Source: Parasedimentitalea maritima
Lineage (GTDB): Bacteria; Pseudomonadota; Alphaproteobacteria; Rhodobacterales; Rhodobacteraceae
Length of the DNA: 64,000 nt
Reading direction: 5' to 3'
NCBI RefSeq assembly: GCF_005771405.1
Contig: NZ_VAUA01000003.1
Coordinates: 372,001 to 436,000 of the forward strand
Shown one piece after another: positions 1 to 64,000 of the stretch (positions are counted from its first letter, which is position 1; each line of letters opens with the position of its first letter). The notes below the pieces were generated by a model. The model was not told the origin of the DNA. It worked only from the letters and a program-made list of their open reading frames with translations, and did no database searches. The position numbers and the translations under genes were made by a program.

Positions 1-1264
1 CCTTGACCAGTGGCCCCAGTGGATCTGCCCATAGGGATGGCACAAACACCGTGGACGCCGTCAAATAGAACACCGACACCGCTGCCATTGCCAGACAGGC
101 TGACGCCGCCCAGCGACGCCACAGAATGGCCGCGCCCAGCGACAGATCAACCAGCGACCATAGCGCAACCGAGGACACCGCGGCCCATTGTGGCCAACCA
201 ACATCCGTCAAGACCGCAGCTGCACTGCCAATTTGCCAAAGGCCAACCAGTCCGGACAACAGCCAGAACAAGGACAATACCGCCACCGAAAGTGGCATCA
301 TCAGGGCCATACGCGCTGCCAAACGTTGCTCTTGCCCGGCGCTCAGTCCTGCATAGATCTGCCCCAACGGTTGCAAAACCTGCCCGGTGGCCCGGCGATA
401 GGGCAGCGGATCACCACTAATTCCCTGTTCCAAAACCTGCAAAGCAGTCGACCGCAGTGGGGCCCGCCATCCAAGCCGCCCCAGTTGATCCGCCACTCGC
501 CCTACCAATTTCGCGAGCCAAGTCGGAACTGGCAAAGTGACCCGCGCCGGGGCAAAACCCAACCAATTGCGGGTTTCAGCCACCACCTCTTTCAGGGTCT
601 GCGCGTTGTCCTCAACCAGATCATATTCCCCCGGGGGAAGGTCACCAACAACGGCGGCCTCGACCACCTGCGCCAGATCAGCCAGTGCCACCGACTGCAC
701 CGGCGCCTGCCCCAACGCCAGGGGCTGCACCCAAGGAATAGCCGCCAACATCCGCAACAGCCCGGTTCCCCCATAGGCCCCCTGCCCGATCACCAGTCCC
801 GGTCGTAAGATCCAGACTTTGGCGCCTGACTGGATCAGCTCTGCATCACCGCGCCCTTTGCTGCGCAGAAATTCGGTCGCAGCAGTCTTCGCCGCCCCCA
901 CCGCCGAGACCTGCACCACGCCAACCCCTAACTGCTCAGCCGCCTGTGCCATGGCTGCAACCGCACTGTGATGGACGGCAGACAGATCATCGTCCGGGCT
1001 GTCCTGCAACACACCGGCACAATTCACCACTGTGTCAAACCCAACCAACAGGTCCTGCCAATCACTGACGGCCTGCAAGTGGCGTAAATCGGCCCGGACG
1101 AAGTCAACCCCCGGCAACACCCGCGCAGCCAGTTGATCATCGCGCCCTGCGGCGCAAACCTCGCATCCGCTGCTGCGCAATGCCCGAACAACAGAGGTGC
1201 CAATAAACCCATAGCCCCCCAGCACCAGGACCCGCGCGGCGGTTTGTCTCTTTTCCTTGGTCAT
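1..1264 (-). CDS. SDR-family NAD(P)-binding protein with DoxX-like membrane tail (3' end outside window)
   Basis: The reading frame starts at ATG 1264 and stays open to the left edge, so the C-terminus (beyond about 421 residues) is missing. The N-terminus carries a Rossmann glycine motif, GGYGFIGT, after a short lead, as in atypical NAD(P)H-binding short-chain dehydrogenase/epimerase-like proteins. The last 110 or so residues in the window are hydrophobic with several probable membrane spans, which matches the SDR plus DoxX-like two-domain proteins common in proteobacteria. The substrate is unknown. It is divergent from the haemoglobin gene at 1312 with only 47 bp between them, so the two may share a promoter region. 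The Rossmann fold is clear; the DoxX assignment rests on hydrophobicity and family knowledge. Confidence 0.75.
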   Translation of the reverse strand, partial: MTKEKRQTAARVLVLGGYGFIGTSVVRALRSSGCEVCAAGRDDQLAARVLPGVDFVRADLRHLQAVSDWQDLLVGFDTVVNCAGVLQDSPDDDLSAVHHSAVAAMAQAAEQLGVGVVQVSAVGAAKTAATEFLRSKGRGDAELIQSGAKVWILRPGLVIGQGAYGGTGLLRMLAAIPWVQPLALGQAPVQSVALADLAQVVEAAVVGDLPPGEYDLVEDNAQTLKEVVAETRNWLGFAPARVTLPVPTWLAKLVGRVADQLGRLGWRAPLRSTALQVLEQGISGDPLPYRRATGQVLQPLGQIYAGLSAGQEQRLAARMALMMPLSVAVLSLFWLLSGLVGLWQIGSAAAVLTDVGWPQWAAVSSVALWSLVDLSLGAAILWRRWAASACLAMAAVSVFYLTASTVFVPSLWADPLGPLVK

Positions 1265-1311
1265 GCCGATCCCTATCTATGGCCAAACAAATATCACATA
1301 CAGGCCTGCCC

Positions 1312-1740
1312 ATGCCCGAAACCACTTTGGACAACCCACTGAAACGATTTGACATCACCGCGAGTGAAATCGACCGCGTGGTGACGGTGTTCTACGCACA
1401 TATTCGCCGTCATCCGGATCTGGGCCCTGTATTTGGTGCCCATCTAGAGGACGCTGACTGGCCCGAGCATGAAGACAAAATCGCCCGGTTCTGGCGTAAT
1501 GCGATCCTGCGCGAGAAGAGCTACAATGGCAATCCAATGCGGGTACATCTCTCGCGCCCGGATGTAAAAGCAGAGCATTTTCCACTGTGGCTGGGGCTAT
1601 TCCATCAGGTTTTGAAGGCAGAACTGCCAGAGCCAACCGCCAGCAGTTGGGGCGTTCTGGCTGACCGCATTGGCGAGGGGTTTCGCGCCGGAATTGTCTC
1701 TATGCGCCAACCAAAAGATGAGCCCCCAAAACTGTTCTAG
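1312..1740 (+). CDS. Group III truncated haemoglobin
   Basis: A 142-residue protein with the pattern of group III (P-type) truncated globins: KRFDITASEIDRVVTVFYAHI at the N-terminus (helices A/B), then HEDKIARFWRNAI, a YNGNPMRVH stretch, and HFPLWLGLF around the proximal-histidine region. Family members bind haem and are linked to O2 or NO chemistry; no specific role can be read here. An in-frame ATG at 1279 would give 153 residues, but it would leave only 14 bp to the divergent gene and has no ribosome site. I therefore prefer ATG 1312, which gives the usual family length. Confidence 0.85.
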   Translation: MPETTLDNPLKRFDITASEIDRVVTVFYAHIRRHPDLGPVFGAHLEDADWPEHEDKIARFWRNAILREKSYNGNPMRVHLSRPDVKAEHFPLWLGLFHQVLKAELPEPTASSWGVLADRIGEGFRAGIVSMRQPKDEPPKLF

Positions 1741-1783
1741 CAGTGAAGCTCAAAGTTTAGGCAGGGCTTTAGCCTATAACCTG

Positions 1784-2776
1784 TTATTGCGATGCTTTGG
1801 AAAACAAGCCCGTCAGTGCCCGTTTCACAACAGCGCGCACCTTGGGTTTGCGCTCCTGCGAGAAAGGCATCGGCCGACAGACATCCATCGCGGCGATGCC
1901 AACGCGGGCCGTCAGAGCACCATTGACCAGCCCCTCGCCAAACCGGCGCGACAGTTTTGACAAAACGGACCCGCCCAGGACCGGCTCCAGCAAATCATCG
2001 CCCACCGCAACGGCCCCTGTTGCCACCAGATGTGACAGCACGGCACGGGTGAGCCTCCAAGAGCTGAAGAACCCACCGCGCCCGCCATAGATCTCGGCCA
2101 CCTTCCGGATCATCCGCATCGACGACACCAGCGCCGTCACCACATCCGCCAGCGCCAGCGGCACCAGGGCAGTCACCATGGCAACCTGCCGCGCGGCGGC
2201 TTCGACCTCACGCAGCGCCATAGCATCTAAGGGCACCAACAATTCTGCCTCGGTCAGATGTAACACGGCATCGGCGTCCATCAGGTCCTGCCGACGTTCC
2301 GCCAGCCGCGCCCGTCCCCAGGACAGTTCCTCGCGATGGGAATAGAAACGGTCGATCCGGGTAGCATAGGCATTGGCCAAGGCCAGATCGCCCTGCGCCT
2401 TATCCGCGCCCCGGCGCAGCCCGTCCACCCGGCGCAATCGCGCCAGCGCAGCCAGTTCACGCAACCCCATAAACAGGGCCAGCCCCAGAGCCACCGCCAA
2501 GGCAACCGTCACCGCCCAGCCCAGTATCGGTATCCGCAAAATCAAATCGCTGGCAAAATCCCAAGCGGCAACTGAAATGACAGCGCCAACCAGCGCCGCA
2601 ATGACACTCCAAAACCAACGGGACAGCCGGGACGGCTTGCCCGCCACCATTTTGGCCGCTTGTTGCAGTGCGGCAGTTTGCGGCTCCGACGTCAGTTCGG
2701 GCACCGCTTGCGCGGCAGCAACATCTGGCAGAAGGTCATTTTCTTCGAGGTCAAATACAACCGGCTTATTGCTCAT
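1784..2776 (-). CDS. TIGR01620 family (YcjF-like) membrane protein
   Basis: A 330-residue protein. Start chosen at ATG 2776, which has GGGGAAC just upstream; the frame extends further but without a good start. The first 90 residues are polar. Two hydrophobic segments follow (about residues 55-80 and 84-106), then a long mostly helical cytoplasmic region. This is the layout of the TIGR01620/DUF697 proteins related to E. coli YcjF. The gene overlaps the 3' end of the GNAT gene by 11 bp and lies third in an operon with the YcjX-like GTPase, its usual genomic partner. The function of the YcjX-YcjF pair is not firmly established; envelope stress has been suggested. Confidence 0.85.
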   Translation of the reverse strand: MSNKPVVFDLEENDLLPDVAAAQAVPELTSEPQTAALQQAAKMVAGKPSRLSRWFWSVIAALVGAVISVAAWDFASDLILRIPILGWAVTVALAVALGLALFMGLRELAALARLRRVDGLRRGADKAQGDLALANAYATRIDRFYSHREELSWGRARLAERRQDLMDADAVLHLTEAELLVPLDAMALREVEAAARQVAMVTALVPLALADVVTALVSSMRMIRKVAEIYGGRGGFFSSWRLTRAVLSHLVATGAVAVGDDLLEPVLGGSVLSKLSRRFGEGLVNGALTARVGIAAMDVCRPMPFSQERKPKVRAVVKRALTGLFSKASQ

Positions 2777-3221
2777 GCCAGTTCCCCTGTGCCCATTGTA
2801 AGAAAATATCCGGCAGGCCTTCATCGTTGTTCGTGCCGTCACCGCGCCCGATTTCAATAAACCCCTGTCGATGGTAGAACCGCCGCGCGGCCTCATTTGC
2901 TTCGAAAGTTCGCAACACCAATTCTGGGCTGACCTCCTTGGCTTCCTCTAGCAACGCCCGGCCAAAGCCCTGCCCCCGGGCATCATCCGCCAGATAAAGC
3001 GAACAGACTTCACTCCTGTCGCGTGCCAAAAAACCAACCATTTGCCCCTGAACCTCTGCCACAGTAACCCACCCACGATCAATCATGGTGCGGCAAAGTT
3101 TGGTCACTTCGTCCAGCGTGTACAGGTTTGGCATCCAATTGGTGCCCTGCTGAAACTGATGCACGATTTCCCCGGCGGCCTGTGCATCATCGGCAATTGC
3201 CGCGCGGATATGCACGGTCAT
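2766..3221 (-). CDS. GNAT-family N-acetyltransferase
   Basis: A 151-residue single-domain GNAT protein. The acetyl-CoA binding signature appears as YLADDARGQGFGRALLEEAK (motif A, R/Q-x-x-G-x-G/A type) about residues 76-95. It is followed by a C-terminal NEAARRFYHRQGFIEIGR motif typical of the last strand-helix. The substrate is not predictable. Its ATG overlaps the TGA of the YcjX-like gene (ATGA, 3218-3221) and its end overlaps the next gene, so translation is probably coupled within this three-gene operon. Confidence 0.9.
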   Translation of the reverse strand: MTVHIRAAIADDAQAAGEIVHQFQQGTNWMPNLYTLDEVTKLCRTMIDRGWVTVAEVQGQMVGFLARDRSEVCSLYLADDARGQGFGRALLEEAKEVSPELVLRTFEANEAARRFYHRQGFIEIGRGDGTNNDEGLPDIFLQWAQGNWHEQ

Positions 3222-4633
3222 AACCGATCTCCGATCAGAAATTCAGCCGCCCGGTCCAGCCGGATATGAGGTGGCCCATAGCCTGGTTTCATCTTTATTT
3301 TTGCCGGGGCAAACGCCATTGCCTGATACTCTCCGCTCAACCAGTCCCTGGCGCCGGTACGCGCCGCGCCCAAAAGTTCGCCGGGATCGTCCGGCAATGT
3401 TCCGGGGTAAAAAGCTGCCTGTTTTCCGCTGTCCAACAAAGTACCGCGAACGCAGGGCAGATCAGCCCCACTATGGTTGCGAATTTCCTCTGTTGTAGCG
3501 CGTAGCGAAGCCAGCGCAAGGGCCGATGTCTGAGCCCCGGAAAACTGAGCCCGATCTTGTGCCTCACGGGTCAAGGCCTTGATGATAGATGTCATTTGCG
3601 GGTGCTGCGTGTGGTGCAGATGATCCGCCTTGGTGGCTGCGAACAGAATTTTTTCAACACGCTTACCGCGCAACAATCGTGACAATAGCGCATTACCGCC
3701 CGGCCTGAATGCACTTAAGATATCGCCCATCGCATGCCGCAAATCTTCTAATGCGCGTGGCCCGGAATGGATCGCGGTGAGGGCATCCACCAGAACGACC
3801 TGCCGATCAATTCGGGCAAAGTGATCGCGGAAGAATGGTGTTACGACCTTGCGCTTATAGGCCTCATAGCGGCGCTGCATCTCGCGGTGGATTGAACCAC
3901 GCTGTGACGCGGCAGAAAAGGGAATTGGCGCAAAGGTCAACACCGGTGAGCCCGCCAGATCCCCGGGCAGCAAAAACCGCCCCGGCGTACAATCGTAATA
4001 GCCATCCACACGTGCCGCATTCAGGTAATCCGTAAATGCCTTGGCCAGTTGCTGTGCGGTGTCTTCGTCATGTGCTGCGGTGGCATCGACGGATTTTGCC
4101 CGTTTCAGAAAGTCACGCGCAGAGCCCCGTTTCCGAATTCGCTCAAGCACCTCTGCCGACCAGGCGTCATAGCTTTTATCCAGCAGCGCCAGATCAAGCA
4201 GCCATTCACCCGGATAGTCAACAATGTCGATATGGACCGTCCTCGGCCCCTGCAACCCAGACAAAAGCCCCGACGGCGCCAACCGCAGGCTCAACCGCAA
4301 TTCGGAAATTGCCCGTGTGCTGTCTGGCCACTGTGGCGCAGGCCCGGTCAGTGCTGCCAGATGTGTCTCATAATCAAACCGCGGCACAGTATCGTCTGGC
4401 TGAGGCTGCAAGAAAGCCGCATTAATCCGGCCATCCCGCGCTGCTGCCAGTTGCACCATACGGCCCCGATCCAACAGATTTGCTACCAGAGATGTGATGA
4501 ACACAGTTTTGCCAGAACGTGCCAGACCAGTTACACCCAGCCGGATGGTGGGTTCAAAAAACCGTTCAGACACGGAATCGCCGATGCTCTCAACACCACG
4601 TGCAATCCCGTCGGCCAATGAAGAAATCACCAA
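3218..4633 (-). CDS. YcjX-like P-loop GTPase (DUF463)
   Basis: A 471-residue protein with a Walker A motif GLARSGKTVF near residues 36-45, after an N-terminal helix rich in small residues. A DIVDYPGEW stretch looks like the switch/Walker B region, and TKADH fits a nucleotide-specificity motif. This matches the YcjX/DUF463 family. It leads the operon YcjX-GNAT-TIGR01620. The probable promoter lies in the 122 bp shared with divergent truA. Confidence 0.9.
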   Translation of the reverse strand: MVISSLADGIARGVESIGDSVSERFFEPTIRLGVTGLARSGKTVFITSLVANLLDRGRMVQLAAARDGRINAAFLQPQPDDTVPRFDYETHLAALTGPAPQWPDSTRAISELRLSLRLAPSGLLSGLQGPRTVHIDIVDYPGEWLLDLALLDKSYDAWSAEVLERIRKRGSARDFLKRAKSVDATAAHDEDTAQQLAKAFTDYLNAARVDGYYDCTPGRFLLPGDLAGSPVLTFAPIPFSAASQRGSIHREMQRRYEAYKRKVVTPFFRDHFARIDRQVVLVDALTAIHSGPRALEDLRHAMGDILSAFRPGGNALLSRLLRGKRVEKILFAATKADHLHHTQHPQMTSIIKALTREAQDRAQFSGAQTSALALASLRATTEEIRNHSGADLPCVRGTLLDSGKQAAFYPGTLPDDPGELLGAARTGARDWLSGEYQAMAFAPAKIKMKPGYGPPHIRLDRAAEFLIGDRL

Positions 4634-4755
4634 ATCTGCACCTTATCCAAATACTTACCCGCTAAGATAGTCATGCTAAACCTTGGTTACCACCCTAATC
4701 GGGTGTGCAAAGACAAGACTTGTGCGAGCTAACATAGCGCGGTACTTGCCCCGCC

Positions 4756-5523
4756 ATGCCTCGTTTTGCTTTAAAAGTCGAATACCAAGGTGCACCTTTC
4801 GCCGGATGGCAGCGCCAGAAAGATCAGCCCTCGGTGCAGGGCGCGATCGAGACGGCATTGGCACGTCTGGAGCCTGGCCCCCACACCATTGCTGCTGCCG
4901 GTCGTACCGACGCAGGCGTACATGCTGTCGGTCAGGTGGCGCATTGTGATCTGACGCGCAATTGGGATCCCTTTCGCTTGTCCGAGGCATTGAATTATCA
5001 CTTAAAACCCGCCCCTGTGGCCATTGTTGCCTGTGTTCAGGTGGCGGATGACTGGCACGCACGGTTCTCGGCGCTGGAGCGGCAATATCTGTTCCGCATC
5101 CTGACACGTCGAGCACAACCCACCCATGACGAAGGCCAAGTCTGGCATTTGAAACATGATCTGGATGTGGAGGCCATGCAGGCTGGCGCTGACATGTTGC
5201 TTGGTCGCCACGACTTCACCACGTTCCGCTCGACCATCTGTCAGGCCGAAAGCCCGGTCAAAACGCTGGATGAATTGCGGGTTGAGCGCGTTAATGGATT
5301 TTCGGGCCCGGAAATCCACTTTCACGTCCGCGCCCGGAGCTTTCTACACAACCAGGTGCGCAGCTTTGTCGGCACCCTGGAACGGGTTGGCGCTGGTTCC
5401 TGGTCCCCCCAAGACGTTGGCGATGCACTGGCCGCCCGGGAACGCGCGGCCTGTGGCCCAGTCTGTCCTGGTCATGGGCTTTATTTGGCGCGGGTTGGAT
5501 ATCCTGAGGACGTGTTTACATGA
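4756..5523 (+). CDS. truA: tRNA pseudouridine(38-40) synthase TruA
   Basis: A 255-residue protein of normal TruA length. It isomerises U38-U40 in the anticodon arm of many tRNAs. The catalytic motif GRTDAGVHA is present with the nucleophilic aspartate at residue 52. The N-terminal [17 protein letters not shown] and the later [13 protein letters not shown] are typical TruA blocks. The stop overlaps the start of the next gene in an ATGA, so the unknown downstream gene is probably translationally coupled. Confidence 0.97.
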
Positions 5524-6068
5524 CATTTGCGATTTCATTCATTGATGATGCAATCGATGATAGAGCTAAAGGGTCCATTTCTTTGGGCAGCACCGTGGAA
5601 ACCTTCTGCTCGGATCTTAGCGATTACTCGTGTGACGACTACAAGGCACAGTGGACAAAGGCGATAAATCTCGCTCTGAATGAAAGACGCACAACAGCCA
5701 TCTTTAAAAGTATCGAATTGGCCGAGAATGGTATTGGGCATCTGTGGCTATATCCCATAGTCCCGTCTGAACACGCTGGCGATACATCTGAAAAACAAGC
5801 TCTCCTTGAAGATTTTCCGCAGGACGCCTCTGATGGTGTCTATCTCACCGAGAGGTTTATGAATGTTACCATTCGCCCCGAGAACTTCAACGAACGCCAC
5901 TTCGTGCAATACGAAGACGGCACAGTTGGCGAGGAACTGGCTCTTTACTATTTGAACCTCTCATCCCCAGAGAGCTTTTTTGGCTATTTACATGATAATG
6001 TGAGCCACATTTCACATTGGTATTTCTCTAACTCAGACCTGAAGCATTATCTTTCCCGCACAGCTTAG
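5520..6068 (+). CDS. Unrecognised 182-residue acidic protein coupled to truA
   Basis: I do not recognise a family. The protein is soluble, acidic and rich in aromatic residues, with no signal peptide or membrane segment. The ATG overlaps the truA stop (ATGA, 5520-5523), which supports real expression. Base composition is visibly more AT-rich than truA, which fits a recently acquired gene. Small acidic proteins of this kind include toxin-immunity proteins, but no toxin gene adjoins it, so I assign no role. Confidence 0.7.
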
Positions 6069-6230
6069 CTTTTCGGTTTTTACAATCCTGTTTAAGAAAA
6101 ACTAGGTTAGGGTCGCTATTGCGCCCAATTCAAATTGCCTTTGCGCAGAGTCCCGCTATCTCGAAAACTGGAGAGACAGGCTGGCAAATGCCAGCCAACA
6201 TCACATGGGATCGCAACCAAAGGTGATACA

Positions 6231-6767
6231 ATGCCCGATGACATCCAAACCCTCGAGAGAAAAGTCCAGAGCATCGAGAAGACGCTAGAAGCCAAGCTGA
6301 AGGCCAACAAACAAGAAGATGCAAAACGCGCGGCCAAGATTGAAAGTCAGGCAGATCAGTCGGCGCAGAACGTACAAACCCTCGTGAAAAAATTCACCGA
6401 AATCGACAGTCATCTAAAAACCAATGACTCACAAATCAAGGCAAACACCCAAGACACCGAAGGCAACCGCCAGGCCCTGATCCGCGCGCGAAAATATGTC
6501 GACACAGCGGTTCAAGGGATCGGGTCTCAGGTCAAGGCCAACGCCCACGAAGCGGAAGAAAACAGGCTGGCTCTGGTCCGTGCGCGCAAATACGTCGACG
6601 ACCACGACACCACACTCGAAAAGAAGATCACCGAGCTAAAGAAACTAATCTCGGAGATGGAAAAACGGCACGTGAAACTGGTCGATACCCAGATCAAGAA
6701 TTATGACAAGCTGATCCGTAAGGTGATCTCGCAAGAGGTGGCCAAGGTTGCCAAAGACAAACGCTGA
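6231..6767 (+). CDS. Coiled-coil protein with two 32-residue repeats
   Basis: A 178-residue, highly charged, probably fully helical protein. Start chosen at ATG 6231, which has AAGGTG seven bases upstream. The sequence contains a tandem duplication with 32-residue period: QIKANTQDTEGNRQALIRAR is followed by QVKANAHEAEENRLALVRAR, each ending RKYVD. Leading and trailing segments (LERKVQSIEKTLEAKLK; LEKKITELKKLISEMEKR) have heptad character. There is no signal peptide. A structural or scaffolding role is possible, but no family is recognised. It lies alone between the truA unit and the convergent acyl-CoA dehydrogenase. Confidence 0.7.
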   Translation: MPDDIQTLERKVQSIEKTLEAKLKANKQEDAKRAAKIESQADQSAQNVQTLVKKFTEIDSHLKTNDSQIKANTQDTEGNRQALIRARKYVDTAVQGIGSQVKANAHEAEENRLALVRARKYVDDHDTTLEKKITELKKLISEMEKRHVKLVDTQIKNYDKLIRKVISQEVAKVAKDKR

Positions 6768-6819
6768 ACGCACCACAATCCGACCCTGAGTCTGGATCAA
6801 AGCAGGCTAGGCGCACCAC

Positions 6820-8055
6820 CTACATCCTTTCTTGCGTGTACTTCTTCAGCTCAACCCGCGCCACCTGACGCCGATGCACCGCATCTGGCCCATCTGCCAG
6901 CCGCAGGGTGCGCACATGGGTCCAGGCCTGCGCCAGCGGAGTGTCTTGGGAAATCCCTTGCCCGCCAAACATTTGCACGGCCTCGTCGATCACTTTCAGC
7001 GCCACCCGTGGGGCCACAACCTTGATTTGGCTGATCCACGGTGCCGCCGCACGGGCATCCCCCTGATCCATGTACCAGGCCGCCTTCAGGCACAGCAGCC
7101 GCGCCATTTCGATCTCCATCCGGCACTCGGCGATGATGTCGTAATTGGCGCCCAGCTGAGCCAGCTTTTTGCCAAAAGCCTCGCGCTCCAGCGACCGTCG
7201 GCACATCTGTTCAAGCGCAATTTCCGCCTGCCCCACCGCCCGCATACAGTGGTGGATACGGCCAGGTCCAAGACGCCCTTGGGCAATTTCAAACCCGCGC
7301 CCTTCACCCAACAGGATATTCTCGGCTGGCACCCGAACATTTGTAAACCGGATATGCATATGGCCATGTGGCGCATCATCACTGCCATAGACCTGCATGG
7401 GCCGCAGCACTTCAATCCCCGGCGTATCCGCTGCCACCACAATCATCGATTGTCGCTGATGTTTGGGCTTTTCTTCACCGGCGGTCCGCACCATCACGAT
7501 GTAAACCTTACAGCGGGGGTCCCCAGCCCCACTGGCCCACCACTTTTCGCCATTCAGAACATAGTCATCGCCGTCGCGCACACAGGACATCGCCACATTG
7601 GTCGCGTCTGAGCTGGCCACATCCGGCTCGGTCATCAGATAGGCCGAGCGGATCTCGCCAGCCAATAACGGCGCGAGCCAGCGCTCTTTCATGGCCGCAC
7701 TTCCATAACGCTCGAACACGTCCATGTTGCCGGTGTCGGGGGCGGCGCAGTTGAACACTTCAGCCGCCAAGGGAGTCTTGCCCATCTGTTCGGCAAAATA
7801 AGCGTATTCCACCGTGTTCAAACCAAAACCTTTGTCGCTGTCAGTCAACCAGAAATTCCACAGACCCGCCGCCTTGGCTTTGGCTTTCAACCCTTCCAGA
7901 ATCTCAGCCTGACGCTCCGTATAGGTCCATCGGTCTCCTTTGCCGATCTCAGCGTGATAATCATCCTCCAGCGGCATAATCTCATCACGGATCATCGCAG
8001 TGACCCGATCCAACAGGGTGCGTATCTCTTGCCGCATTCCAAAATTCATGTCCAT
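6820..8055 (-). CDS. Acyl-CoA dehydrogenase family protein
   Basis: A 411-residue protein starting at ATG 8055 (MDMNFGMRQEIR). A longer in-frame extension adds an arginine-rich leader unlike the family. FAD-dependent acyl-CoA dehydrogenase blocks are clear: AYLMTEPDVASSDATN, the NGEKWWASGAGDPRCK substrate/FAD loop, RLGPGRIHHCMRAVG, and the C-terminal QMFGGQGISQDTPLAQAWTHVRTLRLADGPDAVH. It is close to the eukaryotic ACAD10/11-like and bacterial branched or long-chain acyl-CoA dehydrogenases. No electron-transfer or thiolase gene adjoins it. The substrate is unknown. A terminator hairpin separates it from gcvH upstream, so it is probably transcribed alone. Confidence 0.9.
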   Translation of the reverse strand: MDMNFGMRQEIRTLLDRVTAMIRDEIMPLEDDYHAEIGKGDRWTYTERQAEILEGLKAKAKAAGLWNFWLTDSDKGFGLNTVEYAYFAEQMGKTPLAAEVFNCAAPDTGNMDVFERYGSAAMKERWLAPLLAGEIRSAYLMTEPDVASSDATNVAMSCVRDGDDYVLNGEKWWASGAGDPRCKVYIVMVRTAGEEKPKHQRQSMIVVAADTPGIEVLRPMQVYGSDDAPHGHMHIRFTNVRVPAENILLGEGRGFEIAQGRLGPGRIHHCMRAVGQAEIALEQMCRRSLEREAFGKKLAQLGANYDIIAECRMEIEMARLLCLKAAWYMDQGDARAAAPWISQIKVVAPRVALKVIDEAVQMFGGQGISQDTPLAQAWTHVRTLRLADGPDAVHRRQVARVELKKYTQERM

Positions 8056-8248
8056 CAGCCTCGACCTTCCCAACAACCGCTCTGCGTATGGGGAACCATG
8101 TCTCAGCCACCTCAGCCTGTCTACCAGAGTGACGAAACGTAACCGCGTCAAACGTCGACAATCCTTGCTCAGCGGATCTCTTCATCTAGCCAAAAGTATC
8201 CCCGCCGGAGGCCAGGGCCCTTTTACAAAAAGGTCCAAAACCCAAAGC

Positions 8249-8270
8249 GGCGGGCCCTGTTGGGCCCGCC
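8249..8270 (-). terminator. Strong hairpin downstream of gcvH
   Basis: A perfect 9-bp GC-rich stem (GGCGGGCCC / GGGCCCGCC) with a 4-base loop lies 33 bp past the gcvH stop. On the minus strand it is followed by a T-rich stretch (TTTGGGTTTTGG, then TTTTTG). This fits an intrinsic terminator ending the Rieske-GS-gcvH transcript. Confidence 0.75.
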
Positions 8271-8302
8271 ACAATATTCTAGATCAAATAAGGAGATTAC
8301 TC

Positions 8303-8662
8303 TCAGCCGATAAACTTCTGATACTCAGCTTCATCCATGTAATCATCCATCACCGACAGGTCTGATGCCTTGATCTTAAAGAACCATGCACCACCTTGGG
8401 CGTCTTCGTTAACCAGACCGGGTGTGTCGGCCAGGCTTTCGTTGACTTCAACAATCTCACCATCCAAAGGCGACAGAATATCAGACGCGGCTTTGACCGA
8501 TTCAATCACCACTACTTCTTCGTCTTTTGTCACTTCCATGCCCGCTTCGGGCAGTTCGATGAACACAACATCGCCCAGCTGCTCGGCAGCATGTGAGGTG
8601 ATGCCAACCACAATCAGATCGTCTTCGGGCAACAACCATTCATGTTCTTCGGTGAATTTCAT
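8303..8662 (-). CDS. gcvH: Glycine cleavage system H-like lipoyl protein
   Basis: A 119-residue protein of normal GcvH length. It carries the lipoyl attachment motif ESVKAASD with the acceptor lysine at residue 57, and the family N-terminus KFTEEHEWL. H protein shuttles the aminomethyl group between the P and T proteins of the glycine cleavage complex. No gcvT or gcvP is in the window. The gene instead lies 90 bp downstream of a glutamine-synthetase-like gene in the same direction. Either the other subunits are nearby outside this context, or this copy serves another lipoyl-dependent process. Confidence 0.9.
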   Translation of the reverse strand: MKFTEEHEWLLPEDDLIVVGITSHAAEQLGDVVFIELPEAGMEVTKDEEVVVIESVKAASDILSPLDGEIVEVNESLADTPGLVNEDAQGGAWFFKIKASDLSVMDDYMDEAEYQKFIG

Positions 8663-8752
8663 CTTTGGTTTCCTTTGGACCTAAGGAGTATACGTTGCCG
8701 ACAATCTATCAATCCCACCACATCCGTTCAAGCAACATCGCAGCACTAAGGC

Positions 8753-10204
8753 TCAGTATAAGTTGAAATACTCCGTCTGCTCCCATTCGCTGACGGTGTT
8801 CAAATAGCGGTTCCACTCAAACCGTTTGAGATGCAGTAGATAGTCCGAAAAATCACTTCCCAGGGCCCGCCGGAACAGCGAAGAGGCCTCAAACGCCTGT
8901 AGGGCATCCCCTAATGAGCGCGGCAGCTGTTCACCTTCGCCCTCATAGGGGGATTGCGTCGGAGCAGGTGCCACCCGACCATTGGAAATGCCTTCCCCGC
9001 CGGCAATCAACTGCGCTGCCAACGCGTAATAGGGGTTGGCGGAGGTATCAGGGGCGCGGTTTTCAATCCGGCTTGCGCCGTCCCCCTCCTGCAGCAGGGC
9101 CCGCAGCATGGCGCCCCGGTTGTCTTCGCCCCATTGAATTTTGTTCGGTGCCAGTTGAAACGGCAGGTAGCGTTTATAGCTGTTGACGCTGGGTGCGATC
9201 AGCACCGAAGCAGCAGCGGCGTGGGTCAGCAACCCGGCGATCCAGCCACTGGCCTGCGGGGTCAACCCGCCACCTTCATCCGGCATGAAAAGATTACGAC
9301 CGCTGTTCACATCCAGCAGTGACTGGTGAATGTGCCAGCCATTGGCCATGGTGTTTTCCAACCTTGGCTTGGCCATAAAGCTGGCGTGCAACCCCTTCGC
9401 CGCGCAGACCTGTTTCACCATAGTGCGGAACATCACCAGCGCATCCGCCTGGGTCATCGGGTCAGCTGGGTCAAAGGTAAATTCAACCTGGCTGGGACCC
9501 ATTTCGATCTCAACCGACCGTACGGCCAGCCCCAGCCCCTGGGCGTAGCGTCGCAGAACGTCCAGAATGCCTTCCAGCTCGCCATATCGGTTTTCGGTCA
9601 GAAACTGATAGCCCTGCGCCAGATTGCGGGTCTCAACCGGGGCGCCAGGCATTTCAGACTGACTGTGGTTCGTGGCAGTATCCGTGCGCTCAAAGATGTG
9701 AAACTCAACTTCCAACCCAATCACAGCGGCCATGTTCTGATCGGCCAACCGGTCCATCGCACGTCGCAGCACATGGCGCGCACTAAACGGGATCGGGCGT
9801 CCATCCCGAAACACGACATCACAAAAAATCCATGCGGAATGCGGCGACCAGGGCAACACCCGAAACGTTTCTGGGCACGGCACCAGCAACACGTCATTGG
9901 CCCCCTGCATCGGACCCGCCTGAATGCCACTGTTGTGTGACCACACATCAAAGGCTGTCCGATGTGAGGTATCCTTCAACAATAATGTGGAGGGTACAGC
10001 GATACCGGCGCTAAACACCGAAGCAAAGGCACTGGCAACGATGGTCTTACCGCGCAAAATACCATGCTGATCAACAAACAGCACCCGAACTGTTTCAATA
10101 CCGTCAGACTGTACCTGCGCCACCAGATCGGCAGCCCTCGCTCCATCTTCAGCTGACAACAGCCCCATTTGGGCCAGCTTGCCCGCCTTAAATGTCTCAC
10201 GCAT
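8753..10204 (-). CDS. Glutamine synthetase-like amide ligase
   Basis: A 483-residue protein. Start set at ATG 10204 because GGGAGG lies nine bases upstream. The first 120 residues form the beta-grasp-like N-domain. The catalytic domain has GLEVEFHIFE (metal-binding glutamates), NGWHIHQSL, the ATP-binding region APSVNSYKRYLP and the SRIENRAPDTSANPY motif. Family members ligate ammonia or an amine to glutamate. This subtype resembles the gamma-glutamyl amide ligases of amine catabolism rather than biosynthetic GlnA. It lies 28 bp downstream of a Rieske oxygenase, a pairing that recalls aniline-type pathways where gamma-glutamylation precedes dioxygenation. That parallel is inference. Confidence 0.85.
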   Translation of the reverse strand: MRETFKAGKLAQMGLLSAEDGARAADLVAQVQSDGIETVRVLFVDQHGILRGKTIVASAFASVFSAGIAVPSTLLLKDTSHRTAFDVWSHNSGIQAGPMQGANDVLLVPCPETFRVLPWSPHSAWIFCDVVFRDGRPIPFSARHVLRRAMDRLADQNMAAVIGLEVEFHIFERTDTATNHSQSEMPGAPVETRNLAQGYQFLTENRYGELEGILDVLRRYAQGLGLAVRSVEIEMGPSQVEFTFDPADPMTQADALVMFRTMVKQVCAAKGLHASFMAKPRLENTMANGWHIHQSLLDVNSGRNLFMPDEGGGLTPQASGWIAGLLTHAAAASVLIAPSVNSYKRYLPFQLAPNKIQWGEDNRGAMLRALLQEGDGASRIENRAPDTSANPYYALAAQLIAGGEGISNGRVAPAPTQSPYEGEGEQLPRSLGDALQAFEASSLFRRALGSDFSDYLLHLKRFEWNRYLNTVSEWEQTEYFNLY

Positions 10205-10232
10205 GATGCGCATCCTCCCGCAGTAACATGCC

Positions 10233-11549
10233 CTAGACAGACGCATCCCAAGGGCAGGCATCACGCCGCGCAGCGTCGGACTCCGCAGTGGCCTTGGTCC
10301 AGTCACCATCCTTGGCAATGGCATCGTTGGAGACTGGGCCAAACAGGGTGGAAAGGTCCAGCCCCTTTCGCATCAGCAACGCGTCGTCACGATCTTCTTT
10401 GACGGCCGCGATGGCCGCGCGCAGCATCCGACGATTGCGGACGATCGCCACATCTGTCTTGCCCAGATGTTCTTGCGTTCGATCCTGTATAGCGCCCATG
10501 CTTTCAACCGCCCACTGGTCATGCACGTTGATGTCCAAACCCATGCCCGTATAGGTTTCGCTTTCCTGCTCAGCAGCATCATAACCATAATTGTTATGGG
10601 CGCCTTTCAGTGGTGCATAATCCGGCAGGCTGTGTTCTTGCAGTCGCTGTTCGCGCATCAGCTCTTTGTCGACCGGGTCGGTGTAGCTGGTGAACATCGA
10701 GAACCAATAGCAGTTTTCGTCGTCAATCGGCACATGCCACTGGGTGATGGTCATTTCACGCGACATTGGGATACAGATTGCCTGTGGGAATATCTGGTTG
10801 GTCACCCGAACATGGGTCTGTCCGCCATCGAGGTGGCGCAATGCGGTCAGCTTTAACCCGTAATCAGTCTCATCGACCTGAATTTCGGGTCGTGGATAGT
10901 CGCGCAACACCTTGGTGATTGGGATATTTGTATCTGCAGCATTGTCGCGGAATTGCTTACCATAACTGTCGGCCGGATCTTCATCTTGCAAAAACCGGTG
11001 CAGGAACGAGGCATGGGCCGGATCGATGCCCACCTCAAGTGCCTGCAACCAATTACACTTCCACAAGCCCTTAAAGGCAAAGACATGCGTACCTGGCGCA
11101 CGGAAGCAATCAAAGTTCGGAAAGGCAGGTGGCTCACCCGGCCCCATATAGGCCCATATGATACCGTTCTTTTCCACCACCGGATAAGAGGTGGACTGGA
11201 TCTTCTCGTGCATCCGGCTGCCCTCAGGCTCACCCGGTTGTTCAACACACTGCCCAGTGCGGTCAAAATGCCAGCCGTGGAACGGACAGCGCAGCCCATT
11301 GTCCTCTAGCCGACCAAAGCACATGTCAGCGCCGCGATGCGGACAGTGTCGACCGATCAATCCCAGCTCGCCAGAACTGTCGCGAAACAGAACCAGGTCT
11401 TCGCCAAGCAGCTTAACGGGCACCACTGGGCGCTTTTGATCCAATTCATCCAACAGCGCGGCTGGTTGCCAATATCGTCGCAGGACCTCGCCGGCATCAC
11501 TGCCCTTGCCCACTCTGGTGAGACTATCGTTCATCTCTTGGCTGATCAT
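10233..11549 (-). CDS. Rieske (2Fe-2S) ring-hydroxylating oxygenase, alpha subunit
   Basis: A 438-residue protein. The N-terminal Rieske centre is seen as RHCPHRGAD followed by LRCPFHGWHFD (CxH...CxxH). The catalytic domain has the mononuclear iron ligands in GIDPAHASFLHRF. This is the phthalate 4,5-dioxygenase-like alpha-subunit type. A ferredoxin/reductase partner is not encoded nearby. GGAGC lies eight bases before the ATG. It leads a leftward unit with the glutamine-synthetase-like ligase and gcvH, facing a divergent IclR regulator across a perfect palindrome. The substrate is unknown; an aromatic or heterocyclic amine is a reasonable guess from the partner ligase. Confidence 0.88.
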   Translation of the reverse strand: MISQEMNDSLTRVGKGSDAGEVLRRYWQPAALLDELDQKRPVVPVKLLGEDLVLFRDSSGELGLIGRHCPHRGADMCFGRLEDNGLRCPFHGWHFDRTGQCVEQPGEPEGSRMHEKIQSTSYPVVEKNGIIWAYMGPGEPPAFPNFDCFRAPGTHVFAFKGLWKCNWLQALEVGIDPAHASFLHRFLQDEDPADSYGKQFRDNAADTNIPITKVLRDYPRPEIQVDETDYGLKLTALRHLDGGQTHVRVTNQIFPQAICIPMSREMTITQWHVPIDDENCYWFSMFTSYTDPVDKELMREQRLQEHSLPDYAPLKGAHNNYGYDAAEQESETYTGMGLDINVHDQWAVESMGAIQDRTQEHLGKTDVAIVRNRRMLRAAIAAVKEDRDDALLMRKGLDLSTLFGPVSNDAIAKDGDWTKATAESDAARRDACPWDASV

Positions 11550-11593
11550 TGCGGGCTCCTGTTCGCTGGCAAATCGGAAAGCTTAGCCTTGAC

Positions 11594-11614
11594 TTAGTTC
11601 GCATAACGAACTAA
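11594..11614. promoter_or_regulatory. Candidate IclR operator palindrome
   Basis: A perfect inverted repeat with 8-base arms TTAGTTCG and CGAACTAA around a 5-base spacer lies in the intergenic space between the divergent Rieske oxygenase and IclR genes. It is 45 bp upstream of the oxygenase ATG and 73 bp upstream of the regulator ATG. IclR-family proteins commonly bind such palindromes in divergent promoters. Confidence 0.65.
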
Positions 11615-11686
11615 TCGCTGCCTATACGATCAAATTGCAAGAGCCACTCCGTTCTGTCAAGACCGGACAGTCCAATGAGGTTAAAG

Positions 11687-12463
11687 ATGCCAAACACTGT
11701 GCAGGACCGTAACATTTCGTCCAGCTTTGCCAAAGGCTTGGCCGTGTTGGCTGTGTTCGACGCCCAAACCCCCAGCATGAGCCTGGCAGAGATTGCCCGT
11801 CGCACAGGTCAGGACCGGGCGACTGCACGGCGCGGCGCGCTCACATTGGTTCAGGCGGGATATCTGCGTCAAGACGGCCGCATGTTGTCGCTGACCCCAA
11901 GAGTGCTGGAACTGGCCGGGGGCTTTCTGCAAGCCAATCAATTTGGCCGCCATGTGCAACCCCTATTGGATCACCATGCCACCAGTCTGGGGGCTGAGAT
12001 GACATTGGCAATGCTGGACCATGGTCAGGTGCTACTGCTGGCGCAATCAACGGTAGACCACGGGCCTGTAACCTACGGCTTTACGCCGGGCGCGCGTATC
12101 CCACTGATCCACACCAGCCTAGGCCGGATGCTACTCGCCTGCCTGCCCCAGGAGCAGGTCGAAAAAATAATACACAGCGCCGAAATTCCCAGTCATACGG
12201 AACAATCAATCCAAAATCCCGGCACCATCCTTGAGCGGATTTCACAGGCCCGCCGCAACGGGCTTGTCGTCACCGACAGTGAATTTGAAGTTGGCATCAT
12301 TGGATATGCTGTTGTGGTCTCACGCCCGGGCGACACACCTGTCGTGGTGGGAAGTTCAGCCCCGCGAGGTCTGAATGCGCAGCACCAACCCGAGAAAATC
12401 CTACGGGAACTACAGCTCTGCGCTGCTGAACTCCGCCAGGCTGGCGCTGTCGCGGGGTTATAG
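11687..12463 (+). CDS. IclR-family transcriptional regulator
   Basis: A 258-residue protein. ATG 11687 is preferred over 11675 because AGG lies six bases upstream. The N-terminal winged helix-turn-helix is visible in SLAEIARRTGQDRATARRGA followed by LVQAGYLRQDGRMLSLTPRVL. The C-terminal effector domain has the family's GARIPLIHTSLGRMLLA and ARRNGLVVTDSEFEVGI blocks. It resembles the PcaR/PobR branch that controls aromatic catabolism. It is divergent from the Rieske oxygenase operon and probably controls it. Confidence 0.92.
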   Translation: MPNTVQDRNISSSFAKGLAVLAVFDAQTPSMSLAEIARRTGQDRATARRGALTLVQAGYLRQDGRMLSLTPRVLELAGGFLQANQFGRHVQPLLDHHATSLGAEMTLAMLDHGQVLLLAQSTVDHGPVTYGFTPGARIPLIHTSLGRMLLACLPQEQVEKIIHSAEIPSHTEQSIQNPGTILERISQARRNGLVVTDSEFEVGIIGYAVVVSRPGDTPVVVGSSAPRGLNAQHQPEKILRELQLCAAELRQAGAVAGL

Positions 12464-12471
12464 CGTCTTCC

Positions 12472-12819
12472 TCATGGCTGCAGCACCCAGATCCCATCAG
12501 CATTTTTGCAGCGACGAGTATGGATGAGTATTGGCTTGTCTTTGCCACCCGCCGTCGCCTCATGGCGTAGCAAAACACAATTACCACTGGCTTCCTGAAG
12601 CCGCACAGTGCCTGCCGCACCTGACTCGCTATTGCTCCATTGGACCGAGGCCCCCGCTTTGGGCGTACCGCGTTCGTACAGCCCGGCAGCATATTGCCCC
12701 ATCAGGTCAAAATCTTCACTACTAAGACCACTTTCGGCCAAAATACGCGACAATGGTTTTGCTTGGACAACGGCCCCAACGGTGACCAGAACAGCGCAAG
12801 CACAAAGAAGCTTTTTCAT
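12472..12819 (-). CDS. Small exported protein, possible surface-antigen-like domain
   Basis: A 115-residue protein with a clear signal peptide (MKKLLCACAVLVTVGAVVQA, cleavage near residue 20). The mature part contains VQWSNSESGAAGTVRL and a C-terminal CKNADGIWVL. These resemble the C-terminal half of RT0821/Lpp0805-type surface antigens (W-N-x-x-S-G-x-x-G and C-x-x-x-D-G-x-W patterns). The glycine-zipper half of those proteins is missing. Periplasmic or surface location is likely; the function is unknown. Confidence 0.7.
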   Translation of the reverse strand: MKKLLCACAVLVTVGAVVQAKPLSRILAESGLSSEDFDLMGQYAAGLYERGTPKAGASVQWSNSESGAAGTVRLQEASGNCVLLRHEATAGGKDKPILIHTRRCKNADGIWVLQP

Positions 12820-13006
12820 AAATATCCCTCAATTCAGCGATGCCACCAACGCAGCTCTCTCCAGCGTTACACCTCTCCCGCGGGATTGTCCAAAGCCCAC
12901 CGCGCGATATTCAAATATTTGCGAAGAATGCTATTTCATTAGGCCATCTTTCAGCCGGTCGGCGACACTCGCATAGTTGCGCCAATCATAGAGAAAGGAT
13001 CCGCAC

Positions 13007-13828
13007 ATGGCGTCGCCCACCTATCACACTCCCCACGGGGGCCATCCGGGGCAAGAGCAACTGCTGACCGATCGCGCAATGTTCACTGACGCCTATGCGG
13101 TGATCCCCAAAGGCACCATGCGCGATATCGTGACCTCATTTCTGCCCGGCTGGAATGGAATGCGGATGTGGGTGATTGCCCGCCCTCTTAGCGGCTTTGC
13201 CGAGACATTTTCTCAGTACATCGTCGAGCTGCAACCTGGTGGCGGATCAGACGCCCCCGAGAGCGATGAAACCGCGCAGGCCGGGTTGTTTGTCACTGAA
13301 GGTGATCTTGAGCTGACCATCGACGGATCAGCCCATGCATTGACACCGGGCTGCTTTGCCTACCTGCCCGCTGGCGGCAATTGGACAATCCATAACACAA
13401 GCACTGCCAATGCTTCATTCCACTGGATTCGCAAACAGTGGAAATCTGCACCGGGCGTTCAAAAGCCCAAGGCCTATGTGGTCAACGAACAGGACATCGC
13501 CCCAAATGTGATGCCCGATACCGAAGGCCGCTGGGCCACAACCCGGTTCATGGATCCTGAAGACATGAGTCACGACATGCACGTCACAGTGGTGACTTTT
13601 GAACCCGGCGGCGTGATCCCGTTCCTTGAAACCCACGTGATGGAACACGGACTTTTCGTGCTTGAAGGCAAGGCCGTCTACAAGCTGAACCAGGACTGGG
13701 TCGAAGTGGAAGCCGGCGATTTTATGTGGCTGCGCGCTTTCTGCCCGCAGGCCTGTTATGCGGGCGGGCCGGGCCGGTTCCGCTATCTGCTGTACAAAGA
13801 CGTCAACCGTCACATGCCGCTGGGTTGA
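13007..13828 (+). CDS. allE: (S)-ureidoglycine aminohydrolase (bicupin)
   Basis: A 273-residue bicupin of the UGHY/AllE family, which converts (S)-ureidoglycine to (S)-ureidoglycolate plus ammonia in the manganese-containing second cupin. The N-terminal HTPHGGHPGQ, the YAVIPKGTMRDIVTSFLPGW block and the second-cupin FEPGGVIPFLETHVMEHGLF metal-ligand stretch are characteristic. It lies upstream of other purine catabolic genes but is separated from them by three unrelated genes. It acts just before AllA at 17567. Confidence 0.9.
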   Translation: MASPTYHTPHGGHPGQEQLLTDRAMFTDAYAVIPKGTMRDIVTSFLPGWNGMRMWVIARPLSGFAETFSQYIVELQPGGGSDAPESDETAQAGLFVTEGDLELTIDGSAHALTPGCFAYLPAGGNWTIHNTSTANASFHWIRKQWKSAPGVQKPKAYVVNEQDIAPNVMPDTEGRWATTRFMDPEDMSHDMHVTVVTFEPGGVIPFLETHVMEHGLFVLEGKAVYKLNQDWVEVEAGDFMWLRAFCPQACYAGGPGRFRYLLYKDVNRHMPLG

Positions 13829-13906
13829 AACCAACGGGCTGATCACCATTGCATGTGACGGCGCAAACGCTAGGGTTGGGGCAAACATTTAAGCCGGAGA
13901 TTTGCC

Positions 13907-14221
13907 ATGTTAAAACACCTGACCCTAGCCGCGACACTGGGCTTGGCACTGACGCCTCTGGCACAGGCCAAAGAGGCCCCTGGCAAACAGGTCACAGTGC
14001 TGGGCCGCAATTGGGTGGTGACTGCTGTCGAGGACGCACCAGGACGTTACCGTGCAGAACGGTTGAATGTGGAACTTATTCCCTTTCGCCCACCAGCGAT
14101 GATTGGATCCCGTCAGGCTGTGCGCGCTTTTAAGGCCGCCACCGGATGCAGCGCCAACATTGACACCTTAGTACAGTCGATCGACGGCTCTTACTCTGCC
14201 CAAATGATCTGCCCAAATTAA
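13907..14221 (+). CDS. Small exported protein of unknown function
   Basis: A 104-residue protein with a signal peptide ending in LAQA (cleavage near residue 21). Its mature part is about 83 residues with two cysteines (in GCSAN and MICPN) that could form a disulphide. The ATG follows a GGAG at a good distance. No family is recognised. It is followed by a hairpin and is probably monocistronic. Confidence 0.7.
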   Translation: MLKHLTLAATLGLALTPLAQAKEAPGKQVTVLGRNWVVTAVEDAPGRYRAERLNVELIPFRPPAMIGSRQAVRAFKAATGCSANIDTLVQSIDGSYSAQMICPN

Positions 14222-14235
14222 TCCAGCTTGGGCAA

Positions 14236-14272
14236 AACGGCGCGACCCAGTTGTGAGCTGGATTGCGCCGTT
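14236..14272 (+). terminator. Hairpin after the small exported protein gene
   Basis: Perfect 8-bp arms AACGGCGC and GCGCCGTT enclose an inner CCAG/CTGG stem. The structure starts 15 bp past the stop at 14221 and is followed by an A/T-rich stretch. It fits a terminator between this gene and the GAPDH-like gene. Confidence 0.5.
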
Positions 14273-14341
14273 CACAAAATGTGATCAAATTCACCGCCAA
14301 AGTGGATTGAGCCGCACCACAACCCCTGCCATAGCTACGTC

Positions 14342-15328
14342 ATGAAGATTGCAATCAACGGATTCGGCCGCATCGGCCGCGCAATTCTGCGCCAAATCCT
14401 GACCTCTCCACGAGGTGCAGGCATTGAAGTGGTACTGATTAACGATATCGCGACACAAGAGATGTGCGCCTATCTGTTTCAGTACGACAGCACCTTTGGG
14501 CCCTTCCCTGCACCCGTTGAGGTGGGCGACAGCACGCTGAACGTTTTGGGTCACTCTATCCCGATGAGCCACCATGCTGACCTGACGCAGGCAGACCTAT
14601 CTGGTGTTGATGTAGTGTTAGAATGTACCGGCATTGCCCGAACCTCTGACGTGGCCGAGCGTGGTCTGGCAGCGGGGGCAGGTAAGGTGTTGATCTCAGG
14701 TCCCTCGCCCGCTGCCGAGCAAACCGTGGTTCTGGGCGCCAATGACGAGGCGCTGAAAGGCGCCCGGATTGTGTCAAACGCATCCTGTACGACCAATGGG
14801 CTGGCCCCGCTGGTCAATCTGATAAATCAAATCGCGGGTATTGATACCGCCCATATGACCACCATTCACTGCTATACCAATAGCCAGCCCATGGTCGACG
14901 CACCGCGTGGTGACTTTGCCCGTTCCCGCGGTGGTGCTCAGTCCATGGTGCCTACAACCTCTTCAGCAACAGATCTGATTGACCAGGTTCTGCCGCATCT
15001 GGCAGGCCGGATCAGCGGTGCAGCAGTGCGGGTCCCGTCGGCCTCTGTCTCAGCTGTTGATCTGGTCGCTCAGCTGTCACAACCCTTCGCTGAGGATAGA
15101 TTTGTCGCTGCCCTGAAAGAGGGCGTTGCCAACTCACCTGTGTTGGGTTGGACAGAAATGCCACTGGTGTCATCAGACCTGCGTGCACGACCGGAATCAC
15201 TGGTTATCGCTGCCCCCGAGACCCGAATGGTGGGGGATCGTCAGGTCCGGGTGTTTGGGTGGTATGATAACGAATGGGGATTTTCCGCCCGGATGCTGGA
15301 TGTGGCGCGGCGAATGGCAGCGGAATAA
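14342..15328 (+). CDS. Type I GAPDH-like dehydrogenase, divergent paralogue
   Basis: A 328-residue protein with the NAD-binding start KIAINGFGRIGRAILR, the catalytic SNASCTTN (Cys149) and the active-site His176 in TIHCYTNSQ. The ending WYDNEWGFSARMLD is typical. It departs from ordinary GAPDH at several conserved places: TIHCYTNSQ instead of TIHSYTNDQ, VPTTSSATDLI where most have TGAAKA, and ISGPS for ISAPS. It is therefore probably a secondary paralogue, which could act on another phosphorylated or non-phosphorylated aldehyde. No pgk or other glycolytic gene adjoins it. Confidence 0.85.
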   Translation: MKIAINGFGRIGRAILRQILTSPRGAGIEVVLINDIATQEMCAYLFQYDSTFGPFPAPVEVGDSTLNVLGHSIPMSHHADLTQADLSGVDVVLECTGIARTSDVAERGLAAGAGKVLISGPSPAAEQTVVLGANDEALKGARIVSNASCTTNGLAPLVNLINQIAGIDTAHMTTIHCYTNSQPMVDAPRGDFARSRGGAQSMVPTTSSATDLIDQVLPHLAGRISGAAVRVPSASVSAVDLVAQLSQPFAEDRFVAALKEGVANSPVLGWTEMPLVSSDLRARPESLVIAAPETRMVGDRQVRVFGWYDNEWGFSARMLDVARRMAAE

Positions 15329-15331
15329 ATG

Positions 15332-15958
15332 CTATCTACACTTAGCCGCCAATAGAGATAGCTCGCGTTCGCGCCCTGAAACCTCAGTGTAAACTGTTGA
15401 AAATACTTGCTTGTACTGTGGAAGCGATTTCTGAGCGTAGATGCGCACGGCCTCTGCAAGTTGATCTTTTTCAAGCTGCCCTGTCATTTCGAACCCTGCT
15501 GTTACCAGCCCTTCCACTTCCGCAAACGCATTGGAAAGACGGCTGGCGGCATCTGCATCAAGCGCTAACCGTTTGACCACAAATGTCAGGTTCCTAAGGT
15601 CGGATTGGGCTTTGCCTGTCGATTTACTAAGTGTTCCGGTTGGCCCGAAAAAACCGCCATCGTCGATCCCAAGCACAAGACCAGACTGCATTTCGATAAG
15701 AGCCTGAGACTGCGCATGTAGCAGAGTATTCGACAGCATCCCAATTTTGCGAAACACGCTTATGATTTCCGCTGTTTCTGCAAAGAACTTGATAGAGCAA
15801 CCATCCTTGTGGCCCTTAGCAATCGCTGCCTGCCAAAACATCGCACTACAAAGACAGGCCGCACCAACAATAGACGCAAAGCGGGCGGCTAAGCTCGGCT
15901 CTTTCACCCAATGACGCCCTATGCGCACCAACAAATTCTCCGCTACACGATTCCCCAT
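15332..15958 (-). CDS. Unrecognised protein with one hydrophobic N-terminal segment
   Basis: A 208-residue protein convergent with the GAPDH-like gene (3 bp apart). AAGGGG precedes ATG 15958. A hydrophobic stretch around residues 26-48 (AARFASIVGAACLCSAMFWQ) may be a membrane anchor or late signal sequence. The remainder is mostly helical, with LNAL/AEVEGL-type patterns. No family or motif is recognised and there are no functional neighbours. Confidence 0.6.
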   Translation of the reverse strand: MGNRVAENLLVRIGRHWVKEPSLAARFASIVGAACLCSAMFWQAAIAKGHKDGCSIKFFAETAEIISVFRKIGMLSNTLLHAQSQALIEMQSGLVLGIDDGGFFGPTGTLSKSTGKAQSDLRNLTFVVKRLALDADAASRLSNAFAEVEGLVTAGFEMTGQLEKDQLAEAVRIYAQKSLPQYKQVFSTVYTEVSGRERELSLLAAKCR

Positions 15959-16037
15959 CACTCCCCTTGTAAGCTTACATCAAAACGCTGCAACCGTCCC
16001 AACGCCCAAAAAAACATTCGATCAGCAACTTGTGAGA

Positions 16038-16061
16038 GCGCGAGGGGCTGCCCCCTCGCGC
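16038..16061 (-). terminator. GC-rich hairpin downstream of the purine permease
   Basis: Perfect 10-bp arms GCGCGAGGGG and CCCCTCGCGC with a 4-base loop lie just past the permease stop on the minus strand. No T-tract follows, so this may be a weak or Rho-assisted terminator, or an mRNA-stabilising hairpin. Confidence 0.55.
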
Positions 16062-16068
16062 CTGTAGC

Positions 16069-17502
16069 TTACTCTCCCGGCAGGCTGCCCTCTCCATGGC
16101 CGGCATGACCACCAGAGACCTCGTCGGTGGATTCATCTGCCAGCTCTTCAGGCAGGAGCAGGTTCAATACCATCGCCAGGGCCGCAGCAGGCAACAGCCC
16201 CGAGGTCATCAGGATGCGCAGCGTATCTGGCAGGTGCTGCACAGCACCCGGCTCTAACTGCAGGCCGAGGCCAATCGACAGCGAGATGGCAAAGATCACC
16301 ATGTTGCGACGGTTCCAGTTTACGTCTGACAGCATCGAAATACCTGCGGCAACAACCATGCCAAACATCACGATGACACCACCGCCCAGCACCTCAATTG
16401 GAATGGTACGGATGATGGCCCCCACCTTTGGGATCAGCCCGCAAATGATGAGGAAAATCGCACCAATTGTCACCACGTGGCGGCTCATCACACCGGTCAT
16501 AGCAATCAGGCCAACGTTCTGGCTAAACGAAGTGTTGGGCATGGCACCAAACAGGCCAGCAACTGCCGAACCGATACCGTCGGCATAGGTGGCCCCTTCG
16601 ATTTCCTTGTCGGTTGCTTCACGACCGGCACCCCCCTTGGTGATACCGCTGACATCACCAACCGTTTCAACAGCCGAGACAAAGGCCATCAGACAGAACC
16701 CCAAGATCGCAGCGATGGACAGCTCAAAGCCGTATTTGAATGGAACTGGCAATGCAAAGGCGGAGGCACGCGACCAGCTGGTCCCAATGGCTTCAACGGT
16801 GACCATACCCATCATCAGCGCATAAACATAGCCGACGGCCAGGCCCAGCAACACGGCTGAGATCGACAACATGCCACGGGTAAAGAACTTGAGCCCAAGG
16901 GTTACAACAATCACCACCAGCGCCGCAGACCAGTTCAAAAGCGAGCCATACTCAGCCGCACCTGACATCTTGGCAGGGACACCACCAGCCGCATATTGAA
17001 TGCCAACTTTGACCAGCATCAGACCAATCATCAGCACCACAAGCCCCGTGACCAGTGGTGGCAGGGCAAAGCGGATCTTGCCGATCACCGTTCCCAAAGC
17101 AGCATGGAAAATGCCGCCAATGATGACACCGCCATACAGGGCCGCCAGCGCATCAACGCCCTTGCCCGCCACTAGCGGGATCATAATTGGTAAGAAGGCA
17201 AAGCTGGTGCCTTGTACAATCGGCAGCGCCGCGCCTACAGGACCAACAGTCACCGTCTGCAACAGCGTCGCAACGCCGGCAAACAGCATCGACATCTGGA
17301 TCATATAGAGCAGTTCCGGAAAATCGGGTGAGTTGGAGCCAAAGCCAAATCCAGCCGCCCCCGCCACGATGATGGCTGGCGTGACGTTGGATACAAACAT
17401 TGCCAGCACATGTTGAATGCCCAGCGGAATGGCCCGCGATAACGCAGGCGTATAATTGGGATCGCGCAGTTGCTGCGGCGTCCCTATGGAACCAGTTGAC
17501 AT
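16069..17502 (-). CDS. NCS2-family purine/uracil-xanthine permease
   Basis: A 477-residue polytopic membrane protein. Start at ATG 17502 with GGGAGG five bases upstream. It has the NCS2 (UraA/XanQ/UapA) fold features: GIQHVLAMFVSN at the first segment, VQGTSFAFLPIM in the third, and FGLLPNTSF-like GAMPNTSFSQNVGLIAMTGV with the conserved N-T-S motif. About 12-14 membrane spans are expected. It is placed with allA and puuE, so urate, xanthine or allantoin-pathway purines are the likely cargo; the exact substrate cannot be decided. Confidence 0.9.
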   Translation of the reverse strand: MSTGSIGTPQQLRDPNYTPALSRAIPLGIQHVLAMFVSNVTPAIIVAGAAGFGFGSNSPDFPELLYMIQMSMLFAGVATLLQTVTVGPVGAALPIVQGTSFAFLPIMIPLVAGKGVDALAALYGGVIIGGIFHAALGTVIGKIRFALPPLVTGLVVLMIGLMLVKVGIQYAAGGVPAKMSGAAEYGSLLNWSAALVVIVVTLGLKFFTRGMLSISAVLLGLAVGYVYALMMGMVTVEAIGTSWSRASAFALPVPFKYGFELSIAAILGFCLMAFVSAVETVGDVSGITKGGAGREATDKEIEGATYADGIGSAVAGLFGAMPNTSFSQNVGLIAMTGVMSRHVVTIGAIFLIICGLIPKVGAIIRTIPIEVLGGGVIVMFGMVVAAGISMLSDVNWNRRNMVIFAISLSIGLGLQLEPGAVQHLPDTLRILMTSGLLPAAALAMVLNLLLPEELADESTDEVSGGHAGHGEGSLPGE

Positions 17503-17566
17503 AGTGTCCTCCCTAATGGTCGTTCCGTGTTGGTCCTTGCCACCTCTCATGCGGGTAGCTTTGGAT

Positions 17567-18052
17567 TTATGGGCGCGACACCGTATAAGGCGTGTCGAAC
17601 CAGTATTCTTCAAGATTGTCGCCGTCCCCAATCCGGTCGACGACAGCAAACATCCCCGGTGCCGACAGTGGTGTCAGTACCCCGTGCCAAGTGCCGCGAT
17701 GCAGGTTGATTGATTGCCCCGGCGCGGTTTCAAACGCCAGTGGTGTGCCGGGCTTGCCGTCCTGATCCGGGGCCACAATGACCAGAAAGCTGGTCTGTGA
17801 CATTGGGATAAAAGCCTGACTGCCGTCGGGATGCCGTTCAACCATATCCAGCGTATGAGGAAAACTGCGTGGCTGCGCATCAAACAGAGAGATCCCGGCG
17901 CGACCGCCGTGGAAGTCCATCTCGGCCAGATCATGATGGCGACCACAGAGGCCCTGATTGATCAATTTGTCGGGCTGAGATTTGAGCTCCAGCACATCAC
18001 CAAAGGGGGCAAAGGCTGCGGCGGTCAGCGGTTGGGTGAGGATTGCTGTCAT
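17567..18052 (-). CDS. allA: Ureidoglycolate lyase
   Basis: A 161-residue protein matching AllA length. It splits (S)-ureidoglycolate into glyoxylate and urea. Family blocks include AFAPFGDVLE near the N-terminus, HTLDMVERHPDGSQAFIPM and INLHRGTWHGVL. ATG 18052 is preferred over an upstream GTG at 18064, which has no ribosome site. It lies between puuE-uraD and the permease, all leftward, and completes the route whose earlier steps are encoded at 13007, 18189, 19763 and 21911. Confidence 0.9.
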   Translation of the reverse strand: MTAILTQPLTAAAFAPFGDVLELKSQPDKLINQGLCGRHHDLAEMDFHGGRAGISLFDAQPRSFPHTLDMVERHPDGSQAFIPMSQTSFLVIVAPDQDGKPGTPLAFETAPGQSINLHRGTWHGVLTPLSAPGMFAVVDRIGDGDNLEEYWFDTPYTVSRP

Positions 18053-18093
18053 TTGATTTGGCACTCAACAGTAGGGATGCGTTTGCCCGTGGT

Positions 18094-18154
18094 GGGCGCG
18101 AATGCGCCCGCTTTGGGGGCGGGCGGGCGCATCCCGGATCGCAAGCAATCCGGG
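18094..18154 (-). terminator. Two consecutive hairpins between puuE-uraD and allA
   Basis: Two perfect stems lie in the 136-bp gap: GGGCGC/GCGCCC with a GAAT loop (18094-18109) and CCCGGAT/ATCCGGG with an 8-base loop (18133-18154). They lie just downstream of the puuE-uraD stop on the leftward transcript. Lacking T-tracts, they may terminate, attenuate or stabilise mRNA. Confidence 0.4.
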
Positions 18155-18188
18155 AGATAAGTAAGGGAATGGGCTACCGCAGCTACAA

Positions 18189-19607
18189 TCACGACGGCAA
18201 AACATCGCGCAGCCGGAACTCGGCAATGCGTTCAACCTGTTTACAGGCCTCGGCAAACTCAACCTCGCGACTGTTATTAATCCGACGATGGAACGCCGCC
18301 ATAATGCTCGCCTTATCATGATCGCGTACCGCAATGATGAACGGGAAACCGTGCTTTTCTACGTACTCGCTGTTCAACCGGGTAAAGGTGTCACGCTCCT
18401 CATCCGTCAGCATGTCCAACCCGGCACCAGCTTGCTCGCCCGTGCTTTCTGCCGTCAACCGTCCAGCCGATGCCAGTTTCCCGGCCAGATCCGGGTGCGC
18501 CGTCAACACGCCGAGCCGCTCGTCCTCACTGGCACTGCGGAACATCCGCGACAGCGCGTTGTGCAGACCGCCAGCCGTGTCATGCGCAGGGCCCAGCTCC
18601 AGATCAAAGGCCCGGTCGGCAATCCAAGCTGAATGCTCAAAAATGGAACCATATTTGCCCACAAAGGTCTCGCGCTCCATTTGGCTCGGACGCTCATACC
18701 GCTGATGCGGATGGGTCTTGGCCCAGTGTTCGGCAATATCAATGCGACGCGGACACCAGACACCCTCGAACCCTTGGATGTACTCGATAAAGCGCTTCAA
18801 CCCGGCGATCTTACCCGGACGCCCAATCAAACGACAGTGCAAGCCGATGCTCATCATCTTAGCCGCACCCTGACCGCCCTCGGCATAGAGCACGTCAAAG
18901 GCATCTTTGAGATATGAGAAGAACTGCTCACCCGTTGTATATCCGGGTGCCGTGGCAAAGCGCATGTCATTGGCTTCCAGCGTGTAAGGGATGATCAATT
19001 GATCGCGATCGCCCTGCTCTCGCCAATGGGGGAGATCATCATCGTAGGTGTCCGAGATGTAATCAAATCCACCCTCTTCAGTTACCAGTCGCACGGTGTT
19101 TGCGCTGCAACGGCCTGTGTACCAACCCCGCGGGCGCTCTCCGACCACTTCCGTATGCAGCCGCACCGCCTCGGCAATAGTGGCGCGTTCATCGTCCTCG
19201 GGCATGTCCTTGTGTTCGACCCATTTCAGGCCATGGCTGGCGATCTCCCAACCTGCTGATTTCATCGCTGACAACTGGTCGGGACAGCGTGCCAGTGCCG
19301 TGGCGACTCCGTAAATGGTAACCGGGATATCCACCCCGGTGAACAGCCGGTGCAAGCGCCAGAAACCGGCCCGCGCGCCATATTCATAGATCGATTCCAT
19401 GTTCCAGTGGCGTTGACCGGCCCAGGGTGCCGCGCCAGGGATATCAGACAAAAAGGCTTCCGACCCGGCGTCGCCGTGCAAGACATTATTCTCGCCGCCC
19501 TCTTCGAAGTTCAGCACAAACTGCACCGCCACACGGGCCTCCCCCGGCCACTGCGCATTGGGAGGGGTTGCGCCATATCCGATCATGTCGCGCGGGTATC
19601 TGGTCAT
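18189..19607 (-). CDS. puuE: Allantoinase PuuE fused to OHCU decarboxylase (UraD)
   Basis: A 472-residue two-domain enzyme. Start at ATG 19607 (MTRYPRDMIGYG), the usual PuuE N-terminus. Residues 1-305 are the polysaccharide-deacetylase-like (metal-independent) allantoinase with NFEEGGENNVLHGD and WEIASHGLKWV. From about residue 310, a UraD domain follows: HPHQRYERPSQMERETFVGKYG is the linker, then LTAHPDLAGKLA and FPFIIAVRDHDK, which are core UraD blocks. The protein thus joins decarboxylation of OHCU to (S)-allantoin with its hydrolysis to allantoate. Such fusions are known in alphaproteobacteria. Confidence 0.92.
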   Translation of the reverse strand: MTRYPRDMIGYGATPPNAQWPGEARVAVQFVLNFEEGGENNVLHGDAGSEAFLSDIPGAAPWAGQRHWNMESIYEYGARAGFWRLHRLFTGVDIPVTIYGVATALARCPDQLSAMKSAGWEIASHGLKWVEHKDMPEDDERATIAEAVRLHTEVVGERPRGWYTGRCSANTVRLVTEEGGFDYISDTYDDDLPHWREQGDRDQLIIPYTLEANDMRFATAPGYTTGEQFFSYLKDAFDVLYAEGGQGAAKMMSIGLHCRLIGRPGKIAGLKRFIEYIQGFEGVWCPRRIDIAEHWAKTHPHQRYERPSQMERETFVGKYGSIFEHSAWIADRAFDLELGPAHDTAGGLHNALSRMFRSASEDERLGVLTAHPDLAGKLASAGRLTAESTGEQAGAGLDMLTDEERDTFTRLNSEYVEKHGFPFIIAVRDHDKASIMAAFHRRINNSREVEFAEACKQVERIAEFRLRDVLPS

Positions 19608-19762
19608 ACGGGCTGGCCTTTTAAGCAAATGGATTACCCCTTAGTATGACAGAAGATGAGGGCGGTTTTTCAAATATTCCCGAAGGCACTGTCAATTTCA
19701 CCAAGTTTGCAAGTGACGCAGCTCTGCGGCAGGAGTGATAAAAGGCATTAGGAGAACGCAAG

Positions 19763-20119
19763 ATGACAGGCTATCTGACCACGCATGTTCTGGACACCGC
19801 CCGCGGTTGCCCAGCGGCAGGACTAAAGATCACACTGTATCAGATTGACGGTGACAGCCGCACCAAGCTGGTTGAGATGGAGACCAATGACGACGGCCGC
19901 ACCAACGCGCCAATCCTGCCGCAAGGTGACTTTGCCACCGGCACCTACGAATTGGTGTTTCAGGCGGGGGATTACCTGCGCGCCAGTGGCCAGGCCAAAG
20001 ATGATCCACTGTTCCTGGATCAGGTGCCAATCCGCTTTGGCATGAGTGACCCGGACGCACATTACCATGTGCCCCTGCTGCTATCTGCCTTTGGCTATTC
20101 CACCTACCGCGGCAGCTGA
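19763..20119 (+). CDS. uraH: 5-hydroxyisourate hydrolase
   Basis: A 118-residue transthyretin-like protein. The catalytic start TTHVLDTARGCPA supplies the first active-site histidine, PIRFGMSD..HYHVPLLLS the second, and the C-terminal YRGS is the family signature. It hydrolyses 5-hydroxyisourate, the product of PuuD, to OHCU. AGGAGA lies a normal distance before the ATG. It is divergent from puuE-uraD, whose product uses OHCU. Confidence 0.95.
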   Translation: MTGYLTTHVLDTARGCPAAGLKITLYQIDGDSRTKLVEMETNDDGRTNAPILPQGDFATGTYELVFQAGDYLRASGQAKDDPLFLDQVPIRFGMSDPDAHYHVPLLLSAFGYSTYRGS

Positions 20120-20261
20120 CTCAGCTCCCGATCCCACTGACGGTGCACTCCCGCCCAGCGCCACCTGCATCAAAGATGCCGGCGCGCCCGTTGGGCGTGG
20201 CGCCTGCGGCGTGGCAGCGGTGCCTTCATGTGGTCAGCATCGCTACTTTTATAGGAACCGC

Positions 20262-20660
20262 TCACATCATGTTGCGGAAGATGCCCTGACAAATCACCAT
20301 GGTGACGCCGCTGGCCAGCCAATATCCGGCATCCACCGCCCGCGCATAGGCGCTGTTCTGACGGAACATGCCCCCCGCGTAGCCCATGACTGAAAATCCA
20401 ACCACCGCCAGGATGATGGTGAACAGGGCATTGTTTACAGCGGTGACGCCAACCAGCCAGCTGACGAGAAAAAGCCCTGAAATCTGGCTTATCATCGCCC
20501 CCGTGGGCATCTCATTGGCAGCGCCCATCTGCACGCCGACCCCTTTGGCCCACTTTACACCAAACAGTTTGGGCGAATACCAGAGCCAGCCCAGCATAAA
20601 CGACGCTATCGCGCCAGCAATAACCCCGGCCCAGCTGACACCTTGTAAAAGTTCTTCCAT
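20262..20660 (-). CDS. DUF1761 family membrane protein
   Basis: A 132-residue protein with four predicted membrane spans. Start ATG 20660 is preceded by AAGGGG. The N-terminal GAIASFMLGWLWYSPKLFGVKW is characteristic of DUF1761, whose function is unknown. It is oppositely oriented to uraH and has a strong dyad upstream, so it is probably regulated on its own and may not take part in purine use. Confidence 0.82.
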   Translation of the reverse strand: MEELLQGVSWAGVIAGAIASFMLGWLWYSPKLFGVKWAKGVGVQMGAANEMPTGAMISQISGLFLVSWLVGVTAVNNALFTIILAVVGFSVMGYAGGMFRQNSAYARAVDAGYWLASGVTMVICQGIFRNMM

Positions 20661-20708
20661 CAATGATCCCCTTGTTGATTTCTTTTGCAGGCCACGCCCA
20701 CCTATATT

Positions 20709-20744
20709 TAACCATATCGTTAATTATCTCGACAGATATGGTTA
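20709..20744. promoter_or_regulatory. Dyad upstream of the DUF1761 gene
   Basis: Perfect 9-base arms TAACCATAT (20709-20717) and ATATGGTTA (20736-20744) flank an 18-base AT-rich spacer. A nested TATCT-CGAC-AGATA palindrome overlaps the right arm. It lies 49 to 84 bp upstream of ATG 20660 and overlaps where a promoter would be, as expected for an operator of a dimeric repressor. The cognate regulator is not identified. Confidence 0.45.
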
Positions 20745-20870
20745 GTCAACAAGGGTTGCTGTTCAGGCAGTCAAACAATCGTTGCGGTGCCCCATGCCGA
20801 CCACCTAACGGCCTGCACCGCGCGACGCGCGGTGCCATGCCCAAACCCTGCAATGCGCCCCTTGGCGCCT

Positions 20871-21812
20871 TCAGGGGCGGGAGACTTCCCTTGCAACACG
20901 AGCCTCAGCCTCGCGCACCGCTCGCCCCATCCGCTCAGTTATAAAATCCATAAACAGGCGGGTTTTGGGATCCTGATGTCGGCGGTGCGTATAAAGGCAA
21001 GCCATCTGAATCGGCACCGGAGGAGTCTGTGTCACCACAGGTACCAATCGCCCTTCACAAAGGTGGTCCGCCACTTCAAACACCGGCTTCAGCGCAATCC
21101 CATGCCCGGCCAGTGCCCAATCAGTCAACACATCGCCGTCATCACATTCATAGCGCCCGGACACCGCGTACCGTTTCGGTCCATCAGGTGTTTGCAGCAT
21201 CCACTGGAATTCAGCCGCCCCCGGATACCGCAGGTTCAGACAATCATGGGTTCCACTCACCAAATCAGCGCCGCTGTTTGGAGCTCCCTCCCGCGCAATA
21301 TATTCAGGTGAAGCGCAGAGCACACGTTGGCAGTCGGCCACCTTGCGAATACGCAGATTACTGTCCTCAGGCTGCCCGAGGAAAAACGCCAGATCCAGCC
21401 CTTCGGTTGTCAGGTCCACCGAGCGATCCGTCAATCGTAACCGGATGCTGATCTCTGGGAACTCAGACAGGAATTCCGGCACCTGTGGCGCCACCAACCT
21501 GCGACCGGCTCCCAGTGGCGCGGCCACAAACAACGATCCCCGCGGCACTTCGGTCAGGTGCATCACCTTGGCCTCGGCTGCATCCACCGTCTCCAGCACA
21601 GCCACAGCTCCGGTGTAGAACGCCTTGCCCTGCTCAGTTGGGCTCAGATTGCGCGTGGTACGTTGAAATAGTCTCACCCCTAGATAGTCTTCGAGTTGCG
21701 AAATTCTCGCAGAGGTGACCGCAGGCGAAATACGCAGATCTCGCCCCGCAGCTGACATCGAGCCCAGCTCATAGACCCTTACAAAGGTCCGTATGTTATC
21801 AAGATAGGACAT
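20871..21812 (-). CDS. LysR-family regulator divergent from puuD
   Basis: A 313-residue protein starting at ATG 21812. It has the N-terminal HTH (TFVRVYELGSMSAAGRDLRI, then QLEDYLGVRLFQRTTR) and the effector-binding domain of LysR proteins, with LRLTDRSVDLTTEGLDLAFFLG typical of the D-bordering beta region. It is divergent from puuD with 98 bp between the starts, so it is a good candidate for control of urate oxidation. The effector is unknown. Confidence 0.92.
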   Translation of the reverse strand: MSYLDNIRTFVRVYELGSMSAAGRDLRISPAVTSARISQLEDYLGVRLFQRTTRNLSPTEQGKAFYTGAVAVLETVDAAEAKVMHLTEVPRGSLFVAAPLGAGRRLVAPQVPEFLSEFPEISIRLRLTDRSVDLTTEGLDLAFFLGQPEDSNLRIRKVADCQRVLCASPEYIAREGAPNSGADLVSGTHDCLNLRYPGAAEFQWMLQTPDGPKRYAVSGRYECDDGDVLTDWALAGHGIALKPVFEVADHLCEGRLVPVVTQTPPVPIQMACLYTHRRHQDPKTRLFMDFITERMGRAVREAEARVAREVSRP

Positions 21813-21824
21813 TGTTCCATTTTT

Positions 21825-21841
21825 TTTGATACAGTTTGATA
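21825..21841. promoter_or_regulatory. Direct repeat in the lysR-puuD intergenic region
   Basis: TTTGATA occurs twice with 3 bases between copies (10-bp period, one helical turn). The reverse-complement word TTATCAA lies at 21796-21802. LysR proteins bind pairs of sites in such divergent promoters, so this is a candidate regulator site. Confidence 0.35.
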
Positions 21842-21910
21842 ATATGTGGGAATACCGAATAATCCAGACTTTGCCTAGAGTGGCAGTAGACAACAATGAT
21901 GAGGCGTCCA

Positions 21911-23140
21911 ATGTTTGAATTGGTGATGATGTGGGATTGGTTGGGCTTTGCGGTACGCTGGCTGCATGTGATTACAGCAATCGCATGGATTGGTTCTTCC
22001 TTTTACTTCATAGCCTTGGACCTGGGCCTACGTAAGGCTGAGGACCTCCCCGTCGGGGCTCACGGCGAAGAATGGCAGGTCCATGGTGGCGGCTTTTACC
22101 ACATCCGAAAATATTTGGTGGCCCCGGCAGAAATGCCTGACCATCTGACCTGGTTCAAATGGGAAAGCTACATGACCTGGCTCAGCGGCGCGGCGCTGTT
22201 GATGATTGTGTATTGGGCTGGAGGCGAACTTTATTTGATTGATCAGGCCAAAGCTGAACTGGAACTCTGGCAGGGTATTGCGATCTCGGCGGCCTCGCTA
22301 TCTGTCGGATGGCTGATCTACGACCGCCTCTGCAAATCCGGTCTGGCGGAGCAACCAACCCTATTGATGGTCTTGCTGTTTGTCCTGCTGGTTGTGATGG
22401 GCTGGGCCCTGAACCAAGTCTTTACAGGTCGTGCAATGATGCTGCATCTCGGCGCCTTTACCGCCACCATCATGACCGCAAACGTGTTCTTCATCATCAT
22501 GCCCAACCAGCGCATTGTGGTGGCAGATCTTCAAGCCGGGCGGACGCCAGACTCGAAGTATGGTAAAATCGCAAAGTTGCGGTCGACCCATAACAACTAC
22601 CTGACCCTGCCAGTGATCTTTCTGATGCTGTCCAACCACTACCCACTTGCCTTTGCCAGCCAGTACAACTGGTTGATCGCAGCGCTGGTGTTCCTGATGG
22701 GGGTCACAATTCGCCACTATTTCAACACCCGGCACGCTCGCACTGGCGATCCAACCTGGACATGGCTGGTGACGGCACTTCTGTTCCTTGGCATCATCAT
22801 CCTGTCTACCTTTGGACTGGAGAATGAAGGCGACGAGGACCAGCAGGCACAATTGACCGGTACTGCGCTGGTCATGGCGCAGACCGAAGGTTTTGAGGAG
22901 GTCCATGAGATGATCATGGGCCGCTGCTCAATGTGTCACGCGCGCGAGCCGTTTTACGACGGCATCCGCCGCGCTCCCAAAGGCGTGTTGTTGGAAAGTG
23001 AAGCAGACGTTGCCCGCCAGGCAGAAGCCATTTTTCTGCATGCTGGCGTGACGGATGCAATGCCACCGGCCAATGTAACCTTCATGGAGCCCGAAGATCG
23101 CGCCGCCATCCGTCGCTGGTTCCGCGCCGCGCAAATGTAG
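21911..23140 (+). CDS. puuD: Membrane-bound urate hydroxylase with C-terminal cytochrome c domain
   Basis: A 409-residue protein. ATG 21911 is preferred to upstream ATGs because GAGG lies six bases before it. The N-terminal 300 residues hold about eight membrane spans (RWLHVITAIAWIGSSFYFIALD is typical of PuuD/DUF989). The C-terminal domain has a haem-binding CSMCH (Cys339, Cys342, His343). PuuD oxidises urate to 5-hydroxyisourate and passes electrons to the respiratory chain through its own cytochrome c. Its product feeds uraH at 19763. Confidence 0.95.
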   Translation: MFELVMMWDWLGFAVRWLHVITAIAWIGSSFYFIALDLGLRKAEDLPVGAHGEEWQVHGGGFYHIRKYLVAPAEMPDHLTWFKWESYMTWLSGAALLMIVYWAGGELYLIDQAKAELELWQGIAISAASLSVGWLIYDRLCKSGLAEQPTLLMVLLFVLLVVMGWALNQVFTGRAMMLHLGAFTATIMTANVFFIIMPNQRIVVADLQAGRTPDSKYGKIAKLRSTHNNYLTLPVIFLMLSNHYPLAFASQYNWLIAALVFLMGVTIRHYFNTRHARTGDPTWTWLVTALLFLGIIILSTFGLENEGDEDQQAQLTGTALVMAQTEGFEEVHEMIMGRCSMCHAREPFYDGIRRAPKGVLLESEADVARQAEAIFLHAGVTDAMPPANVTFMEPEDRAAIRRWFRAAQM

Positions 23141-23353
23141 GGCGTTTTGCCCGATGCACTTAAAGTAAAGCATCCCACAGATATCGCGCTTGGCGGATCA
23201 GCGGGCTGCAGCAGACATCCCCCAAATCTAGCAGTCAAAAGGGCGATTTCCCGGCTTCAACCACCATGGCTGGTGTGCTACCTCTAGTCCAACCCACGAG
23301 TCTCTGTTTTTTCCAGAGAGGTTGGATTTTGCAGGCAGCCCTGGAGCCCGCCG

Positions 23354-25165
23354 ATGTATTTGTTTTGTTGCCCGCGTCACATTCTGCACGCGTTTTTGAT
23401 CGGCTTCTGCGGCCTTGGCATTACCTTGCCAGATCCAGCACAAGCGGCCACAACCAGCTTGGCCGCTCCTGGTGCCGATGAAGACTTGACCGAACAATTA
23501 CGCAGTGCTTCAGCTGTGCTGTCAGTTCCACCGGATATCGATGTGCAAGGATTGCTGGCAACAGCACTGTCGGACTATCGTACTCTGGTGCAAGTGCTCT
23601 ATGACCGCGGTTACTTCTCACCCGAAGTGCACATCCGGCTGGATGGCCGCGAAGCAGCCTCTATCCAACCGCTCTACCCGCCGCGCACCATCAACACGAT
23701 CGCAATCACCGTAAAACCGGGGGCAAGGTTTACCTTTGGCGAGGCCCGTGTCACCCCCCTGCCCAATCCCAGCGATGTTGAACTCCCCGAAAGCTTTGCG
23801 CCGGGGCAGACCGCCAGCACAGGCGCCATCCGGGATGCCAGCCATGCCGGATTAAAAGCCTGGCGCCACGCTGGTCATGCCAAGGTGGCCTTGCAGGATC
23901 AGGATATTACCGCCAACCATCTGCAATCCCGCCTGAACGCCACCCTGCATCTGGCGCCCGGTCCCAAGTTGCGGTTTGGCAAATTGCGCCAGACCGGCCA
24001 AACCGCCGTCAACGCTGAAGCGATCCGCCGCATTGCTGGCTTTCCCACTGGAGAGGTCTATCACCCGGATGATCTGGCCAAGGTTGGCACCCGCCTGCGC
24101 CGAACTGGTACCTTTTCGACAGTGTCGCTGACCGAAGCCCCGCAAGCCAACCCGGATGGCACACTGGATTTCGCTGCCAATTTCGAAGACCTGCCTCAGC
24201 GCCGCCTGACTTTTGGTGCCGAGCTTAGTTCAAGTGACGGGCTGGAACTGACCGGCAGCTGGATGCATCGCAACCTGTTTGGCAATGCTGAAAAGCTGCG
24301 TTTTGAAATGCGGCTTAGTGGTTTGGGTGGCTCTACCGATATCGATGGGCGCATAGCACTGCGGCTAGACCGCCCGGCCACCTTGGGGCCTGACGACAAC
24401 ACCTATTACCTGCTCGAAGTCGAACGACTGGACGAAGAACACTATAAGGCCACCCGCGGCTTGGGGGCCATTGGTGTCCGGCGGGTGTTTTCCGACACAC
24501 TGTTTGCCGAAGGCTCCATAGGCTTTGAATCCATTCTGGCAGAGGACGTGTTTGGCAAACGCCGGTTTAAGTTTCTCGAGGGCAATCTACGGGTCGAAAA
24601 AGATCGCCGCAACAACCGGGTCAGTGCCACCAGCGGCTACTACATGGACGCGCGTGTGGTCCCTTTTATAGGTCTTGATGGCAGCAAATCCGGGGCTCAG
24701 CTGAAGCTGGACGGGCGTATTTATTACAGTCTGGGCAGTTCTGAGAACATCGTTCTGGCGGGACGGTTGCAACTGGGGTCGGTTGTGGGACCTGCATTGA
24801 GTGAAGTGTCACCCACCATGTTGTTTTTCTCAGGTGGGGCCGGATCAGTCCGGGGGCACGAGTACCAGTCACTAGGGGTCCCGGTGGCTGGGGGAACCGC
24901 AGGCGGCAAAGGGTATCTGGCGCTTTCAACCGAGGTACGCGGCAAGGTCACCGACAAAATTTCACTGGTTGGTTTCTATGATCTGGGCCTGGTGGACGCG
25001 GATAGCTTTGTCTCTAACTCCTCCGAACGCCACGCTGGCGCCGGTATTGGTCTGCGCTATGATGTGGCAGGCATTGGGCCGATCCGGTTGGATCTGGCCT
25101 ATCCTGTGGACGGGGGCAGTTCCGACGGGCTGCAATTCTACATCGGAATAGGACAAGCGTTTTGA
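23354..25165 (+). CDS. tamA: Autotransporter assembly factor TamA (Omp85 family)
   Basis: A 603-residue outer-membrane protein. A signal peptide covers about the first 32 residues (hydrophobic LIGFCGLGITLP, then AQA). Three POTRA-like domains follow to about residue 270, and the C-terminal half is a 16-strand Omp85 barrel with GGAGSVRGHEYQSLG (the RGY/F-like loop motif) and a terminal phenylalanine. TamA works with the inner-membrane-anchored TamB in delivering proteins or lipids to the outer membrane. The stop overlaps the tamB start. Confidence 0.93.
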   Translation: MYLFCCPRHILHAFLIGFCGLGITLPDPAQAATTSLAAPGADEDLTEQLRSASAVLSVPPDIDVQGLLATALSDYRTLVQVLYDRGYFSPEVHIRLDGREAASIQPLYPPRTINTIAITVKPGARFTFGEARVTPLPNPSDVELPESFAPGQTASTGAIRDASHAGLKAWRHAGHAKVALQDQDITANHLQSRLNATLHLAPGPKLRFGKLRQTGQTAVNAEAIRRIAGFPTGEVYHPDDLAKVGTRLRRTGTFSTVSLTEAPQANPDGTLDFAANFEDLPQRRLTFGAELSSSDGLELTGSWMHRNLFGNAEKLRFEMRLSGLGGSTDIDGRIALRLDRPATLGPDDNTYYLLEVERLDEEHYKATRGLGAIGVRRVFSDTLFAEGSIGFESILAEDVFGKRRFKFLEGNLRVEKDRRNNRVSATSGYYMDARVVPFIGLDGSKSGAQLKLDGRIYYSLGSSENIVLAGRLQLGSVVGPALSEVSPTMLFFSGGAGSVRGHEYQSLGVPVAGGTAGGKGYLALSTEVRGKVTDKISLVGFYDLGLVDADSFVSNSSERHAGAGIGLRYDVAGIGPIRLDLAYPVDGGSSDGLQFYIGIGQAF

Positions 25166-28100
25166 ACCGGTTCATCGCATATACCCTTGCTGGAACGCTC
25201 TCGGCCACCGGGCTACCTGCGCAAGCGCAAACCACAGAAGAGTCGGGTGGGTTTCTGGTTGAGTTTCTGGAAGACAGCCTGTCAGGTGAAAACCGCCAGA
25301 TCAGCGTCATCGGACTGGAGGGGGCGTTGTCCTCTTCGGCCACCATCGAGCAGATCAGTATATCGGACGATGAAGGCGTTTGGCTGACCATAGACAACGC
25401 TGTGCTGGACTGGAACCGGCTGGCACTGATCCAGGGGCGCTTTTCGGTCAATGCACTCACCGCTGATGCGATCAAGCTGGTTCGAGCCCCAAACCCCACA
25501 CCTCAGGATCCGGAACTGCCAAGCCCAGAGGCAACGCCATTCCAACTGCCAGACCTGCCCGTCGCTGTTGAGCTGGGTGAAATCAGTGTTGGCGAGATTG
25601 CACTTGGTAAGGACCTGCTCGGTACAGCTGCCAGCCTGTCGCTAAATGGCGCCTTGAAATTGGCCGATGGTACATTGGACAGTGACCTTTTGATTGCTCG
25701 GCTGGACAGGCCCGGTGATCTGTTGCGGTTGGATGCGTCTTTTGTCAATGAAACCAGCGTGATTTCGCTGGATGTCACCCTGCAGGAATCTGCTGATGGG
25801 CTCGTCGCAGCGGCGCTGGATCTACCCGGACGACCAACCGTGCGACTGTCAATGCAGGGCACTGGCCCTGTCAGCGATTTCAAGGCCAATCTCGAGTTGG
25901 ATTCCAACGGTGCTGAACGTTTGCGCGGCCAGGTGGTTCTGGCAGCCCAATCCACAGGTGACTCCGAAACCCCGAAATCGATCGCTTTTTCCGCTGATCT
26001 GGGCGGCGATATCGACCCGCTATTGCCACCGACTTACCGATCGTTCTTTGGGCCTGGACTGCGCGCGAACCTGAAAGGACACAATGATCCGGGCGGTGGT
26101 GTAACACTGGACAATCTGGTGCTGCGCACTCAGGCGATGCAACTGACAGGTGCCTTGGCGCTAGCGCCCGGTGGGGTGTTGGAAACGGCAAACATCAAGG
26201 CTGCGATCACACCTCTGGAAGGTCAGGCTGCGGTACTGCTACCATTCGCCGGAGGCACCACCACAGTGGCCGGGGTCGCGCTGACAGCACATAAAACCGC
26301 TGAAGCAGACTGGCAGGTTCAGGCTGTATTGGATCGGTTAAGCCACCCGATGCTGTCCCTGACACAGGGCGAGCTGACCGCAACCGGCACATTGGACCAA
26401 AGCCAGGGCCTCGCCATCAGCGGAGATATACAGGCGGATCTAAGCGGCGTGAAACCTGCAGACCCGGCGCTGGCACAGGCGCTTGGCAGTCGGGTCAGCT
26501 TTGCGGGAAACCTGTCCGCGCAGGATGACGGGGCGTTGCGGATCACCGACATGGCCCTGCGTGGCAGTGATTACCAAGCCAGCGGAGATGTACAGATCGA
26601 AGGGCTCGACAGCGGATTAAAGATCACCACGGATCTGCATGCCGGCGCTGCGGATCTCGCGCGGTTTTCCGGCCTCGCCGGGCAAGACCTCGGTGGGTCC
26701 GTCACGGCTGGCATCAAGGGATCCGCCGCACCATTGTCAGGCACGTTTGATCTTGATCTGTCCGTTCGCGCAGATCAGCTAAGCAGCGGCATTCCTCAAA
26801 TCGATCCGCTAATTGCGGGCAGTACCACTCTGAAACTTCGCGCAGCCCGAGGGACTGATGGTCTGCGCATTGACCATTTTGATCTGAGCAACCCCGCGGT
26901 CTCTGCTCAGGCAAACGGCCAACTGAACAGCACCACCGGAGCGCTTACCCTCACCGCCCGGCTAAATGACGTCACTCCGCTGGTGCCGCAAATCTCCGGC
27001 GCACTGGAACTGAACACCGAACTCACCCGGAATGGCGACACCCTTGCTGGCAAGGTGCACCTCACGGGCCCCAATGCCTCCCGCGCTGAACTGAACGGGA
27101 GTATCGATCGTAATGGAACCGCAGATCTTGCATTTGATGCGGTTCTGGAAGAGTTGCAGCGCTTTCTGCCAGAGCTTGCGGGGCAGCTAACGGCGCAGGG
27201 CAAGGCCAGTCGCCGTGATGGCATCTGGCAGATCGACAGCAACGTAAAAGGCCCAGCGGGCATTGATACCACCGTCAAAGGCAGCTGGGACGAGGCCAAG
27301 GCCAGTGCCGATCTAAATGCCAAAGGCCATCTGCGTCTGGACGCCGCCAATCTGTTTATTTCCCCCAATTCGGTCCGCGGCTTGGGGGAATTTGACGTGA
27401 CCCTGCGCGGCCCACCGGCGCTGTCATCCCTCAGCGGCACCCTTCGTACATCGGGCACAACGCTTGCCCTCCCCGCGGCCAAGCAGCAGATCGAAGCCAT
27501 CGCCGCAACAATTTCGATCAACCAATCCCGCGCCAGTCTTCAGATCTCGGCGCGCCCCCGTGCTGGTGGCAGTATCCAGATATCTGGCCCCGTCGCCCTG
27601 ACCGCCCCTTTTGACGGAAATGTACAGGTGACTTTAGGCAGTGTGGTGCTAACGGACAACCTGATGTACGACGCCGTTCTGGACGGCGCGCTCACTTTCT
27701 CCGGCCCCCTCACCGGCAACGGAAATCTGCGTGGTCACATCAATGTGGGTGAGACCAATATCAACCTGGCGGCCGCTGGAGGCTCGGTCACCTCGGCACC
27801 AATTCCGCCCATCCGCCATGTAAACGAGCCTGCCACGTCGCGCAGCACCCGCGCCCGCGCCGGACTGATTGATCTGGCCAAACCCGGTAGCGGCCCGGAT
27901 ATCGGGCTGGATATCATGATCAATGCACCCGGACATGTCTTTGCCCGTGGCCGGGGCCTTCGCGCCGAACTAGGTGGACAGATCCATGTACGCGGCAGCA
28001 CTGCTAATTTGGCGCCATCAGGGCAGATCGGGCTAATTCGGGGCAATTTCAACCTGCTCGGCCGCCGTCTGGAACTGGACGAAGGACAAGTGACCCTACA

Positions 28101-28575
28101 GGGCAATCTGGTGCCCTATCTCAACTTCAAATCCACCGCCAGCACCTCTGAAGGCTCGGCAACCATGGAAATCTCGGGGCTGATCGACGCGCCGGTGATC
28201 AAGGTCTACTCGGACCCAGCCCGCCCCAGCGAAGAGGCGCTGGCCCTATTGCTGTTTGGTGACAATATCCAAGACCTGTCACCGCTGGCCCTTGCTCGAA
28301 TGGCCGGATCTTTGGTGGAACTCAGCGGTCGCGGTGGCAAGACAGAGGGCGCATTGCGCGATGAAACCGGGGCCGATGATGCCGATTTGGGCCTCAGCGG
28401 ATTGGGACTTGGCGGCTATGTCGCAGATAATGTCTACACCGATTTCAACGTCAATACCGCTGGCGAAAGCGAGCTGAACATCAACCTTGATGTCACCAGC
28501 AACATCACCGTTTCCGGAACCGTTGAAAGCGACGGTGACACTGGTCTGGGCTTATTTTTCAAGAAAGATTACTAG
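25162..28575 (+). CDS. tamB: Translocation and assembly module protein TamB
   Basis: A 1137-residue AsmA/TamB-like protein: an N-terminal signal anchor (FIAYTLAGTLSATGLPAQA), then a long repetitive beta-rich body and the conserved C-terminal DUF490 domain (FNLLGRRLELDEGQVTLQG; SDPARPSEEALALLLFGD; ending LGLFFKKDY). It forms the periplasmic bridge to TamA. The only start in place is TTG 25162, whose bases overlap the tamA TGA, so it probably depends on translational coupling to TamA. Confidence 0.93.
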   Translation: MNRFIAYTLAGTLSATGLPAQAQTTEESGGFLVEFLEDSLSGENRQISVIGLEGALSSSATIEQISISDDEGVWLTIDNAVLDWNRLALIQGRFSVNALTADAIKLVRAPNPTPQDPELPSPEATPFQLPDLPVAVELGEISVGEIALGKDLLGTAASLSLNGALKLADGTLDSDLLIARLDRPGDLLRLDASFVNETSVISLDVTLQESADGLVAAALDLPGRPTVRLSMQGTGPVSDFKANLELDSNGAERLRGQVVLAAQSTGDSETPKSIAFSADLGGDIDPLLPPTYRSFFGPGLRANLKGHNDPGGGVTLDNLVLRTQAMQLTGALALAPGGVLETANIKAAITPLEGQAAVLLPFAGGTTTVAGVALTAHKTAEADWQVQAVLDRLSHPMLSLTQGELTATGTLDQSQGLAISGDIQADLSGVKPADPALAQALGSRVSFAGNLSAQDDGALRITDMALRGSDYQASGDVQIEGLDSGLKITTDLHAGAADLARFSGLAGQDLGGSVTAGIKGSAAPLSGTFDLDLSVRADQLSSGIPQIDPLIAGSTTLKLRAARGTDGLRIDHFDLSNPAVSAQANGQLNSTTGALTLTARLNDVTPLVPQISGALELNTELTRNGDTLAGKVHLTGPNASRAELNGSIDRNGTADLAFDAVLEELQRFLPELAGQLTAQGKASRRDGIWQIDSNVKGPAGIDTTVKGSWDEAKASADLNAKGHLRLDAANLFISPNSVRGLGEFDVTLRGPPALSSLSGTLRTSGTTLALPAAKQQIEAIAATISINQSRASLQISARPRAGGSIQISGPVALTAPFDGNVQVTLGSVVLTDNLMYDAVLDGALTFSGPLTGNGNLRGHINVGETNINLAAAGGSVTSAPIPPIRHVNEPATSRSTRARAGLIDLAKPGSGPDIGLDIMINAPGHVFARGRGLRAELGGQIHVRGSTANLAPSGQIGLIRGNFNLLGRRLELDEGQVTLQGNLVPYLNFKSTASTSEGSATMEISGLIDAPVIKVYSDPARPSEEALALLLFGDNIQDLSPLALARMAGSLVELSGRGGKTEGALRDETGADDADLGLSGLGLGGYVADNVYTDFNVNTAGESELNINLDVTSNITVSGTVESDGDTGLGLFFKKDY

Positions 28576-28581
28576 GATAAA

Positions 28582-28626
28582 ACCCGAGCCACCTTTTGGT
28601 TTTGGTTACCCCACCCAAGCTCGGGT
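28582..28626 (+). terminator. Candidate terminator after tamB
   Basis: Perfect 8-bp arms ACCCGAGC and GCTCGGGT enclose 29 bases. The structure begins six bases past the tamB stop. The long loop makes it a weak call. Confidence 0.4.
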
Positions 28627-28677
28627 GTGCCTTACTGTGTAATGACACACCCATATTCCATTCTTGGAAAAACAGGG

Positions 28678-29649
28678 CTAAGGGGCGTCGGCCTCAGCCT
28701 TTGCGCCGGTGCGCACCGCGTCCAGCGCAACCCGCGCCGAGCCGCTAACACCAGCAGCATCGTCGGTGATCACCCACAAAGGTGTCTTTTGGCATTGTGC
28801 CTGCAACAAGCCTTCGATCTGATCGAACCCTGCCAGAAATTGCGCTTGAGCAGGAGAGTTCAACACACCTCGGGCAACGCTTCCGGCAAAAAACAGCCCC
28901 TGACCCGGCATATATGTTGGGACCAAATTGCAGGCAAGCAGACCCAGCAATTCAGCCCAGGTTTCGACGGTACGCGCAGCAGCACTATTAGGATCTGCCA
29001 GAAATTGCTCCATCAGTTCCGCGCCACCCGCGATTGCAGCACCGCTCATCGCCAAATGGAACCGCACCAAACCATGCCCTGAAAACAAGTTCTCGGTGCT
29101 GTCAAATTCATCCGGAGAGCGCCCGAGTGCCGCCTCTAACCTTGTGTAAACTGAAGCAGGCAGTCTGGCATGTCCCAGCTCTGCGCCCGCGGCCTGAGTG
29201 CCGACCACCAAGGCAACATTGAAGCCCGTCCCAATGCCGACAACAAGGGCCTGATCACCCTGTTGATGGCCTGCCTTCAGCGACGCCAACTGGCCGGGGA
29301 TCAGCACCGGAAGCGCATAGCCCAAGGCAGCCAGATCATTGATCAGGTCCATGCGTGCGCCATCGGGCAATTGTAGCTGGCGTGCCAGCCCCTCAGCATC
29401 GCCATGCCAGTTCCGGTTGGTCAGCCGGTATTCATTGCCATAGACAGGTCCTGCAACCGCAATGCAGGCGCCCTGAATGTCTGGCAAATCAGGTTGTGCG
29501 CGATAGGTCACGAGCACTTCTTCCAGACTGGTAAAACACTCATTGTCAAAACTTTTTAGGGCTGTGACACCAATCCCCGGACCGGCCAGGGCCAGCCGAG
29601 TATTGCTGCCGCCAACATCGCCAACCAGTACCGTGACATCTGTATTCAT
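28678..29649 (-). CDS. glk: Glucokinase
   Basis: A 323-residue protein of the bacterial Glk family (not ROK). It has the phosphate-binding GDVGGSNTRLAL near the N-terminus, YRLTNRNWHG (substrate block), LINDLAALGYALP with the catalytic Asp, and a VGIGTGFNVALV adenosine-loop motif. It makes glucose 6-phosphate. It lies just upstream of the polysaccharide locus, on the opposite strand, and could supply sugar nucleotide precursors; this link is inference. Confidence 0.9.
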   Translation of the reverse strand: MNTDVTVLVGDVGGSNTRLALAGPGIGVTALKSFDNECFTSLEEVLVTYRAQPDLPDIQGACIAVAGPVYGNEYRLTNRNWHGDAEGLARQLQLPDGARMDLINDLAALGYALPVLIPGQLASLKAGHQQGDQALVVGIGTGFNVALVVGTQAAGAELGHARLPASVYTRLEAALGRSPDEFDSTENLFSGHGLVRFHLAMSGAAIAGGAELMEQFLADPNSAAARTVETWAELLGLLACNLVPTYMPGQGLFFAGSVARGVLNSPAQAQFLAGFDQIEGLLQAQCQKTPLWVITDDAAGVSGSARVALDAVRTGAKAEADAP

Positions 29650-29795
29650 CTTAGCTTACCTTTATCGCTAACATCCCTTGCGGATGGTGCTGTATATGGG
29701 TCTCAAATGCAAACCCTCTGAACACATGTGCTTGCAGCTGACAACCAATTGCCTAATTTACCAGCGGCGACAGTCACCAAAAGGCGTCACAGACG

Positions 29796-30842
29796 ATGAA
29801 GACCACCAAAAGGGCCCTCTGGCAACGCCTGCGCGACCGGTTGAACCGCGCCGCGCATCATCGCCGCCTGCTGTCGTCGATCCGGCATCTGCATGGTCCA
29901 GCCACGCCTCAGGCCGCGTTGAACGAGGTCACATTGGTGACGCTGGTTCGCGATGGTGCCTATTACCTGCCTGCCTTCTTTGACCATTACCGCACTCTGG
30001 GCATTTTGCATTTTGTCTTTATCGACAATGGGTCGACCGACGCGACGCTGGACATGATCCGCGCCGAGCCGGGGACTGTTATTCTTCAGTCTCATCTGCC
30101 CTGGGGACAGTTTGAGAATGATCTGCGCCGTTATGCAGCATTGCGGTATTGCCGCGACCGATGGTGCCTATTCGCAGATATGGACGAGATTTTTGATTTT
30201 GAGGGCCGCGCCGAAATCGGCCTGGATGGCCTAACCAACTACCTGCGCTCTTGCGGCCTGACTGCGCTGATGGCCCAGATGCTGGAAATGTTCCCAAAGG
30301 CGCCGCTGAACACAGTGGCCCAGATGCCCTACGATCAAGTACTCACCCAGTTTCATCACTGTGATATCAGCACTGTGCGCGCCCTGGACTACGCCAGCCC
30401 AGACACTGGGTTTTCTTATTTCTTACAAGGAAATGTCTTGGAGAACCCCAATACTGAAATCTTGTTCGATGGTATTCGGGGTAAAGTTTTTGGCGAAAAC
30501 TGCTGCCTGAGCAAACACCCACTGGTGTTTGTTGGCGAGGGTGTTGAACCCGGCGTGCATCCTCATTGCTCCTCCGGGGTGCGGGTGGCAGGGTTTGCAG
30601 CGTTGATCAAGCACTACAAATTTGCCAATGACGCTCTGGGGCGTGACCGTGCCAGCATCGCCAAGGCCAGTATCAACCACGGCGAAGACCGGCTGCGCGC
30701 AGAACACATGGAACTCTCGCCAGATTTGTCTCTCTGGTCGCCCAGCGCCCAAGAATTTCCCGGCATCCCTGCCCTGCAAGCACAGGAATTTTTGATGACA
30801 TCAGACGCTTACAAAACCCACCTTGCAGAGGCCACTCAATGA
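29796..30842 (+). CDS. GT-A glycosyltransferase (GT2-like/GT92-like)
   Basis: A 348-residue protein. It has the GT-A pattern of the Glyco_tranf_2_4 group: LVTLVRDGAYYLPAFFDHYRTLGI, then FIDNGSTDATLDMI, and a DxD-like CLFADMDEIFDF. No membrane span or signal peptide is seen, so it is cytoplasmic or peripheral. It overlaps the next GT2 gene (ATGA at 30839). Donor and acceptor are unknown. It marks the left end of the polysaccharide locus. Confidence 0.88.
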   Translation: MKTTKRALWQRLRDRLNRAAHHRRLLSSIRHLHGPATPQAALNEVTLVTLVRDGAYYLPAFFDHYRTLGILHFVFIDNGSTDATLDMIRAEPGTVILQSHLPWGQFENDLRRYAALRYCRDRWCLFADMDEIFDFEGRAEIGLDGLTNYLRSCGLTALMAQMLEMFPKAPLNTVAQMPYDQVLTQFHHCDISTVRALDYASPDTGFSYFLQGNVLENPNTEILFDGIRGKVFGENCCLSKHPLVFVGEGVEPGVHPHCSSGVRVAGFAALIKHYKFANDALGRDRASIAKASINHGEDRLRAEHMELSPDLSLWSPSAQEFPGIPALQAQEFLMTSDAYKTHLAEATQ

Positions 30843-31792
30843 GCACCCCGAAAATTGACGCCGTGGTGATCGGCCGTAACGAAGGCAAACGTCTGCTGGC
30901 CTGCCTGGCCTCGCTAAAAGGGCAAGTGCGACACTTGATTTATGTCGACAGCGGCTCGGATGATGGATCAGTTGCGGCGGCGCGTGAAATGGGTGCCACC
31001 GTGGTAGAGTTGGATATCTCTCAACCCTTTACCGCCGCACGTGCACGCAACGCCGGCTTAGCGATGCTGAGTGACGATTGCTCATTGGTTCAACTGGTTG
31101 ATGGCGATTGCATAGTAGACCCGGATTGGTTCAGCCGTGCCATTAGCTTTCTGCAGGCCAACCCTAATGTGGCTGTGGTCTGTGGACGACGTCGCGAACG
31201 GTTCCCGGATGCCTCCGTTTACAATCGCTTGTGCGATCAAGAGTGGGATACTCCGCTGGGTGAGGCCAAAGCCTGTGGCGGAGATGCCCTGATGTATCTG
31301 GCACCGCTGCGACAGGCCGGTGGCTACCGCGAAGATCTGATTGCTGGTGAGGAACCGGAACTGTGCCTGCGGTTGCGAATGGCGGGTTGGCAGATTTGGC
31401 GGCTGGACGCCGAGATGACGTTGCACGATGCGCAAATGCTGCACTTTGCACAATGGTGGACCCGTACCCGACGCGCCGGATATGCCTTTGCAGAAGGCGC
31501 AACACTCCACGGCGCGCCACCGGAACGACACTGGGTCGCGGAAACCAGACGTGCGTTGCTCTGGGGAATGGGGCTGCCTTTCGCAATTGCATTGTCCAGC
31601 CTTGTGACCAGTTGGGCTTTGGTAGCGCTGCTGATTTATCCAGCGCAATTGCTGCGCCTGTCGCGCCGACTGGGCTGGGAAACTGCAATATTCAGCCTGT
31701 TGGGAAAAACACCCGAAGCGCTGGGTGCCCTAGACTACCACTGGCATCGCATTCTGGGCCGGAAACGGGGATTGATTGAATACAAATCGTAG
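30839..31792 (+). CDS. Family 2 glycosyltransferase
   Basis: A 317-residue GT2. The N-terminus has AVVIGRNEGKRL, YVDSGSDDGSVAAA and the QLVDGDCIVDPDWF (DGD, the metal-binding site). A hydrophobic stretch near residues 245-270 (GLPFAIALSSLVTSWALVALLIY) suggests a membrane anchor. It is translationally coupled to the preceding transferase. The sugar is unknown. Confidence 0.9.
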   Translation: MSTPKIDAVVIGRNEGKRLLACLASLKGQVRHLIYVDSGSDDGSVAAAREMGATVVELDISQPFTAARARNAGLAMLSDDCSLVQLVDGDCIVDPDWFSRAISFLQANPNVAVVCGRRRERFPDASVYNRLCDQEWDTPLGEAKACGGDALMYLAPLRQAGGYREDLIAGEEPELCLRLRMAGWQIWRLDAEMTLHDAQMLHFAQWWTRTRRAGYAFAEGATLHGAPPERHWVAETRRALLWGMGLPFAIALSSLVTSWALVALLIYPAQLLRLSRRLGWETAIFSLLGKTPEALGALDYHWHRILGRKRGLIEYKS

Positions 31793-31926
31793 CAATGGCT
31801 ACGTCAATTCCCAAGCGCACGACCATAACTCAAGTGGTTAGCGACCGCTGCGACAGTGGAACAATGTGGGATCTTTAAAATCGCAACATTTTGCACGCGG
31901 GCGCTTGGCAGACGTTGAACACATGT

Positions 31927-32949
31927 CTACTCGGAGTTGGAGAGTGACATGTGATCCTCTGCTTTTGCGAGCAATAATGCTTGCTGGGTTGTCAGTATAG
32001 GGCGCACGGCCGGATAGACATCAGCGGCCTTTTCAGAGAGTACCTCGGGGAACATCTCTTCAAGTTCGGCAGTCGCCCTTTTTGTCAAGAACTGCGCAGC
32101 ATAAGGTCTGGGCAGGTAGCTCTCCACTTCCACACCTTCAGCGAAAATAATCTGATGCGTTTTAAACATCACAGTCACGTATTCCACGCTGGCCTTTCCG
32201 GGTGTGTTTCGGATTCCTTTCCAATCGGTCAGCGCTTTGGCCGGAACAAGAACCTCGTTTGCACCGTATTTTCGCCTGACCACTGGACCATCCAAAAGCA
32301 CCCTGTGTTGCGGTGACAAGTACAGATCATTCAACGGCTTGCGTGGGCCCAACGCACCCTTTTGTATGAGAATGGGTTTGAAGTTCACCTCGCCTACCGA
32401 AAACACAAGACGGCGTTTGTGGATCCAGCATATCGGTTGGGGACCATTATCAAGGGTCTCGACCAGATCCCCCACCTTTAAGTCCTGAGCCCTTTTCATT
32501 CCATTTGGCGTCGACACCAATGTTGCAGGCGTCAAGCAGGGTGGGTTGATAACTATACAGGCATCCCCAGGATCAATCTCAACCGTATGGCTTTCCCCAT
32601 CAGAGCCAATGTACTCAATCGTGTAGACACCACCATCTTCTTCGAAGCTGGTGGCATTTTGAATAATGAAACAGTCAAAATCAAACTCGCCGTCAATATC
32701 CACGGTAAAGTCATCATCAAACCCTGAAAGATCAAAGTGGAACTCGTCCGGCTCCTCACCTTTGCCTTTCTTATCCTTATGAAAGTCTTTGATCACGATT
32801 TCATCGATGTCCCAGTCATCGCCATCAAAGAAATGGACGAACTGCGAGTCTTCCAGAGGCGTAGTGGCGTACTCTTTGATCTTGATCTCTTGCTTTCCCT
32901 TCTTGTCAGGGATTGAGTCATCGATCGTAATGTTAATAATTTCAGGCAT
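31927..32949 (-). CDS. Hint-domain protein with acidic N-terminal region
   Basis: A 340-residue protein. Residues 1-135 are very rich in Asp/Glu (HFFDGDDWDIDE, HFDLSGFDDDFTVDIDG), as in calcium-binding or secreted proteins. A Hint domain (Hint_2, hedgehog/intein type) follows: catalytic Cys138 in PPCLTPATLV, LKVGDLVETLDNG, and LYLSPQHRVLL (about residues 210-218) with the conserved histidine. Hint domains in Roseobacter proteins often sit in exported proteins and may autocleave rather than splice. No signal peptide is seen, so type I secretion is possible. The gene follows the kinase-like fusion by 3 bp. Confidence 0.85.
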   Translation of the reverse strand: MPEIINITIDDSIPDKKGKQEIKIKEYATTPLEDSQFVHFFDGDDWDIDEIVIKDFHKDKKGKGEEPDEFHFDLSGFDDDFTVDIDGEFDFDCFIIQNATSFEEDGGVYTIEYIGSDGESHTVEIDPGDACIVINPPCLTPATLVSTPNGMKRAQDLKVGDLVETLDNGPQPICWIHKRRLVFSVGEVNFKPILIQKGALGPRKPLNDLYLSPQHRVLLDGPVVRRKYGANEVLVPAKALTDWKGIRNTPGKASVEYVTVMFKTHQIIFAEGVEVESYLPRPYAAQFLTKRATAELEEMFPEVLSEKAADVYPAVRPILTTQQALLLAKAEDHMSLSNSE

Positions 32950-32952
32950 GTA

Positions 32953-34458
32953 TCAACTGTCGCCTTCAGTTTGGTCGCTACTTTTTCGAAACGCAGCCTG
33001 CCCAATTTTCAAACGCCCCAATGGTACGTTCTGGATTTTGCCATCCCGGGTACGCGTGGCTTTTCTAAAATTACTGCCTGTGCCCGCGATACAAAGAATG
33101 CCGTCGGGTGGTCGGGCATTGATGGTTTTCAACAATCGTTGAGCCGATCCGCAAGTATAGCGATTGCAAGTGTCTGAACGCATCTCACGCGGCAGATTGC
33201 AGCCCTTTTTTGCATGAAAGAAACAGGAATCCTTCACATGTGATTTAGGGACAAAATCAAGATAGGTTTGGGCAATTTGCAGCACGTCCTTATCGGGATT
33301 GGCCTTCATCACATGGTAAACCGCGTCTCTATCAATAAACGCATTTTTACCAACTCCCATCTGGCAGCAATTGCCCTGACATGCCCGACAAAGCGCGCCG
33401 AGTTCAAGAGGGGGCTGACTGCTAGATGCAGGCGCAGGTTTGGGTTCCAGCTTATCCGGGTTCGTACTGCGCTTTACCTGCCGCGCAAGATTAAGAACAT
33501 GCCGTTCAAACGCCTCAATAACATGCTTTTTCTGAGGGCGAAACTTTGCGGTTAGGAATGGGGAGGTTGCGACGGCATCACATTTCACCTTGCGCCGACG
33601 GTTGAACGCTTCGAGCGCGAGATGCGACGGCGGCGGCGCAACCTTACGTCCCGTTTCAAAGACCATGCCCAGCACAAACAGCCGTATCAAGGTTAGATAA
33701 CGATCCGATGTGGCCCTTGTTCCGCTGCTATATCCGTCAGACAAGGCTTTTGTAATAGCATCTGTTTGTTCAGGGAAAAGCTGCACCAGCGCACGTGCTG
33801 CCAAGAGCAGGTCCCACCCTGCCGGTTTCATCCGGGTTCGTGCGAATTTGACACTCATCGGGCCCTGCCCCGACATAACAAAATCACGCAGCAATGCTGT
33901 GTTTTGCGAAAGTACAAAATTATTGATTTCGAACGTTTCAAGAAATTGTTGGCTGGTGCCGATCGCGCTCGATTTGCGAAGGTCAGGATAGCCCGTCAGG
34001 TATTCAAACCAGTTGCCAGAGCCAGGTCTCGAAGGCGCCCGCTGGGCACATTTCTTGAGCCATGCGCCGACAGCCCGACTGTGGCAAACTACAGTTTCAG
34101 CAGTCACGACATCGCGCAATGTTTCACCTTCAACATACTGGCGGATCAGGATTTGGTCATCATCAGAAAATGCGGTCAGTTTAGGGGCCAACCCAACACG
34201 TCCCAACAATTTGAGTGCATTGCGTTCCGTGATATATGCTGTCTCGCTCTCCACAGCTATCTTGGAAAAATATTTGAGAAACACGGTTTGGCGGTTCACG
34301 GTCAGGGCCATTGACAGGGTGCCATGTGTTTTTCCCAGCACCTTGGCATGAAGGTCATACTGATCACGGTTCGGGTCAATTTGTTTCGCCATAGCCATAC
34401 CAAATTTTTGAATAAAACCGGATGGCTCAAGTGTGCTTCTGGTTGGTGCAACGGTCAA
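32953..34458 (-). CDS. Kinase-like fold fused to a CxxCxxxCC cysteine-rich domain
   Basis: A 501-residue protein I recognise only in part. Residues 40-230 look like a small-molecule kinase (APH/fructosamine-kinase-like): VFLKYF with a lysine at 62, ERNALKLL with a glutamate at 79 and LIRQYVEGETLRD as the hinge. No clear HxD catalytic loop or DFG-like motif follows, so it may be inactive. Residues 357-436 hold eight cysteines in CRACQGNCC then CFFHAKKGC and CNRYTC, like YkgJ-type metal or Fe-S clusters. It adjoins the Hint gene (3 bp) and probably shares its transcript. Family names here are inference. Confidence 0.65.
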   Translation of the reverse strand: MTVAPTRSTLEPSGFIQKFGMAMAKQIDPNRDQYDLHAKVLGKTHGTLSMALTVNRQTVFLKYFSKIAVESETAYITERNALKLLGRVGLAPKLTAFSDDDQILIRQYVEGETLRDVVTAETVVCHSRAVGAWLKKCAQRAPSRPGSGNWFEYLTGYPDLRKSSAIGTSQQFLETFEINNFVLSQNTALLRDFVMSGQGPMSVKFARTRMKPAGWDLLLAARALVQLFPEQTDAITKALSDGYSSGTRATSDRYLTLIRLFVLGMVFETGRKVAPPPSHLALEAFNRRRKVKCDAVATSPFLTAKFRPQKKHVIEAFERHVLNLARQVKRSTNPDKLEPKPAPASSSQPPLELGALCRACQGNCCQMGVGKNAFIDRDAVYHVMKANPDKDVLQIAQTYLDFVPKSHVKDSCFFHAKKGCNLPREMRSDTCNRYTCGSAQRLLKTINARPPDGILCIAGTGSNFRKATRTRDGKIQNVPLGRLKIGQAAFRKSSDQTEGDS

Positions 34459-34834
34459 TTTTCGTTCTCCAATCCATGATCAAAGTAGGCCTGTGTACTG
34501 GATTGCAAAACCCGTCCCGTCGATATAATCGCAAATTTTGATCAATTTGGAACCGATTTTGGTACACTGTCAATGGAAACCGGTTAAAGGCAAGAAAACC
34601 CGGCGCCCCCAATCGTCAGTTTGCATATTTACAACCGCGATATGGGTCCTCTATCGCAATTAAACCGTTTGCATTGCGGAGCAAAACCAAGCTCACTGTC
34701 TCACATAGAAGTTCAAAATATATCCAAATGAAGGCTGTCGTTCATCCGGCTAGGCGCAAAGATCTGCAACACGGCTTTTTCCGAATTGCACGTCCTGTAG
34801 TCGGATTTTGCGGTCAAACTATAGGAAATCAAGC
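34459..34834. other. Intergenic region without a gene
   Basis: These 376 bp lie between the start of the kinase-like gene and the end of the WecG/TagA gene. The right part of the region is not clearly coding in any frame. The left part, next to 34458, is AT-rich and probably carries the promoter of the leftward kinase-Hint unit. I see no RNA gene or strong hairpin. Confidence 0.5.
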
Positions 34835-35638
34835 CTATCGCTGTTGCCACGCCCGTACCACCTGTTGCGGCAAAACGGCAAAGCAACGGGCATAACGCGG
34901 TAGCATCCGCAACGGACTGCTTACCGCCCGCCAAAGCCACTCCAGTGCCAATCGGCGCATCCACCGAGGAGCACGACGCTGGTAACCACCAAGAAAATCC
35001 AACCCGGCCCCAATTGAAGCAAAGCCAACAGCTGGTGCCAATTGACGCCCACGAGCGGCCATCAATTCCTGTTTTGGCGCGCCCAACGCCAGAAAACACA
35101 GACGTACACCACTGTCATTCAATTGTGCGAGAATTTGCGTTGCCTCTTCTCCCGATGGATCAAATACCCCAGAAGGCGCGTGGCGCATGGTGATATCCAA
35201 ACCTGGCACTTCTTGCTGCAAAATACGCGCAGCATCATCCAGCGCCATTTGGGTACTGCCAACCAGAGCCACTGGCACTCCAGCTTTGGCAGCAAGGCCG
35301 CACAGTGGGAAAACCATGTCAGACCCCGGCAGCAGTTCAACAGGGTGACGGGCTAGATGTGACAACCAGACGATCGGGCGACCATCCGCTACCACCAGGT
35401 CTTGCGCACTATAAGCTTCCAGAAACCCCTTGGACGCGCCCATCTTGACCAGATGATCCAAGTTCACGGTTGCCAGCGCAAACCCCTGCCCCTGCATGAA
35501 ACGCTGTTCAATCTCAGCATCAAGCGCGGCGCGGGTTGGGACATTCACCGCTATTGTCTGACCGTGGAACTCGAACTGCACGCCTATCTCTCCGTGATAA
35601 CCAGTCGTTAGGACATACGCGGCACCAGCGTCAGGCAC
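34835..35638 (-). CDS. WecG/TagA/CpsF family glycosyltransferase (GT26)
   Basis: A 267-residue protein. The family core is visible: FALATVNLDHLVKMG, DLVVADGRPIVW, ALVGSTQMALDDAA, CFLALGAPKQELMAA and SIGAGLDFLGG with QRRAPRWMRRLALEW. Such enzymes add an early sugar (often N-acetylmannosaminuronate type) to a lipid-linked intermediate on the cytoplasmic face. The start is a GTG at 35638 preceded by AGGA; no in-frame ATG lies at the right place. Divergent from the polymerase gene. Part of the polysaccharide locus. Confidence 0.9.
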   Translation of the reverse strand: MPDAGAAYVLTTGYHGEIGVQFEFHGQTIAVNVPTRAALDAEIEQRFMQGQGFALATVNLDHLVKMGASKGFLEAYSAQDLVVADGRPIVWLSHLARHPVELLPGSDMVFPLCGLAAKAGVPVALVGSTQMALDDAARILQQEVPGLDITMRHAPSGVFDPSGEEATQILAQLNDSGVRLCFLALGAPKQELMAARGRQLAPAVGFASIGAGLDFLGGYQRRAPRWMRRLALEWLWRAVSSPLRMLPRYARCFAVLPQQVVRAWQQR

Positions 35639-35781
35639 CAGAGCACATCCTAAATTGTACCGACAATCGTTGTTTACATGCCATGTCTGAATAAAGGCTG
35701 ACTGAAGGGGCGGGACTTGACCGTAATCAGCGGCTATAAACCACCTTGGAAACTCTCCAAACCAACAGGTTTATCAAAACG

Positions 35782-37242
35782 ATGCCCAACGCCCTGGCCT
35801 ATTTGATGCTGATAATATGGCCATTGGTCACCCTGTTGCTGTTCCGGCGGCTGCCTGTAGAACGGGCGATATTATGGAGCATTCTGGCGGGCTATTTGAT
35901 ACTCCCCCCTGTTGCCGAATTTGATTTACCGCTGATACCGGATATGGACAAGTTCACGATCCCATCGGTGGCTGCTTTTTTGGTGTGTGTGTTCGCGCTA
36001 AAAAAAACCGTCCCACTCTGGCCACGCCATCCGGTGGCCCGGATTTTGGTGACCGTGTTTGTGATAAGTGTCATTCCCACCGTTTTCACCAATGGTGATC
36101 CGATCCTGTTTCAGGTGATCGAGAATTCAGACCCCATCGTCTTTGTTACAGATGCCTTGCCGGGGTTGCGCTGGCGCGATTTTGGCTCTGTCATGATTAA
36201 CCAGCTTATCGTGCTGCTGCCGTTTTTTATGGCCCGGCGCTATCTTTCGACTGAAACCGGGCTGCGAGAGCTGTTGCTGGCGCTGATGCTGGGCGGCTTG
36301 TGCTATTCTATTCCTTCCCTGATAGAAATCCGGCTAAGCCCGCAAATGAACGTCTGGGTTTACGGGTTTTTCCAGCACAGTTTCGAACAAATGATGCGGC
36401 AAGGGGGCTTCCGGCCCATTGTGTTCTTACCGCATGGGCTCTGGCTGGCATTTTTCCTCATGTCATCGGTATTGGCGGCGACAGCGCTGGCGCGTGCAGC
36501 GCAGGGCGGCGACCGTGTCCGGATGGCACTGGCAGTAGGCTATTTGTTCTGGGTTCTGGTGCTATGCAAAAGCCTGGCCTCACTGGCCTATGGGTTGGCT
36601 TTCACTCCGATTATTGCGTTGGCTCCGTTGCGCTGGCAGCTCCGGTTTGCTCTGGTGTTGGCGCTGGTTGCAGTGATTTATCCAATGCTGCGCAACCTTG
36701 GTCTCGTGCCCATTGATCTTATTCTGGCGCAGGCGGAATCGATCAGTGCTGAGCGAGCACAATCACTTAACTATCGTTTTGAAAACGAGCGGATACTGCT
36801 GGAACGCGCCGCTGAAAAACCCTGGTTTGGCTGGGGTGGTTGGGGGCGAAATCTGATCCGCCACATCGAAACTGGGCAGATCCTGTCCGTTCCCGATGGT
36901 CGTTGGATTATCACCTTTGGCGCCTTTGGCTGGGTCGGCTACATCGCTGAAATGGGGTTACTGGCTGCGCCATTGGTTCTTTTGGCGGCACAGGTTCGAC
37001 GCATGCATGTACGGGATATCTCCCCTTTTGTTGCTCCAATTGCACTGATCCTTGCGCTCACAATGTTGGACATGCTGTTGAATGCCACCTTAATTCCGTT
37101 CACCTGGATCTGCGCCGGAGCCGTCCTAGGCTATGCTGAAAGGTTGCAATATCAGGATTTTGATCGCTCAAAACCCGCTCTGTTTGGCGGTACACAGGTG
37201 ATGACTGAACCGTCAACAACAGGCCAACGCAGTATAATGTGA
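35782..37242 (+). CDS. O-antigen ligase/Wzy-type polysaccharide polymerase
   Basis: A 486-residue membrane protein with about 10-12 hydrophobic spans and a large central loop, in the Wzy/WaaL style. Motifs include FLPHGLWLAFFLM and, in the loop, GWGGWGRNLIRH with the nearby NYRFENERILLERA, which resembles WaaL/Wzy glycan-binding loops. Start ATG 35782 is chosen over a TTG at 35746. It heads the rightward gene block, 263 bp upstream of the polyketide synthase. Confidence 0.8.
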   Translation: MPNALAYLMLIIWPLVTLLLFRRLPVERAILWSILAGYLILPPVAEFDLPLIPDMDKFTIPSVAAFLVCVFALKKTVPLWPRHPVARILVTVFVISVIPTVFTNGDPILFQVIENSDPIVFVTDALPGLRWRDFGSVMINQLIVLLPFFMARRYLSTETGLRELLLALMLGGLCYSIPSLIEIRLSPQMNVWVYGFFQHSFEQMMRQGGFRPIVFLPHGLWLAFFLMSSVLAATALARAAQGGDRVRMALAVGYLFWVLVLCKSLASLAYGLAFTPIIALAPLRWQLRFALVLALVAVIYPMLRNLGLVPIDLILAQAESISAERAQSLNYRFENERILLERAAEKPWFGWGGWGRNLIRHIETGQILSVPDGRWIITFGAFGWVGYIAEMGLLAAPLVLLAAQVRRMHVRDISPFVAPIALILALTMLDMLLNATLIPFTWICAGAVLGYAERLQYQDFDRSKPALFGGTQVMTEPSTTGQRSIM

Positions 37243-37505
37243 GGTGGTGCCCCAATCTTTCCACTATTGCGGCCCAATTGAACACATAATGTTCATACCA
37301 CAGCCGCATAACTTTCCGAACTTTACTCGATCTATGTTGGGGGTATGCGGTGGAAGTGGGCACCGCAATCAGCAGACTGAAGACTTCAGACTGGGGGGAC
37401 CGGCATTGTTACTTAATTTGCCCTTTGGGCTGGCCAGGTCATTGGTGAGGCTTATGATTATGGCAGGCGCGCGGGTACCTTTGAAAAGGGTCACTTGGTC
37501 TGACT

Positions 37506-40500
37506 ATGAAGACACATAATACTCCCATTTCCTCTGGTGCCCCGGCAACCGGAGATATTGCCATTGTTGGCCAATCCGTCTGTGTGCCCGGTGCCCAGTC
37601 AGCGGCTGAGTTTTGGACAAACCTAAAGAATGGTGTTGAATCAATATCCCGCCTGGAGGAACAAGCCCTGCTAGAGGCCGGGGTTAGCCCTCAAACCCTG
37701 TCAGATCCTAATTACGTTCCCTCTGCAGCCCTGCTGCAGGACTATGATAAATTTGATGCCGACTTCTTTGGTTTCAGCCCCAAAGAGGCGGCCATTCTGG
37801 ACCCGCAGCATCGCAAGTTTCTTGAAGTTGCCTGGTCCGCTATGGAAGATGCCGGCCACCCTCCTGAAAGTTTAGAAGGGAAAATTGGTGTTTATGCAGG
37901 CTGCGGAATGGGCAGCTATTTCTATTTCAACATCTGCTCTAACCCGCATCTGGTTGACGATGTGGGCATGTTCCTGCTGCGCCATACCGGCAACGACAAG
38001 GATTTTATGGCCACCCGCGTCAGCCATGTGTTTGATCTGAAAGGCCCTTCGATCAGCATGCAGACCGCCTGCTCCACCTCTTTGGTGGCAGTGCATTACG
38101 CCTGCAAGGCGCTGCGCGAAGGCGAATGTGACATGGCCCTGGCCGGTGGATCAACCATCGAACTGCCACAGGGACGTGGCTATTTGTTCAAGGAAAACGA
38201 GATCCTGTCGCCGGACGGCCATTGCCATGCGTTTGATCACCGGGCTCAGGGCACAGTGTTTGGATCTGGCGCTGGCGTGGTGGCGTTGCGTCGTTTGGAA
38301 GATGCGATAGCCGATGGCGATCATATCTGGGCCGTGATCAAGGGGTCGGCCGTCAACAATGATGGCGCTGCCAAGGCTGGCTATCTGGCGCCTTCAGTTG
38401 ATGGGCAATCCGCGGCAGTACGTATGGCGTTGCAGGCCGCTGATGTTTCCGCTGACACCGTGGATTATGTCGAGTGCCACGGCACCGGCACCTATCTGGG
38501 CGACCCGATTGAGGTTTCCGCCCTGACCGAAGCCTACCGCGACAGCACTGATGAGACCGGATATTGCCGCATAGGATCGGTGAAAACCAACATCGGCCAT
38601 CTGGACACCGCAGCGGGTGTGGCTGGACTGGTGAAAACCACATTGGCCCTGCATCACCAGCAAATCCCGGCCTCATTGGGGTATGAAGCACCAAACCCCG
38701 CAATAGACTTTGACGACAGCCCGTTTCGCGTCAACGATAGGCTGCACAACTGGACCTCACACAAAGGCCCCCGCCGTGCGGCGGTAAACGCCTTGGGGGT
38801 TGGCGGCACCAATGCACATATGGTGCTGGAAGAGGCCCCCAAGCGGGCCGCTTCTGAAGAGAGCGATTTCCCGTTCCACATTCTGTGCCTGTCCGGCCAA
38901 TCCAAGGCCGCATTGGACGCCAACAGTTCAGCGCTGGCCGCACATCTGCGGGATAATCCGGATCTGGATCTGGCTGATGTCGCCTGGACGCTCAAGGAAG
39001 GTCGGCGCGGCTTTTCCAAACGCCGGGTTCTGGTAGCGGAAACCAGTGCTGAAGCAGCCCAATTACTAGACGACGGTGACCCGCGCCGGGTATTTAGCCA
39101 TGATCACTTGGGCGACGCCCCCGAAACCGTGTTCATGTTCCCCGGCGGTGGCGCACAATACGCTGGCATGGCGCGGGACCTCTATGAAACCGAGCCCGAG
39201 TTTGCTGACTGGATGGACCGTGGGCTAGATCACCTACAGAAACAGCTCGACTATGATATCCGGGCACTTTGGCTACCGGAAGCTGGCGAAGACGATGCCG
39301 CAAACAAGCGCCTGCAGAAACCTTCTGTGCAATTGCCTCTGATCATGATCGTGGAATATGCGCTGGCCCAATTGTGGATCAGCTGGGGCGTAAAGCCCAC
39401 CGCCATGGTTGGCCACTCGATGGGCGAAAACACAGCGGCCTGTCTGGCGGGTGTGATCCGTTTTGAAGATTGCATCGATCTGGTTCTGCTGCGTGGTCAA
39501 TTGTTCGATACTGTCCCAGCAGGTGGAATGCTGAGCATCTCGCTGCCACTGGATCAGGTTAAAGCCCTGATCAGTCCGGATCTGGACATTGCATCAGTCA
39601 ACGCCCCGAACCTGACCGCTGTCTCAGGTCCACAAGCCGCTCTCGATGACCTGTCAGATGACCTGAAGGCCCGCGATGTGGATCACCAACGGATCCAGAT
39701 TGATATCGCTGCCCACAGCCGAATGCTGGACGGAATTCTGGAACAATATCGCAGTTTTCTGAACGCACTGACGCTCAATGCGCCGCAGATTCCACTGATG
39801 TCGAACCGCACTGGCATAGCCCTGACTGACGCACAGGCCACCGACCCTGAATACTGGGCCGGGCAGCTACGCAATACCGTGCATTTTGCCGATTGCATCA
39901 ATACCCTTGCCGCAACGCCCAACCGCGTATTCCTCGAAGTCGGCCCCGGCAAGGCGCTCAGCTCTCTGGCACAAATGGCACCGGATGTTCAGCCCACACA
40001 GGTGCTCAGCAGTCTGCGTCATCCGGATCAGGACATCGCTGACGATTCTTATTTCTTTGGTATCATTGGCCGTCTCTGGGCCTGTGGTGTCAGCGCCGAC
40101 TGGGATCAGATCTGGGGCGAGGCCAAGCGAAACCGCCTGCCACTGCCGACCTATGCCTATCAGCGCACTCGCTACTTCATTGAGCCGGGAAAGCAGATTA
40201 CATCCGAAGAACAGCCCCTGCCCGCTCGCCACGACGACATGGTAGATTGGGGATATCGCCCTGCTTGGCGCCCCCGTTTGGCGGATTGTGATCTGGATGT
40301 AGACAGCGAATTGGCCAGCGCGCCGCAAACCTGGCTGTTCTTTGAAGATGAAACCGGCGTGGCAGCTGCAGCAGCCGACAGATTAACCGCAGCTGGACAT
40401 CAGGTGGTGCGGGTCCGCCCCGGGGACAGCTATGCAAAGCTGACTGACACCTCTTATGTGCTCCCCCCCGAACAGGGTCGTCTGGGGTATCAGGCCTTGC

Positions 40501-43500
40501 TGGCAGACCTTGAAATCACCGATCTTTTGCCAACCCGGATTGGTCATTTCTGGCTGGTCACGGCAGCCGAAACCTTCCGTCCCGGATCGTCGTTCTTTGA
40601 TCACACTTTGGAAGTTGGATTCTACTCATTGACCGCACTGGCGCAAGAGTTAGGCAATATGGACCTGCCTGCACCGCTGCACCTAAGCATATTCACCACC
40701 GGGGCAGCACAGCTGCGGGACGAGCCGCTCCCCTACCCGGAAAAAGCGTTAATTGCCGGACCGGCCGGGGTCATCCCGCGTGAATTGCCCGGCCTGACCT
40801 GCGCCACTGTAGATATTGAATTGCCTGTCCACCACAAAGGCTGGCGCAATCTGCTCAGCACTGCTGAACCCACAGACATCACCTCTCGCCTGCTAGAAGA
40901 ATTGCTGAGTGAGCCTGCCAACCTGACCGCCCTTTGGCGCGGTGACAAACGGTTTGAGCAAAATTGGCGCCCTGCGCCCTTGCCCACCATGGACACAGAA
41001 GTATTCAAACAGGGTGGCCACTACCTGATCACCGGCGGATATGGCGGTATTGGCCTGACAATTGCCGCCGATTTAATGCGCAGTCAGAACGCAAAGGTAA
41101 CGCTGATCTCACGCGATGGGCTGCCTCCACGCGAGTCATGGGATCACTACCTGCACAGCCACAGCCCTGCCAATCGCACCGCGATCCGAATTCGCGCTCT
41201 TTTGGCGCTTGAAGACATTGGTAGCGGGCAGATCCTGCCATTGGCAGCGGACGTCTGCAACAGCGGTCAGATGCGCGCCGCGGTGGAGGCAGCCGAAGCC
41301 CAGTTTGGCAAATTGAGCGGGGTCATTCACGGGGCAGGTCAGATCAACGACGGGCCTATTCTGGCCAAGACCGAACAACAAATCGCCGAGGTATTTGCCC
41401 CCAAAATCAGCGGATTACGCGTATTAGATGGGCTGTTCCCCGATGGCACCCTGGATCTGATGGTGTTGTTTTCGTCATCATCAGCCGCCACCCGGCCTGC
41501 CGGACAGATCGACTATGTTGCAGCCAATGAATACCTGAATGCATGGGCCAAACATCGCAAGGGTGGCAAAACCCGTGTTGTTGCGGTGGATTGGGGCGTC
41601 TGGAGCGACACCGGCATGGCTGCCGAAGCCATGGCCCAGCGTATGGGCGGCGATGGTCCCTCAGAACGGACCCCTTGTGACCAGCCACTCCTGCAAAATC
41701 AGGGTTTTGATGCCTTTGGCAATCGCATTTTTGCCTCAAAATTCACAGGCCGTGATGATTGGCTTTTGGATGATCACCGCACCCTTGACGGGACAGCATT
41801 GGTTCCCGGCACCGGTTACATCGAACTGGCTGCCGAAGCACTTGCTGCGCAGGGCGTAAATGAACCCTATGAAATCCGCGACTTGTATTTTCTGCGCGCC
41901 CTCCGGGTCATGGACCACACTCCGCGTGAAGTTTTGGTGCGGCTTGAGGCCAATCAGGATGGCTATGGTTTCGCCGTCCACGCCGAGGCCCAGCAAGGCT
42001 ATGCCCTGAACGCGCAGGCCACAGTGGTGCTAACCCCCGAGGCCGCGCAACCTGCCACGCTGGACCTGACCGCAATTGCAACCCGCTGCCCGCAGGTGAC
42101 ACCGGGCGGTAAAGAGAGGCTGCGTTCGCCGCAGGAACAGCATCTGAAATTTGGCCCACGCTGGCATGTCCTCGAACAAACAGCACTGGGTGACAGAGAA
42201 GGCCTGGCCCATCTGCGCATTCCAGACATTGCACAAAATGACGGCACTCTGCTGCACCCCGGTCTGCTGGACCTTGCCACCGGATGGGCTATTGATCTGG
42301 TCCCCAGCTACGGCGGTAAAACCCTATGGGTACCGGTTTCTTACCGGGCCATCCGGGTATTTGCACCGCTGAGCACCGAAATTCGCAGCCATATGCGTTT
42401 GGCGCCCAACCAGTCCGACGGTTTTGCACTGTTTGATGTCACGCTCAGTGATGCCCGTGGCAAAGTGCTGGTTGAAATCGAAGGCTTCCAGATGAAACGC
42501 CTGGATGGCGCACTGGACTTTTCAGCCGGTGAAGAAGCTGACACCAGCGCCGCCAAACTGGGCTTGGCAGCTACCAGCAACGCGCAGCCACTCTCACCCG
42601 ACGAGCAAAGACTGCAACTGAACATCGCCAATGGCATTCAAGCCAGTGATGGCGCGGAGGCCCTGAACCGTGCATTGGCAACGGGTCTTTCGCAGGTACT
42701 GGTTTCTTCCTTGGATCTGCCCGCTTTGATTCAGCAAGCCGGACAGTCCGCCACCCAAGCGGACGGAGAGGCACAGAGCTTTGAACGGCCAGATCTGGAT
42801 ACCGACTATATTGCCCCACGCAATCCAGTTGAGGAAGCGCTGGAGCGCAGCTTCTCGACCCTGCTAGGGGTGTCGCAGGTCGGGATCGAGGACAGTTTCT
42901 TCGACCTTGGCGGGCACTCGCTGATTGCGGTGCGTCTGTTTGCCCAGATCAAACGGCAGTTCGACGTAGAATTCCCAATCTCGGTGCTGTTTGAAGCCCC
43001 AAGTGTCGCAAAACTGGCGGATCTGGTCATTCAGCGCACCGGTGGCGGCATCACTGCTGACGACACCGCACAGACCTCCGCTGATACCGCCGAACAGCCA
43101 GCTCAGTTCAAGCACCTCGTCACCCTGCATCCGGGCGACGGCACCGGGCGCAGGCCGTTCTTCTTGGTTGCCGGCATGTTCGGCAACGTGCTGAACCTGC
43201 GCCATCTGGCCCAGATGGTGGGCCGGGACCGACCGGTCTATGGCTTGCAGGCCCGCGGCTTGATCGGAGATGAGACCCCACACACCCGTATGAAAGACGC
43301 CGCGCACGATTATCTGGATGAAATCCGTCAGGTTCAGCCAGATGGCCCCTATCTTCTGGGTGGCTACTCTGGCGGCGGCATCACGGCCTATGAAGTGGGA
43401 CAGCAACTACAGTTGAGCGGAGAAGAGGTTGCCCTTCTGGCCCTACTAGACACGCCACTTCCTATACGTCCCAGTCTGAACCGGCGCGACAAGGCAATGA

Positions 43501-43991
43501 TCAAAAGCCATGAAATACGTCGTAAAGGGCCGTCCTATCTGGCTGAATGGGCCACGAACAGGGTGCGGTGGGAGTTTGAGAAACGCCGCGCAAAACCCGA
43601 AGACACCCACTCGGCTGCGGAATTTAACAACCATAAGATCGAAGCGGCATTCCGCGAGTCTCTCGACACCTATGACCTGCAACCGTGGCAGGGACCTCTG
43701 GCCCTGTTCCGTCCACCATTGGACCGCCACTGGCAGGTTTCAAATGGGAATTGGGTCAGTGCGGCGCGTGAATATGTCTTTGACGACAACGATTGGACGG
43801 CTTGGGCCCCTAAGACCCAAGTGATCGAGGTTCCCGGTGACCATGACAGCATGGTGCTGGTGCCCAATGTGTCTGTTCTTGCTGAACATTTGCAGACCCT
43901 GATCATCAAGGCAGAAGCTGAAGCCGCACCTTCAACGATGCCCTCTGCCGACTGGCAACCAGAACCAACAAACGCAACCGCTGCTGAATAA
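37506..43991 (+). CDS. Type I polyketide synthase: KS-AT-(psi)KR-DH-ACP-TE
   Basis: A 2161-residue single-module enzyme. The ketosynthase (about 17-440) has Cys189 in QTACSTS, His325 in ECHGTGT and His365 in KTNIGHLD. The acyltransferase (about 540-840) has GHSMGE with Ser638 and IAAHSRM; malonyl or other specificity is not clear. A structural segment (about 920-1150) leads to a ketoreductase with LITGGYGGIG at 1174 and SSSSAATRPAGQIDYVAAN. The dehydratase has His1424 (HRTLDG, one residue longer than the usual HxxxG) and Asp1589. ACP serine is Ser1805 (DLGGHSL). The thioesterase has GYSGGG (Ser1955) and His2113. No enoylreductase is seen. It precedes a GT2 by 14 bp and starts a 17-kb operon. 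Confidence 0.95.
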   Translation: MKTHNTPISSGAPATGDIAIVGQSVCVPGAQSAAEFWTNLKNGVESISRLEEQALLEAGVSPQTLSDPNYVPSAALLQDYDKFDADFFGFSPKEAAILDPQHRKFLEVAWSAMEDAGHPPESLEGKIGVYAGCGMGSYFYFNICSNPHLVDDVGMFLLRHTGNDKDFMATRVSHVFDLKGPSISMQTACSTSLVAVHYACKALREGECDMALAGGSTIELPQGRGYLFKENEILSPDGHCHAFDHRAQGTVFGSGAGVVALRRLEDAIADGDHIWAVIKGSAVNNDGAAKAGYLAPSVDGQSAAVRMALQAADVSADTVDYVECHGTGTYLGDPIEVSALTEAYRDSTDETGYCRIGSVKTNIGHLDTAAGVAGLVKTTLALHHQQIPASLGYEAPNPAIDFDDSPFRVNDRLHNWTSHKGPRRAAVNALGVGGTNAHMVLEEAPKRAASEESDFPFHILCLSGQSKAALDANSSALAAHLRDNPDLDLADVAWTLKEGRRGFSKRRVLVAETSAEAAQLLDDGDPRRVFSHDHLGDAPETVFMFPGGGAQYAGMARDLYETEPEFADWMDRGLDHLQKQLDYDIRALWLPEAGEDDAANKRLQKPSVQLPLIMIVEYALAQLWISWGVKPTAMVGHSMGENTAACLAGVIRFEDCIDLVLLRGQLFDTVPAGGMLSISLPLDQVKALISPDLDIASVNAPNLTAVSGPQAALDDLSDDLKARDVDHQRIQIDIAAHSRMLDGILEQYRSFLNALTLNAPQIPLMSNRTGIALTDAQATDPEYWAGQLRNTVHFADCINTLAATPNRVFLEVGPGKALSSLAQMAPDVQPTQVLSSLRHPDQDIADDSYFFGIIGRLWACGVSADWDQIWGEAKRNRLPLPTYAYQRTRYFIEPGKQITSEEQPLPARHDDMVDWGYRPAWRPRLADCDLDVDSELASAPQTWLFFEDETGVAAAAADRLTAAGHQVVRVRPGDSYAKLTDTSYVLPPEQGRLGYQALLADLEITDLLPTRIGHFWLVTAAETFRPGSSFFDHTLEVGFYSLTALAQELGNMDLPAPLHLSIFTTGAAQLRDEPLPYPEKALIAGPAGVIPRELPGLTCATVDIELPVHHKGWRNLLSTAEPTDITSRLLEELLSEPANLTALWRGDKRFEQNWRPAPLPTMDTEVFKQGGHYLITGGYGGIGLTIAADLMRSQNAKVTLISRDGLPPRESWDHYLHSHSPANRTAIRIRALLALEDIGSGQILPLAADVCNSGQMRAAVEAAEAQFGKLSGVIHGAGQINDGPILAKTEQQIAEVFAPKISGLRVLDGLFPDGTLDLMVLFSSSSAATRPAGQIDYVAANEYLNAWAKHRKGGKTRVVAVDWGVWSDTGMAAEAMAQRMGGDGPSERTPCDQPLLQNQGFDAFGNRIFASKFTGRDDWLLDDHRTLDGTALVPGTGYIELAAEALAAQGVNEPYEIRDLYFLRALRVMDHTPREVLVRLEANQDGYGFAVHAEAQQGYALNAQATVVLTPEAAQPATLDLTAIATRCPQVTPGGKERLRSPQEQHLKFGPRWHVLEQTALGDREGLAHLRIPDIAQNDGTLLHPGLLDLATGWAIDLVPSYGGKTLWVPVSYRAIRVFAPLSTEIRSHMRLAPNQSDGFALFDVTLSDARGKVLVEIEGFQMKRLDGALDFSAGEEADTSAAKLGLAATSNAQPLSPDEQRLQLNIANGIQASDGAEALNRALATGLSQVLVSSLDLPALIQQAGQSATQADGEAQSFERPDLDTDYIAPRNPVEEALERSFSTLLGVSQVGIEDSFFDLGGHSLIAVRLFAQIKRQFDVEFPISVLFEAPSVAKLADLVIQRTGGGITADDTAQTSADTAEQPAQFKHLVTLHPGDGTGRRPFFLVAGMFGNVLNLRHLAQMVGRDRPVYGLQARGLIGDETPHTRMKDAAHDYLDEIRQVQPDGPYLLGGYSGGGITAYEVGQQLQLSGEEVALLALLDTPLPIRPSLNRRDKAMIKSHEIRRKGPSYLAEWATNRVRWEFEKRRAKPEDTHSAAEFNNHKIEAAFRESLDTYDLQPWQGPLALFRPPLDRHWQVSNGNWVSAAREYVFDDNDWTAWAPKTQVIEVPGDHDSMVLVPNVSVLAEHLQTLIIKAEAEAAPSTMPSADWQPEPTNATAAE

Positions 43992-44005
43992 CCCCGAAAG
44001 TCACC

Positions 44006-45022
44006 ATGACCAATCCGTCGATCCTGACCATCATCCTGAACTACCGCACAGCTGAGATGACAGTGCGCGCAGCCGAGGCAGCCCTGCGCGAAATGGCGGA
44101 CCTGCCGGGCGAGGTGCTGGTTATCGACAATGGATCAGGGGATGGGTCTTACGATGTGATCCATAAAGAGGCCAAGGCGCGTGGCTGGGTCGACAGCGGC
44201 CAATTCCGCCTGCTGCAATCGCCGCGCAATGGCGGGTTTGGCGCGGGCATGAATTTTGGCATCAAGGCTGGCCTGTCCGATGGAACCGCGCCCGATTTCT
44301 ATTACCTGTTGAACTCAGACGCCTTTGTCGAACCGGACGCGATCCGCCTGTTACGCGATTTCCTGCAAACCAACACCAAGGCGGGCATGGTCGGGTCTTA
44401 TGTCTGCGGAGTGGACGACACCCCCCATGCAACCGCGTTCCGGTTTCCCTCAATTGCAGGTGAATTCGAAGGTGCCGCTCGCACCGGCGTGATCTCTCGC
44501 CTATTGCGCAAATCGATTGTGGCGTTGGAAATCCCCACTGACGAGATCCAAGTTGACTGGACTGCAGGCGCCAGTCTGATGATCCGGCGACAGTTGATCG
44601 AGGACATTGGCGGCTTTGATGAAACGTTCTTCCTGTATTATGAGGAAACCGACCTATTCCGCCGTGCAGCAGCCGCAGGGTGGCGAACGCACTACCTGCC
44701 CTCCAGCAAAGTGCGGCATGTTGGGTCAGCCTCCACCGGGATGAAGGAATGGGCACGCGCCCCGTCTTACTGGTTTGACTCGCGACAGCATTATTTTGCT
44801 AAAAATCACGGACGCCTCTACGCGGCAACCGCGACACTGGCATTGGTGGCGGGAGGTCTAATTTGGCAGTTGCGTCGACTTGTACAAAACAAACCCAGAA
44901 CTGATCCTCCTCATTTTTTACGTGACCTCATCAGCTATTCTTTGCGCGCATTAATTAAACCGGGGCGCGCAAGCCGCCCTGATCCAAAACTGACCGCCGT
45001 TCCCCCGGAGGAATTGAAATGA
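44006..45022 (+). CDS. Family 2 glycosyltransferase (rhamnosyltransferase-like)
   Basis: A 338-residue GT2 with TIILNYRTAEMTVRAAEAAL, VLVIDNGSGDGSYD, an LLNSDAFVEPDA loop (S-D-A in place of DxD) and the ETFFLYYEETDLFRRAAAAG motif typical of WbbL/RfbF rhamnosyltransferases. A hydrophobic segment near 270-285 may attach it to the membrane. It lies between the PKS and NRPS genes, with ATGA overlap with the latter, which ties the polyketide pathway to sugar transfer. Confidence 0.9.
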   Translation: MTNPSILTIILNYRTAEMTVRAAEAALREMADLPGEVLVIDNGSGDGSYDVIHKEAKARGWVDSGQFRLLQSPRNGGFGAGMNFGIKAGLSDGTAPDFYYLLNSDAFVEPDAIRLLRDFLQTNTKAGMVGSYVCGVDDTPHATAFRFPSIAGEFEGAARTGVISRLLRKSIVALEIPTDEIQVDWTAGASLMIRRQLIEDIGGFDETFFLYYEETDLFRRAAAAGWRTHYLPSSKVRHVGSASTGMKEWARAPSYWFDSRQHYFAKNHGRLYAATATLALVAGGLIWQLRRLVQNKPRTDPPHFLRDLISYSLRALIKPGRASRPDPKLTAVPPEELK

Positions 45023-48000
45023 GCCATTTTTCCTGTGTTGTCATTGGCAATGAATCGCTGCTTATCGGTTGCGCAGATGCGTTGTTACGCGGTGGGCACG
45101 ACGTACACGCCGTGGTTTCTACCGATCCGGATATCTGCGCCTGGGCAACGGACAAGGGATTAACCCAATACGCCAAAGCCGCAGATTTAAGCGGCAATTT
45201 CGACTGGCTGTTCTCCATCGCCAACCTGACGCTGATCCCCGATGCTGTGTTGAACATGGCCAGCAAGGGCGCGATCAATTTCCACGATGGCCCTTTGCCG
45301 CGTTATGCCGGGTTGAACACGCCAAACTGGGCGTTGATCAACGGTGAAGCCGAGCATGGCATCACATGGCACATGATCGAAGGTGGCGTTGACGAAGGCG
45401 ACATTGTTGCCCAACGCCTGTTCCCGCTATCCGAAGACGAAACTGCGTTTAGCTTGAATTCCAAATGTTATGCCGCTGCAATCGACAGCTTTGGCGAGGT
45501 AATGGCGCAATTGGAGTCCGGTGCAATAACCCGAACGCCACAGGATCTGAGCCAGCGCAGCTATTTTTCCCGTGCCGACCGCCCTGCGGCTGGCGGCCGG
45601 TTGGACTTTACCCGCCCAGCCAACGAGCTGTCACAACTGGTGCGCGCCTTGGACTATGGCGGCTATTGGAACCCCCTTTGCGCAGCCAAGGTCGACGTCA
45701 ACGGTCGGATCGTTCTGGTTGGCTCGGCAACTGTTTCTGAGGGCAGCGGCCCGGCAGGTACAGTACTGGATCACCACGCAGACCAGCTGACCATCGCCAC
45801 CGGTGATGGCGCTATCACGCTGGGAAAACTGACCCGGCCCAACGGTGCGGTTGTTGACCTGAACACTCTGTGTCAGCCGGGTGATATTCTGACCTCATTG
45901 AGCCAAGAGCACGCAGATGCCCTGACAACGCAAATGGCGGCGACGCAGGCTGGCGAAACCCATTGGCGAAACCGGCTCAAGAGGATGCAGCCGGTGACTG
46001 TGCCATTGGCCCGGAAAACTGGTGAAAGTGGTTTTGAAACCATAGAAATTGCCCTGCCGCAAGAACGAACACCTGAACAAATCCAAGCCGCTGTCTTGGG
46101 ATGGGCTCTGCTTAGCACTGGCGATGATCAGGCCGATCTGGCTCTGTCCAGCGCCAAACTCGGCGATGCTGCTGTCCCGGACATGATTTCAGACTGGGTG
46201 CCGATCCAGGCACGCCGGGACGAACCATTGCCAGATCTGTTGAACAGGCTGGAAAATGAGCAGAAAAAGATCATCAAATTTGGTGGTTTTGCTGCTGACT
46301 TGGCAGCCCGAGATCCGGACCTGTCAGCACAGGGCATGCCCGGCCTTGGCCTGATGCTGGATTTGGACGCGCCCATCCAGGGTTGCGCTGCAACGCTGGC
46401 GGTCACCAATGGCACAGCCAATTTGCACTTTGACCGTGCGCATCTGGGATCAGCTGAGGCAGCTCTGCTCGCCGCTCGCCTGCACGAGGCGCTGAACGCG
46501 ATTTCAACCCACGGCGAGCAGCCGTTGTCCATGTTGTCTGTCCTGCCCGAAGATGAACGCCGTAAGCTGCTGACGGATTGGAACGCCACGGCGCGCGACT
46601 ATCCGACAGATCAGACCATCCACGCCGCATTTGAGGCACAGGCAGCCCGCAGCCCAAATGCCACAGCACTGGTGTATGAGGACCAGACCCTCAGTTATGC
46701 AGCCCTGAACGCGCAGGCCAATCGGGTGGCAACCAAGCTACAGGCGATGGGTGTCAAACCCGGCAGTCATGTTGGTCTCTACGTCTCACGGTCTCCCGAT
46801 CTGGTGATTGCCGCACTTGCTGTAATGAAGGCAGGCGGAGCCTATGTCCCGCTGGACCCAGCCTATCCCGCTGATCGCATTGCGCATTATCTGCAGGACA
46901 GTCAGGCACAGGTTGTTGTGACCCAAACCGCACTGCAAGACAGCCTGCCCAGTTCCGACGCGCAGGTTTTGGTTCTGGATGCAATGACCCCGACAGATGT
47001 TATCCAGCCCAACGTCGACGGTGGCGCAACAGCCGAGGATCTGGCCTATCTGATCTATACCTCTGGCTCGACTGGCACCCCAAAGGGCGTGATGTTGCGC
47101 CATGCCAATGTTGCGAATTTCTTTGCAGGTATGGATGATCGTATCCCGTTTCAGGTCGGCGACACCTGGCTGGCCCTGACCAGCCTATCCTTCGATATTT
47201 CTGTACTAGAGCTGTTCTGGACCCTGTCACGCGGGTTCAAACTGGTTTTGTCCAGCGATGAAAGCCGGTTGAACCTGTCCAACGGTCCAATTGCGATGTC
47301 CAACCGCAAGATGGATTTCAACCTGTTCTACTGGGGCAATGACGACGGTCCGGGACCGCGTAAATACCAGCTTTTGCTGGATGGCGCGCGCTTTGCTGAT
47401 GCAAACGGCTTTAACGCCGTCTGGACACCTGAACGCCATTTCCACGCCTTTGGTGGTCCCTACCCCAACCCATCCGTCACCGGAGCAGCCGTGGCGGCAG
47501 TCACCAGCAACATCAGCGTACGGGCCGGGTCTTGTGTCGCGCCCCTCCACCACCCTGCCCGCGCGGCCGAAGAATGGTCAGTGATCGACAACCTGACCAA
47601 TGGCCGCGCCGGTTTGGGCATTGCATCAGGCTGGCAGCCGGATGATTTTATCCTGCGGCCGGAAAACACGCCGCCTGCCAACAAACCTGCGATGTATGAA
47701 ACCATCGAAGTGCTGCGCAAACTGTGGCGGGGTGAAGAAGTAGAGTTCCCCCGCAAAGACGGTGGCAAACACGCGGTAATCACCCAGCCGCGCCCTGTGT
47801 CCAAGGAACTGCCGATCTGGGTCACAACGGCCGGCAACCCGGACACTTGGCGCGAAGCTGGTGAAATTGGCGCCAATGTGTTGACCCACCTGCTGGGTCA
47901 GAGCATCGACGAGGTGGGCGGCAAGATCCGCATCTACCACGATGCCCTGCGCAAGGCGGGTCACAACCCAGATGACTTCACCGTCACTCTGATGCTGCAC

Positions 48001-49614
48001 ACCTATCTGGACGACACCCGCGAACAGGCGCGCGAGATCGCCCGCGAACCCATGAAAGACTACCTGCGTTCAGCTGCAGGATTGATTAAACAATACGCCT
48101 GGGCTTTCCCGGCGTTCAAGCGGCCCAAGGGCGTGGAAAACGCCTTTGATATGAAGTTGGACGGGCTCAGCGCCGAAGAACTTGAGGCGATCCTTGAATT
48201 TGCCTTTGAGCGTTATTTTGAGGACTCAGGCCTGTTTGGCACCGTTCAGGATGCGGTCGCACGGGTCGAACAGCTAAAGCGCATCGGCGTGGATGAGATT
48301 GCCTGCCTGATCGACTATGGCATTGCGCCGGATGTGGTGATGGAGGGGCTGAAACCGCTGGCAGAAACCCTGCGCCTGTCCAATGCGCCCACCGAACTGG
48401 CCGCGGATGATTTCTCGCTGGCTGCACAGGTCATACGTCATGATGTCAGCCACATGCAATGCACCCCGTCGATGGCGCGGATGATTTGCATGAACGGCGA
48501 GGCGCGCTTGGCGCTGGGTCAGCTACAGCAGTTGATGATTGGGGGCGAGGCGCTGCCCGGTGATCTGGTAGAGGACCTCCGCCAAACCACTCAGGCGCAA
48601 ATCCACAACATGTACGGGCCAACAGAAACCACAATTTGGTCCACCGTGCAGACACTTGAAGAGATCCCGTCGGGCATTGCACCAATTGGCACACCAATCG
48701 CCAATACCAGTACATATGTGCTGGATGACAAACGATGCCCCGTTCCTATTGGCGCAGTTGGTGAATTGTTCATCGGTGGTGCCGGTGTTGCAGCAGGGTA
48801 TTGGCAGCGTGCGGATTTAACCTCTGAAATGTTTGTTGACGATCCCTTTAACGATGGCAACGGGCGCATGTATCGCACCGGTGATCTGGTGCGTTGGCGC
48901 AGTGACGGGCAGCTCGGCTATTTGGGGCGCACCGACACTCAGGTCAAAATCCGCGGACAGCGCATTGAATTGGGTGAAATCGAAGCCGCAATTGCTGAAT
49001 TCGACGGGATCACTGCCGCCGTTGTTGTGGCGCGCACGGTCAACGGAAACGAGACGCTGGTCGGCTATATCACAACCACAGAGCCGGTCGATGATCTGGC
49101 ATTATGTGGCAGTCTGGCATTGCGGTTGGCCGAGGTAATGGTGCCAGCGCATATTGTGACACTGGATCAGTTCCCGCTGACACCCAACAAAAAGATCGAC
49201 CGCAAAGCCCTGCCCGACCCCAAGCCAACGCGTGAAGCCGTTGCGATTGATGCCCCACCACCAGCTGCCGGTGCTCAGGCGCAGATTGCTGCAATCTGGG
49301 GACGAATTTTGGGCGTTGGGAACATCCGGGCCCAGGATAGTTTCTTTGCTCTGGGAGGCCATTCACTGTTGGCCGTCCAGGCACACCGCGATATTCGGGC
49401 AGAAACCGGGGTGGCCAAACTCTCAATCACCGATATATTCCGCTTTCCAACACTGTCCGGTCTTGCCGCGCATCTGGATAAACTGTCCGGTGGCACGGCG
49501 TCGGTCGAAGAAAAACCCGACGCCGAAGCAGAAGCCGCAGCAGAGGCGGAGAAGTCGGACAAAATGTCAAAACGCCGCGCCATGCGGGCCAACCGCAAAG
49601 CAAGGACCGGATGA
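45019..49614 (+). CDS. NRPS-like protein: formyltransferase, degenerate C, A domain with inserted luciferase-like monooxygenase, PCP
   Basis: A 1531-residue protein. Residues 1-300 are a formyltransferase domain with Asn87, His89 (INFHDGPLPRY) and Asp125. Residues 340-515 resemble the C-terminal half of a condensation domain but no HHxxxDG is present. The adenylation domain starts near 530 with IYTSGSTGTPKG (A3) and FDIS (A4, 725). Between A4 and A5 (NMYGPTETTIW, 1197), a luciferase-like FMN monooxygenase is inserted (about 765-1115, MDFNLFYWGNDDG...). This is the MupA/Atu3671-type (TIGR04020) arrangement. PCP serine is Ser1449 in LGGHSL. The predicted specificity residues are D-I-L-Q-M-G-M-I-W-K, very close to the glycine code. 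Translation is coupled on both sides (ATGA). Confidence 0.93.
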   Translation: MSHFSCVVIGNESLLIGCADALLRGGHDVHAVVSTDPDICAWATDKGLTQYAKAADLSGNFDWLFSIANLTLIPDAVLNMASKGAINFHDGPLPRYAGLNTPNWALINGEAEHGITWHMIEGGVDEGDIVAQRLFPLSEDETAFSLNSKCYAAAIDSFGEVMAQLESGAITRTPQDLSQRSYFSRADRPAAGGRLDFTRPANELSQLVRALDYGGYWNPLCAAKVDVNGRIVLVGSATVSEGSGPAGTVLDHHADQLTIATGDGAITLGKLTRPNGAVVDLNTLCQPGDILTSLSQEHADALTTQMAATQAGETHWRNRLKRMQPVTVPLARKTGESGFETIEIALPQERTPEQIQAAVLGWALLSTGDDQADLALSSAKLGDAAVPDMISDWVPIQARRDEPLPDLLNRLENEQKKIIKFGGFAADLAARDPDLSAQGMPGLGLMLDLDAPIQGCAATLAVTNGTANLHFDRAHLGSAEAALLAARLHEALNAISTHGEQPLSMLSVLPEDERRKLLTDWNATARDYPTDQTIHAAFEAQAARSPNATALVYEDQTLSYAALNAQANRVATKLQAMGVKPGSHVGLYVSRSPDLVIAALAVMKAGGAYVPLDPAYPADRIAHYLQDSQAQVVVTQTALQDSLPSSDAQVLVLDAMTPTDVIQPNVDGGATAEDLAYLIYTSGSTGTPKGVMLRHANVANFFAGMDDRIPFQVGDTWLALTSLSFDISVLELFWTLSRGFKLVLSSDESRLNLSNGPIAMSNRKMDFNLFYWGNDDGPGPRKYQLLLDGARFADANGFNAVWTPERHFHAFGGPYPNPSVTGAAVAAVTSNISVRAGSCVAPLHHPARAAEEWSVIDNLTNGRAGLGIASGWQPDDFILRPENTPPANKPAMYETIEVLRKLWRGEEVEFPRKDGGKHAVITQPRPVSKELPIWVTTAGNPDTWREAGEIGANVLTHLLGQSIDEVGGKIRIYHDALRKAGHNPDDFTVTLMLHTYLDDTREQAREIAREPMKDYLRSAAGLIKQYAWAFPAFKRPKGVENAFDMKLDGLSAEELEAILEFAFERYFEDSGLFGTVQDAVARVEQLKRIGVDEIACLIDYGIAPDVVMEGLKPLAETLRLSNAPTELAADDFSLAAQVIRHDVSHMQCTPSMARMICMNGEARLALGQLQQLMIGGEALPGDLVEDLRQTTQAQIHNMYGPTETTIWSTVQTLEEIPSGIAPIGTPIANTSTYVLDDKRCPVPIGAVGELFIGGAGVAAGYWQRADLTSEMFVDDPFNDGNGRMYRTGDLVRWRSDGQLGYLGRTDTQVKIRGQRIELGEIEAAIAEFDGITAAVVVARTVNGNETLVGYITTTEPVDDLALCGSLALRLAEVMVPAHIVTLDQFPLTPNKKIDRKALPDPKPTREAVAIDAPPPAAGAQAQIAAIWGRILGVGNIRAQDSFFALGGHSLLAVQAHRDIRAETGVAKLSITDIFRFPTLSGLAAHLDKLSGGTASVEEKPDAEAEAAAEAEKSDKMSKRRAMRANRKARTG

Positions 49615-50297
49615 TCACAGAATTGACGGCGCAGGATACTCAGCGGCATGCTCTGGCGCGGGTGCTGTTTGAAGAGGATGTGGCATTGGCGGTGTACAAT
49701 CCACTGGCCAATCCGCCACGCCCATTTTCGGCTGAACTGGCCTGCCTGTCGCCCAATGCTGTTGAAAAACGCCAACGCGAATTTGCGGCGGGCCGCGCCG
49801 CGGCCCATGCGGCAATGGGTGATTTGGGGTATCCCGCCCAGCCGGTGCTGGTCGGCGACAAGCGCGCTCCCATTTGGCCCAAAGGGCTGACCGGATCAAT
49901 CACCCATACCCGCAGCTGCGCGATGGCGGTGCTGGCACGGTCTGATAATTTACGTGGTCTTGGCATCGACGTCGAAGAAGACACACCGCTGAAAAATGAC
50001 TTACTGCCCGCGATCTGCTCGGAACGGGAACAAGCATGGCTCAAATCGCAGAGTAACCCGGGCCAGTTGGCTAAAGTGATTTTCTCGGCCAAAGAAGCCG
50101 CCTATAAGTGTCAATATACCTTGAGCCAACGGTTCTTTGGGTTTGATGGGATGGAGTTAGAGCTAGATCTGGCGCAGGGTCGGTTTCAGGCCCGCCTGAC
50201 CGCTGAACAGCCTCCCTTTGCCCGTGGTGCTACCTTTGACGGGCAATTTGCCGTTGGCGCTGGGGTGATCGTGACCGCAGCCGAACTGCGTAACTAA
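49611..50297 (+). CDS. 4'-phosphopantetheinyl transferase (EntD/Sfp type)
   Basis: A 228-residue protein with SITHTRSCAMAVLA, GLGIDVEEDTP (Mg-binding Asp/Glu) and FSAKEAAYKCQY, the three family motifs. It would load the phosphopantetheine arm onto the ACP (Ser1805) and PCP (Ser1449) of the two large synthases in this operon. Its ATG overlaps the NRPS stop, which links it firmly to them. Confidence 0.93.
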   Translation: MITELTAQDTQRHALARVLFEEDVALAVYNPLANPPRPFSAELACLSPNAVEKRQREFAAGRAAAHAAMGDLGYPAQPVLVGDKRAPIWPKGLTGSITHTRSCAMAVLARSDNLRGLGIDVEEDTPLKNDLLPAICSEREQAWLKSQSNPGQLAKVIFSAKEAAYKCQYTLSQRFFGFDGMELELDLAQGRFQARLTAEQPPFARGATFDGQFAVGAGVIVTAAELRN

Positions 50298-50309
50298 AAG
50301 GAAGCCAGG

Positions 50310-51212
50310 ATGACACGACGTGGGTTTCTGGCTCTGCTGGCGCTGCTACCAACCTCTGGTGCCGCGGCATCAACTTTGGCCGTTCCACAACTTTCGCCAC
50401 CCAATGCTCCGCTGAATGTTTATCATCTGGGGCACTCGCTGGTGGGGGCAGACATGCCGTCAATGCTGGCGCAATTAGCCGGTGAAGGGCATCGCTGGAA
50501 CAGCCAACTGGGGTCGGGAACGTCGCTGAAGCAACATTGGGAACCGGCTGAGCCAATCCTTGACTTTGATCAGGTCAACACCCCGCCCACCTATCGCGAT
50601 GCACGCGAAGCCATCGGGGCCGGAACCTATGACGCCGTGATCCTGACCGAGATGGTCGAGCTGCGCGATGCCATCCGCTATTTTGGCGCAGTTAAATACC
50701 TGCGCCGCTGGGCAAACCTGGCACGTGACGCCAATGCCGAAGCACGCCTCTATCTGTATGAAACCTGGCATCCGCTGGATGACCCGGATGGCTGGTTACA
50801 CCGGATTGATACAGATCTGGATCGCCTGTGGCTGGGAAAACTGGCCGGGTCGGACAGCCGTCGCAACCCCAAACATCCTCTCTACCTGATCCCCGGCGGT
50901 CAGGTGATGGCGGCGGTGGCCCGAGCGGCTGAAGCCGGTAACATTGACGGCTTGACCAAACGAGGGCAATTGTTTGCCAAAACACCATCGGGCGAGCAGG
51001 ATATGATCCACTTCAATGATCTGGGGGCCTATGTGGTGGCACTGACCCATTATGCCGTGTTGTACCACCGTTCGCCGGTTGGCTTGCCCCATCAGTTGCT
51101 ACGCGCTGATGGACACCCCGCAGACGCCCTAACCCCAGTAGCCGCGCGGCAGGTGCAAAACATCGTCTGGCAGGTCGTCACCTCTTTGCCGCGAACCGGA
51201 GTTACGCCATGA
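50310..51212 (+). CDS. Exported SGNH-hydrolase-like protein
   Basis: A 300-residue protein with a twin-arginine-like N-terminus (MTRRGFLALLALLPTSGAAA) and thus probably exported. The SGNH pattern is HLGHSLVG (candidate Ser43) and DMIHFNDLG (Asp231 and His234), plus ETWHPLDD at the middle. Such folds include acetyl- and acyl-esterases of polysaccharides. It lies 12 bp past the phosphopantetheinyl transferase, and its stop overlaps the next gene, a larger homologue. I assign only fold and likely location; activity is inferred. Confidence 0.75.
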   Translation: MTRRGFLALLALLPTSGAAASTLAVPQLSPPNAPLNVYHLGHSLVGADMPSMLAQLAGEGHRWNSQLGSGTSLKQHWEPAEPILDFDQVNTPPTYRDAREAIGAGTYDAVILTEMVELRDAIRYFGAVKYLRRWANLARDANAEARLYLYETWHPLDDPDGWLHRIDTDLDRLWLGKLAGSDSRRNPKHPLYLIPGGQVMAAVARAAEAGNIDGLTKRGQLFAKTPSGEQDMIHFNDLGAYVVALTHYAVLYHRSPVGLPHQLLRADGHPADALTPVAARQVQNIVWQVVTSLPRTGVTP

Positions 51213-53722
51213 GCTGGACCAGTGTCGTTGGCTCGGTTGTTATGATCGGTCACAGCCTGTTTGGCCCGGACAATCCGCAGATGCTGGATCAATTGCTGAC
51301 CGCGCGCAGCCCGGCGGCGGTGTCGGTTCAATCACAAATTATCAACGGTGCGCCACTGCAATACAACTGGGAGCACGCCGACAGTGCCGAAGGCATCAAT
51401 GCCCGCACGCGTTTGCAGCGTCCGGCCGACGTCGTCATTGTGACCGAAGCCATTCCACTGGCCAATCACCTGAAATGGAGCAACACCCCCGAGGCGGTGA
51501 CCCGCTTTTATGAGCTGGCCCGCGCGGCCAACCCGGACGTACAGTTTTTTGTGCAAGAGACCTGGCACAGCCTGAAAAGCGGAAGCGGTGAGGTGGTGGA
51601 GTTTGACGACGGCATGAAAACCCCATGGCGTGATCGCCTGGAACACGATCTGCCGCGCTGGCAGGACGTGGTGGATACGGTCAACGCCAGCACCAACGGC
51701 AACGTGGTATTATTGCCAGCAGGTCAGGCGATGGGCCGGTTGGATGATGCCATTCTTGCCGGCACAGTCCCCGGTTTGACGCATATCAGTGATGTTTTTG
51801 CCGACGACATCCATCCCAATGACATCGGTTTCTATTACTTGTCTCTTTTGCAATACGCGGTGCTGACTGGCGACACGCCGGTAGGTTTGCCACACGAGCT
51901 AAACGATCGTTGGGGGGCAAAATTTGATCCACCCTCAGCCCAACTGGCCAAACGGTTGCAACACATCGCCTGGGAGGCTGCGCAGGGCAGCCCGACCCGT
52001 ACCGCCCTGCCCCCCGAGCCTGAAGCACTGCCCGAAGAACCAAAAATAGCGCGGCTCAATGTGCCTGTCTCTGACGAGGGTACTGCTGCCCCCACCGCGC
52101 TCCGCCAGCCCATCGCGATCAATCTGGCCGCGATTGCGGATTGGAGCCCGCAGGCCCCGTTTCTGGACCACTTTAAAACCGCGCGACCTTGGATTGGCCA
52201 TATCGCTGGGCAATGGGGCGGTGCCGGGCACGATGACCTAGTCTCTGCGGACTATTTGGACAAAAACGGCTGGCCTACTGCACTTCCTCCGGAACTGGGT
52301 TCAATTGGCACGGTCATCCTGACCGACCTGCCAGAAACAGCGACTTCGCTGGCCGGGCGCTATGTGTTGCGATTTGAAGGCGATGGCATTGTCGAGGTCT
52401 CCGGGCGCGGCAAGAACGTCCGCTATGGCAAAGGTCTGGTCTCGTTCGACTATACCCCCGGCCCCGGCCCCGTTGAGATCCGCATTCAGCGCACGGACCG
52501 CGCGAACACCGGCGACTATGTACGCAACATAACCGTGGTCAAGCAGGAGCATCTGGACGCCTATGATGCAGGCGCCTTGTTCAATCCGCTCTGGCTGGAC
52601 AGATTGCAGGGCTTTGCCGCGCTGCGGTTTATGGACTGGATGGAGACCAATGGCTCTGCGCAGATCGGTTGGGAAGACCGTCCGCTGATCAGTGATTACA
52701 CCTGGGGCCGCAAGGGGGTCCCCGCAGAGATCATGTTGGAATTGGCGGATCAGCTGGCGACCGATCCATGGTTCACCATGCCCCATGCGGGCGATGACAG
52801 TTACTTTCGCCAGTTCGCCATGCTCGCAGCCGCCGGGCTGGATGATGATCGTCAGGTCTATGTGGAATACTCCAACGAGGTCTGGAACTGGCAGTTCCCA
52901 CAGGCCAAATGGGCTGATGATCAAGCCCGCACCCGTTGGGGCGGTGATGATTTGTGGATGCAGTTCTACGGTGGCCGCGCCGCCGAAATGGCGCAAATAT
53001 GGACCGCCAGTTTTGGCGATAAGGCCCCAGAGCAATTGGTGCGGGTTATCACCACCCAGACTGGGTGGCTGGGACTAGAGCAACAAATCCTCGAAGCCCC
53101 ACTGTGGGTGGCCGAAAAAGCCGACCGACACCCCCCGGCAAGATACTTCGATGCCTATGCGGTCACCGGTTACTTCGGCGGCATTTTAGGGCTCAAGGAT
53201 CGAGCGGGCATGGTACGGGCCTGGATTGCGGACAGTGCAGAACGCGCCCATGACGCAGCAACAGCTCAGGGTTTGACAGGCACCGCACAGAGAGATTTTG
53301 TCTCGAAGCATCAGTACGACATCGCCAGCGTTCAAGCCGAAGCGGAGCTGCGCGATGGGCTGATTTCAGGCGATCCCGCAGATACTCTGGCTGACCTGCT
53401 GGGCCGGGTCCTGCCTTATCAGGCCGATATCGCTGCCAAACATGGCCTGGACCTGATCATGTACGAAGGCGGCAGCCACATCGTGGGCATCGGGCCCATG
53501 GTTGATGACGATACGCTGACCGGCTTTTTCACCCATTTCAACTATACAACCGAAATCGGCACGCTTTATGGTGAGTTGCTTGCGGGTTGGCAGGCTTTGG
53601 GCGGCCAGATGTTCACAGCCTATGTTGATGTCTACACCCCTGCCAAATGGGGCAGCTGGGGCGCCCTACGCAACCTCAATGACAGTAATCCACGCTGGGA
53701 TGCTCTGGAGGCGGTGAAATGA
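51209..53722 (+). CDS. SGNH-like domain fused to a putative clan GH-A glycosidase domain
   Basis: An 837-residue two-part protein. Residues 1-260 repeat the SGNH-like layout of the preceding protein: MIGHSL (Ser16), QETWHSL and DDIHPND (Asp199, His202). From about 305 a second part follows: a beta-rich segment and then a likely TIM barrel with VEYSNEVWNW (Asn556-Glu557, the NE acid/base of clan GH-A) and IMYEGGSHIVG (Glu753, candidate nucleophile). No signal peptide is visible, unlike its neighbour. It may edit the polysaccharide, but substrate and location are unknown. ATGA overlaps on both sides. Confidence 0.72.
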   Translation: MSWTSVVGSVVMIGHSLFGPDNPQMLDQLLTARSPAAVSVQSQIINGAPLQYNWEHADSAEGINARTRLQRPADVVIVTEAIPLANHLKWSNTPEAVTRFYELARAANPDVQFFVQETWHSLKSGSGEVVEFDDGMKTPWRDRLEHDLPRWQDVVDTVNASTNGNVVLLPAGQAMGRLDDAILAGTVPGLTHISDVFADDIHPNDIGFYYLSLLQYAVLTGDTPVGLPHELNDRWGAKFDPPSAQLAKRLQHIAWEAAQGSPTRTALPPEPEALPEEPKIARLNVPVSDEGTAAPTALRQPIAINLAAIADWSPQAPFLDHFKTARPWIGHIAGQWGGAGHDDLVSADYLDKNGWPTALPPELGSIGTVILTDLPETATSLAGRYVLRFEGDGIVEVSGRGKNVRYGKGLVSFDYTPGPGPVEIRIQRTDRANTGDYVRNITVVKQEHLDAYDAGALFNPLWLDRLQGFAALRFMDWMETNGSAQIGWEDRPLISDYTWGRKGVPAEIMLELADQLATDPWFTMPHAGDDSYFRQFAMLAAAGLDDDRQVYVEYSNEVWNWQFPQAKWADDQARTRWGGDDLWMQFYGGRAAEMAQIWTASFGDKAPEQLVRVITTQTGWLGLEQQILEAPLWVAEKADRHPPARYFDAYAVTGYFGGILGLKDRAGMVRAWIADSAERAHDAATAQGLTGTAQRDFVSKHQYDIASVQAEAELRDGLISGDPADTLADLLGRVLPYQADIAAKHGLDLIMYEGGSHIVGIGPMVDDDTLTGFFTHFNYTTEIGTLYGELLAGWQALGGQMFTAYVDVYTPAKWGSWGALRNLNDSNPRWDALEAVK

Positions 53723-54555
53723 CCCAATTGGTCTCGGTCTTGATCCCAGCCCATAATGAGGCCGGTTATATCGCTGCCTGCTTAGACGCATTGTTTGCCT
53801 CTGACCCTCTGCCAAATGGGATGTCGGGCGAGGTTTTGGTACTGGCCAATGGCTGCACCGATACCACCGCCGAGATCGCACGATCTATATCGCCCGCTGC
53901 GGGTTGGATCATGCAGGTTCTGGAAATTGCCGAAGGCGGAAAATTGAACGCTCTGAATACCGGCGATGCCACGGCTAAGGGCGACGTGCTGATTTATCTG
54001 GATGCGGATGTTGTGGTCGAGCCTGCCCTGATCCAGCAAATTGCCACGGGTTTGGCCGGGGACGGACCGCTCTATGGCAGCGGACGCCCGGTGGTTGCCC
54101 CGGCCAGCACCCCACTCACCCGCGCCTATGGTCGGTTTTGGCAGAAACTTCCCTTTGTCAGCCAAGGTGTGCCGGGGTTTGGCCTGTTTGCGATGAACCG
54201 GGCTGGACGTCTGCGGTGGGGTAACTGGCCTGATATCATTTCCGATGACACCTTTGCCCGATTGAGTTTTTCCCCCTCTGAACGGATTTCTCTGCCAGCC
54301 AGCTATCACTGGCCAATGGTCGAAGGTTTGGAAAATCTGGTTCGGGTGAGACGTCGTCAGAACATTGGGGTCTCTGAAATTGAAGAAACATATCCTCAGC
54401 TTCTGAAAAACGATGAGAAAATGCCGGTGGGAGTCGCAGGATTGCTCAAGATGGCCAGGCGTGATCCACTTGGTTTTGGCGCCTATGCCTTGGTTTCGTT
54501 GCTTGTAAAAACGCCTATGTATTCTTCTAGGTCACGTTGGGCACGCGGGCGTTAA
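53719..54555 (+). CDS. Family 2 glycosyltransferase
   Basis: A 278-residue GT2 with VSVLIPAHNEAGYIAACLD, VLANGCTDTTAE, GGKLNALNTGDATA and LIYLDADVVVEP (DAD metal site). No N-terminal membrane span; a hydrophobic stretch near the C-terminus may associate with the membrane. It is the last gene of the 17-kb operon and overlaps by 4 bp the convergent GT4 gene. Confidence 0.9.
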   Translation: MTQLVSVLIPAHNEAGYIAACLDALFASDPLPNGMSGEVLVLANGCTDTTAEIARSISPAAGWIMQVLEIAEGGKLNALNTGDATAKGDVLIYLDADVVVEPALIQQIATGLAGDGPLYGSGRPVVAPASTPLTRAYGRFWQKLPFVSQGVPGFGLFAMNRAGRLRWGNWPDIISDDTFARLSFSPSERISLPASYHWPMVEGLENLVRVRRRQNIGVSEIEETYPQLLKNDEKMPVGVAGLLKMARRDPLGFGAYALVSLLVKTPMYSSRSRWARGR

Positions 54556-55766
54556 CCGATAGCTTCCCGGAAATGCCCGGCCAGCTTTGCGGCCTCTATC
54601 TCACTGTCATGGCGCTGCAGAACCCTGCCGCGCCCAACCTGCCCCATCGTTACCAACTGATCATGTGGCGTAGCCCCCAGCTGCAACATCGCTCGGACCA
54701 GTGCCGCGCTATCGCCAGCTGGAACCAGCCAGCCGGTCTCTCCCGGCAGCACCAGTTCCGGAGACCCTGCAATATAGGTGGTAATGACTGGACGTGCGGC
54801 AGCCATTGCCTCCATCACCACCATCGGAAGCCCCTCGGCAAACGACGGCAGGACAAGCGCCTGTGCGGCTGAAAGCTGGGTTCGGACATCTGCTTCGGAC
54901 AACCAGCCGGTCAAGGTGATGTTCCCCTGCAACCCTTTGCTCTGGATCGCCGCTTCAAGATCTGCGCGCATCTCCCCGTCTCCAATCAAAGACAGATGAG
55001 CATCGGGGAGATGTTGCACCAGTTCAGCCATCGCCTGCACCAGGATCATCTGGCCCTTTTGTTCGACGAAACGACCGATCGACACCATCCGCAGCGGCCC
55101 CTTTGGTACTGGAGTAGGGGCGGAAAACTTGGCCGGTTCTATGCCGCAATGCACCACTTTGATGCTGTCCCAGCGGTTAAACGCGGCCCAACGGCTAAGC
55201 TGGCTGCGGCCGAAACTGCTAATGGCGACAGAAAACGCCGCACTGTTGACCTTGTCTCCCAAAGACTGCGCCTTTGGGGTATCAAATTCTTCGGGGCCAT
55301 GGGTGGTGAAACTGTAGGTGGGTCCGCCAAGCGTTTGGGCCAGCATCGCTACAGCGGTGGCGTTGGTGCCAAAATGGGCATGCATATGCTGAACACCTGC
55401 CGCGGCACAGCGCTGCTTTACATATGCGGCTTCAGCCAGATAGATCAGATGCCGCAGCACACCGCGATCAGAGGCGCGCGCCAATTTCAAGGCCAGCCGC
55501 ACAGCCCGCCAACCGCGACGCGGCGCGCGTGCAACCTCTGCCAGAAAACCTGCCAGGAGCCGCGCCGCGCCGGTGCGCAGAACGTAAGACGTCCGTTCAG
55601 CCTCCTCCAGATCGCCGGGGTCAACAAGTGGTGTATCTGACGCCCGCATTGCCAGCCGCAAGACCTCCACACCCTGACGTTCCAGCGCCTGGACTTCGCG
55701 GCGGATAAAACTATGCGAGGGCTGGGGGTAGGTATTGAGAACATAGGCAATTTTCAAAACGTGCAT
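54552..55766 (-). CDS. Family 4 glycosyltransferase
   Basis: A 404-residue GT-B retaining enzyme. The N-terminal half begins KIAYVLNTYPQPSHSFIRREVQAL, which resembles colanic-acid-type transferases. The C-terminal half has SIGRFVEQKGQMILVQAM and VLPSFAEGLPMVVMEAMAAARPVI (EGLP...E sugar-nucleotide motif). Convergent with the GT2 at 53719 and divergent from the flippase, so it has its own promoter in the 218-bp gap. Confidence 0.92.
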   Translation of the reverse strand: MHVLKIAYVLNTYPQPSHSFIRREVQALERQGVEVLRLAMRASDTPLVDPGDLEEAERTSYVLRTGAARLLAGFLAEVARAPRRGWRAVRLALKLARASDRGVLRHLIYLAEAAYVKQRCAAAGVQHMHAHFGTNATAVAMLAQTLGGPTYSFTTHGPEEFDTPKAQSLGDKVNSAAFSVAISSFGRSQLSRWAAFNRWDSIKVVHCGIEPAKFSAPTPVPKGPLRMVSIGRFVEQKGQMILVQAMAELVQHLPDAHLSLIGDGEMRADLEAAIQSKGLQGNITLTGWLSEADVRTQLSAAQALVLPSFAEGLPMVVMEAMAAARPVITTYIAGSPELVLPGETGWLVPAGDSAALVRAMLQLGATPHDQLVTMGQVGRGRVLQRHDSEIEAAKLAGHFREAIG

Positions 55767-55984
55767 CCAATCCGGGCATGATGTTTTTGGCAGGGTAGCG
55801 GTGGTTTCATCGCTTGCAAAGCTTATCGCATATAGGCGGTCACCTTAACCACCAATCCTGCGGATACCGTGGGATTGTCGCCCGTCCAAGCCCAAATCAC
55901 CGATGAAAACCCGGATACACCCGACAGCAATTGACGCGATTCCCCCCTGCCCATAGCGTGCCGGTGACAACATCAGGAGACCAC

Positions 55985-57349
55985 ATGACTCGGTTTGCAC
56001 CGCTTTTCCAAGGACACGGCCTGATGGCGCGGGTGCTGCGATCGGCCTCGTGGCTGGTGATTGGCTATGGCGGCAGTCAGGCGCTGCGGTTGGCGGCCAA
56101 TCTGGTCCTGACCAGACTGTTGTTCCCCGAAGCCTTTGGCCTGATGGCCTTGGTCTCAGTCGTGACTGTTGGCTTGTCGCTGTTTTCCGATGTGGGTGTG
56201 GGCCCGTCCATTGCCCAGAGCAAGCGTGGCGATGATCCCGATTTCCTGAACACCGCCTGGAGCATACAGGTGACGCGAGGGGGGCTCCTCTGGGCTCTGA
56301 CAGGCTTGGTGGCCTGGCCCATGGCACAGTTTTATATGGCTCCCGAGTTACTGGTTTATCTGCCCATAGCCGGTATCACCCTGTTTATCTCCGGCTTTAA
56401 TCCCACCCGCATTGAAACAGCGCACCGCCATTTGCTAGTTGGGCGATTGACGGCGTTGGACCTGGCCAGTCAGGTGATAGGCATCGGGTCTATGATCCTG
56501 CTGGCACTGGCAACCCAATCGGTTCTGGCGCTGGTGCTTGGCGGGGTCATTCAGGCCGCAGCAAAACTGGCCCTGACCCACTTTGGCCTGCCCGGTGCAA
56601 CCAATCGTTTCCGTTGGGAAAAAGCCGCAGCCAAAGAACTGATCCACTTTGGCAAATGGATCTTTTTGTCTACCGCATTCTGGTTTGCCACGTCTCAGGG
56701 GGACCGCGCCATTTTGGGGAAATTTGTCTCGCTTGATGTGCTTGGGGTTTATAACATCGGCTACTTTCTCGCCAGTTTCCCCATGTTGCTGGGGCACGCT
56801 GTGAACCAACGACTGATGATCCCGGTCTACCGTGACAAGCCGGTGCAGGCCGCCCCCGAAAATCGCCGCAAACAACGCTTGCTACGCAGTGGGTTAACTG
56901 CCGGGATCTTGTCCTTGGTGTGGTTAATGGCCTGGGCCGGACCGGGATTGGTGGAGCTGCTCTACGATGATCGATATGTGGCCGCCGGGCCAATGGTGGT
57001 GCTAATCTCGCTCTCCCTGGCCCCTGCTGTCATCGGTATGACCTACGACCAAGCAGCCTTGGCAGCAGGTAACAGCCGGGCCTTTTTTATCTTCACGGCC
57101 AGCCGCGCAATACTGCAGACAGTGTTTTTCCTGATTGGCGTCGCCTTGTTTGGCCTACCCGGAGGCATTGCCGCACTGGGTCTTTCAATGCTCACCGCCT
57201 ACCCTGTTTTGATCTGGCTGGCGCGCAAACATCAGGTCTGGGATATGGCGCATGATCTGGGATTTGCCGGACTAACCTGTGCCATTGGCACAGGCGCAGT
57301 GTGGTACCATCATCAAGAGATTGCGCTGCTGATCAAAACCCTAGGCTAA
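55985..57349 (+). CDS. Wzx-type lipid-linked oligosaccharide flippase
   Basis: A 454-residue polytopic protein of the polysaccharide synthase/MATE-like MOP superfamily. Start ATG 55985 has AGGAGA just upstream. About 12-14 spans, with LILTRLLFPEAFGLMALVSVV-type start motif (NLVLTRLLFPEAFGLM) and repeated ISLSLAPAVIG/LPGGIAALGLS segments. It would move the completed repeat unit across the inner membrane before Wzy-type polymerisation. Confidence 0.9.
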   Translation: MTRFAPLFQGHGLMARVLRSASWLVIGYGGSQALRLAANLVLTRLLFPEAFGLMALVSVVTVGLSLFSDVGVGPSIAQSKRGDDPDFLNTAWSIQVTRGGLLWALTGLVAWPMAQFYMAPELLVYLPIAGITLFISGFNPTRIETAHRHLLVGRLTALDLASQVIGIGSMILLALATQSVLALVLGGVIQAAAKLALTHFGLPGATNRFRWEKAAAKELIHFGKWIFLSTAFWFATSQGDRAILGKFVSLDVLGVYNIGYFLASFPMLLGHAVNQRLMIPVYRDKPVQAAPENRRKQRLLRSGLTAGILSLVWLMAWAGPGLVELLYDDRYVAAGPMVVLISLSLAPAVIGMTYDQAALAAGNSRAFFIFTASRAILQTVFFLIGVALFGLPGGIAALGLSMLTAYPVLIWLARKHQVWDMAHDLGFAGLTCAIGTGAVWYHHQEIALLIKTLG

Positions 57350-57381
57350 ATGTAACTGCCACTCTGGGTTATCAAAGATCC

Positions 57382-58647
57382 TCAAGCATCTGCATCAGAT
57401 TTGAAACGGCCACGCCATAAATCACTCAGTCGGCGTTTGCGCCGAGTGTCCAATACCGGGATCGACACCACCGGAGCCAACCCGGTTTCACGCTGCATCT
57501 GTGCCGCGCTCCGCAACACCGGCTGACGCAGCTCTTGTACATAGGCAACTGCCAGTGCCACCATCACGCTCGCCAACATCCCCATAATCGCCAGCCGCTT
57601 GCGGCCCCCAGTGATCGGATAGTCCGGCAACGCCGCAGGTTCAATCACGGTCAGTCGCTCGGACTGATGTCTGGTTTCCAGACGAAACCCAACTTCGGCC
57701 TCTGTGCGCCGCGCGGTGATTGCATCCAGAGCATTTTGCAACTGCTGCTGCTGCCGCTCAAAATCATCCAACTGGCGTTCAGCCTCGGGCGAGGTTTCCA
57801 GAGACGCCTCCAACTCACTTTTGTGCTGCAACAAGAGGTCGTTCTGGGCTTGCAACGTGTCCAGTTGTTCCTGGAATCCCTCCAGCATCCGCTTTGCAGT
57901 TGCCGGACGCTCTGTTGCGGAAACATGATCAGCCGCGCGGCGCACTTCGATCTGCTCGCGGGCGATGTCCAGCAAACCGCCATTAATAGTGGTCAGCTCA
58001 GCGCGACGGAATTCTGCAGTGCCAGGCAGTGTCAGATCGTTGGCATTGCGAAAGGCCGTAAGCTCATCCTCGAGAGTGGCCAGATTGGACGCAAGCGCGG
58101 CCTCTTGTTCTGCAAAAAACGTTAGGGTTTCGCGGGCAAGTTCGATGCGTGAGTTCACACTCAACTCAATCGTTCGGCGGGCAAATTCATGGGCCACCTG
58201 CTGCGCTTGCTCGGCTGTTGGCATCCTGGCAATGATCGTCAGTACCGAAATGGTACCATCGTCAGAGAACCCTTCGCGGGCGGCTGCGACACCTTCGATA
58301 CGAACCGATTCACGCATTAAAGCCACCAGTTGCGACGGTTTCAGCTGCGGCATATCAGAGTAGAGATCGAATTTTTCAACAATTTCCAGCACCGTACCAC
58401 GCGCCATCAGGCGCTGTTGTATCAGCTGCAAACGCCGCGCCGAGGACCCTTCGACAGTGGATTTCGCAAGGTCGTCCGCAATCTTTGGCTGGACAATTTG
58501 GATCACTTCAGCGGATTCGTACTCGTGCGTTTGACGCGCGGCGAACCATAGCGAAACCAGCGTGCCCAAAAACACAACTTTGGCCATCAACACGACCCGC
58601 CGGCGCAGCATGTCCACAAAATCTTCGAAAGAGTAAATCGGGCCCAT
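57382..58647 (-). CDS. Wzz-type polysaccharide chain-length protein
   Basis: A 421-residue protein. Membrane spans near residues 22-38 and 352-370 flank a long periplasmic coiled-coil-rich region (LETSPEAERQLDDFERQQQQL and others), the polysaccharide co-polymerase layout. A short cytoplasmic tail follows (SIPVLDTRRKRRLSDLWRG). It is the third gene in the leftward run sugar transferase, CpsD-like, Wzz. Confidence 0.9.
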   Translation of the reverse strand: MGPIYSFEDFVDMLRRRVVLMAKVVFLGTLVSLWFAARQTHEYESAEVIQIVQPKIADDLAKSTVEGSSARRLQLIQQRLMARGTVLEIVEKFDLYSDMPQLKPSQLVALMRESVRIEGVAAAREGFSDDGTISVLTIIARMPTAEQAQQVAHEFARRTIELSVNSRIELARETLTFFAEQEAALASNLATLEDELTAFRNANDLTLPGTAEFRRAELTTINGGLLDIAREQIEVRRAADHVSATERPATAKRMLEGFQEQLDTLQAQNDLLLQHKSELEASLETSPEAERQLDDFERQQQQLQNALDAITARRTEAEVGFRLETRHQSERLTVIEPAALPDYPITGGRKRLAIMGMLASVMVALAVAYVQELRQPVLRSAAQMQRETGLAPVVSIPVLDTRRKRRLSDLWRGRFKSDADA

Positions 58648-58769
58648 TCAATGTCTCAACACTGTTAACCAAAATTCGCCGCAGCAGAGGTGCGGCGGCG
58701 GTTGTCCATTGTCTATCTTAGCAAACAGGCAAAACTATGACAGCCCCAGACTATCACCGTGCCAGACGA

Positions 58770-59714
58770 TCACCGACCCAGATAGGCATTTTCGGCATGT
58801 CGGGCACGGTTCAGCACCACCCCGAGCAACTGCGTATGGCCAGCCAGCATTTTTTCACAGGCCGCCAAATGCTCTGCCGTCGTTTGGGTGCCATCCGAAA
58901 CCAGCAGCACCCCATCCACCTGAGGTAAAAATGCGGTCAGATCATCATATTCCAACACTGGTGGCAGATCATAAATCACCACATCCGCTTTGGTACGGTC
59001 GATCATGTCTTCCAACGTGTCGGCACATTGGCTGTCGTGCAGGATCTCTGCTGCATTCCGGTCAGGTGCTTCGGTCAGACCCAGAGCCAGAGTTTCAGCG
59101 GGGCGGATCAGATGTTCCTCCATCGCAACCTCGCCTGTCAAAAACCCAGCCATGTCCCCTGGCTGATCCAGCTTCAAGGCAGTGGCCAATCCGGGGTGGC
59201 GATGGTTCAGGTCCATCAGAATTGTGCGACTGTGGGGCACACGTGCCAAGCTAAGCGCTAAATTGACCGCCGTGAAAGTCGCCCCTGCCCCTGAGGTAGG
59301 CGCAGCGATGGCAACACGTTTCCAGCCGTTCGCCTTGAGTGTGTGCAACAGACGAGTGCGCAGCAGGTCAAAGGCTTTGGCAGCGGGGTCGTCGCGGAAG
59401 AAATTTACCAGTGGTGAGCATGCTAATTGGTGCTCTCGCACGCCAATCGGCACCCGGCGCAATATCTCCCATGGTTCAGGCAGCGGTGCTGGGACCTGTG
59501 CAATGGGCTCTGGCTGGACCACGTCATCCACCTGTGCAGGTGCATCAGAAAATCCAAGCGCTTCTGGTGCCGCTTCGACCACGGGATCCTGTCGGTTTCC
59601 ACGGCGGCGGCGGAACTTTTTAAAGCCCTGTTGTGTCATTGCAGGCTCTTCTTTCCATTGCGGTGACGCTGCGCCAGCCGGAGTATCCAATTTGGCTGTC
59701 ACAAAGTCTTTCAT
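58770..59714 (-). CDS. CpsD/BY-kinase-like ATPase lacking the Walker A lysine
   Basis: A 314-residue protein of the CpsD/CapB/exopolysaccharide tyrosine autokinase family. A proline-rich N-terminal region (about 1-85) leads to the ATPase domain. The Walker A region reads APTSGAGATFTAVNLAL; the DNA confirms GCG (Ala) where the lysine of GKT/S belongs. Walker A' is ILMDLNHRHPG and Walker B VVIYDLPPVL. The usual C-terminal tyrosine cluster is reduced to one Tyr (ENAYLGR). It may therefore be a regulatory rather than catalytic partner of the Wzz protein downstream. Confidence 0.9.
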   Translation of the reverse strand: MKDFVTAKLDTPAGAASPQWKEEPAMTQQGFKKFRRRRGNRQDPVVEAAPEALGFSDAPAQVDDVVQPEPIAQVPAPLPEPWEILRRVPIGVREHQLACSPLVNFFRDDPAAKAFDLLRTRLLHTLKANGWKRVAIAAPTSGAGATFTAVNLALSLARVPHSRTILMDLNHRHPGLATALKLDQPGDMAGFLTGEVAMEEHLIRPAETLALGLTEAPDRNAAEILHDSQCADTLEDMIDRTKADVVIYDLPPVLEYDDLTAFLPQVDGVLLVSDGTQTTAEHLAACEKMLAGHTQLLGVVLNRARHAENAYLGR

Positions 59715-59808
59715 GTCCTGATCTCCGGATCAAAGGTACCACGGTCCAGCGGTGCCGCAAATAGATGTCGTGACGGGTTAGCCATACTGCACCATCACCA
59801 CCAAAGGG

Positions 59809-60609
59809 TTAATATCCGGTGCCACGCAGAACGACGCCAACAGTCCGCAGGATCAGGGAAATATCCTGTCGCAGAGACAAGTTCCGGCCGTAAACTGCAT
59901 CAACCTGAGCCCGGTAGGAAAAGTGGCTCTCGTTGCGGGCTGATACCTGCCAAATGCCAGTGATGCCGGGCTTAAGAGAGAAGTATGCGCTCGCGTCGCC
60001 ATACAGCGGCAATTGTTCGGGCAACATTGGACGCGGTCCGACTAGGCTCATATCCCCTTTCAGCACGTTCCAAAGCTGGGGGAGTTCATCCAGCGAGGTC
60101 GCACGCAGCATTCTACCAATCGGGGTGATGCGAGGATCCCGCTTCAGCTTTTGGGTCTCATTCCATTCCCGGCGTAGCTCAGGGTCGGCCGCCAAGCACT
60201 GCTCCAAACGAGCATCCGCATCCCGCACCATTGTGCGCAGCTTCAAAATGGAAAACCGCCGTCCCTGTTGACCCAACCGGTCCTGCCGATAAAAGGGCAG
60301 ACCACTTTCGACCCATAGGGCCAATGCGCAAACGAGGATGACTGGCAGGGTCAGAGGCAGGGAGAGCAGCACCAGAGTGACATCAAGGATACGTTTGCCC
60401 AATTTGGCATATGCGGCGGTACCAACAGAACCGCCCGACCGTGGCGCGTCAGCAGATGTGGCGCTGTGGGATGCATTGATGTTCGCCGTCGCCATCTCAA
60501 ACAAGCGCACAGGCTGTGCCAGTGAAACTTGGGCCTCCGGAGCCGAAGCCCCTAGCTGGACCGGTTGCATTGACGCGATCAAAGATCCCTTGTGCGCAAT
60601 ATCTTCCAT
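59809..60609 (-). CDS. Initiating undecaprenyl-phosphate sugar phosphotransferase
   Basis: A 266-residue protein. Start ATG 60609 has GGGGGA five bases upstream. One N-terminal membrane segment (LDVTLVLLSLPLTLPVILVCALAL, residues 74-97) is followed by the bacterial sugar transferase domain: KLRTMVRDADA, DELPQLWNVLKGDMSLVGPRP and PGITGIWQVSARN. It transfers the first sugar phosphate to undecaprenyl phosphate, as ExoY/WbaP do, starting repeat-unit assembly. Confidence 0.93.
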   Translation of the reverse strand: MEDIAHKGSLIASMQPVQLGASAPEAQVSLAQPVRLFEMATANINASHSATSADAPRSGGSVGTAAYAKLGKRILDVTLVLLSLPLTLPVILVCALALWVESGLPFYRQDRLGQQGRRFSILKLRTMVRDADARLEQCLAADPELRREWNETQKLKRDPRITPIGRMLRATSLDELPQLWNVLKGDMSLVGPRPMLPEQLPLYGDASAYFSLKPGITGIWQVSARNESHFSYRAQVDAVYGRNLSLRQDISLILRTVGVVLRGTGY

Positions 60610-61080
60610 ATTATCCCCCACCCAGCAGCCAAACGACCGACAAAAGCGCGCCTTTCGGCGGGCTATTTCCAAATTTGTATTGTCCCGGAGCAGCAGCTAC
60701 CGAGTTTTCATAGTTTTGCAGATCAAGATCAGGTCGCACCCCCATGCGACTGGCCGTCCCTATGGCAAGATCAGGTCAAATCAGCGCCCTGAAACTGCCA
60801 TGAACACTGTTAGCATGTGTTTAGATAAATTTTACAGGTTCAGTGTAAACAGTTTGTTTCGTATTAATTTTTCCTTAAATCGATCAGATTTCAGCGTTAA
60901 CGCAGAAACAAACCCGGAAATCGCAGCCCATTGTTTCCTTCAGCAACACTAACCAGTTCGGAATCAATTCGAACTTGAGGCAAATTGATGGCGTGATTTA
61001 GGTGGTTTTTTAGTGAAACCCGCAAGAACAGCGGTATTTCGACAGAACGCCACGGCTCAACAGCACGACGTGCCGGGCCG
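60610..61080. other. Regulatory intergenic region of the sugar transferase gene
   Basis: These 471 bp contain no credible gene. The region is AT-rich, especially 60810-60900, and holds a CtrA-like box (60864-60878), a GCGTTAACGC palindrome (60894-60903) and an imperfect dyad AGTTCG-N9-CGAACT (60955-60975). The promoter of the leftward sugar transferase-CpsD-Wzz genes is probably here. Confidence 0.5.
60864..60878. promoter_or_regulatory. CtrA-like binding site
   Basis: TTAA, seven bases (TTTTTCC), TTAA: an exact match to the TTAA-N7-TTAA CtrA half-site pair known from alphaproteobacteria. It lies 255 bp upstream of the sugar transferase start. In Rhodobacterales CtrA controls motility, gene-transfer agents and surface features. 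Confidence 0.4.
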
Positions 61081-62091
61081 CTAGGCCGTGCGGAATTGGC
61101 CGGGGCTGTTGCCAGTCCAGCGCTTAAAGGCATCGTTGAAACTGCTAAGTCCAGAATAGCCTAAAAGAAACGCGATTTCAGCCAAACCGAGATCACTCTC
61201 TCGCAGATAGCTTTTGGAGAGTGATTTACGCAGGTCCTCTAGCAATCGAAAGAAACTTGTTCCTTCCGCAGCTAGCTTGCGCGACAGGGTTCGCGGGCTC
61301 ATCCCCATACCAGCCGCGATGGCCTCCAACGTCACGGATCCAGCAGTCAACCGGGCCGCAATGGCGCGCTCGACTTCGACAACCACGCTTGGCAGTTGGC
61401 GACCCATTTCAGCGAGAACCTGATCTCCACAGGTCTGCAAAACATTCAACAGCTGTGGATCAGCAGAAATCAAAGGCTGCTCCAGGTCTTCTGGGGTGAA
61501 ATCATATCCATTTCGAGCAGCGCCAAATTCAACCCGGCAGCCAAAGTATTCTTCTATTTCCTGGGCTTGGGAACGTCGATTGTGCTGAAATCTAACCACC
61601 CGGGGAGTGATCGTGCTGGTGCAGAACAGACGCATCGTGTTCAAAAGAATTGCTGAGGAAAACTCAACATACTGGCGCTTATTCAGACCGGGTGAAATGG
61701 CATACTCCCAATCAATGCTCCCTTCACTGAACAGTCGGGACATATCAATTTCCAGCGCTTCGCTGACCACGCGGGAATAGCGTGTAAAATTAGCCAGAAA
61801 GCCGCCTACAGTTGGCGATGCCAAGCCAAGATAACAAATTAGTCCAGCCCGGCGGATGTCTCGCGTCTTCCCCAGCTGAAAACCTAAGTTTCTATTATCG
61901 GTTAGCTCCGCAGCCCGTTCAAAGAAGTTCATGCTGTCGACCAGATATCCGACGGGAGCCTCTGCCTGCAGCAGTTCGGCATCAAAGCCGCTACCTTCAA
62001 AAATCGTGTCCCCGTCAAACCCACGCTCAAGCAGAACCTGTGCCAGCATCTGCGAGAAAACCGCTGAGTGTTTCTTGACCGGGGTTGCCAT
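61081..62091 (-). CDS. AraC-family regulator (paralogue 1)
   Basis: A 336-residue protein. The N-terminal ligand-sensing domain (Arabinose_bd type) has FQLGKTRDIRRAGLICYLGLASPTVG. The C-terminal double HTH has MGMSPRTLSRKLAAEGTSFF and LGLAEIAFLLGYSGLSSFND with AFKRWTGNSPGQFR. It is same-length and closely similar to the two following genes. An 8-bp tandem repeat lies upstream of its start. The target genes are unknown; the polysaccharide locus is a candidate by proximity. Confidence 0.92.
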   Translation of the reverse strand: MATPVKKHSAVFSQMLAQVLLERGFDGDTIFEGSGFDAELLQAEAPVGYLVDSMNFFERAAELTDNRNLGFQLGKTRDIRRAGLICYLGLASPTVGGFLANFTRYSRVVSEALEIDMSRLFSEGSIDWEYAISPGLNKRQYVEFSSAILLNTMRLFCTSTITPRVVRFQHNRRSQAQEIEEYFGCRVEFGAARNGYDFTPEDLEQPLISADPQLLNVLQTCGDQVLAEMGRQLPSVVVEVERAIAARLTAGSVTLEAIAAGMGMSPRTLSRKLAAEGTSFFRLLEDLRKSLSKSYLRESDLGLAEIAFLLGYSGLSSFNDAFKRWTGNSPGQFRTA

Positions 62092-62234
62092 TTCCGAATG
62101 TCTCCTTTCAAAACATCTTTTTTCAATAACCTAAATGTATCGCCCTCAATCCAGAGAGCCTCGGTCCACAGTAGAGTACCATGATTTTTCTGTTCAGGTA
62201 AAACACCGACATCGACACAATGTTGAGAGCTTCA

Positions 62235-62274
62235 GCTGTTCGGCTGTTCGGCTGTTCGGCTGTTCGGCTGTTCA
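62235..62274. repeat. Octanucleotide tandem repeat, five copies
   Basis: Four perfect copies of GCTGTTCG and a final GCTGTTCA run from 62235 to 62274. The array lies between two AraC genes, about 143 bp upstream of the start of paralogue 1. Slipped-strand changes in copy number would shift promoter spacing by 8 bp. Confidence 0.9.
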
Positions 62275-62341
62275 GAAGGATTGCCATGTCTGTTTCTTGT
62301 GGGCCATAAGTCTTTTAAAATTGGAATTGATTTTTCCGATT

Positions 62342-63352
62342 TCAAGTCGCCCGGAATTGGCCAGGACTGTTACCAGTCCAGCGCTTGAAAGCATCATTGA
62401 AGCTGCTAAGCCCAGAATACCCCATCAAGAAGGAAATTTCAGCGAGCCCCAGGTCGCTATCGCGCAGATAGCTTTTGGACAACGACTTGCGAAGTTCTTC
62501 CAGCAACTGAAAAAACGTAGTGCCTTCAGCCGCCAGTTTGCGTGACAGCGTGCGAGGGCTCATACCAATGCTGGCCGCAACATTGTTCAACGTGGCTGCA
62601 CCTGTCGCCAACTGATCCGCAATCGCGCGCTCAACCTCTACGATCAAATCAGGCATTTGTTGCCCCATGTCTTCGAGCACTTTGTCAGCGTAACTCATCA
62701 GAACTTTCAGCAAGGTGCGATCAGCGGTCTTCAAAGGTATCTCGAGATCGCTCAGTTCGAATTCTATGCCATCAGTTTCGGCACCAAACTCTACCCGGCC
62801 GCCGAAGTAAGCATCAAACGCTTCAAGGTGGCGGGATCGGTTGTGATGAAACCTGACCAACCGCGGGGTCAGGGATTCATGGGTGTTTTTTCGCAATGTG
62901 TGTAGAAAACTGGCACATGTCGTTTCGACATATTGACGTCTGGTTAAAGTCGGAGACACTTCATAGCTCCAGTAAAACGCCCCCTTGTCATACAACTGCG
63001 AAACATCAACGTTGAGAAGCCCGTTGATCACTTTGACGTAGCGGCCATAATTCGCCAAAAAACCTGCGAGATTAGGCGATGCCAGTCCAACATAGCATAC
63101 CAAACCCAAATGCCGGATGTCGTGCGTCATCCCCATTTGCAGCCCCATTATATCATTCTTGGTCAGCTTGGCCGCCAGTTCAAAAAACCGAAGACTATCT
63201 GAAAACTTAACAACCGGGGATTGAGCTTCAAGAATGCTGGCATCAAAGGAACACCGGCGCATGATGGCGTCGATGTCATACCCATTTTCGATCAGATCAC
63301 CAGCCAATGCCTGAGCAAGGGCAGCAGTATGCATCTGAGCTTTTCCAGTCAT
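62342..63352 (-). CDS. AraC-family regulator (paralogue 2)
   Basis: A 336-residue protein, same length as paralogue 1. The N-terminal domain has LQMGMTHDIRHLGLVCYVGLASPNL at the place of LGKTRDIRRAGLICYLGLASP in paralogue 1, and the HTH is nearly identical (IGMSPRTLSRKLAAEGTTFF; LGLAEISFLMGYSGLSSFND; RWTGNSPGQFR). Sensor halves are more diverged than HTH halves, so the copies may respond to different ligands but read similar sites. Confidence 0.92.
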   Translation of the reverse strand: MTGKAQMHTAALAQALAGDLIENGYDIDAIMRRCSFDASILEAQSPVVKFSDSLRFFELAAKLTKNDIMGLQMGMTHDIRHLGLVCYVGLASPNLAGFLANYGRYVKVINGLLNVDVSQLYDKGAFYWSYEVSPTLTRRQYVETTCASFLHTLRKNTHESLTPRLVRFHHNRSRHLEAFDAYFGGRVEFGAETDGIEFELSDLEIPLKTADRTLLKVLMSYADKVLEDMGQQMPDLIVEVERAIADQLATGAATLNNVAASIGMSPRTLSRKLAAEGTTFFQLLEELRKSLSKSYLRDSDLGLAEISFLMGYSGLSSFNDAFKRWTGNSPGQFRAT

Positions 63353-63642
63353 GACTATCTAAGCCTCCTGTCCAGAGAACCTCTTGTACGAACCATAAAG
63401 CCACCCCAAAGGAGGCTTGCAAAGGCTGCGGTTATGGCGTCGACAGACCAACAACTGGCGAACATCCAAACATCTCCGCTTTTGGGTGTCGCGCTACCAA
63501 GCAAACTTCACCTAAAAGGTAGTTCTATTTCGGAATACGACAGCCCTTTTTCCAGAAGCACTTCCAGGTTTTTTGTCAGTATGCTTCCTACTAGGGGCCA
63601 CACTAAACCTGTTTGGCTCTACGGCCTGCATGCTTAAAAGTA

Positions 63643-64000
63643 TTACACCGCCCGAAACTGACCAGGACTTTGGCCAGTCCAGCGCTTGAAAGCATCATTG
63701 AAACTACTCAACCCGGAAAATCCTAGCAAAAAGGCAATTTCTGCCAATGCCAGATCGCTGTCGCGTAGATAGCTTTTGGACAGTGATTTGCGCAGATCTT
63801 CAAGAACCCGGAAGAAGGTTGTATCCCTGTTCGCCAGCTTGCGAGACAGGGTCCGCGGGCTCATCCCCAATTCGGTGGCCACTGCATCTAACGAGGCCCC
63901 CCCTGCCGCCAACTGATCAGCAATAGCTTGTTCAACCTCCGGGATCAGTCCGACATGTTCGCCTTTTTTCTCAGCCAGAACCTGATCGCCATACCCTCGC
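63643..64000 (-). CDS. AraC-family regulator (paralogue 3, 5' end outside window)
   Basis: The C-terminal 118 residues are present; the frame stays open to the right edge. The HTH matches the other two (LGMSPRTLSRKLANRDTTFF; LALAEIAFLLGFSGLSSFND; RWTGQSPGQFR). The upstream part (YGDQVLAEKKGE, EVEQAIADQLAAGGASL) aligns with the same region of paralogues 1 and 2. Stop TAA at 63643. Confidence 0.9.
   Translation of the reverse strand, partial: RGYGDQVLAEKKGEHVGLIPEVEQAIADQLAAGGASLDAVATELGMSPRTLSRKLANRDTTFFRVLEDLRKSLSKSYLRDSDLALAEIAFLLGFSGLSSFNDAFKRWTGQSPGQFRAV

Follow-up and report, generated by a model that had tools for sequence, protein, structure and literature searches.

A candidate NRPS-to-PKS assembly line within a Wzx/Wzy-type exopolysaccharide locus of Parasedimentitalea maritima and its relatives

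Adenylation chemistry has a precedent in exopolysaccharide (EPS) loci, namely the AMP-forming ligase (TIGR03098) of exosortase-A-associated EPS loci. In the loader of the linear gramicidin synthetase LgrA, whose product is an antibiotic peptide, a formyltransferase precedes an adenylation domain and a carrier domain, and no luciferase-like monooxygenase (LLM) is known in the adenylation domain. LLMs of the TIGR04020 family are found in PKS and NRPS systems (MupA, PuwE and the palmerolide LLM), and fabrubactin is a related LLM system. RkpA-type PKSs include an enoylreductase, and the synthesis of a lipid-like anchor or carrier has been proposed for them. Type I PKSs of this kind (rkpA/wcbR) lie inside the capsule clusters of rhizobia and Burkholderia (PMC3908369), and the TIGR04020 examples, which come from metabolite clusters, are regarded, mostly by proposal, as hydroxylases of carrier-bound chains (PMC8739492, PMC4219810). 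In Roseibaca and its relatives, an orphan 'NRPS-like/T1PKS' cluster, with an NRPS gene of 4527 nt and a PKS gene of 6333 nt one gene apart, has been described as a cluster for an unknown bioactive compound, and the hybrid type was present in 18 of 37 species; the text contains none of the terms glycosyltransferase, polysaccharide and exopolysaccharide (PMC10584327). The literature that we searched yielded no link of this set to EPS.

We analyzed a window of 64,000 nucleotides of P. maritima, in which a run of seven plus-strand ORFs, in the order PKS, GT2, NRPS-like, phosphopantetheinyl transferase (PPTase), SGNH, SGNH-GH and GT2, lies within a Wzx/Wzz/CpsD/WbaP/WecG EPS locus (Table 1). The intergenic distances are 14, –4, –4, 12, –4 and –4 bp in gene order, in keeping with the tight one-strand packing described in a sequence-only reading of this DNA; that reading counted eight genes, a number reached only by including the membrane protein gene 263 bp upstream of the run. 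Its domain assignments for the PKS, both GT2 enzymes, the NRPS-like protein and the Sfp-type PPTase were confirmed by Pfam and NCBIfam searches, and the polysaccharide-gene flanks were recovered by profiles (Wzx-type, Wzz-like, CpsD-like, WbaP-type, WecG/TagA and GT4). A flippase, a chain-length regulator and an initiating transferase, as in Wzx/Wzy-type EPS loci, are all present, with the NCBIfam scores of Wzz, CpsD and WbaP below the full-length cut-offs. The upstream membrane protein had been called Wzy/WaaL; this tentative assignment is based on its hydrophobic segments and on its kinship, via homologues, to a protein whose Wzy_C score falls short of the cut-off. The membrane protein itself gave no Pfam match. 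Scans for promoters and terminators revealed no excess over shuffled sequences (8 versus 8.7 and 20 versus 19.6, respectively).

At the thresholds applied, the SGNH and SGNH-GH proteins (SGNH1 and SGNH2) matched nothing in Pfam, NCBIfam or the PDB sequences. Their predicted structures agree with the earlier SGNH call, and that of SGNH2 also contains a TIM-barrel glycoside hydrolase (GH) domain. SGNH1 (pLDDT 92; best Foldseek match, the DUF4886 protein 4i8i) begins with a twin-arginine-like signal, and its residues S43/D231/H234 are invariant in 24 of 24 sequences. SGNH2 (pLDDT 88) matched GDSL esterases and GH26/GH10 enzymes (E ~1e-4); its candidate catalytic residues E557 and E753 are invariant in 25 of 25 sequences, and the column of the SGNH serine has gaps in 11 of 25, some of them because the locus is cut there.

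Table 1. Features of the NRPS-PKS gene run and its EPS neighbors in the window
Feature	Position	Strand	Basis or remark
WecG/TagA/CpsF glycosyltransferase	34835..35638	-	PF03808, 152.5 bits
Polytopic membrane protein, probable Wzy polymerase/ligase	35746..37242	+	~10-12 hydrophobic segments; homologue kinship
Type I PKS, one module	37506..43991	+	Pfam
PKS, KS	37554-38834		approximate
PKS, AT	39129-39968		approximate
PKS, KR	41016-41609		approximate
PKS, DH	41685-42506		approximate
PKS, ACP	42837-43028		approximate
PKS, TE	43161-43844		approximate
GT2a glycosyltransferase, between PKS and NRPS	44006..45022	+	Pfam
NRPS-like loading module	45019..49614	+	Pfam/NCBIfam, alignment, residue and code checks
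NRPS, formyltransferase	~45019-45870		followed by a stretch ending in a condensation-domain remnant
NRPS, adenylation domain	46630-47271 and 48337-49212		split by LLM
NRPS, nested LLM	47317..48366	+	TIGR04020, MupA/Atu3671 family
NRPS, carrier protein	49282-49476		followed by a basic C-terminal tail
Sfp/PptT-type 4'-phosphopantetheinyl transferase	49611..50297	+	Pfam; NCBIfam below named families' cut-offs
SGNH1, SGNH-fold, putative envelope esterase/acyltransferase	50310..51212	+	AlphaFold/Foldseek
SGNH2, SGNH domain and TIM-barrel GH domain	51209..53722	+	AlphaFold/Foldseek
GT2b glycosyltransferase	53719..54555	+	Pfam
GT4 glycosyltransferase	54552..55766	-	Pfam
Wzx-type flippase	55931..57349	+	PF13440, 142 bits
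Wzz-like chain-length regulator	57382..58647	-	TIGR03007 match below cut-off; two hydrophobic segments
CpsD-like tyrosine autokinase	58770..59714	-	TIGR03018/TIGR01007 matches below cut-offs
WbaP-type initiating sugar-phosphate transferase	59809..60672	-	TIGR03022, 281 bits, C-terminal part of profile; full-length cut-off 403

The NRPS-like protein combines a formyltransferase, an adenylation domain and a carrier protein, and Pfam and residue searches found neither a condensation-domain match nor an HHxxxDG motif; this is the composition of an LgrA-like loading module without an active condensation domain, and the two loaders were aligned around the N, H and D residues of the formyltransferase. 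The N-H-D triad is kept in 88 of 89 loci, the remaining one being gapped. Judged by its ten-residue specificity code (DILQMGMIWK), the adenylation domain is glycine-type: 8 of the 10 residues are identical to those of the kalimantacin Bat2 glycine code (DILQLGLIWK; PMC4831472), with L changed to M at two positions, and the pattern DILQ-x-GM-[IV]-WK occurs in 89 of 89 loci. With 222 bits, this domain lies below the TIGR03098 cut-off (592) and is not a member of that family. The nested LLM belongs to TIGR04020 (seco_metab_LLM; 471.9 bits against a curated cut-off of 244.45), and its best solved-structure match is PuwE (PDB 6ket, 332 bits); in contrast to the examples from metabolite clusters, it sits inside the adenylation domain of a glycine-type loader that is linked to EPS.

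The best PDB sequence matches of the formyltransferase are Fmt, ArnA and GDP-4-amino-4,6-dideoxymannose formyltransferases (88-74 bits); that of LgrA is a more distant type (28 bits) and was rejected as its closest kin. Because of this closer relationship, the substrate may be an amino sugar, in which case the NRPS protein would couple sugar N-formylation to acyl synthesis. We consider this improbable, as the domain is fused to an adenylation-carrier loader in the LgrA arrangement, and Fmt-like enzymes may score higher on account of a C-terminal domain absent from LgrA. Moreover, the triad is kept in two relatives whose NRPS-PKS pair lies without EPS markers (L030 and L136), although a third such relative (L133) has F in place of the catalytic H, a possible point in favor of a sugar amine as substrate.

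The catalytic residues of the PKS (KS C-H-H, AT S, KR S-Y-N, DH H/D, ACP S and TE S-D-H) are kept in 81 of 81 aligned homologues with a length of 1700 residues or more; a PKS match was obtained in 87 of 89 loci, and six shorter sequences were left out. The thioesterase occurs on the PKS only, with none on the NRPS. A glycine-type loader and one PKS module with a thioesterase fit the small amino-acyl or acyl product suggested from the sequence alone. The same reading held PKS clusters to be normally separate from Wzx/Wzy loci; as a rule for surface-polysaccharide loci, this is too strong in view of rkpA/wcbR (PMC3908369). The rkpA/wcbR clusters resemble the window in the location of the PKS gene, and the passages on them, unlike the window, mention neither an NRPS for loading nor a formyltransferase or an LLM (PMC3908369). 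Such established PKS genes within capsule clusters lend some weight to the possibility that a lipid-like anchor or an alternative carrier for the polysaccharide is the product of the pair. However, the probability of such a role appears low: the Pfam search gave no enoylreductase match, a short polar unit, and not a fatty chain, is what a glycine-type loader with a single small PKS module suggests, and a WbaP-type initiator is already encoded in the locus.

An NRPS orthologue is present in 105 of 295 genomes of the family (one per genus, own genome included). Linkage was counted by tblastn and HMM searches, because greedy longest-ORF maps hide genes in GC-rich loci, in the best 80 of 588 relatives; these loci are the closest of the 588, so the sample is biased and its members are mutually related, and these same loci supplied most of the material for the marker HMMs. 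Among these 80 loci, the PKS adjoins the NRPS in all 80, GT2a is present in 79 and the PPTase in 73; the recurring core is PKS-GT2-NRPS-PPTase. GT2b (52/80), SGNH1 (37/80) and SGNH2 (54/80) are less constant, and the SGNH/GH genes are optional and outside the core. In all 77 loci assessed for strand, GT2a is co-oriented with the two synthases; it is not beside them in the Aminobacter and Shinella records or in relatives L134 and L135, and between the NRPS and SGNH1 of the P. marina relative there is no PPTase gene.

At least one EPS marker was found in 76 of these best 80 loci and at least two in 73, and EPS linkage was also seen in Ruegeria, Aminobacter, Shinella, Paracoccus and Methylobacterium records. 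The co-occurrence of the gene set with polysaccharide loci, proposed earlier as a check, was thus observed, and the claim that the synthases belong to the polysaccharide locus gained support. EPS markers were found in 0 of 20 hand-picked control regions and near 5 of 17 other adenylation-gene loci. Together with the conservation of the PKS (80/80) and of its residues (81/81), these controls rule out chance or artefact. EPS markers were absent from the flanks searched in L033 (at a contig end) and L097; L058 and L071 lack core EPS markers, yet contain other glycan genes (recognized by eye from sequence starts and by GT4, Gfo or acyltransferase HMMs).

We further weighed a free small metabolite (a metal chelator, signal or antibiotic) as the product of the pair, which would then merely share regulation or location with EPS genes in a surface-growth package. 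The view that a five-member sister clade lacks EPS genes was withdrawn, because Wzy_C, Wzz-like, WbaP or WecG lies beside its two Methylobacterium-type pairs, L031 and L132 (with L139 and L140). Only L030, L133 (with L141 and L142) and L136 (with L143 and L144) remain, in which the pair has no panel EPS marker in 40, 60 and 60 kb, respectively. These pairs favor a free metabolite, as do the outgroup C-A(LLM)-PCP enzymes L137 and L138, which have no EPS marker within their 20 kb, and the printed account of what is apparently the same set as an orphan cluster expected to yield bioactive compounds (PMC10584327); by its gene sizes and gene order, that cluster looks like the module in the window. 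Homologous clusters that lack glycosyltransferase neighbors and make a free diffusible metabolite had been named as evidence against a polysaccharide role; three pairs without EPS markers in the flanks searched agree with this in part, though one of them, L030, has an annotated GT2 ~16 kb off as well as an exosortase gene, and no free metabolite is known from any of them. Considering also the EPS markers in 76 of the best 80 loci and the position of GT2a between the synthases, we regard a free metabolite as rather unlikely.

We favor, with moderate confidence, a two-protein NRPS-to-PKS assembly line dedicated to the EPS of the locus, given the make-up of the gene set, the arrangement of the domains, the intact catalytic residues, the glycine-type code and the conserved EPS setting, all drawn from sequence. 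Besides the exceptions for GT2a and the PPTase, the pairs without EPS markers, the kinship of the formyltransferase and the bias of the sample, two further points count against it: the loci share no dedicated transferase (SGNH1 being present in 37 of the best 80), and EPS markers lie near 5 of 17 other adenylation-gene loci. To our knowledge, no chemistry is known for any member of the NRPS-PKS set. In the proposed pathway, the PPTase would activate the carrier proteins, the NRPS would load glycine, its N-terminal domain would formylate an amine (in the simplest case that of the glycyl group), and the nested flavin monooxygenase would hydroxylate a carrier-bound intermediate. The PKS would add one malonyl-type unit, reduce it and perhaps dehydrate it, and its thioesterase would either release a short acyl chain (~C4) or pass the chain directly to a repeat-unit sugar. 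The EPS would in this way be supplied with a short acyl unit primed by N-formylglycine, which we infer to be attached to a sugar. GT2a, GT2b, GT4 and WecG would build the repeat unit, Wzx/Wzy/Wzz would export and polymerize it, and the envelope SGNH/GH proteins, where present, may move or trim acyl groups and glycan. Extended to the family, it is conceivable, though doubtful, that about one third of the sampled genera decorate Wzx/Wzy EPS with a short, oxidized N-formylglycine-primed acyl unit that the thioesterase hands straight to the sugar, the line having evolved for a substituent and not for a free natural product.

PKS genes in capsule loci (rkpA/wcbR; PMC3908369) and the orphan NRPS-like/T1PKS cluster (PMC10584327) were known already; going by the literature searched, the EPS link of the pair appears to be new. 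In at least one genome-mining paper, the pair of the roseobacter relatives is listed as the commonest unknown bioactive cluster (PMC10584327). Because the arrangement recurs in many related bacteria, the probable product of this set, until now catalogued as an unknown drug-like cluster, is an EPS ornament. If the pair serves EPS, the hunt for a diffusible drug would be misdirected, a common and testable modification of marine biofilm polymers would have been overlooked so far, and the locus would offer a genetic handle on the transfer of assembly-line chemistry onto sugars.

ORF mapping and domain searches of the window, which lies in a genome of 4.85 Mb, bore out the sequence-only reading that polyketide synthase (PKS) and NRPS-like genes sit inside a polysaccharide locus. 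Among the named relatives found, the closest was on plasmid pW43C of Parasedimentitalea marina, where the NRPS is 77.6% identical and most neighbours are shared, but where a phosphopantetheinyl transferase (PPTase) gene between NRPS and SGNH1 is missing. The tandem AraC-type genes are possible regulators of the exopolysaccharide (EPS) locus.

Features of the window and of loci from relatives
Feature	Record	Positions	Strand	Description
Seven-gene run	Window	37506-54555	+	Type I PKS, GT2a, NRPS-like, Sfp-type PPTase, SGNH1, SGNH2, GT2b; intergenic gaps 14, -4, -4, 12, -4, -4 bp
Flanking genes	Window			WecG/TagA, polytopic probable Wzy, GT4, Wzx, Wzz-like, CpsD-like, WbaP-type
TamA/TamB-like pair	Window	23354-28575		Omp85 and TamB domains; 4-bp overlap; upstream of EPS locus
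Hint-domain (PF13403) gene and adjoining gene	Window	31927-34458		501-aa neighbour: weak Bud32-kinase match; C-terminal part cysteine-rich by eye
Two tandem AraC-type regulators	Window	61081-63352		Arabinose-binding N-terminal domains; beside WbaP-type gene
ORFs beside a pair without EPS markers	L133	2789-5933		Resemble zinc-uptake (Znu/Zur) set, by eye
Further adenylation-carrier-thioesterase protein	L028 (Paracoccus marcusii plasmid)	1-3310		Overlaps WecG gene in the module's EPS locus
Extra adenylation-like protein	L061	19373-22490		552 aa, matches adenylation part, beside module; also PLP-dependent decarboxylase-like protein, judged by eye

We searched for NRPS orthologues (E 1e-150 or better) and found them in 105 of 295 genomes of the family (one per genus, own genome included), in 7/385 of the class sample (five from the same family) and in 16/398 of the phylum sample (ten from the same family; two of the other six lack the formyltransferase triad). 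A scan of named genomes confirmed at least 588 relatives, and the best 80 of these, which were retained, all belonged, as judged from titles, to Rhodobacterales except two Hydrogenophaga. Among these best 80 of 588, tblastn detected PKS in 80, the GT2 gene between PKS and NRPS (GT2a) in 79 and PPTase in 73, with SGNH1 (37), SGNH2 (54) and GT2b (52) as optional partners.

The co-occurrence with EPS genes was sought across genomes and was found: at least one EPS core marker was present in 76, and at least two in 73, of the best 80 of 588 loci, as judged with HMMs built largely from these 80 loci and thus favouring them. No marker was detected in 20 control regions of 20 kb hand-picked from ten relatives' genomes, and hand-picked loci around other adenylation/NRPS genes had a marker in 5 of 17 (two with two markers), several with weak scores. 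The Fisher tests (2e-17 and 1e-8, respectively) are overstated because related loci were counted as independent. Other NRPS genes near a WbaP-type transferase were seen in L145, L147 and L154, stretches of three genomes (G014, G013 and G001; 191, 246 and 122 bits), and may represent a second kind of NRPS-glycan association. The L061 gene set presumably resembles exosortase-A EPS loci.

Nine plasmid records were opened, and polysaccharide genes adjoined the pair in six of the seven annotated ones; the exception, Aliiroseovarius L030, has a GT2 gene approximately 16 kb off and an exosortase gene. The unannotated records carried Wzy_C and Wzz-like genes (Methylobacterium L031) and HMM matches to Wzx and WecG (Rhizobium L029). 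A tree of 97 NRPS sequences placed 90 in a single clade (support 0.996), whose sister clade consisted of five (support 1.0). Both Methylobacterium-type pairs of the sister clade have EPS genes close by, whereas no EPS marker was found in the flanks examined of L030 (40 kb), L133 (60 kb) and L136 (60 kb); the EPS linkage is thus old, though not universal. The Znu/Zur-like neighbours in L133 may point to a metallophore at that locus.

The NRPS comprises a formyltransferase, a stretch some 250 residues long without a Pfam match, an adenylation domain interrupted by a luciferase-like monooxygenase (LLM) of the TIGR04020 family, a carrier protein and a basic tail. This tail is alike in the 10 examples compared from Rhodobacterales and Hydrogenophaga but differs in those from Aminobacter and Shinella. 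The last ~70 residues of the stretch align to pre-adenylation sequence in LgrA, and also to outgroup enzymes in which a full condensation domain occupies that place. In these outgroups, L137 and L138, an LLM likewise interrupts a glycine-type adenylation domain, and the formyltransferase triad is absent, which suggests that the loading module arose from a C-A(LLM)-PCP module by loss of condensation activity and gain of the formyltransferase. The adenylation code, DILQMGMIWK in the window, follows DILQ[MLFYA]GM[IV]WK across 89 loci (51, 24, 10, 2, 1 and 1 loci per variant); the glycine code given for kalimantacin Bat2 is DILQLGLIWK (PMC4831472).

The PKS, matched in 87 of 89 loci, has the Pfam order KS-AT-KR-DH-ACP-TE, and the catalytic residues checked were kept in all 81 aligned sequences (only those of at least 1700 residues). 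In the favoured mechanism, NRPS and PKS would build an N-formylglycine-primed short acyl unit that the PKS thioesterase would release or put directly on an EPS sugar; mycobacterial Pks13 is a precedent for such transfer. The least certain steps are this transfer, the position oxidised and the formyl acceptor, the last because the formyltransferase is closer in sequence to Fmt, ArnA and sugar formyltransferases than to LgrA.

The SGNH/GH proteins, proposed as editors of the product, suit an envelope-editing role, but are not core. SGNH1 is predicted to adopt an SGNH fold, its top Foldseek hit being a DUF4886 protein (E 1e-7), with Ser-Asp-His invariant in 24/24 and a twin-arginine-like N-terminus in 9/24 by pattern, several others having a different hydrophobic start. 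SGNH2 is predicted to combine SGNH with a GH26/GH10-like barrel (Foldseek E ~1e-4, low whole-chain TM-scores), and its two candidate catalytic Glu residues are invariant in 25/25.

A literature search for a link between the NRPS-PKS pair and EPS found none. PKS genes within capsule clusters are described for rkpA/wcbR (PMC3908369). Phaeobacter inhibens PKS Inhi_1972 and NRPS Inhi_1974, with locus numbers two apart, are given no product (PMC4062626), nor is a Roseibaca NRPS-like/T1PKS pair one gene apart, a type commonest among new clusters (18/37 species; PMC10584327). From size and gene order in these accounts, we infer that both pairs are the same module as in the window. A Caulobacter hfsJ mutant is described as regaining its holdfast when supplied with a P. 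inhibens WecG enzyme (PMC11340318), so the polymer of the locus could be a holdfast-like adhesin. The gene set is real and widespread in the family, and is mis-filed rather than wholly new: it belongs with the known PKS genes in surface-polysaccharide loci, from which it appears to be distinguished by its unusual NRPS loader; the acyl product and its attachment to the EPS are putative.
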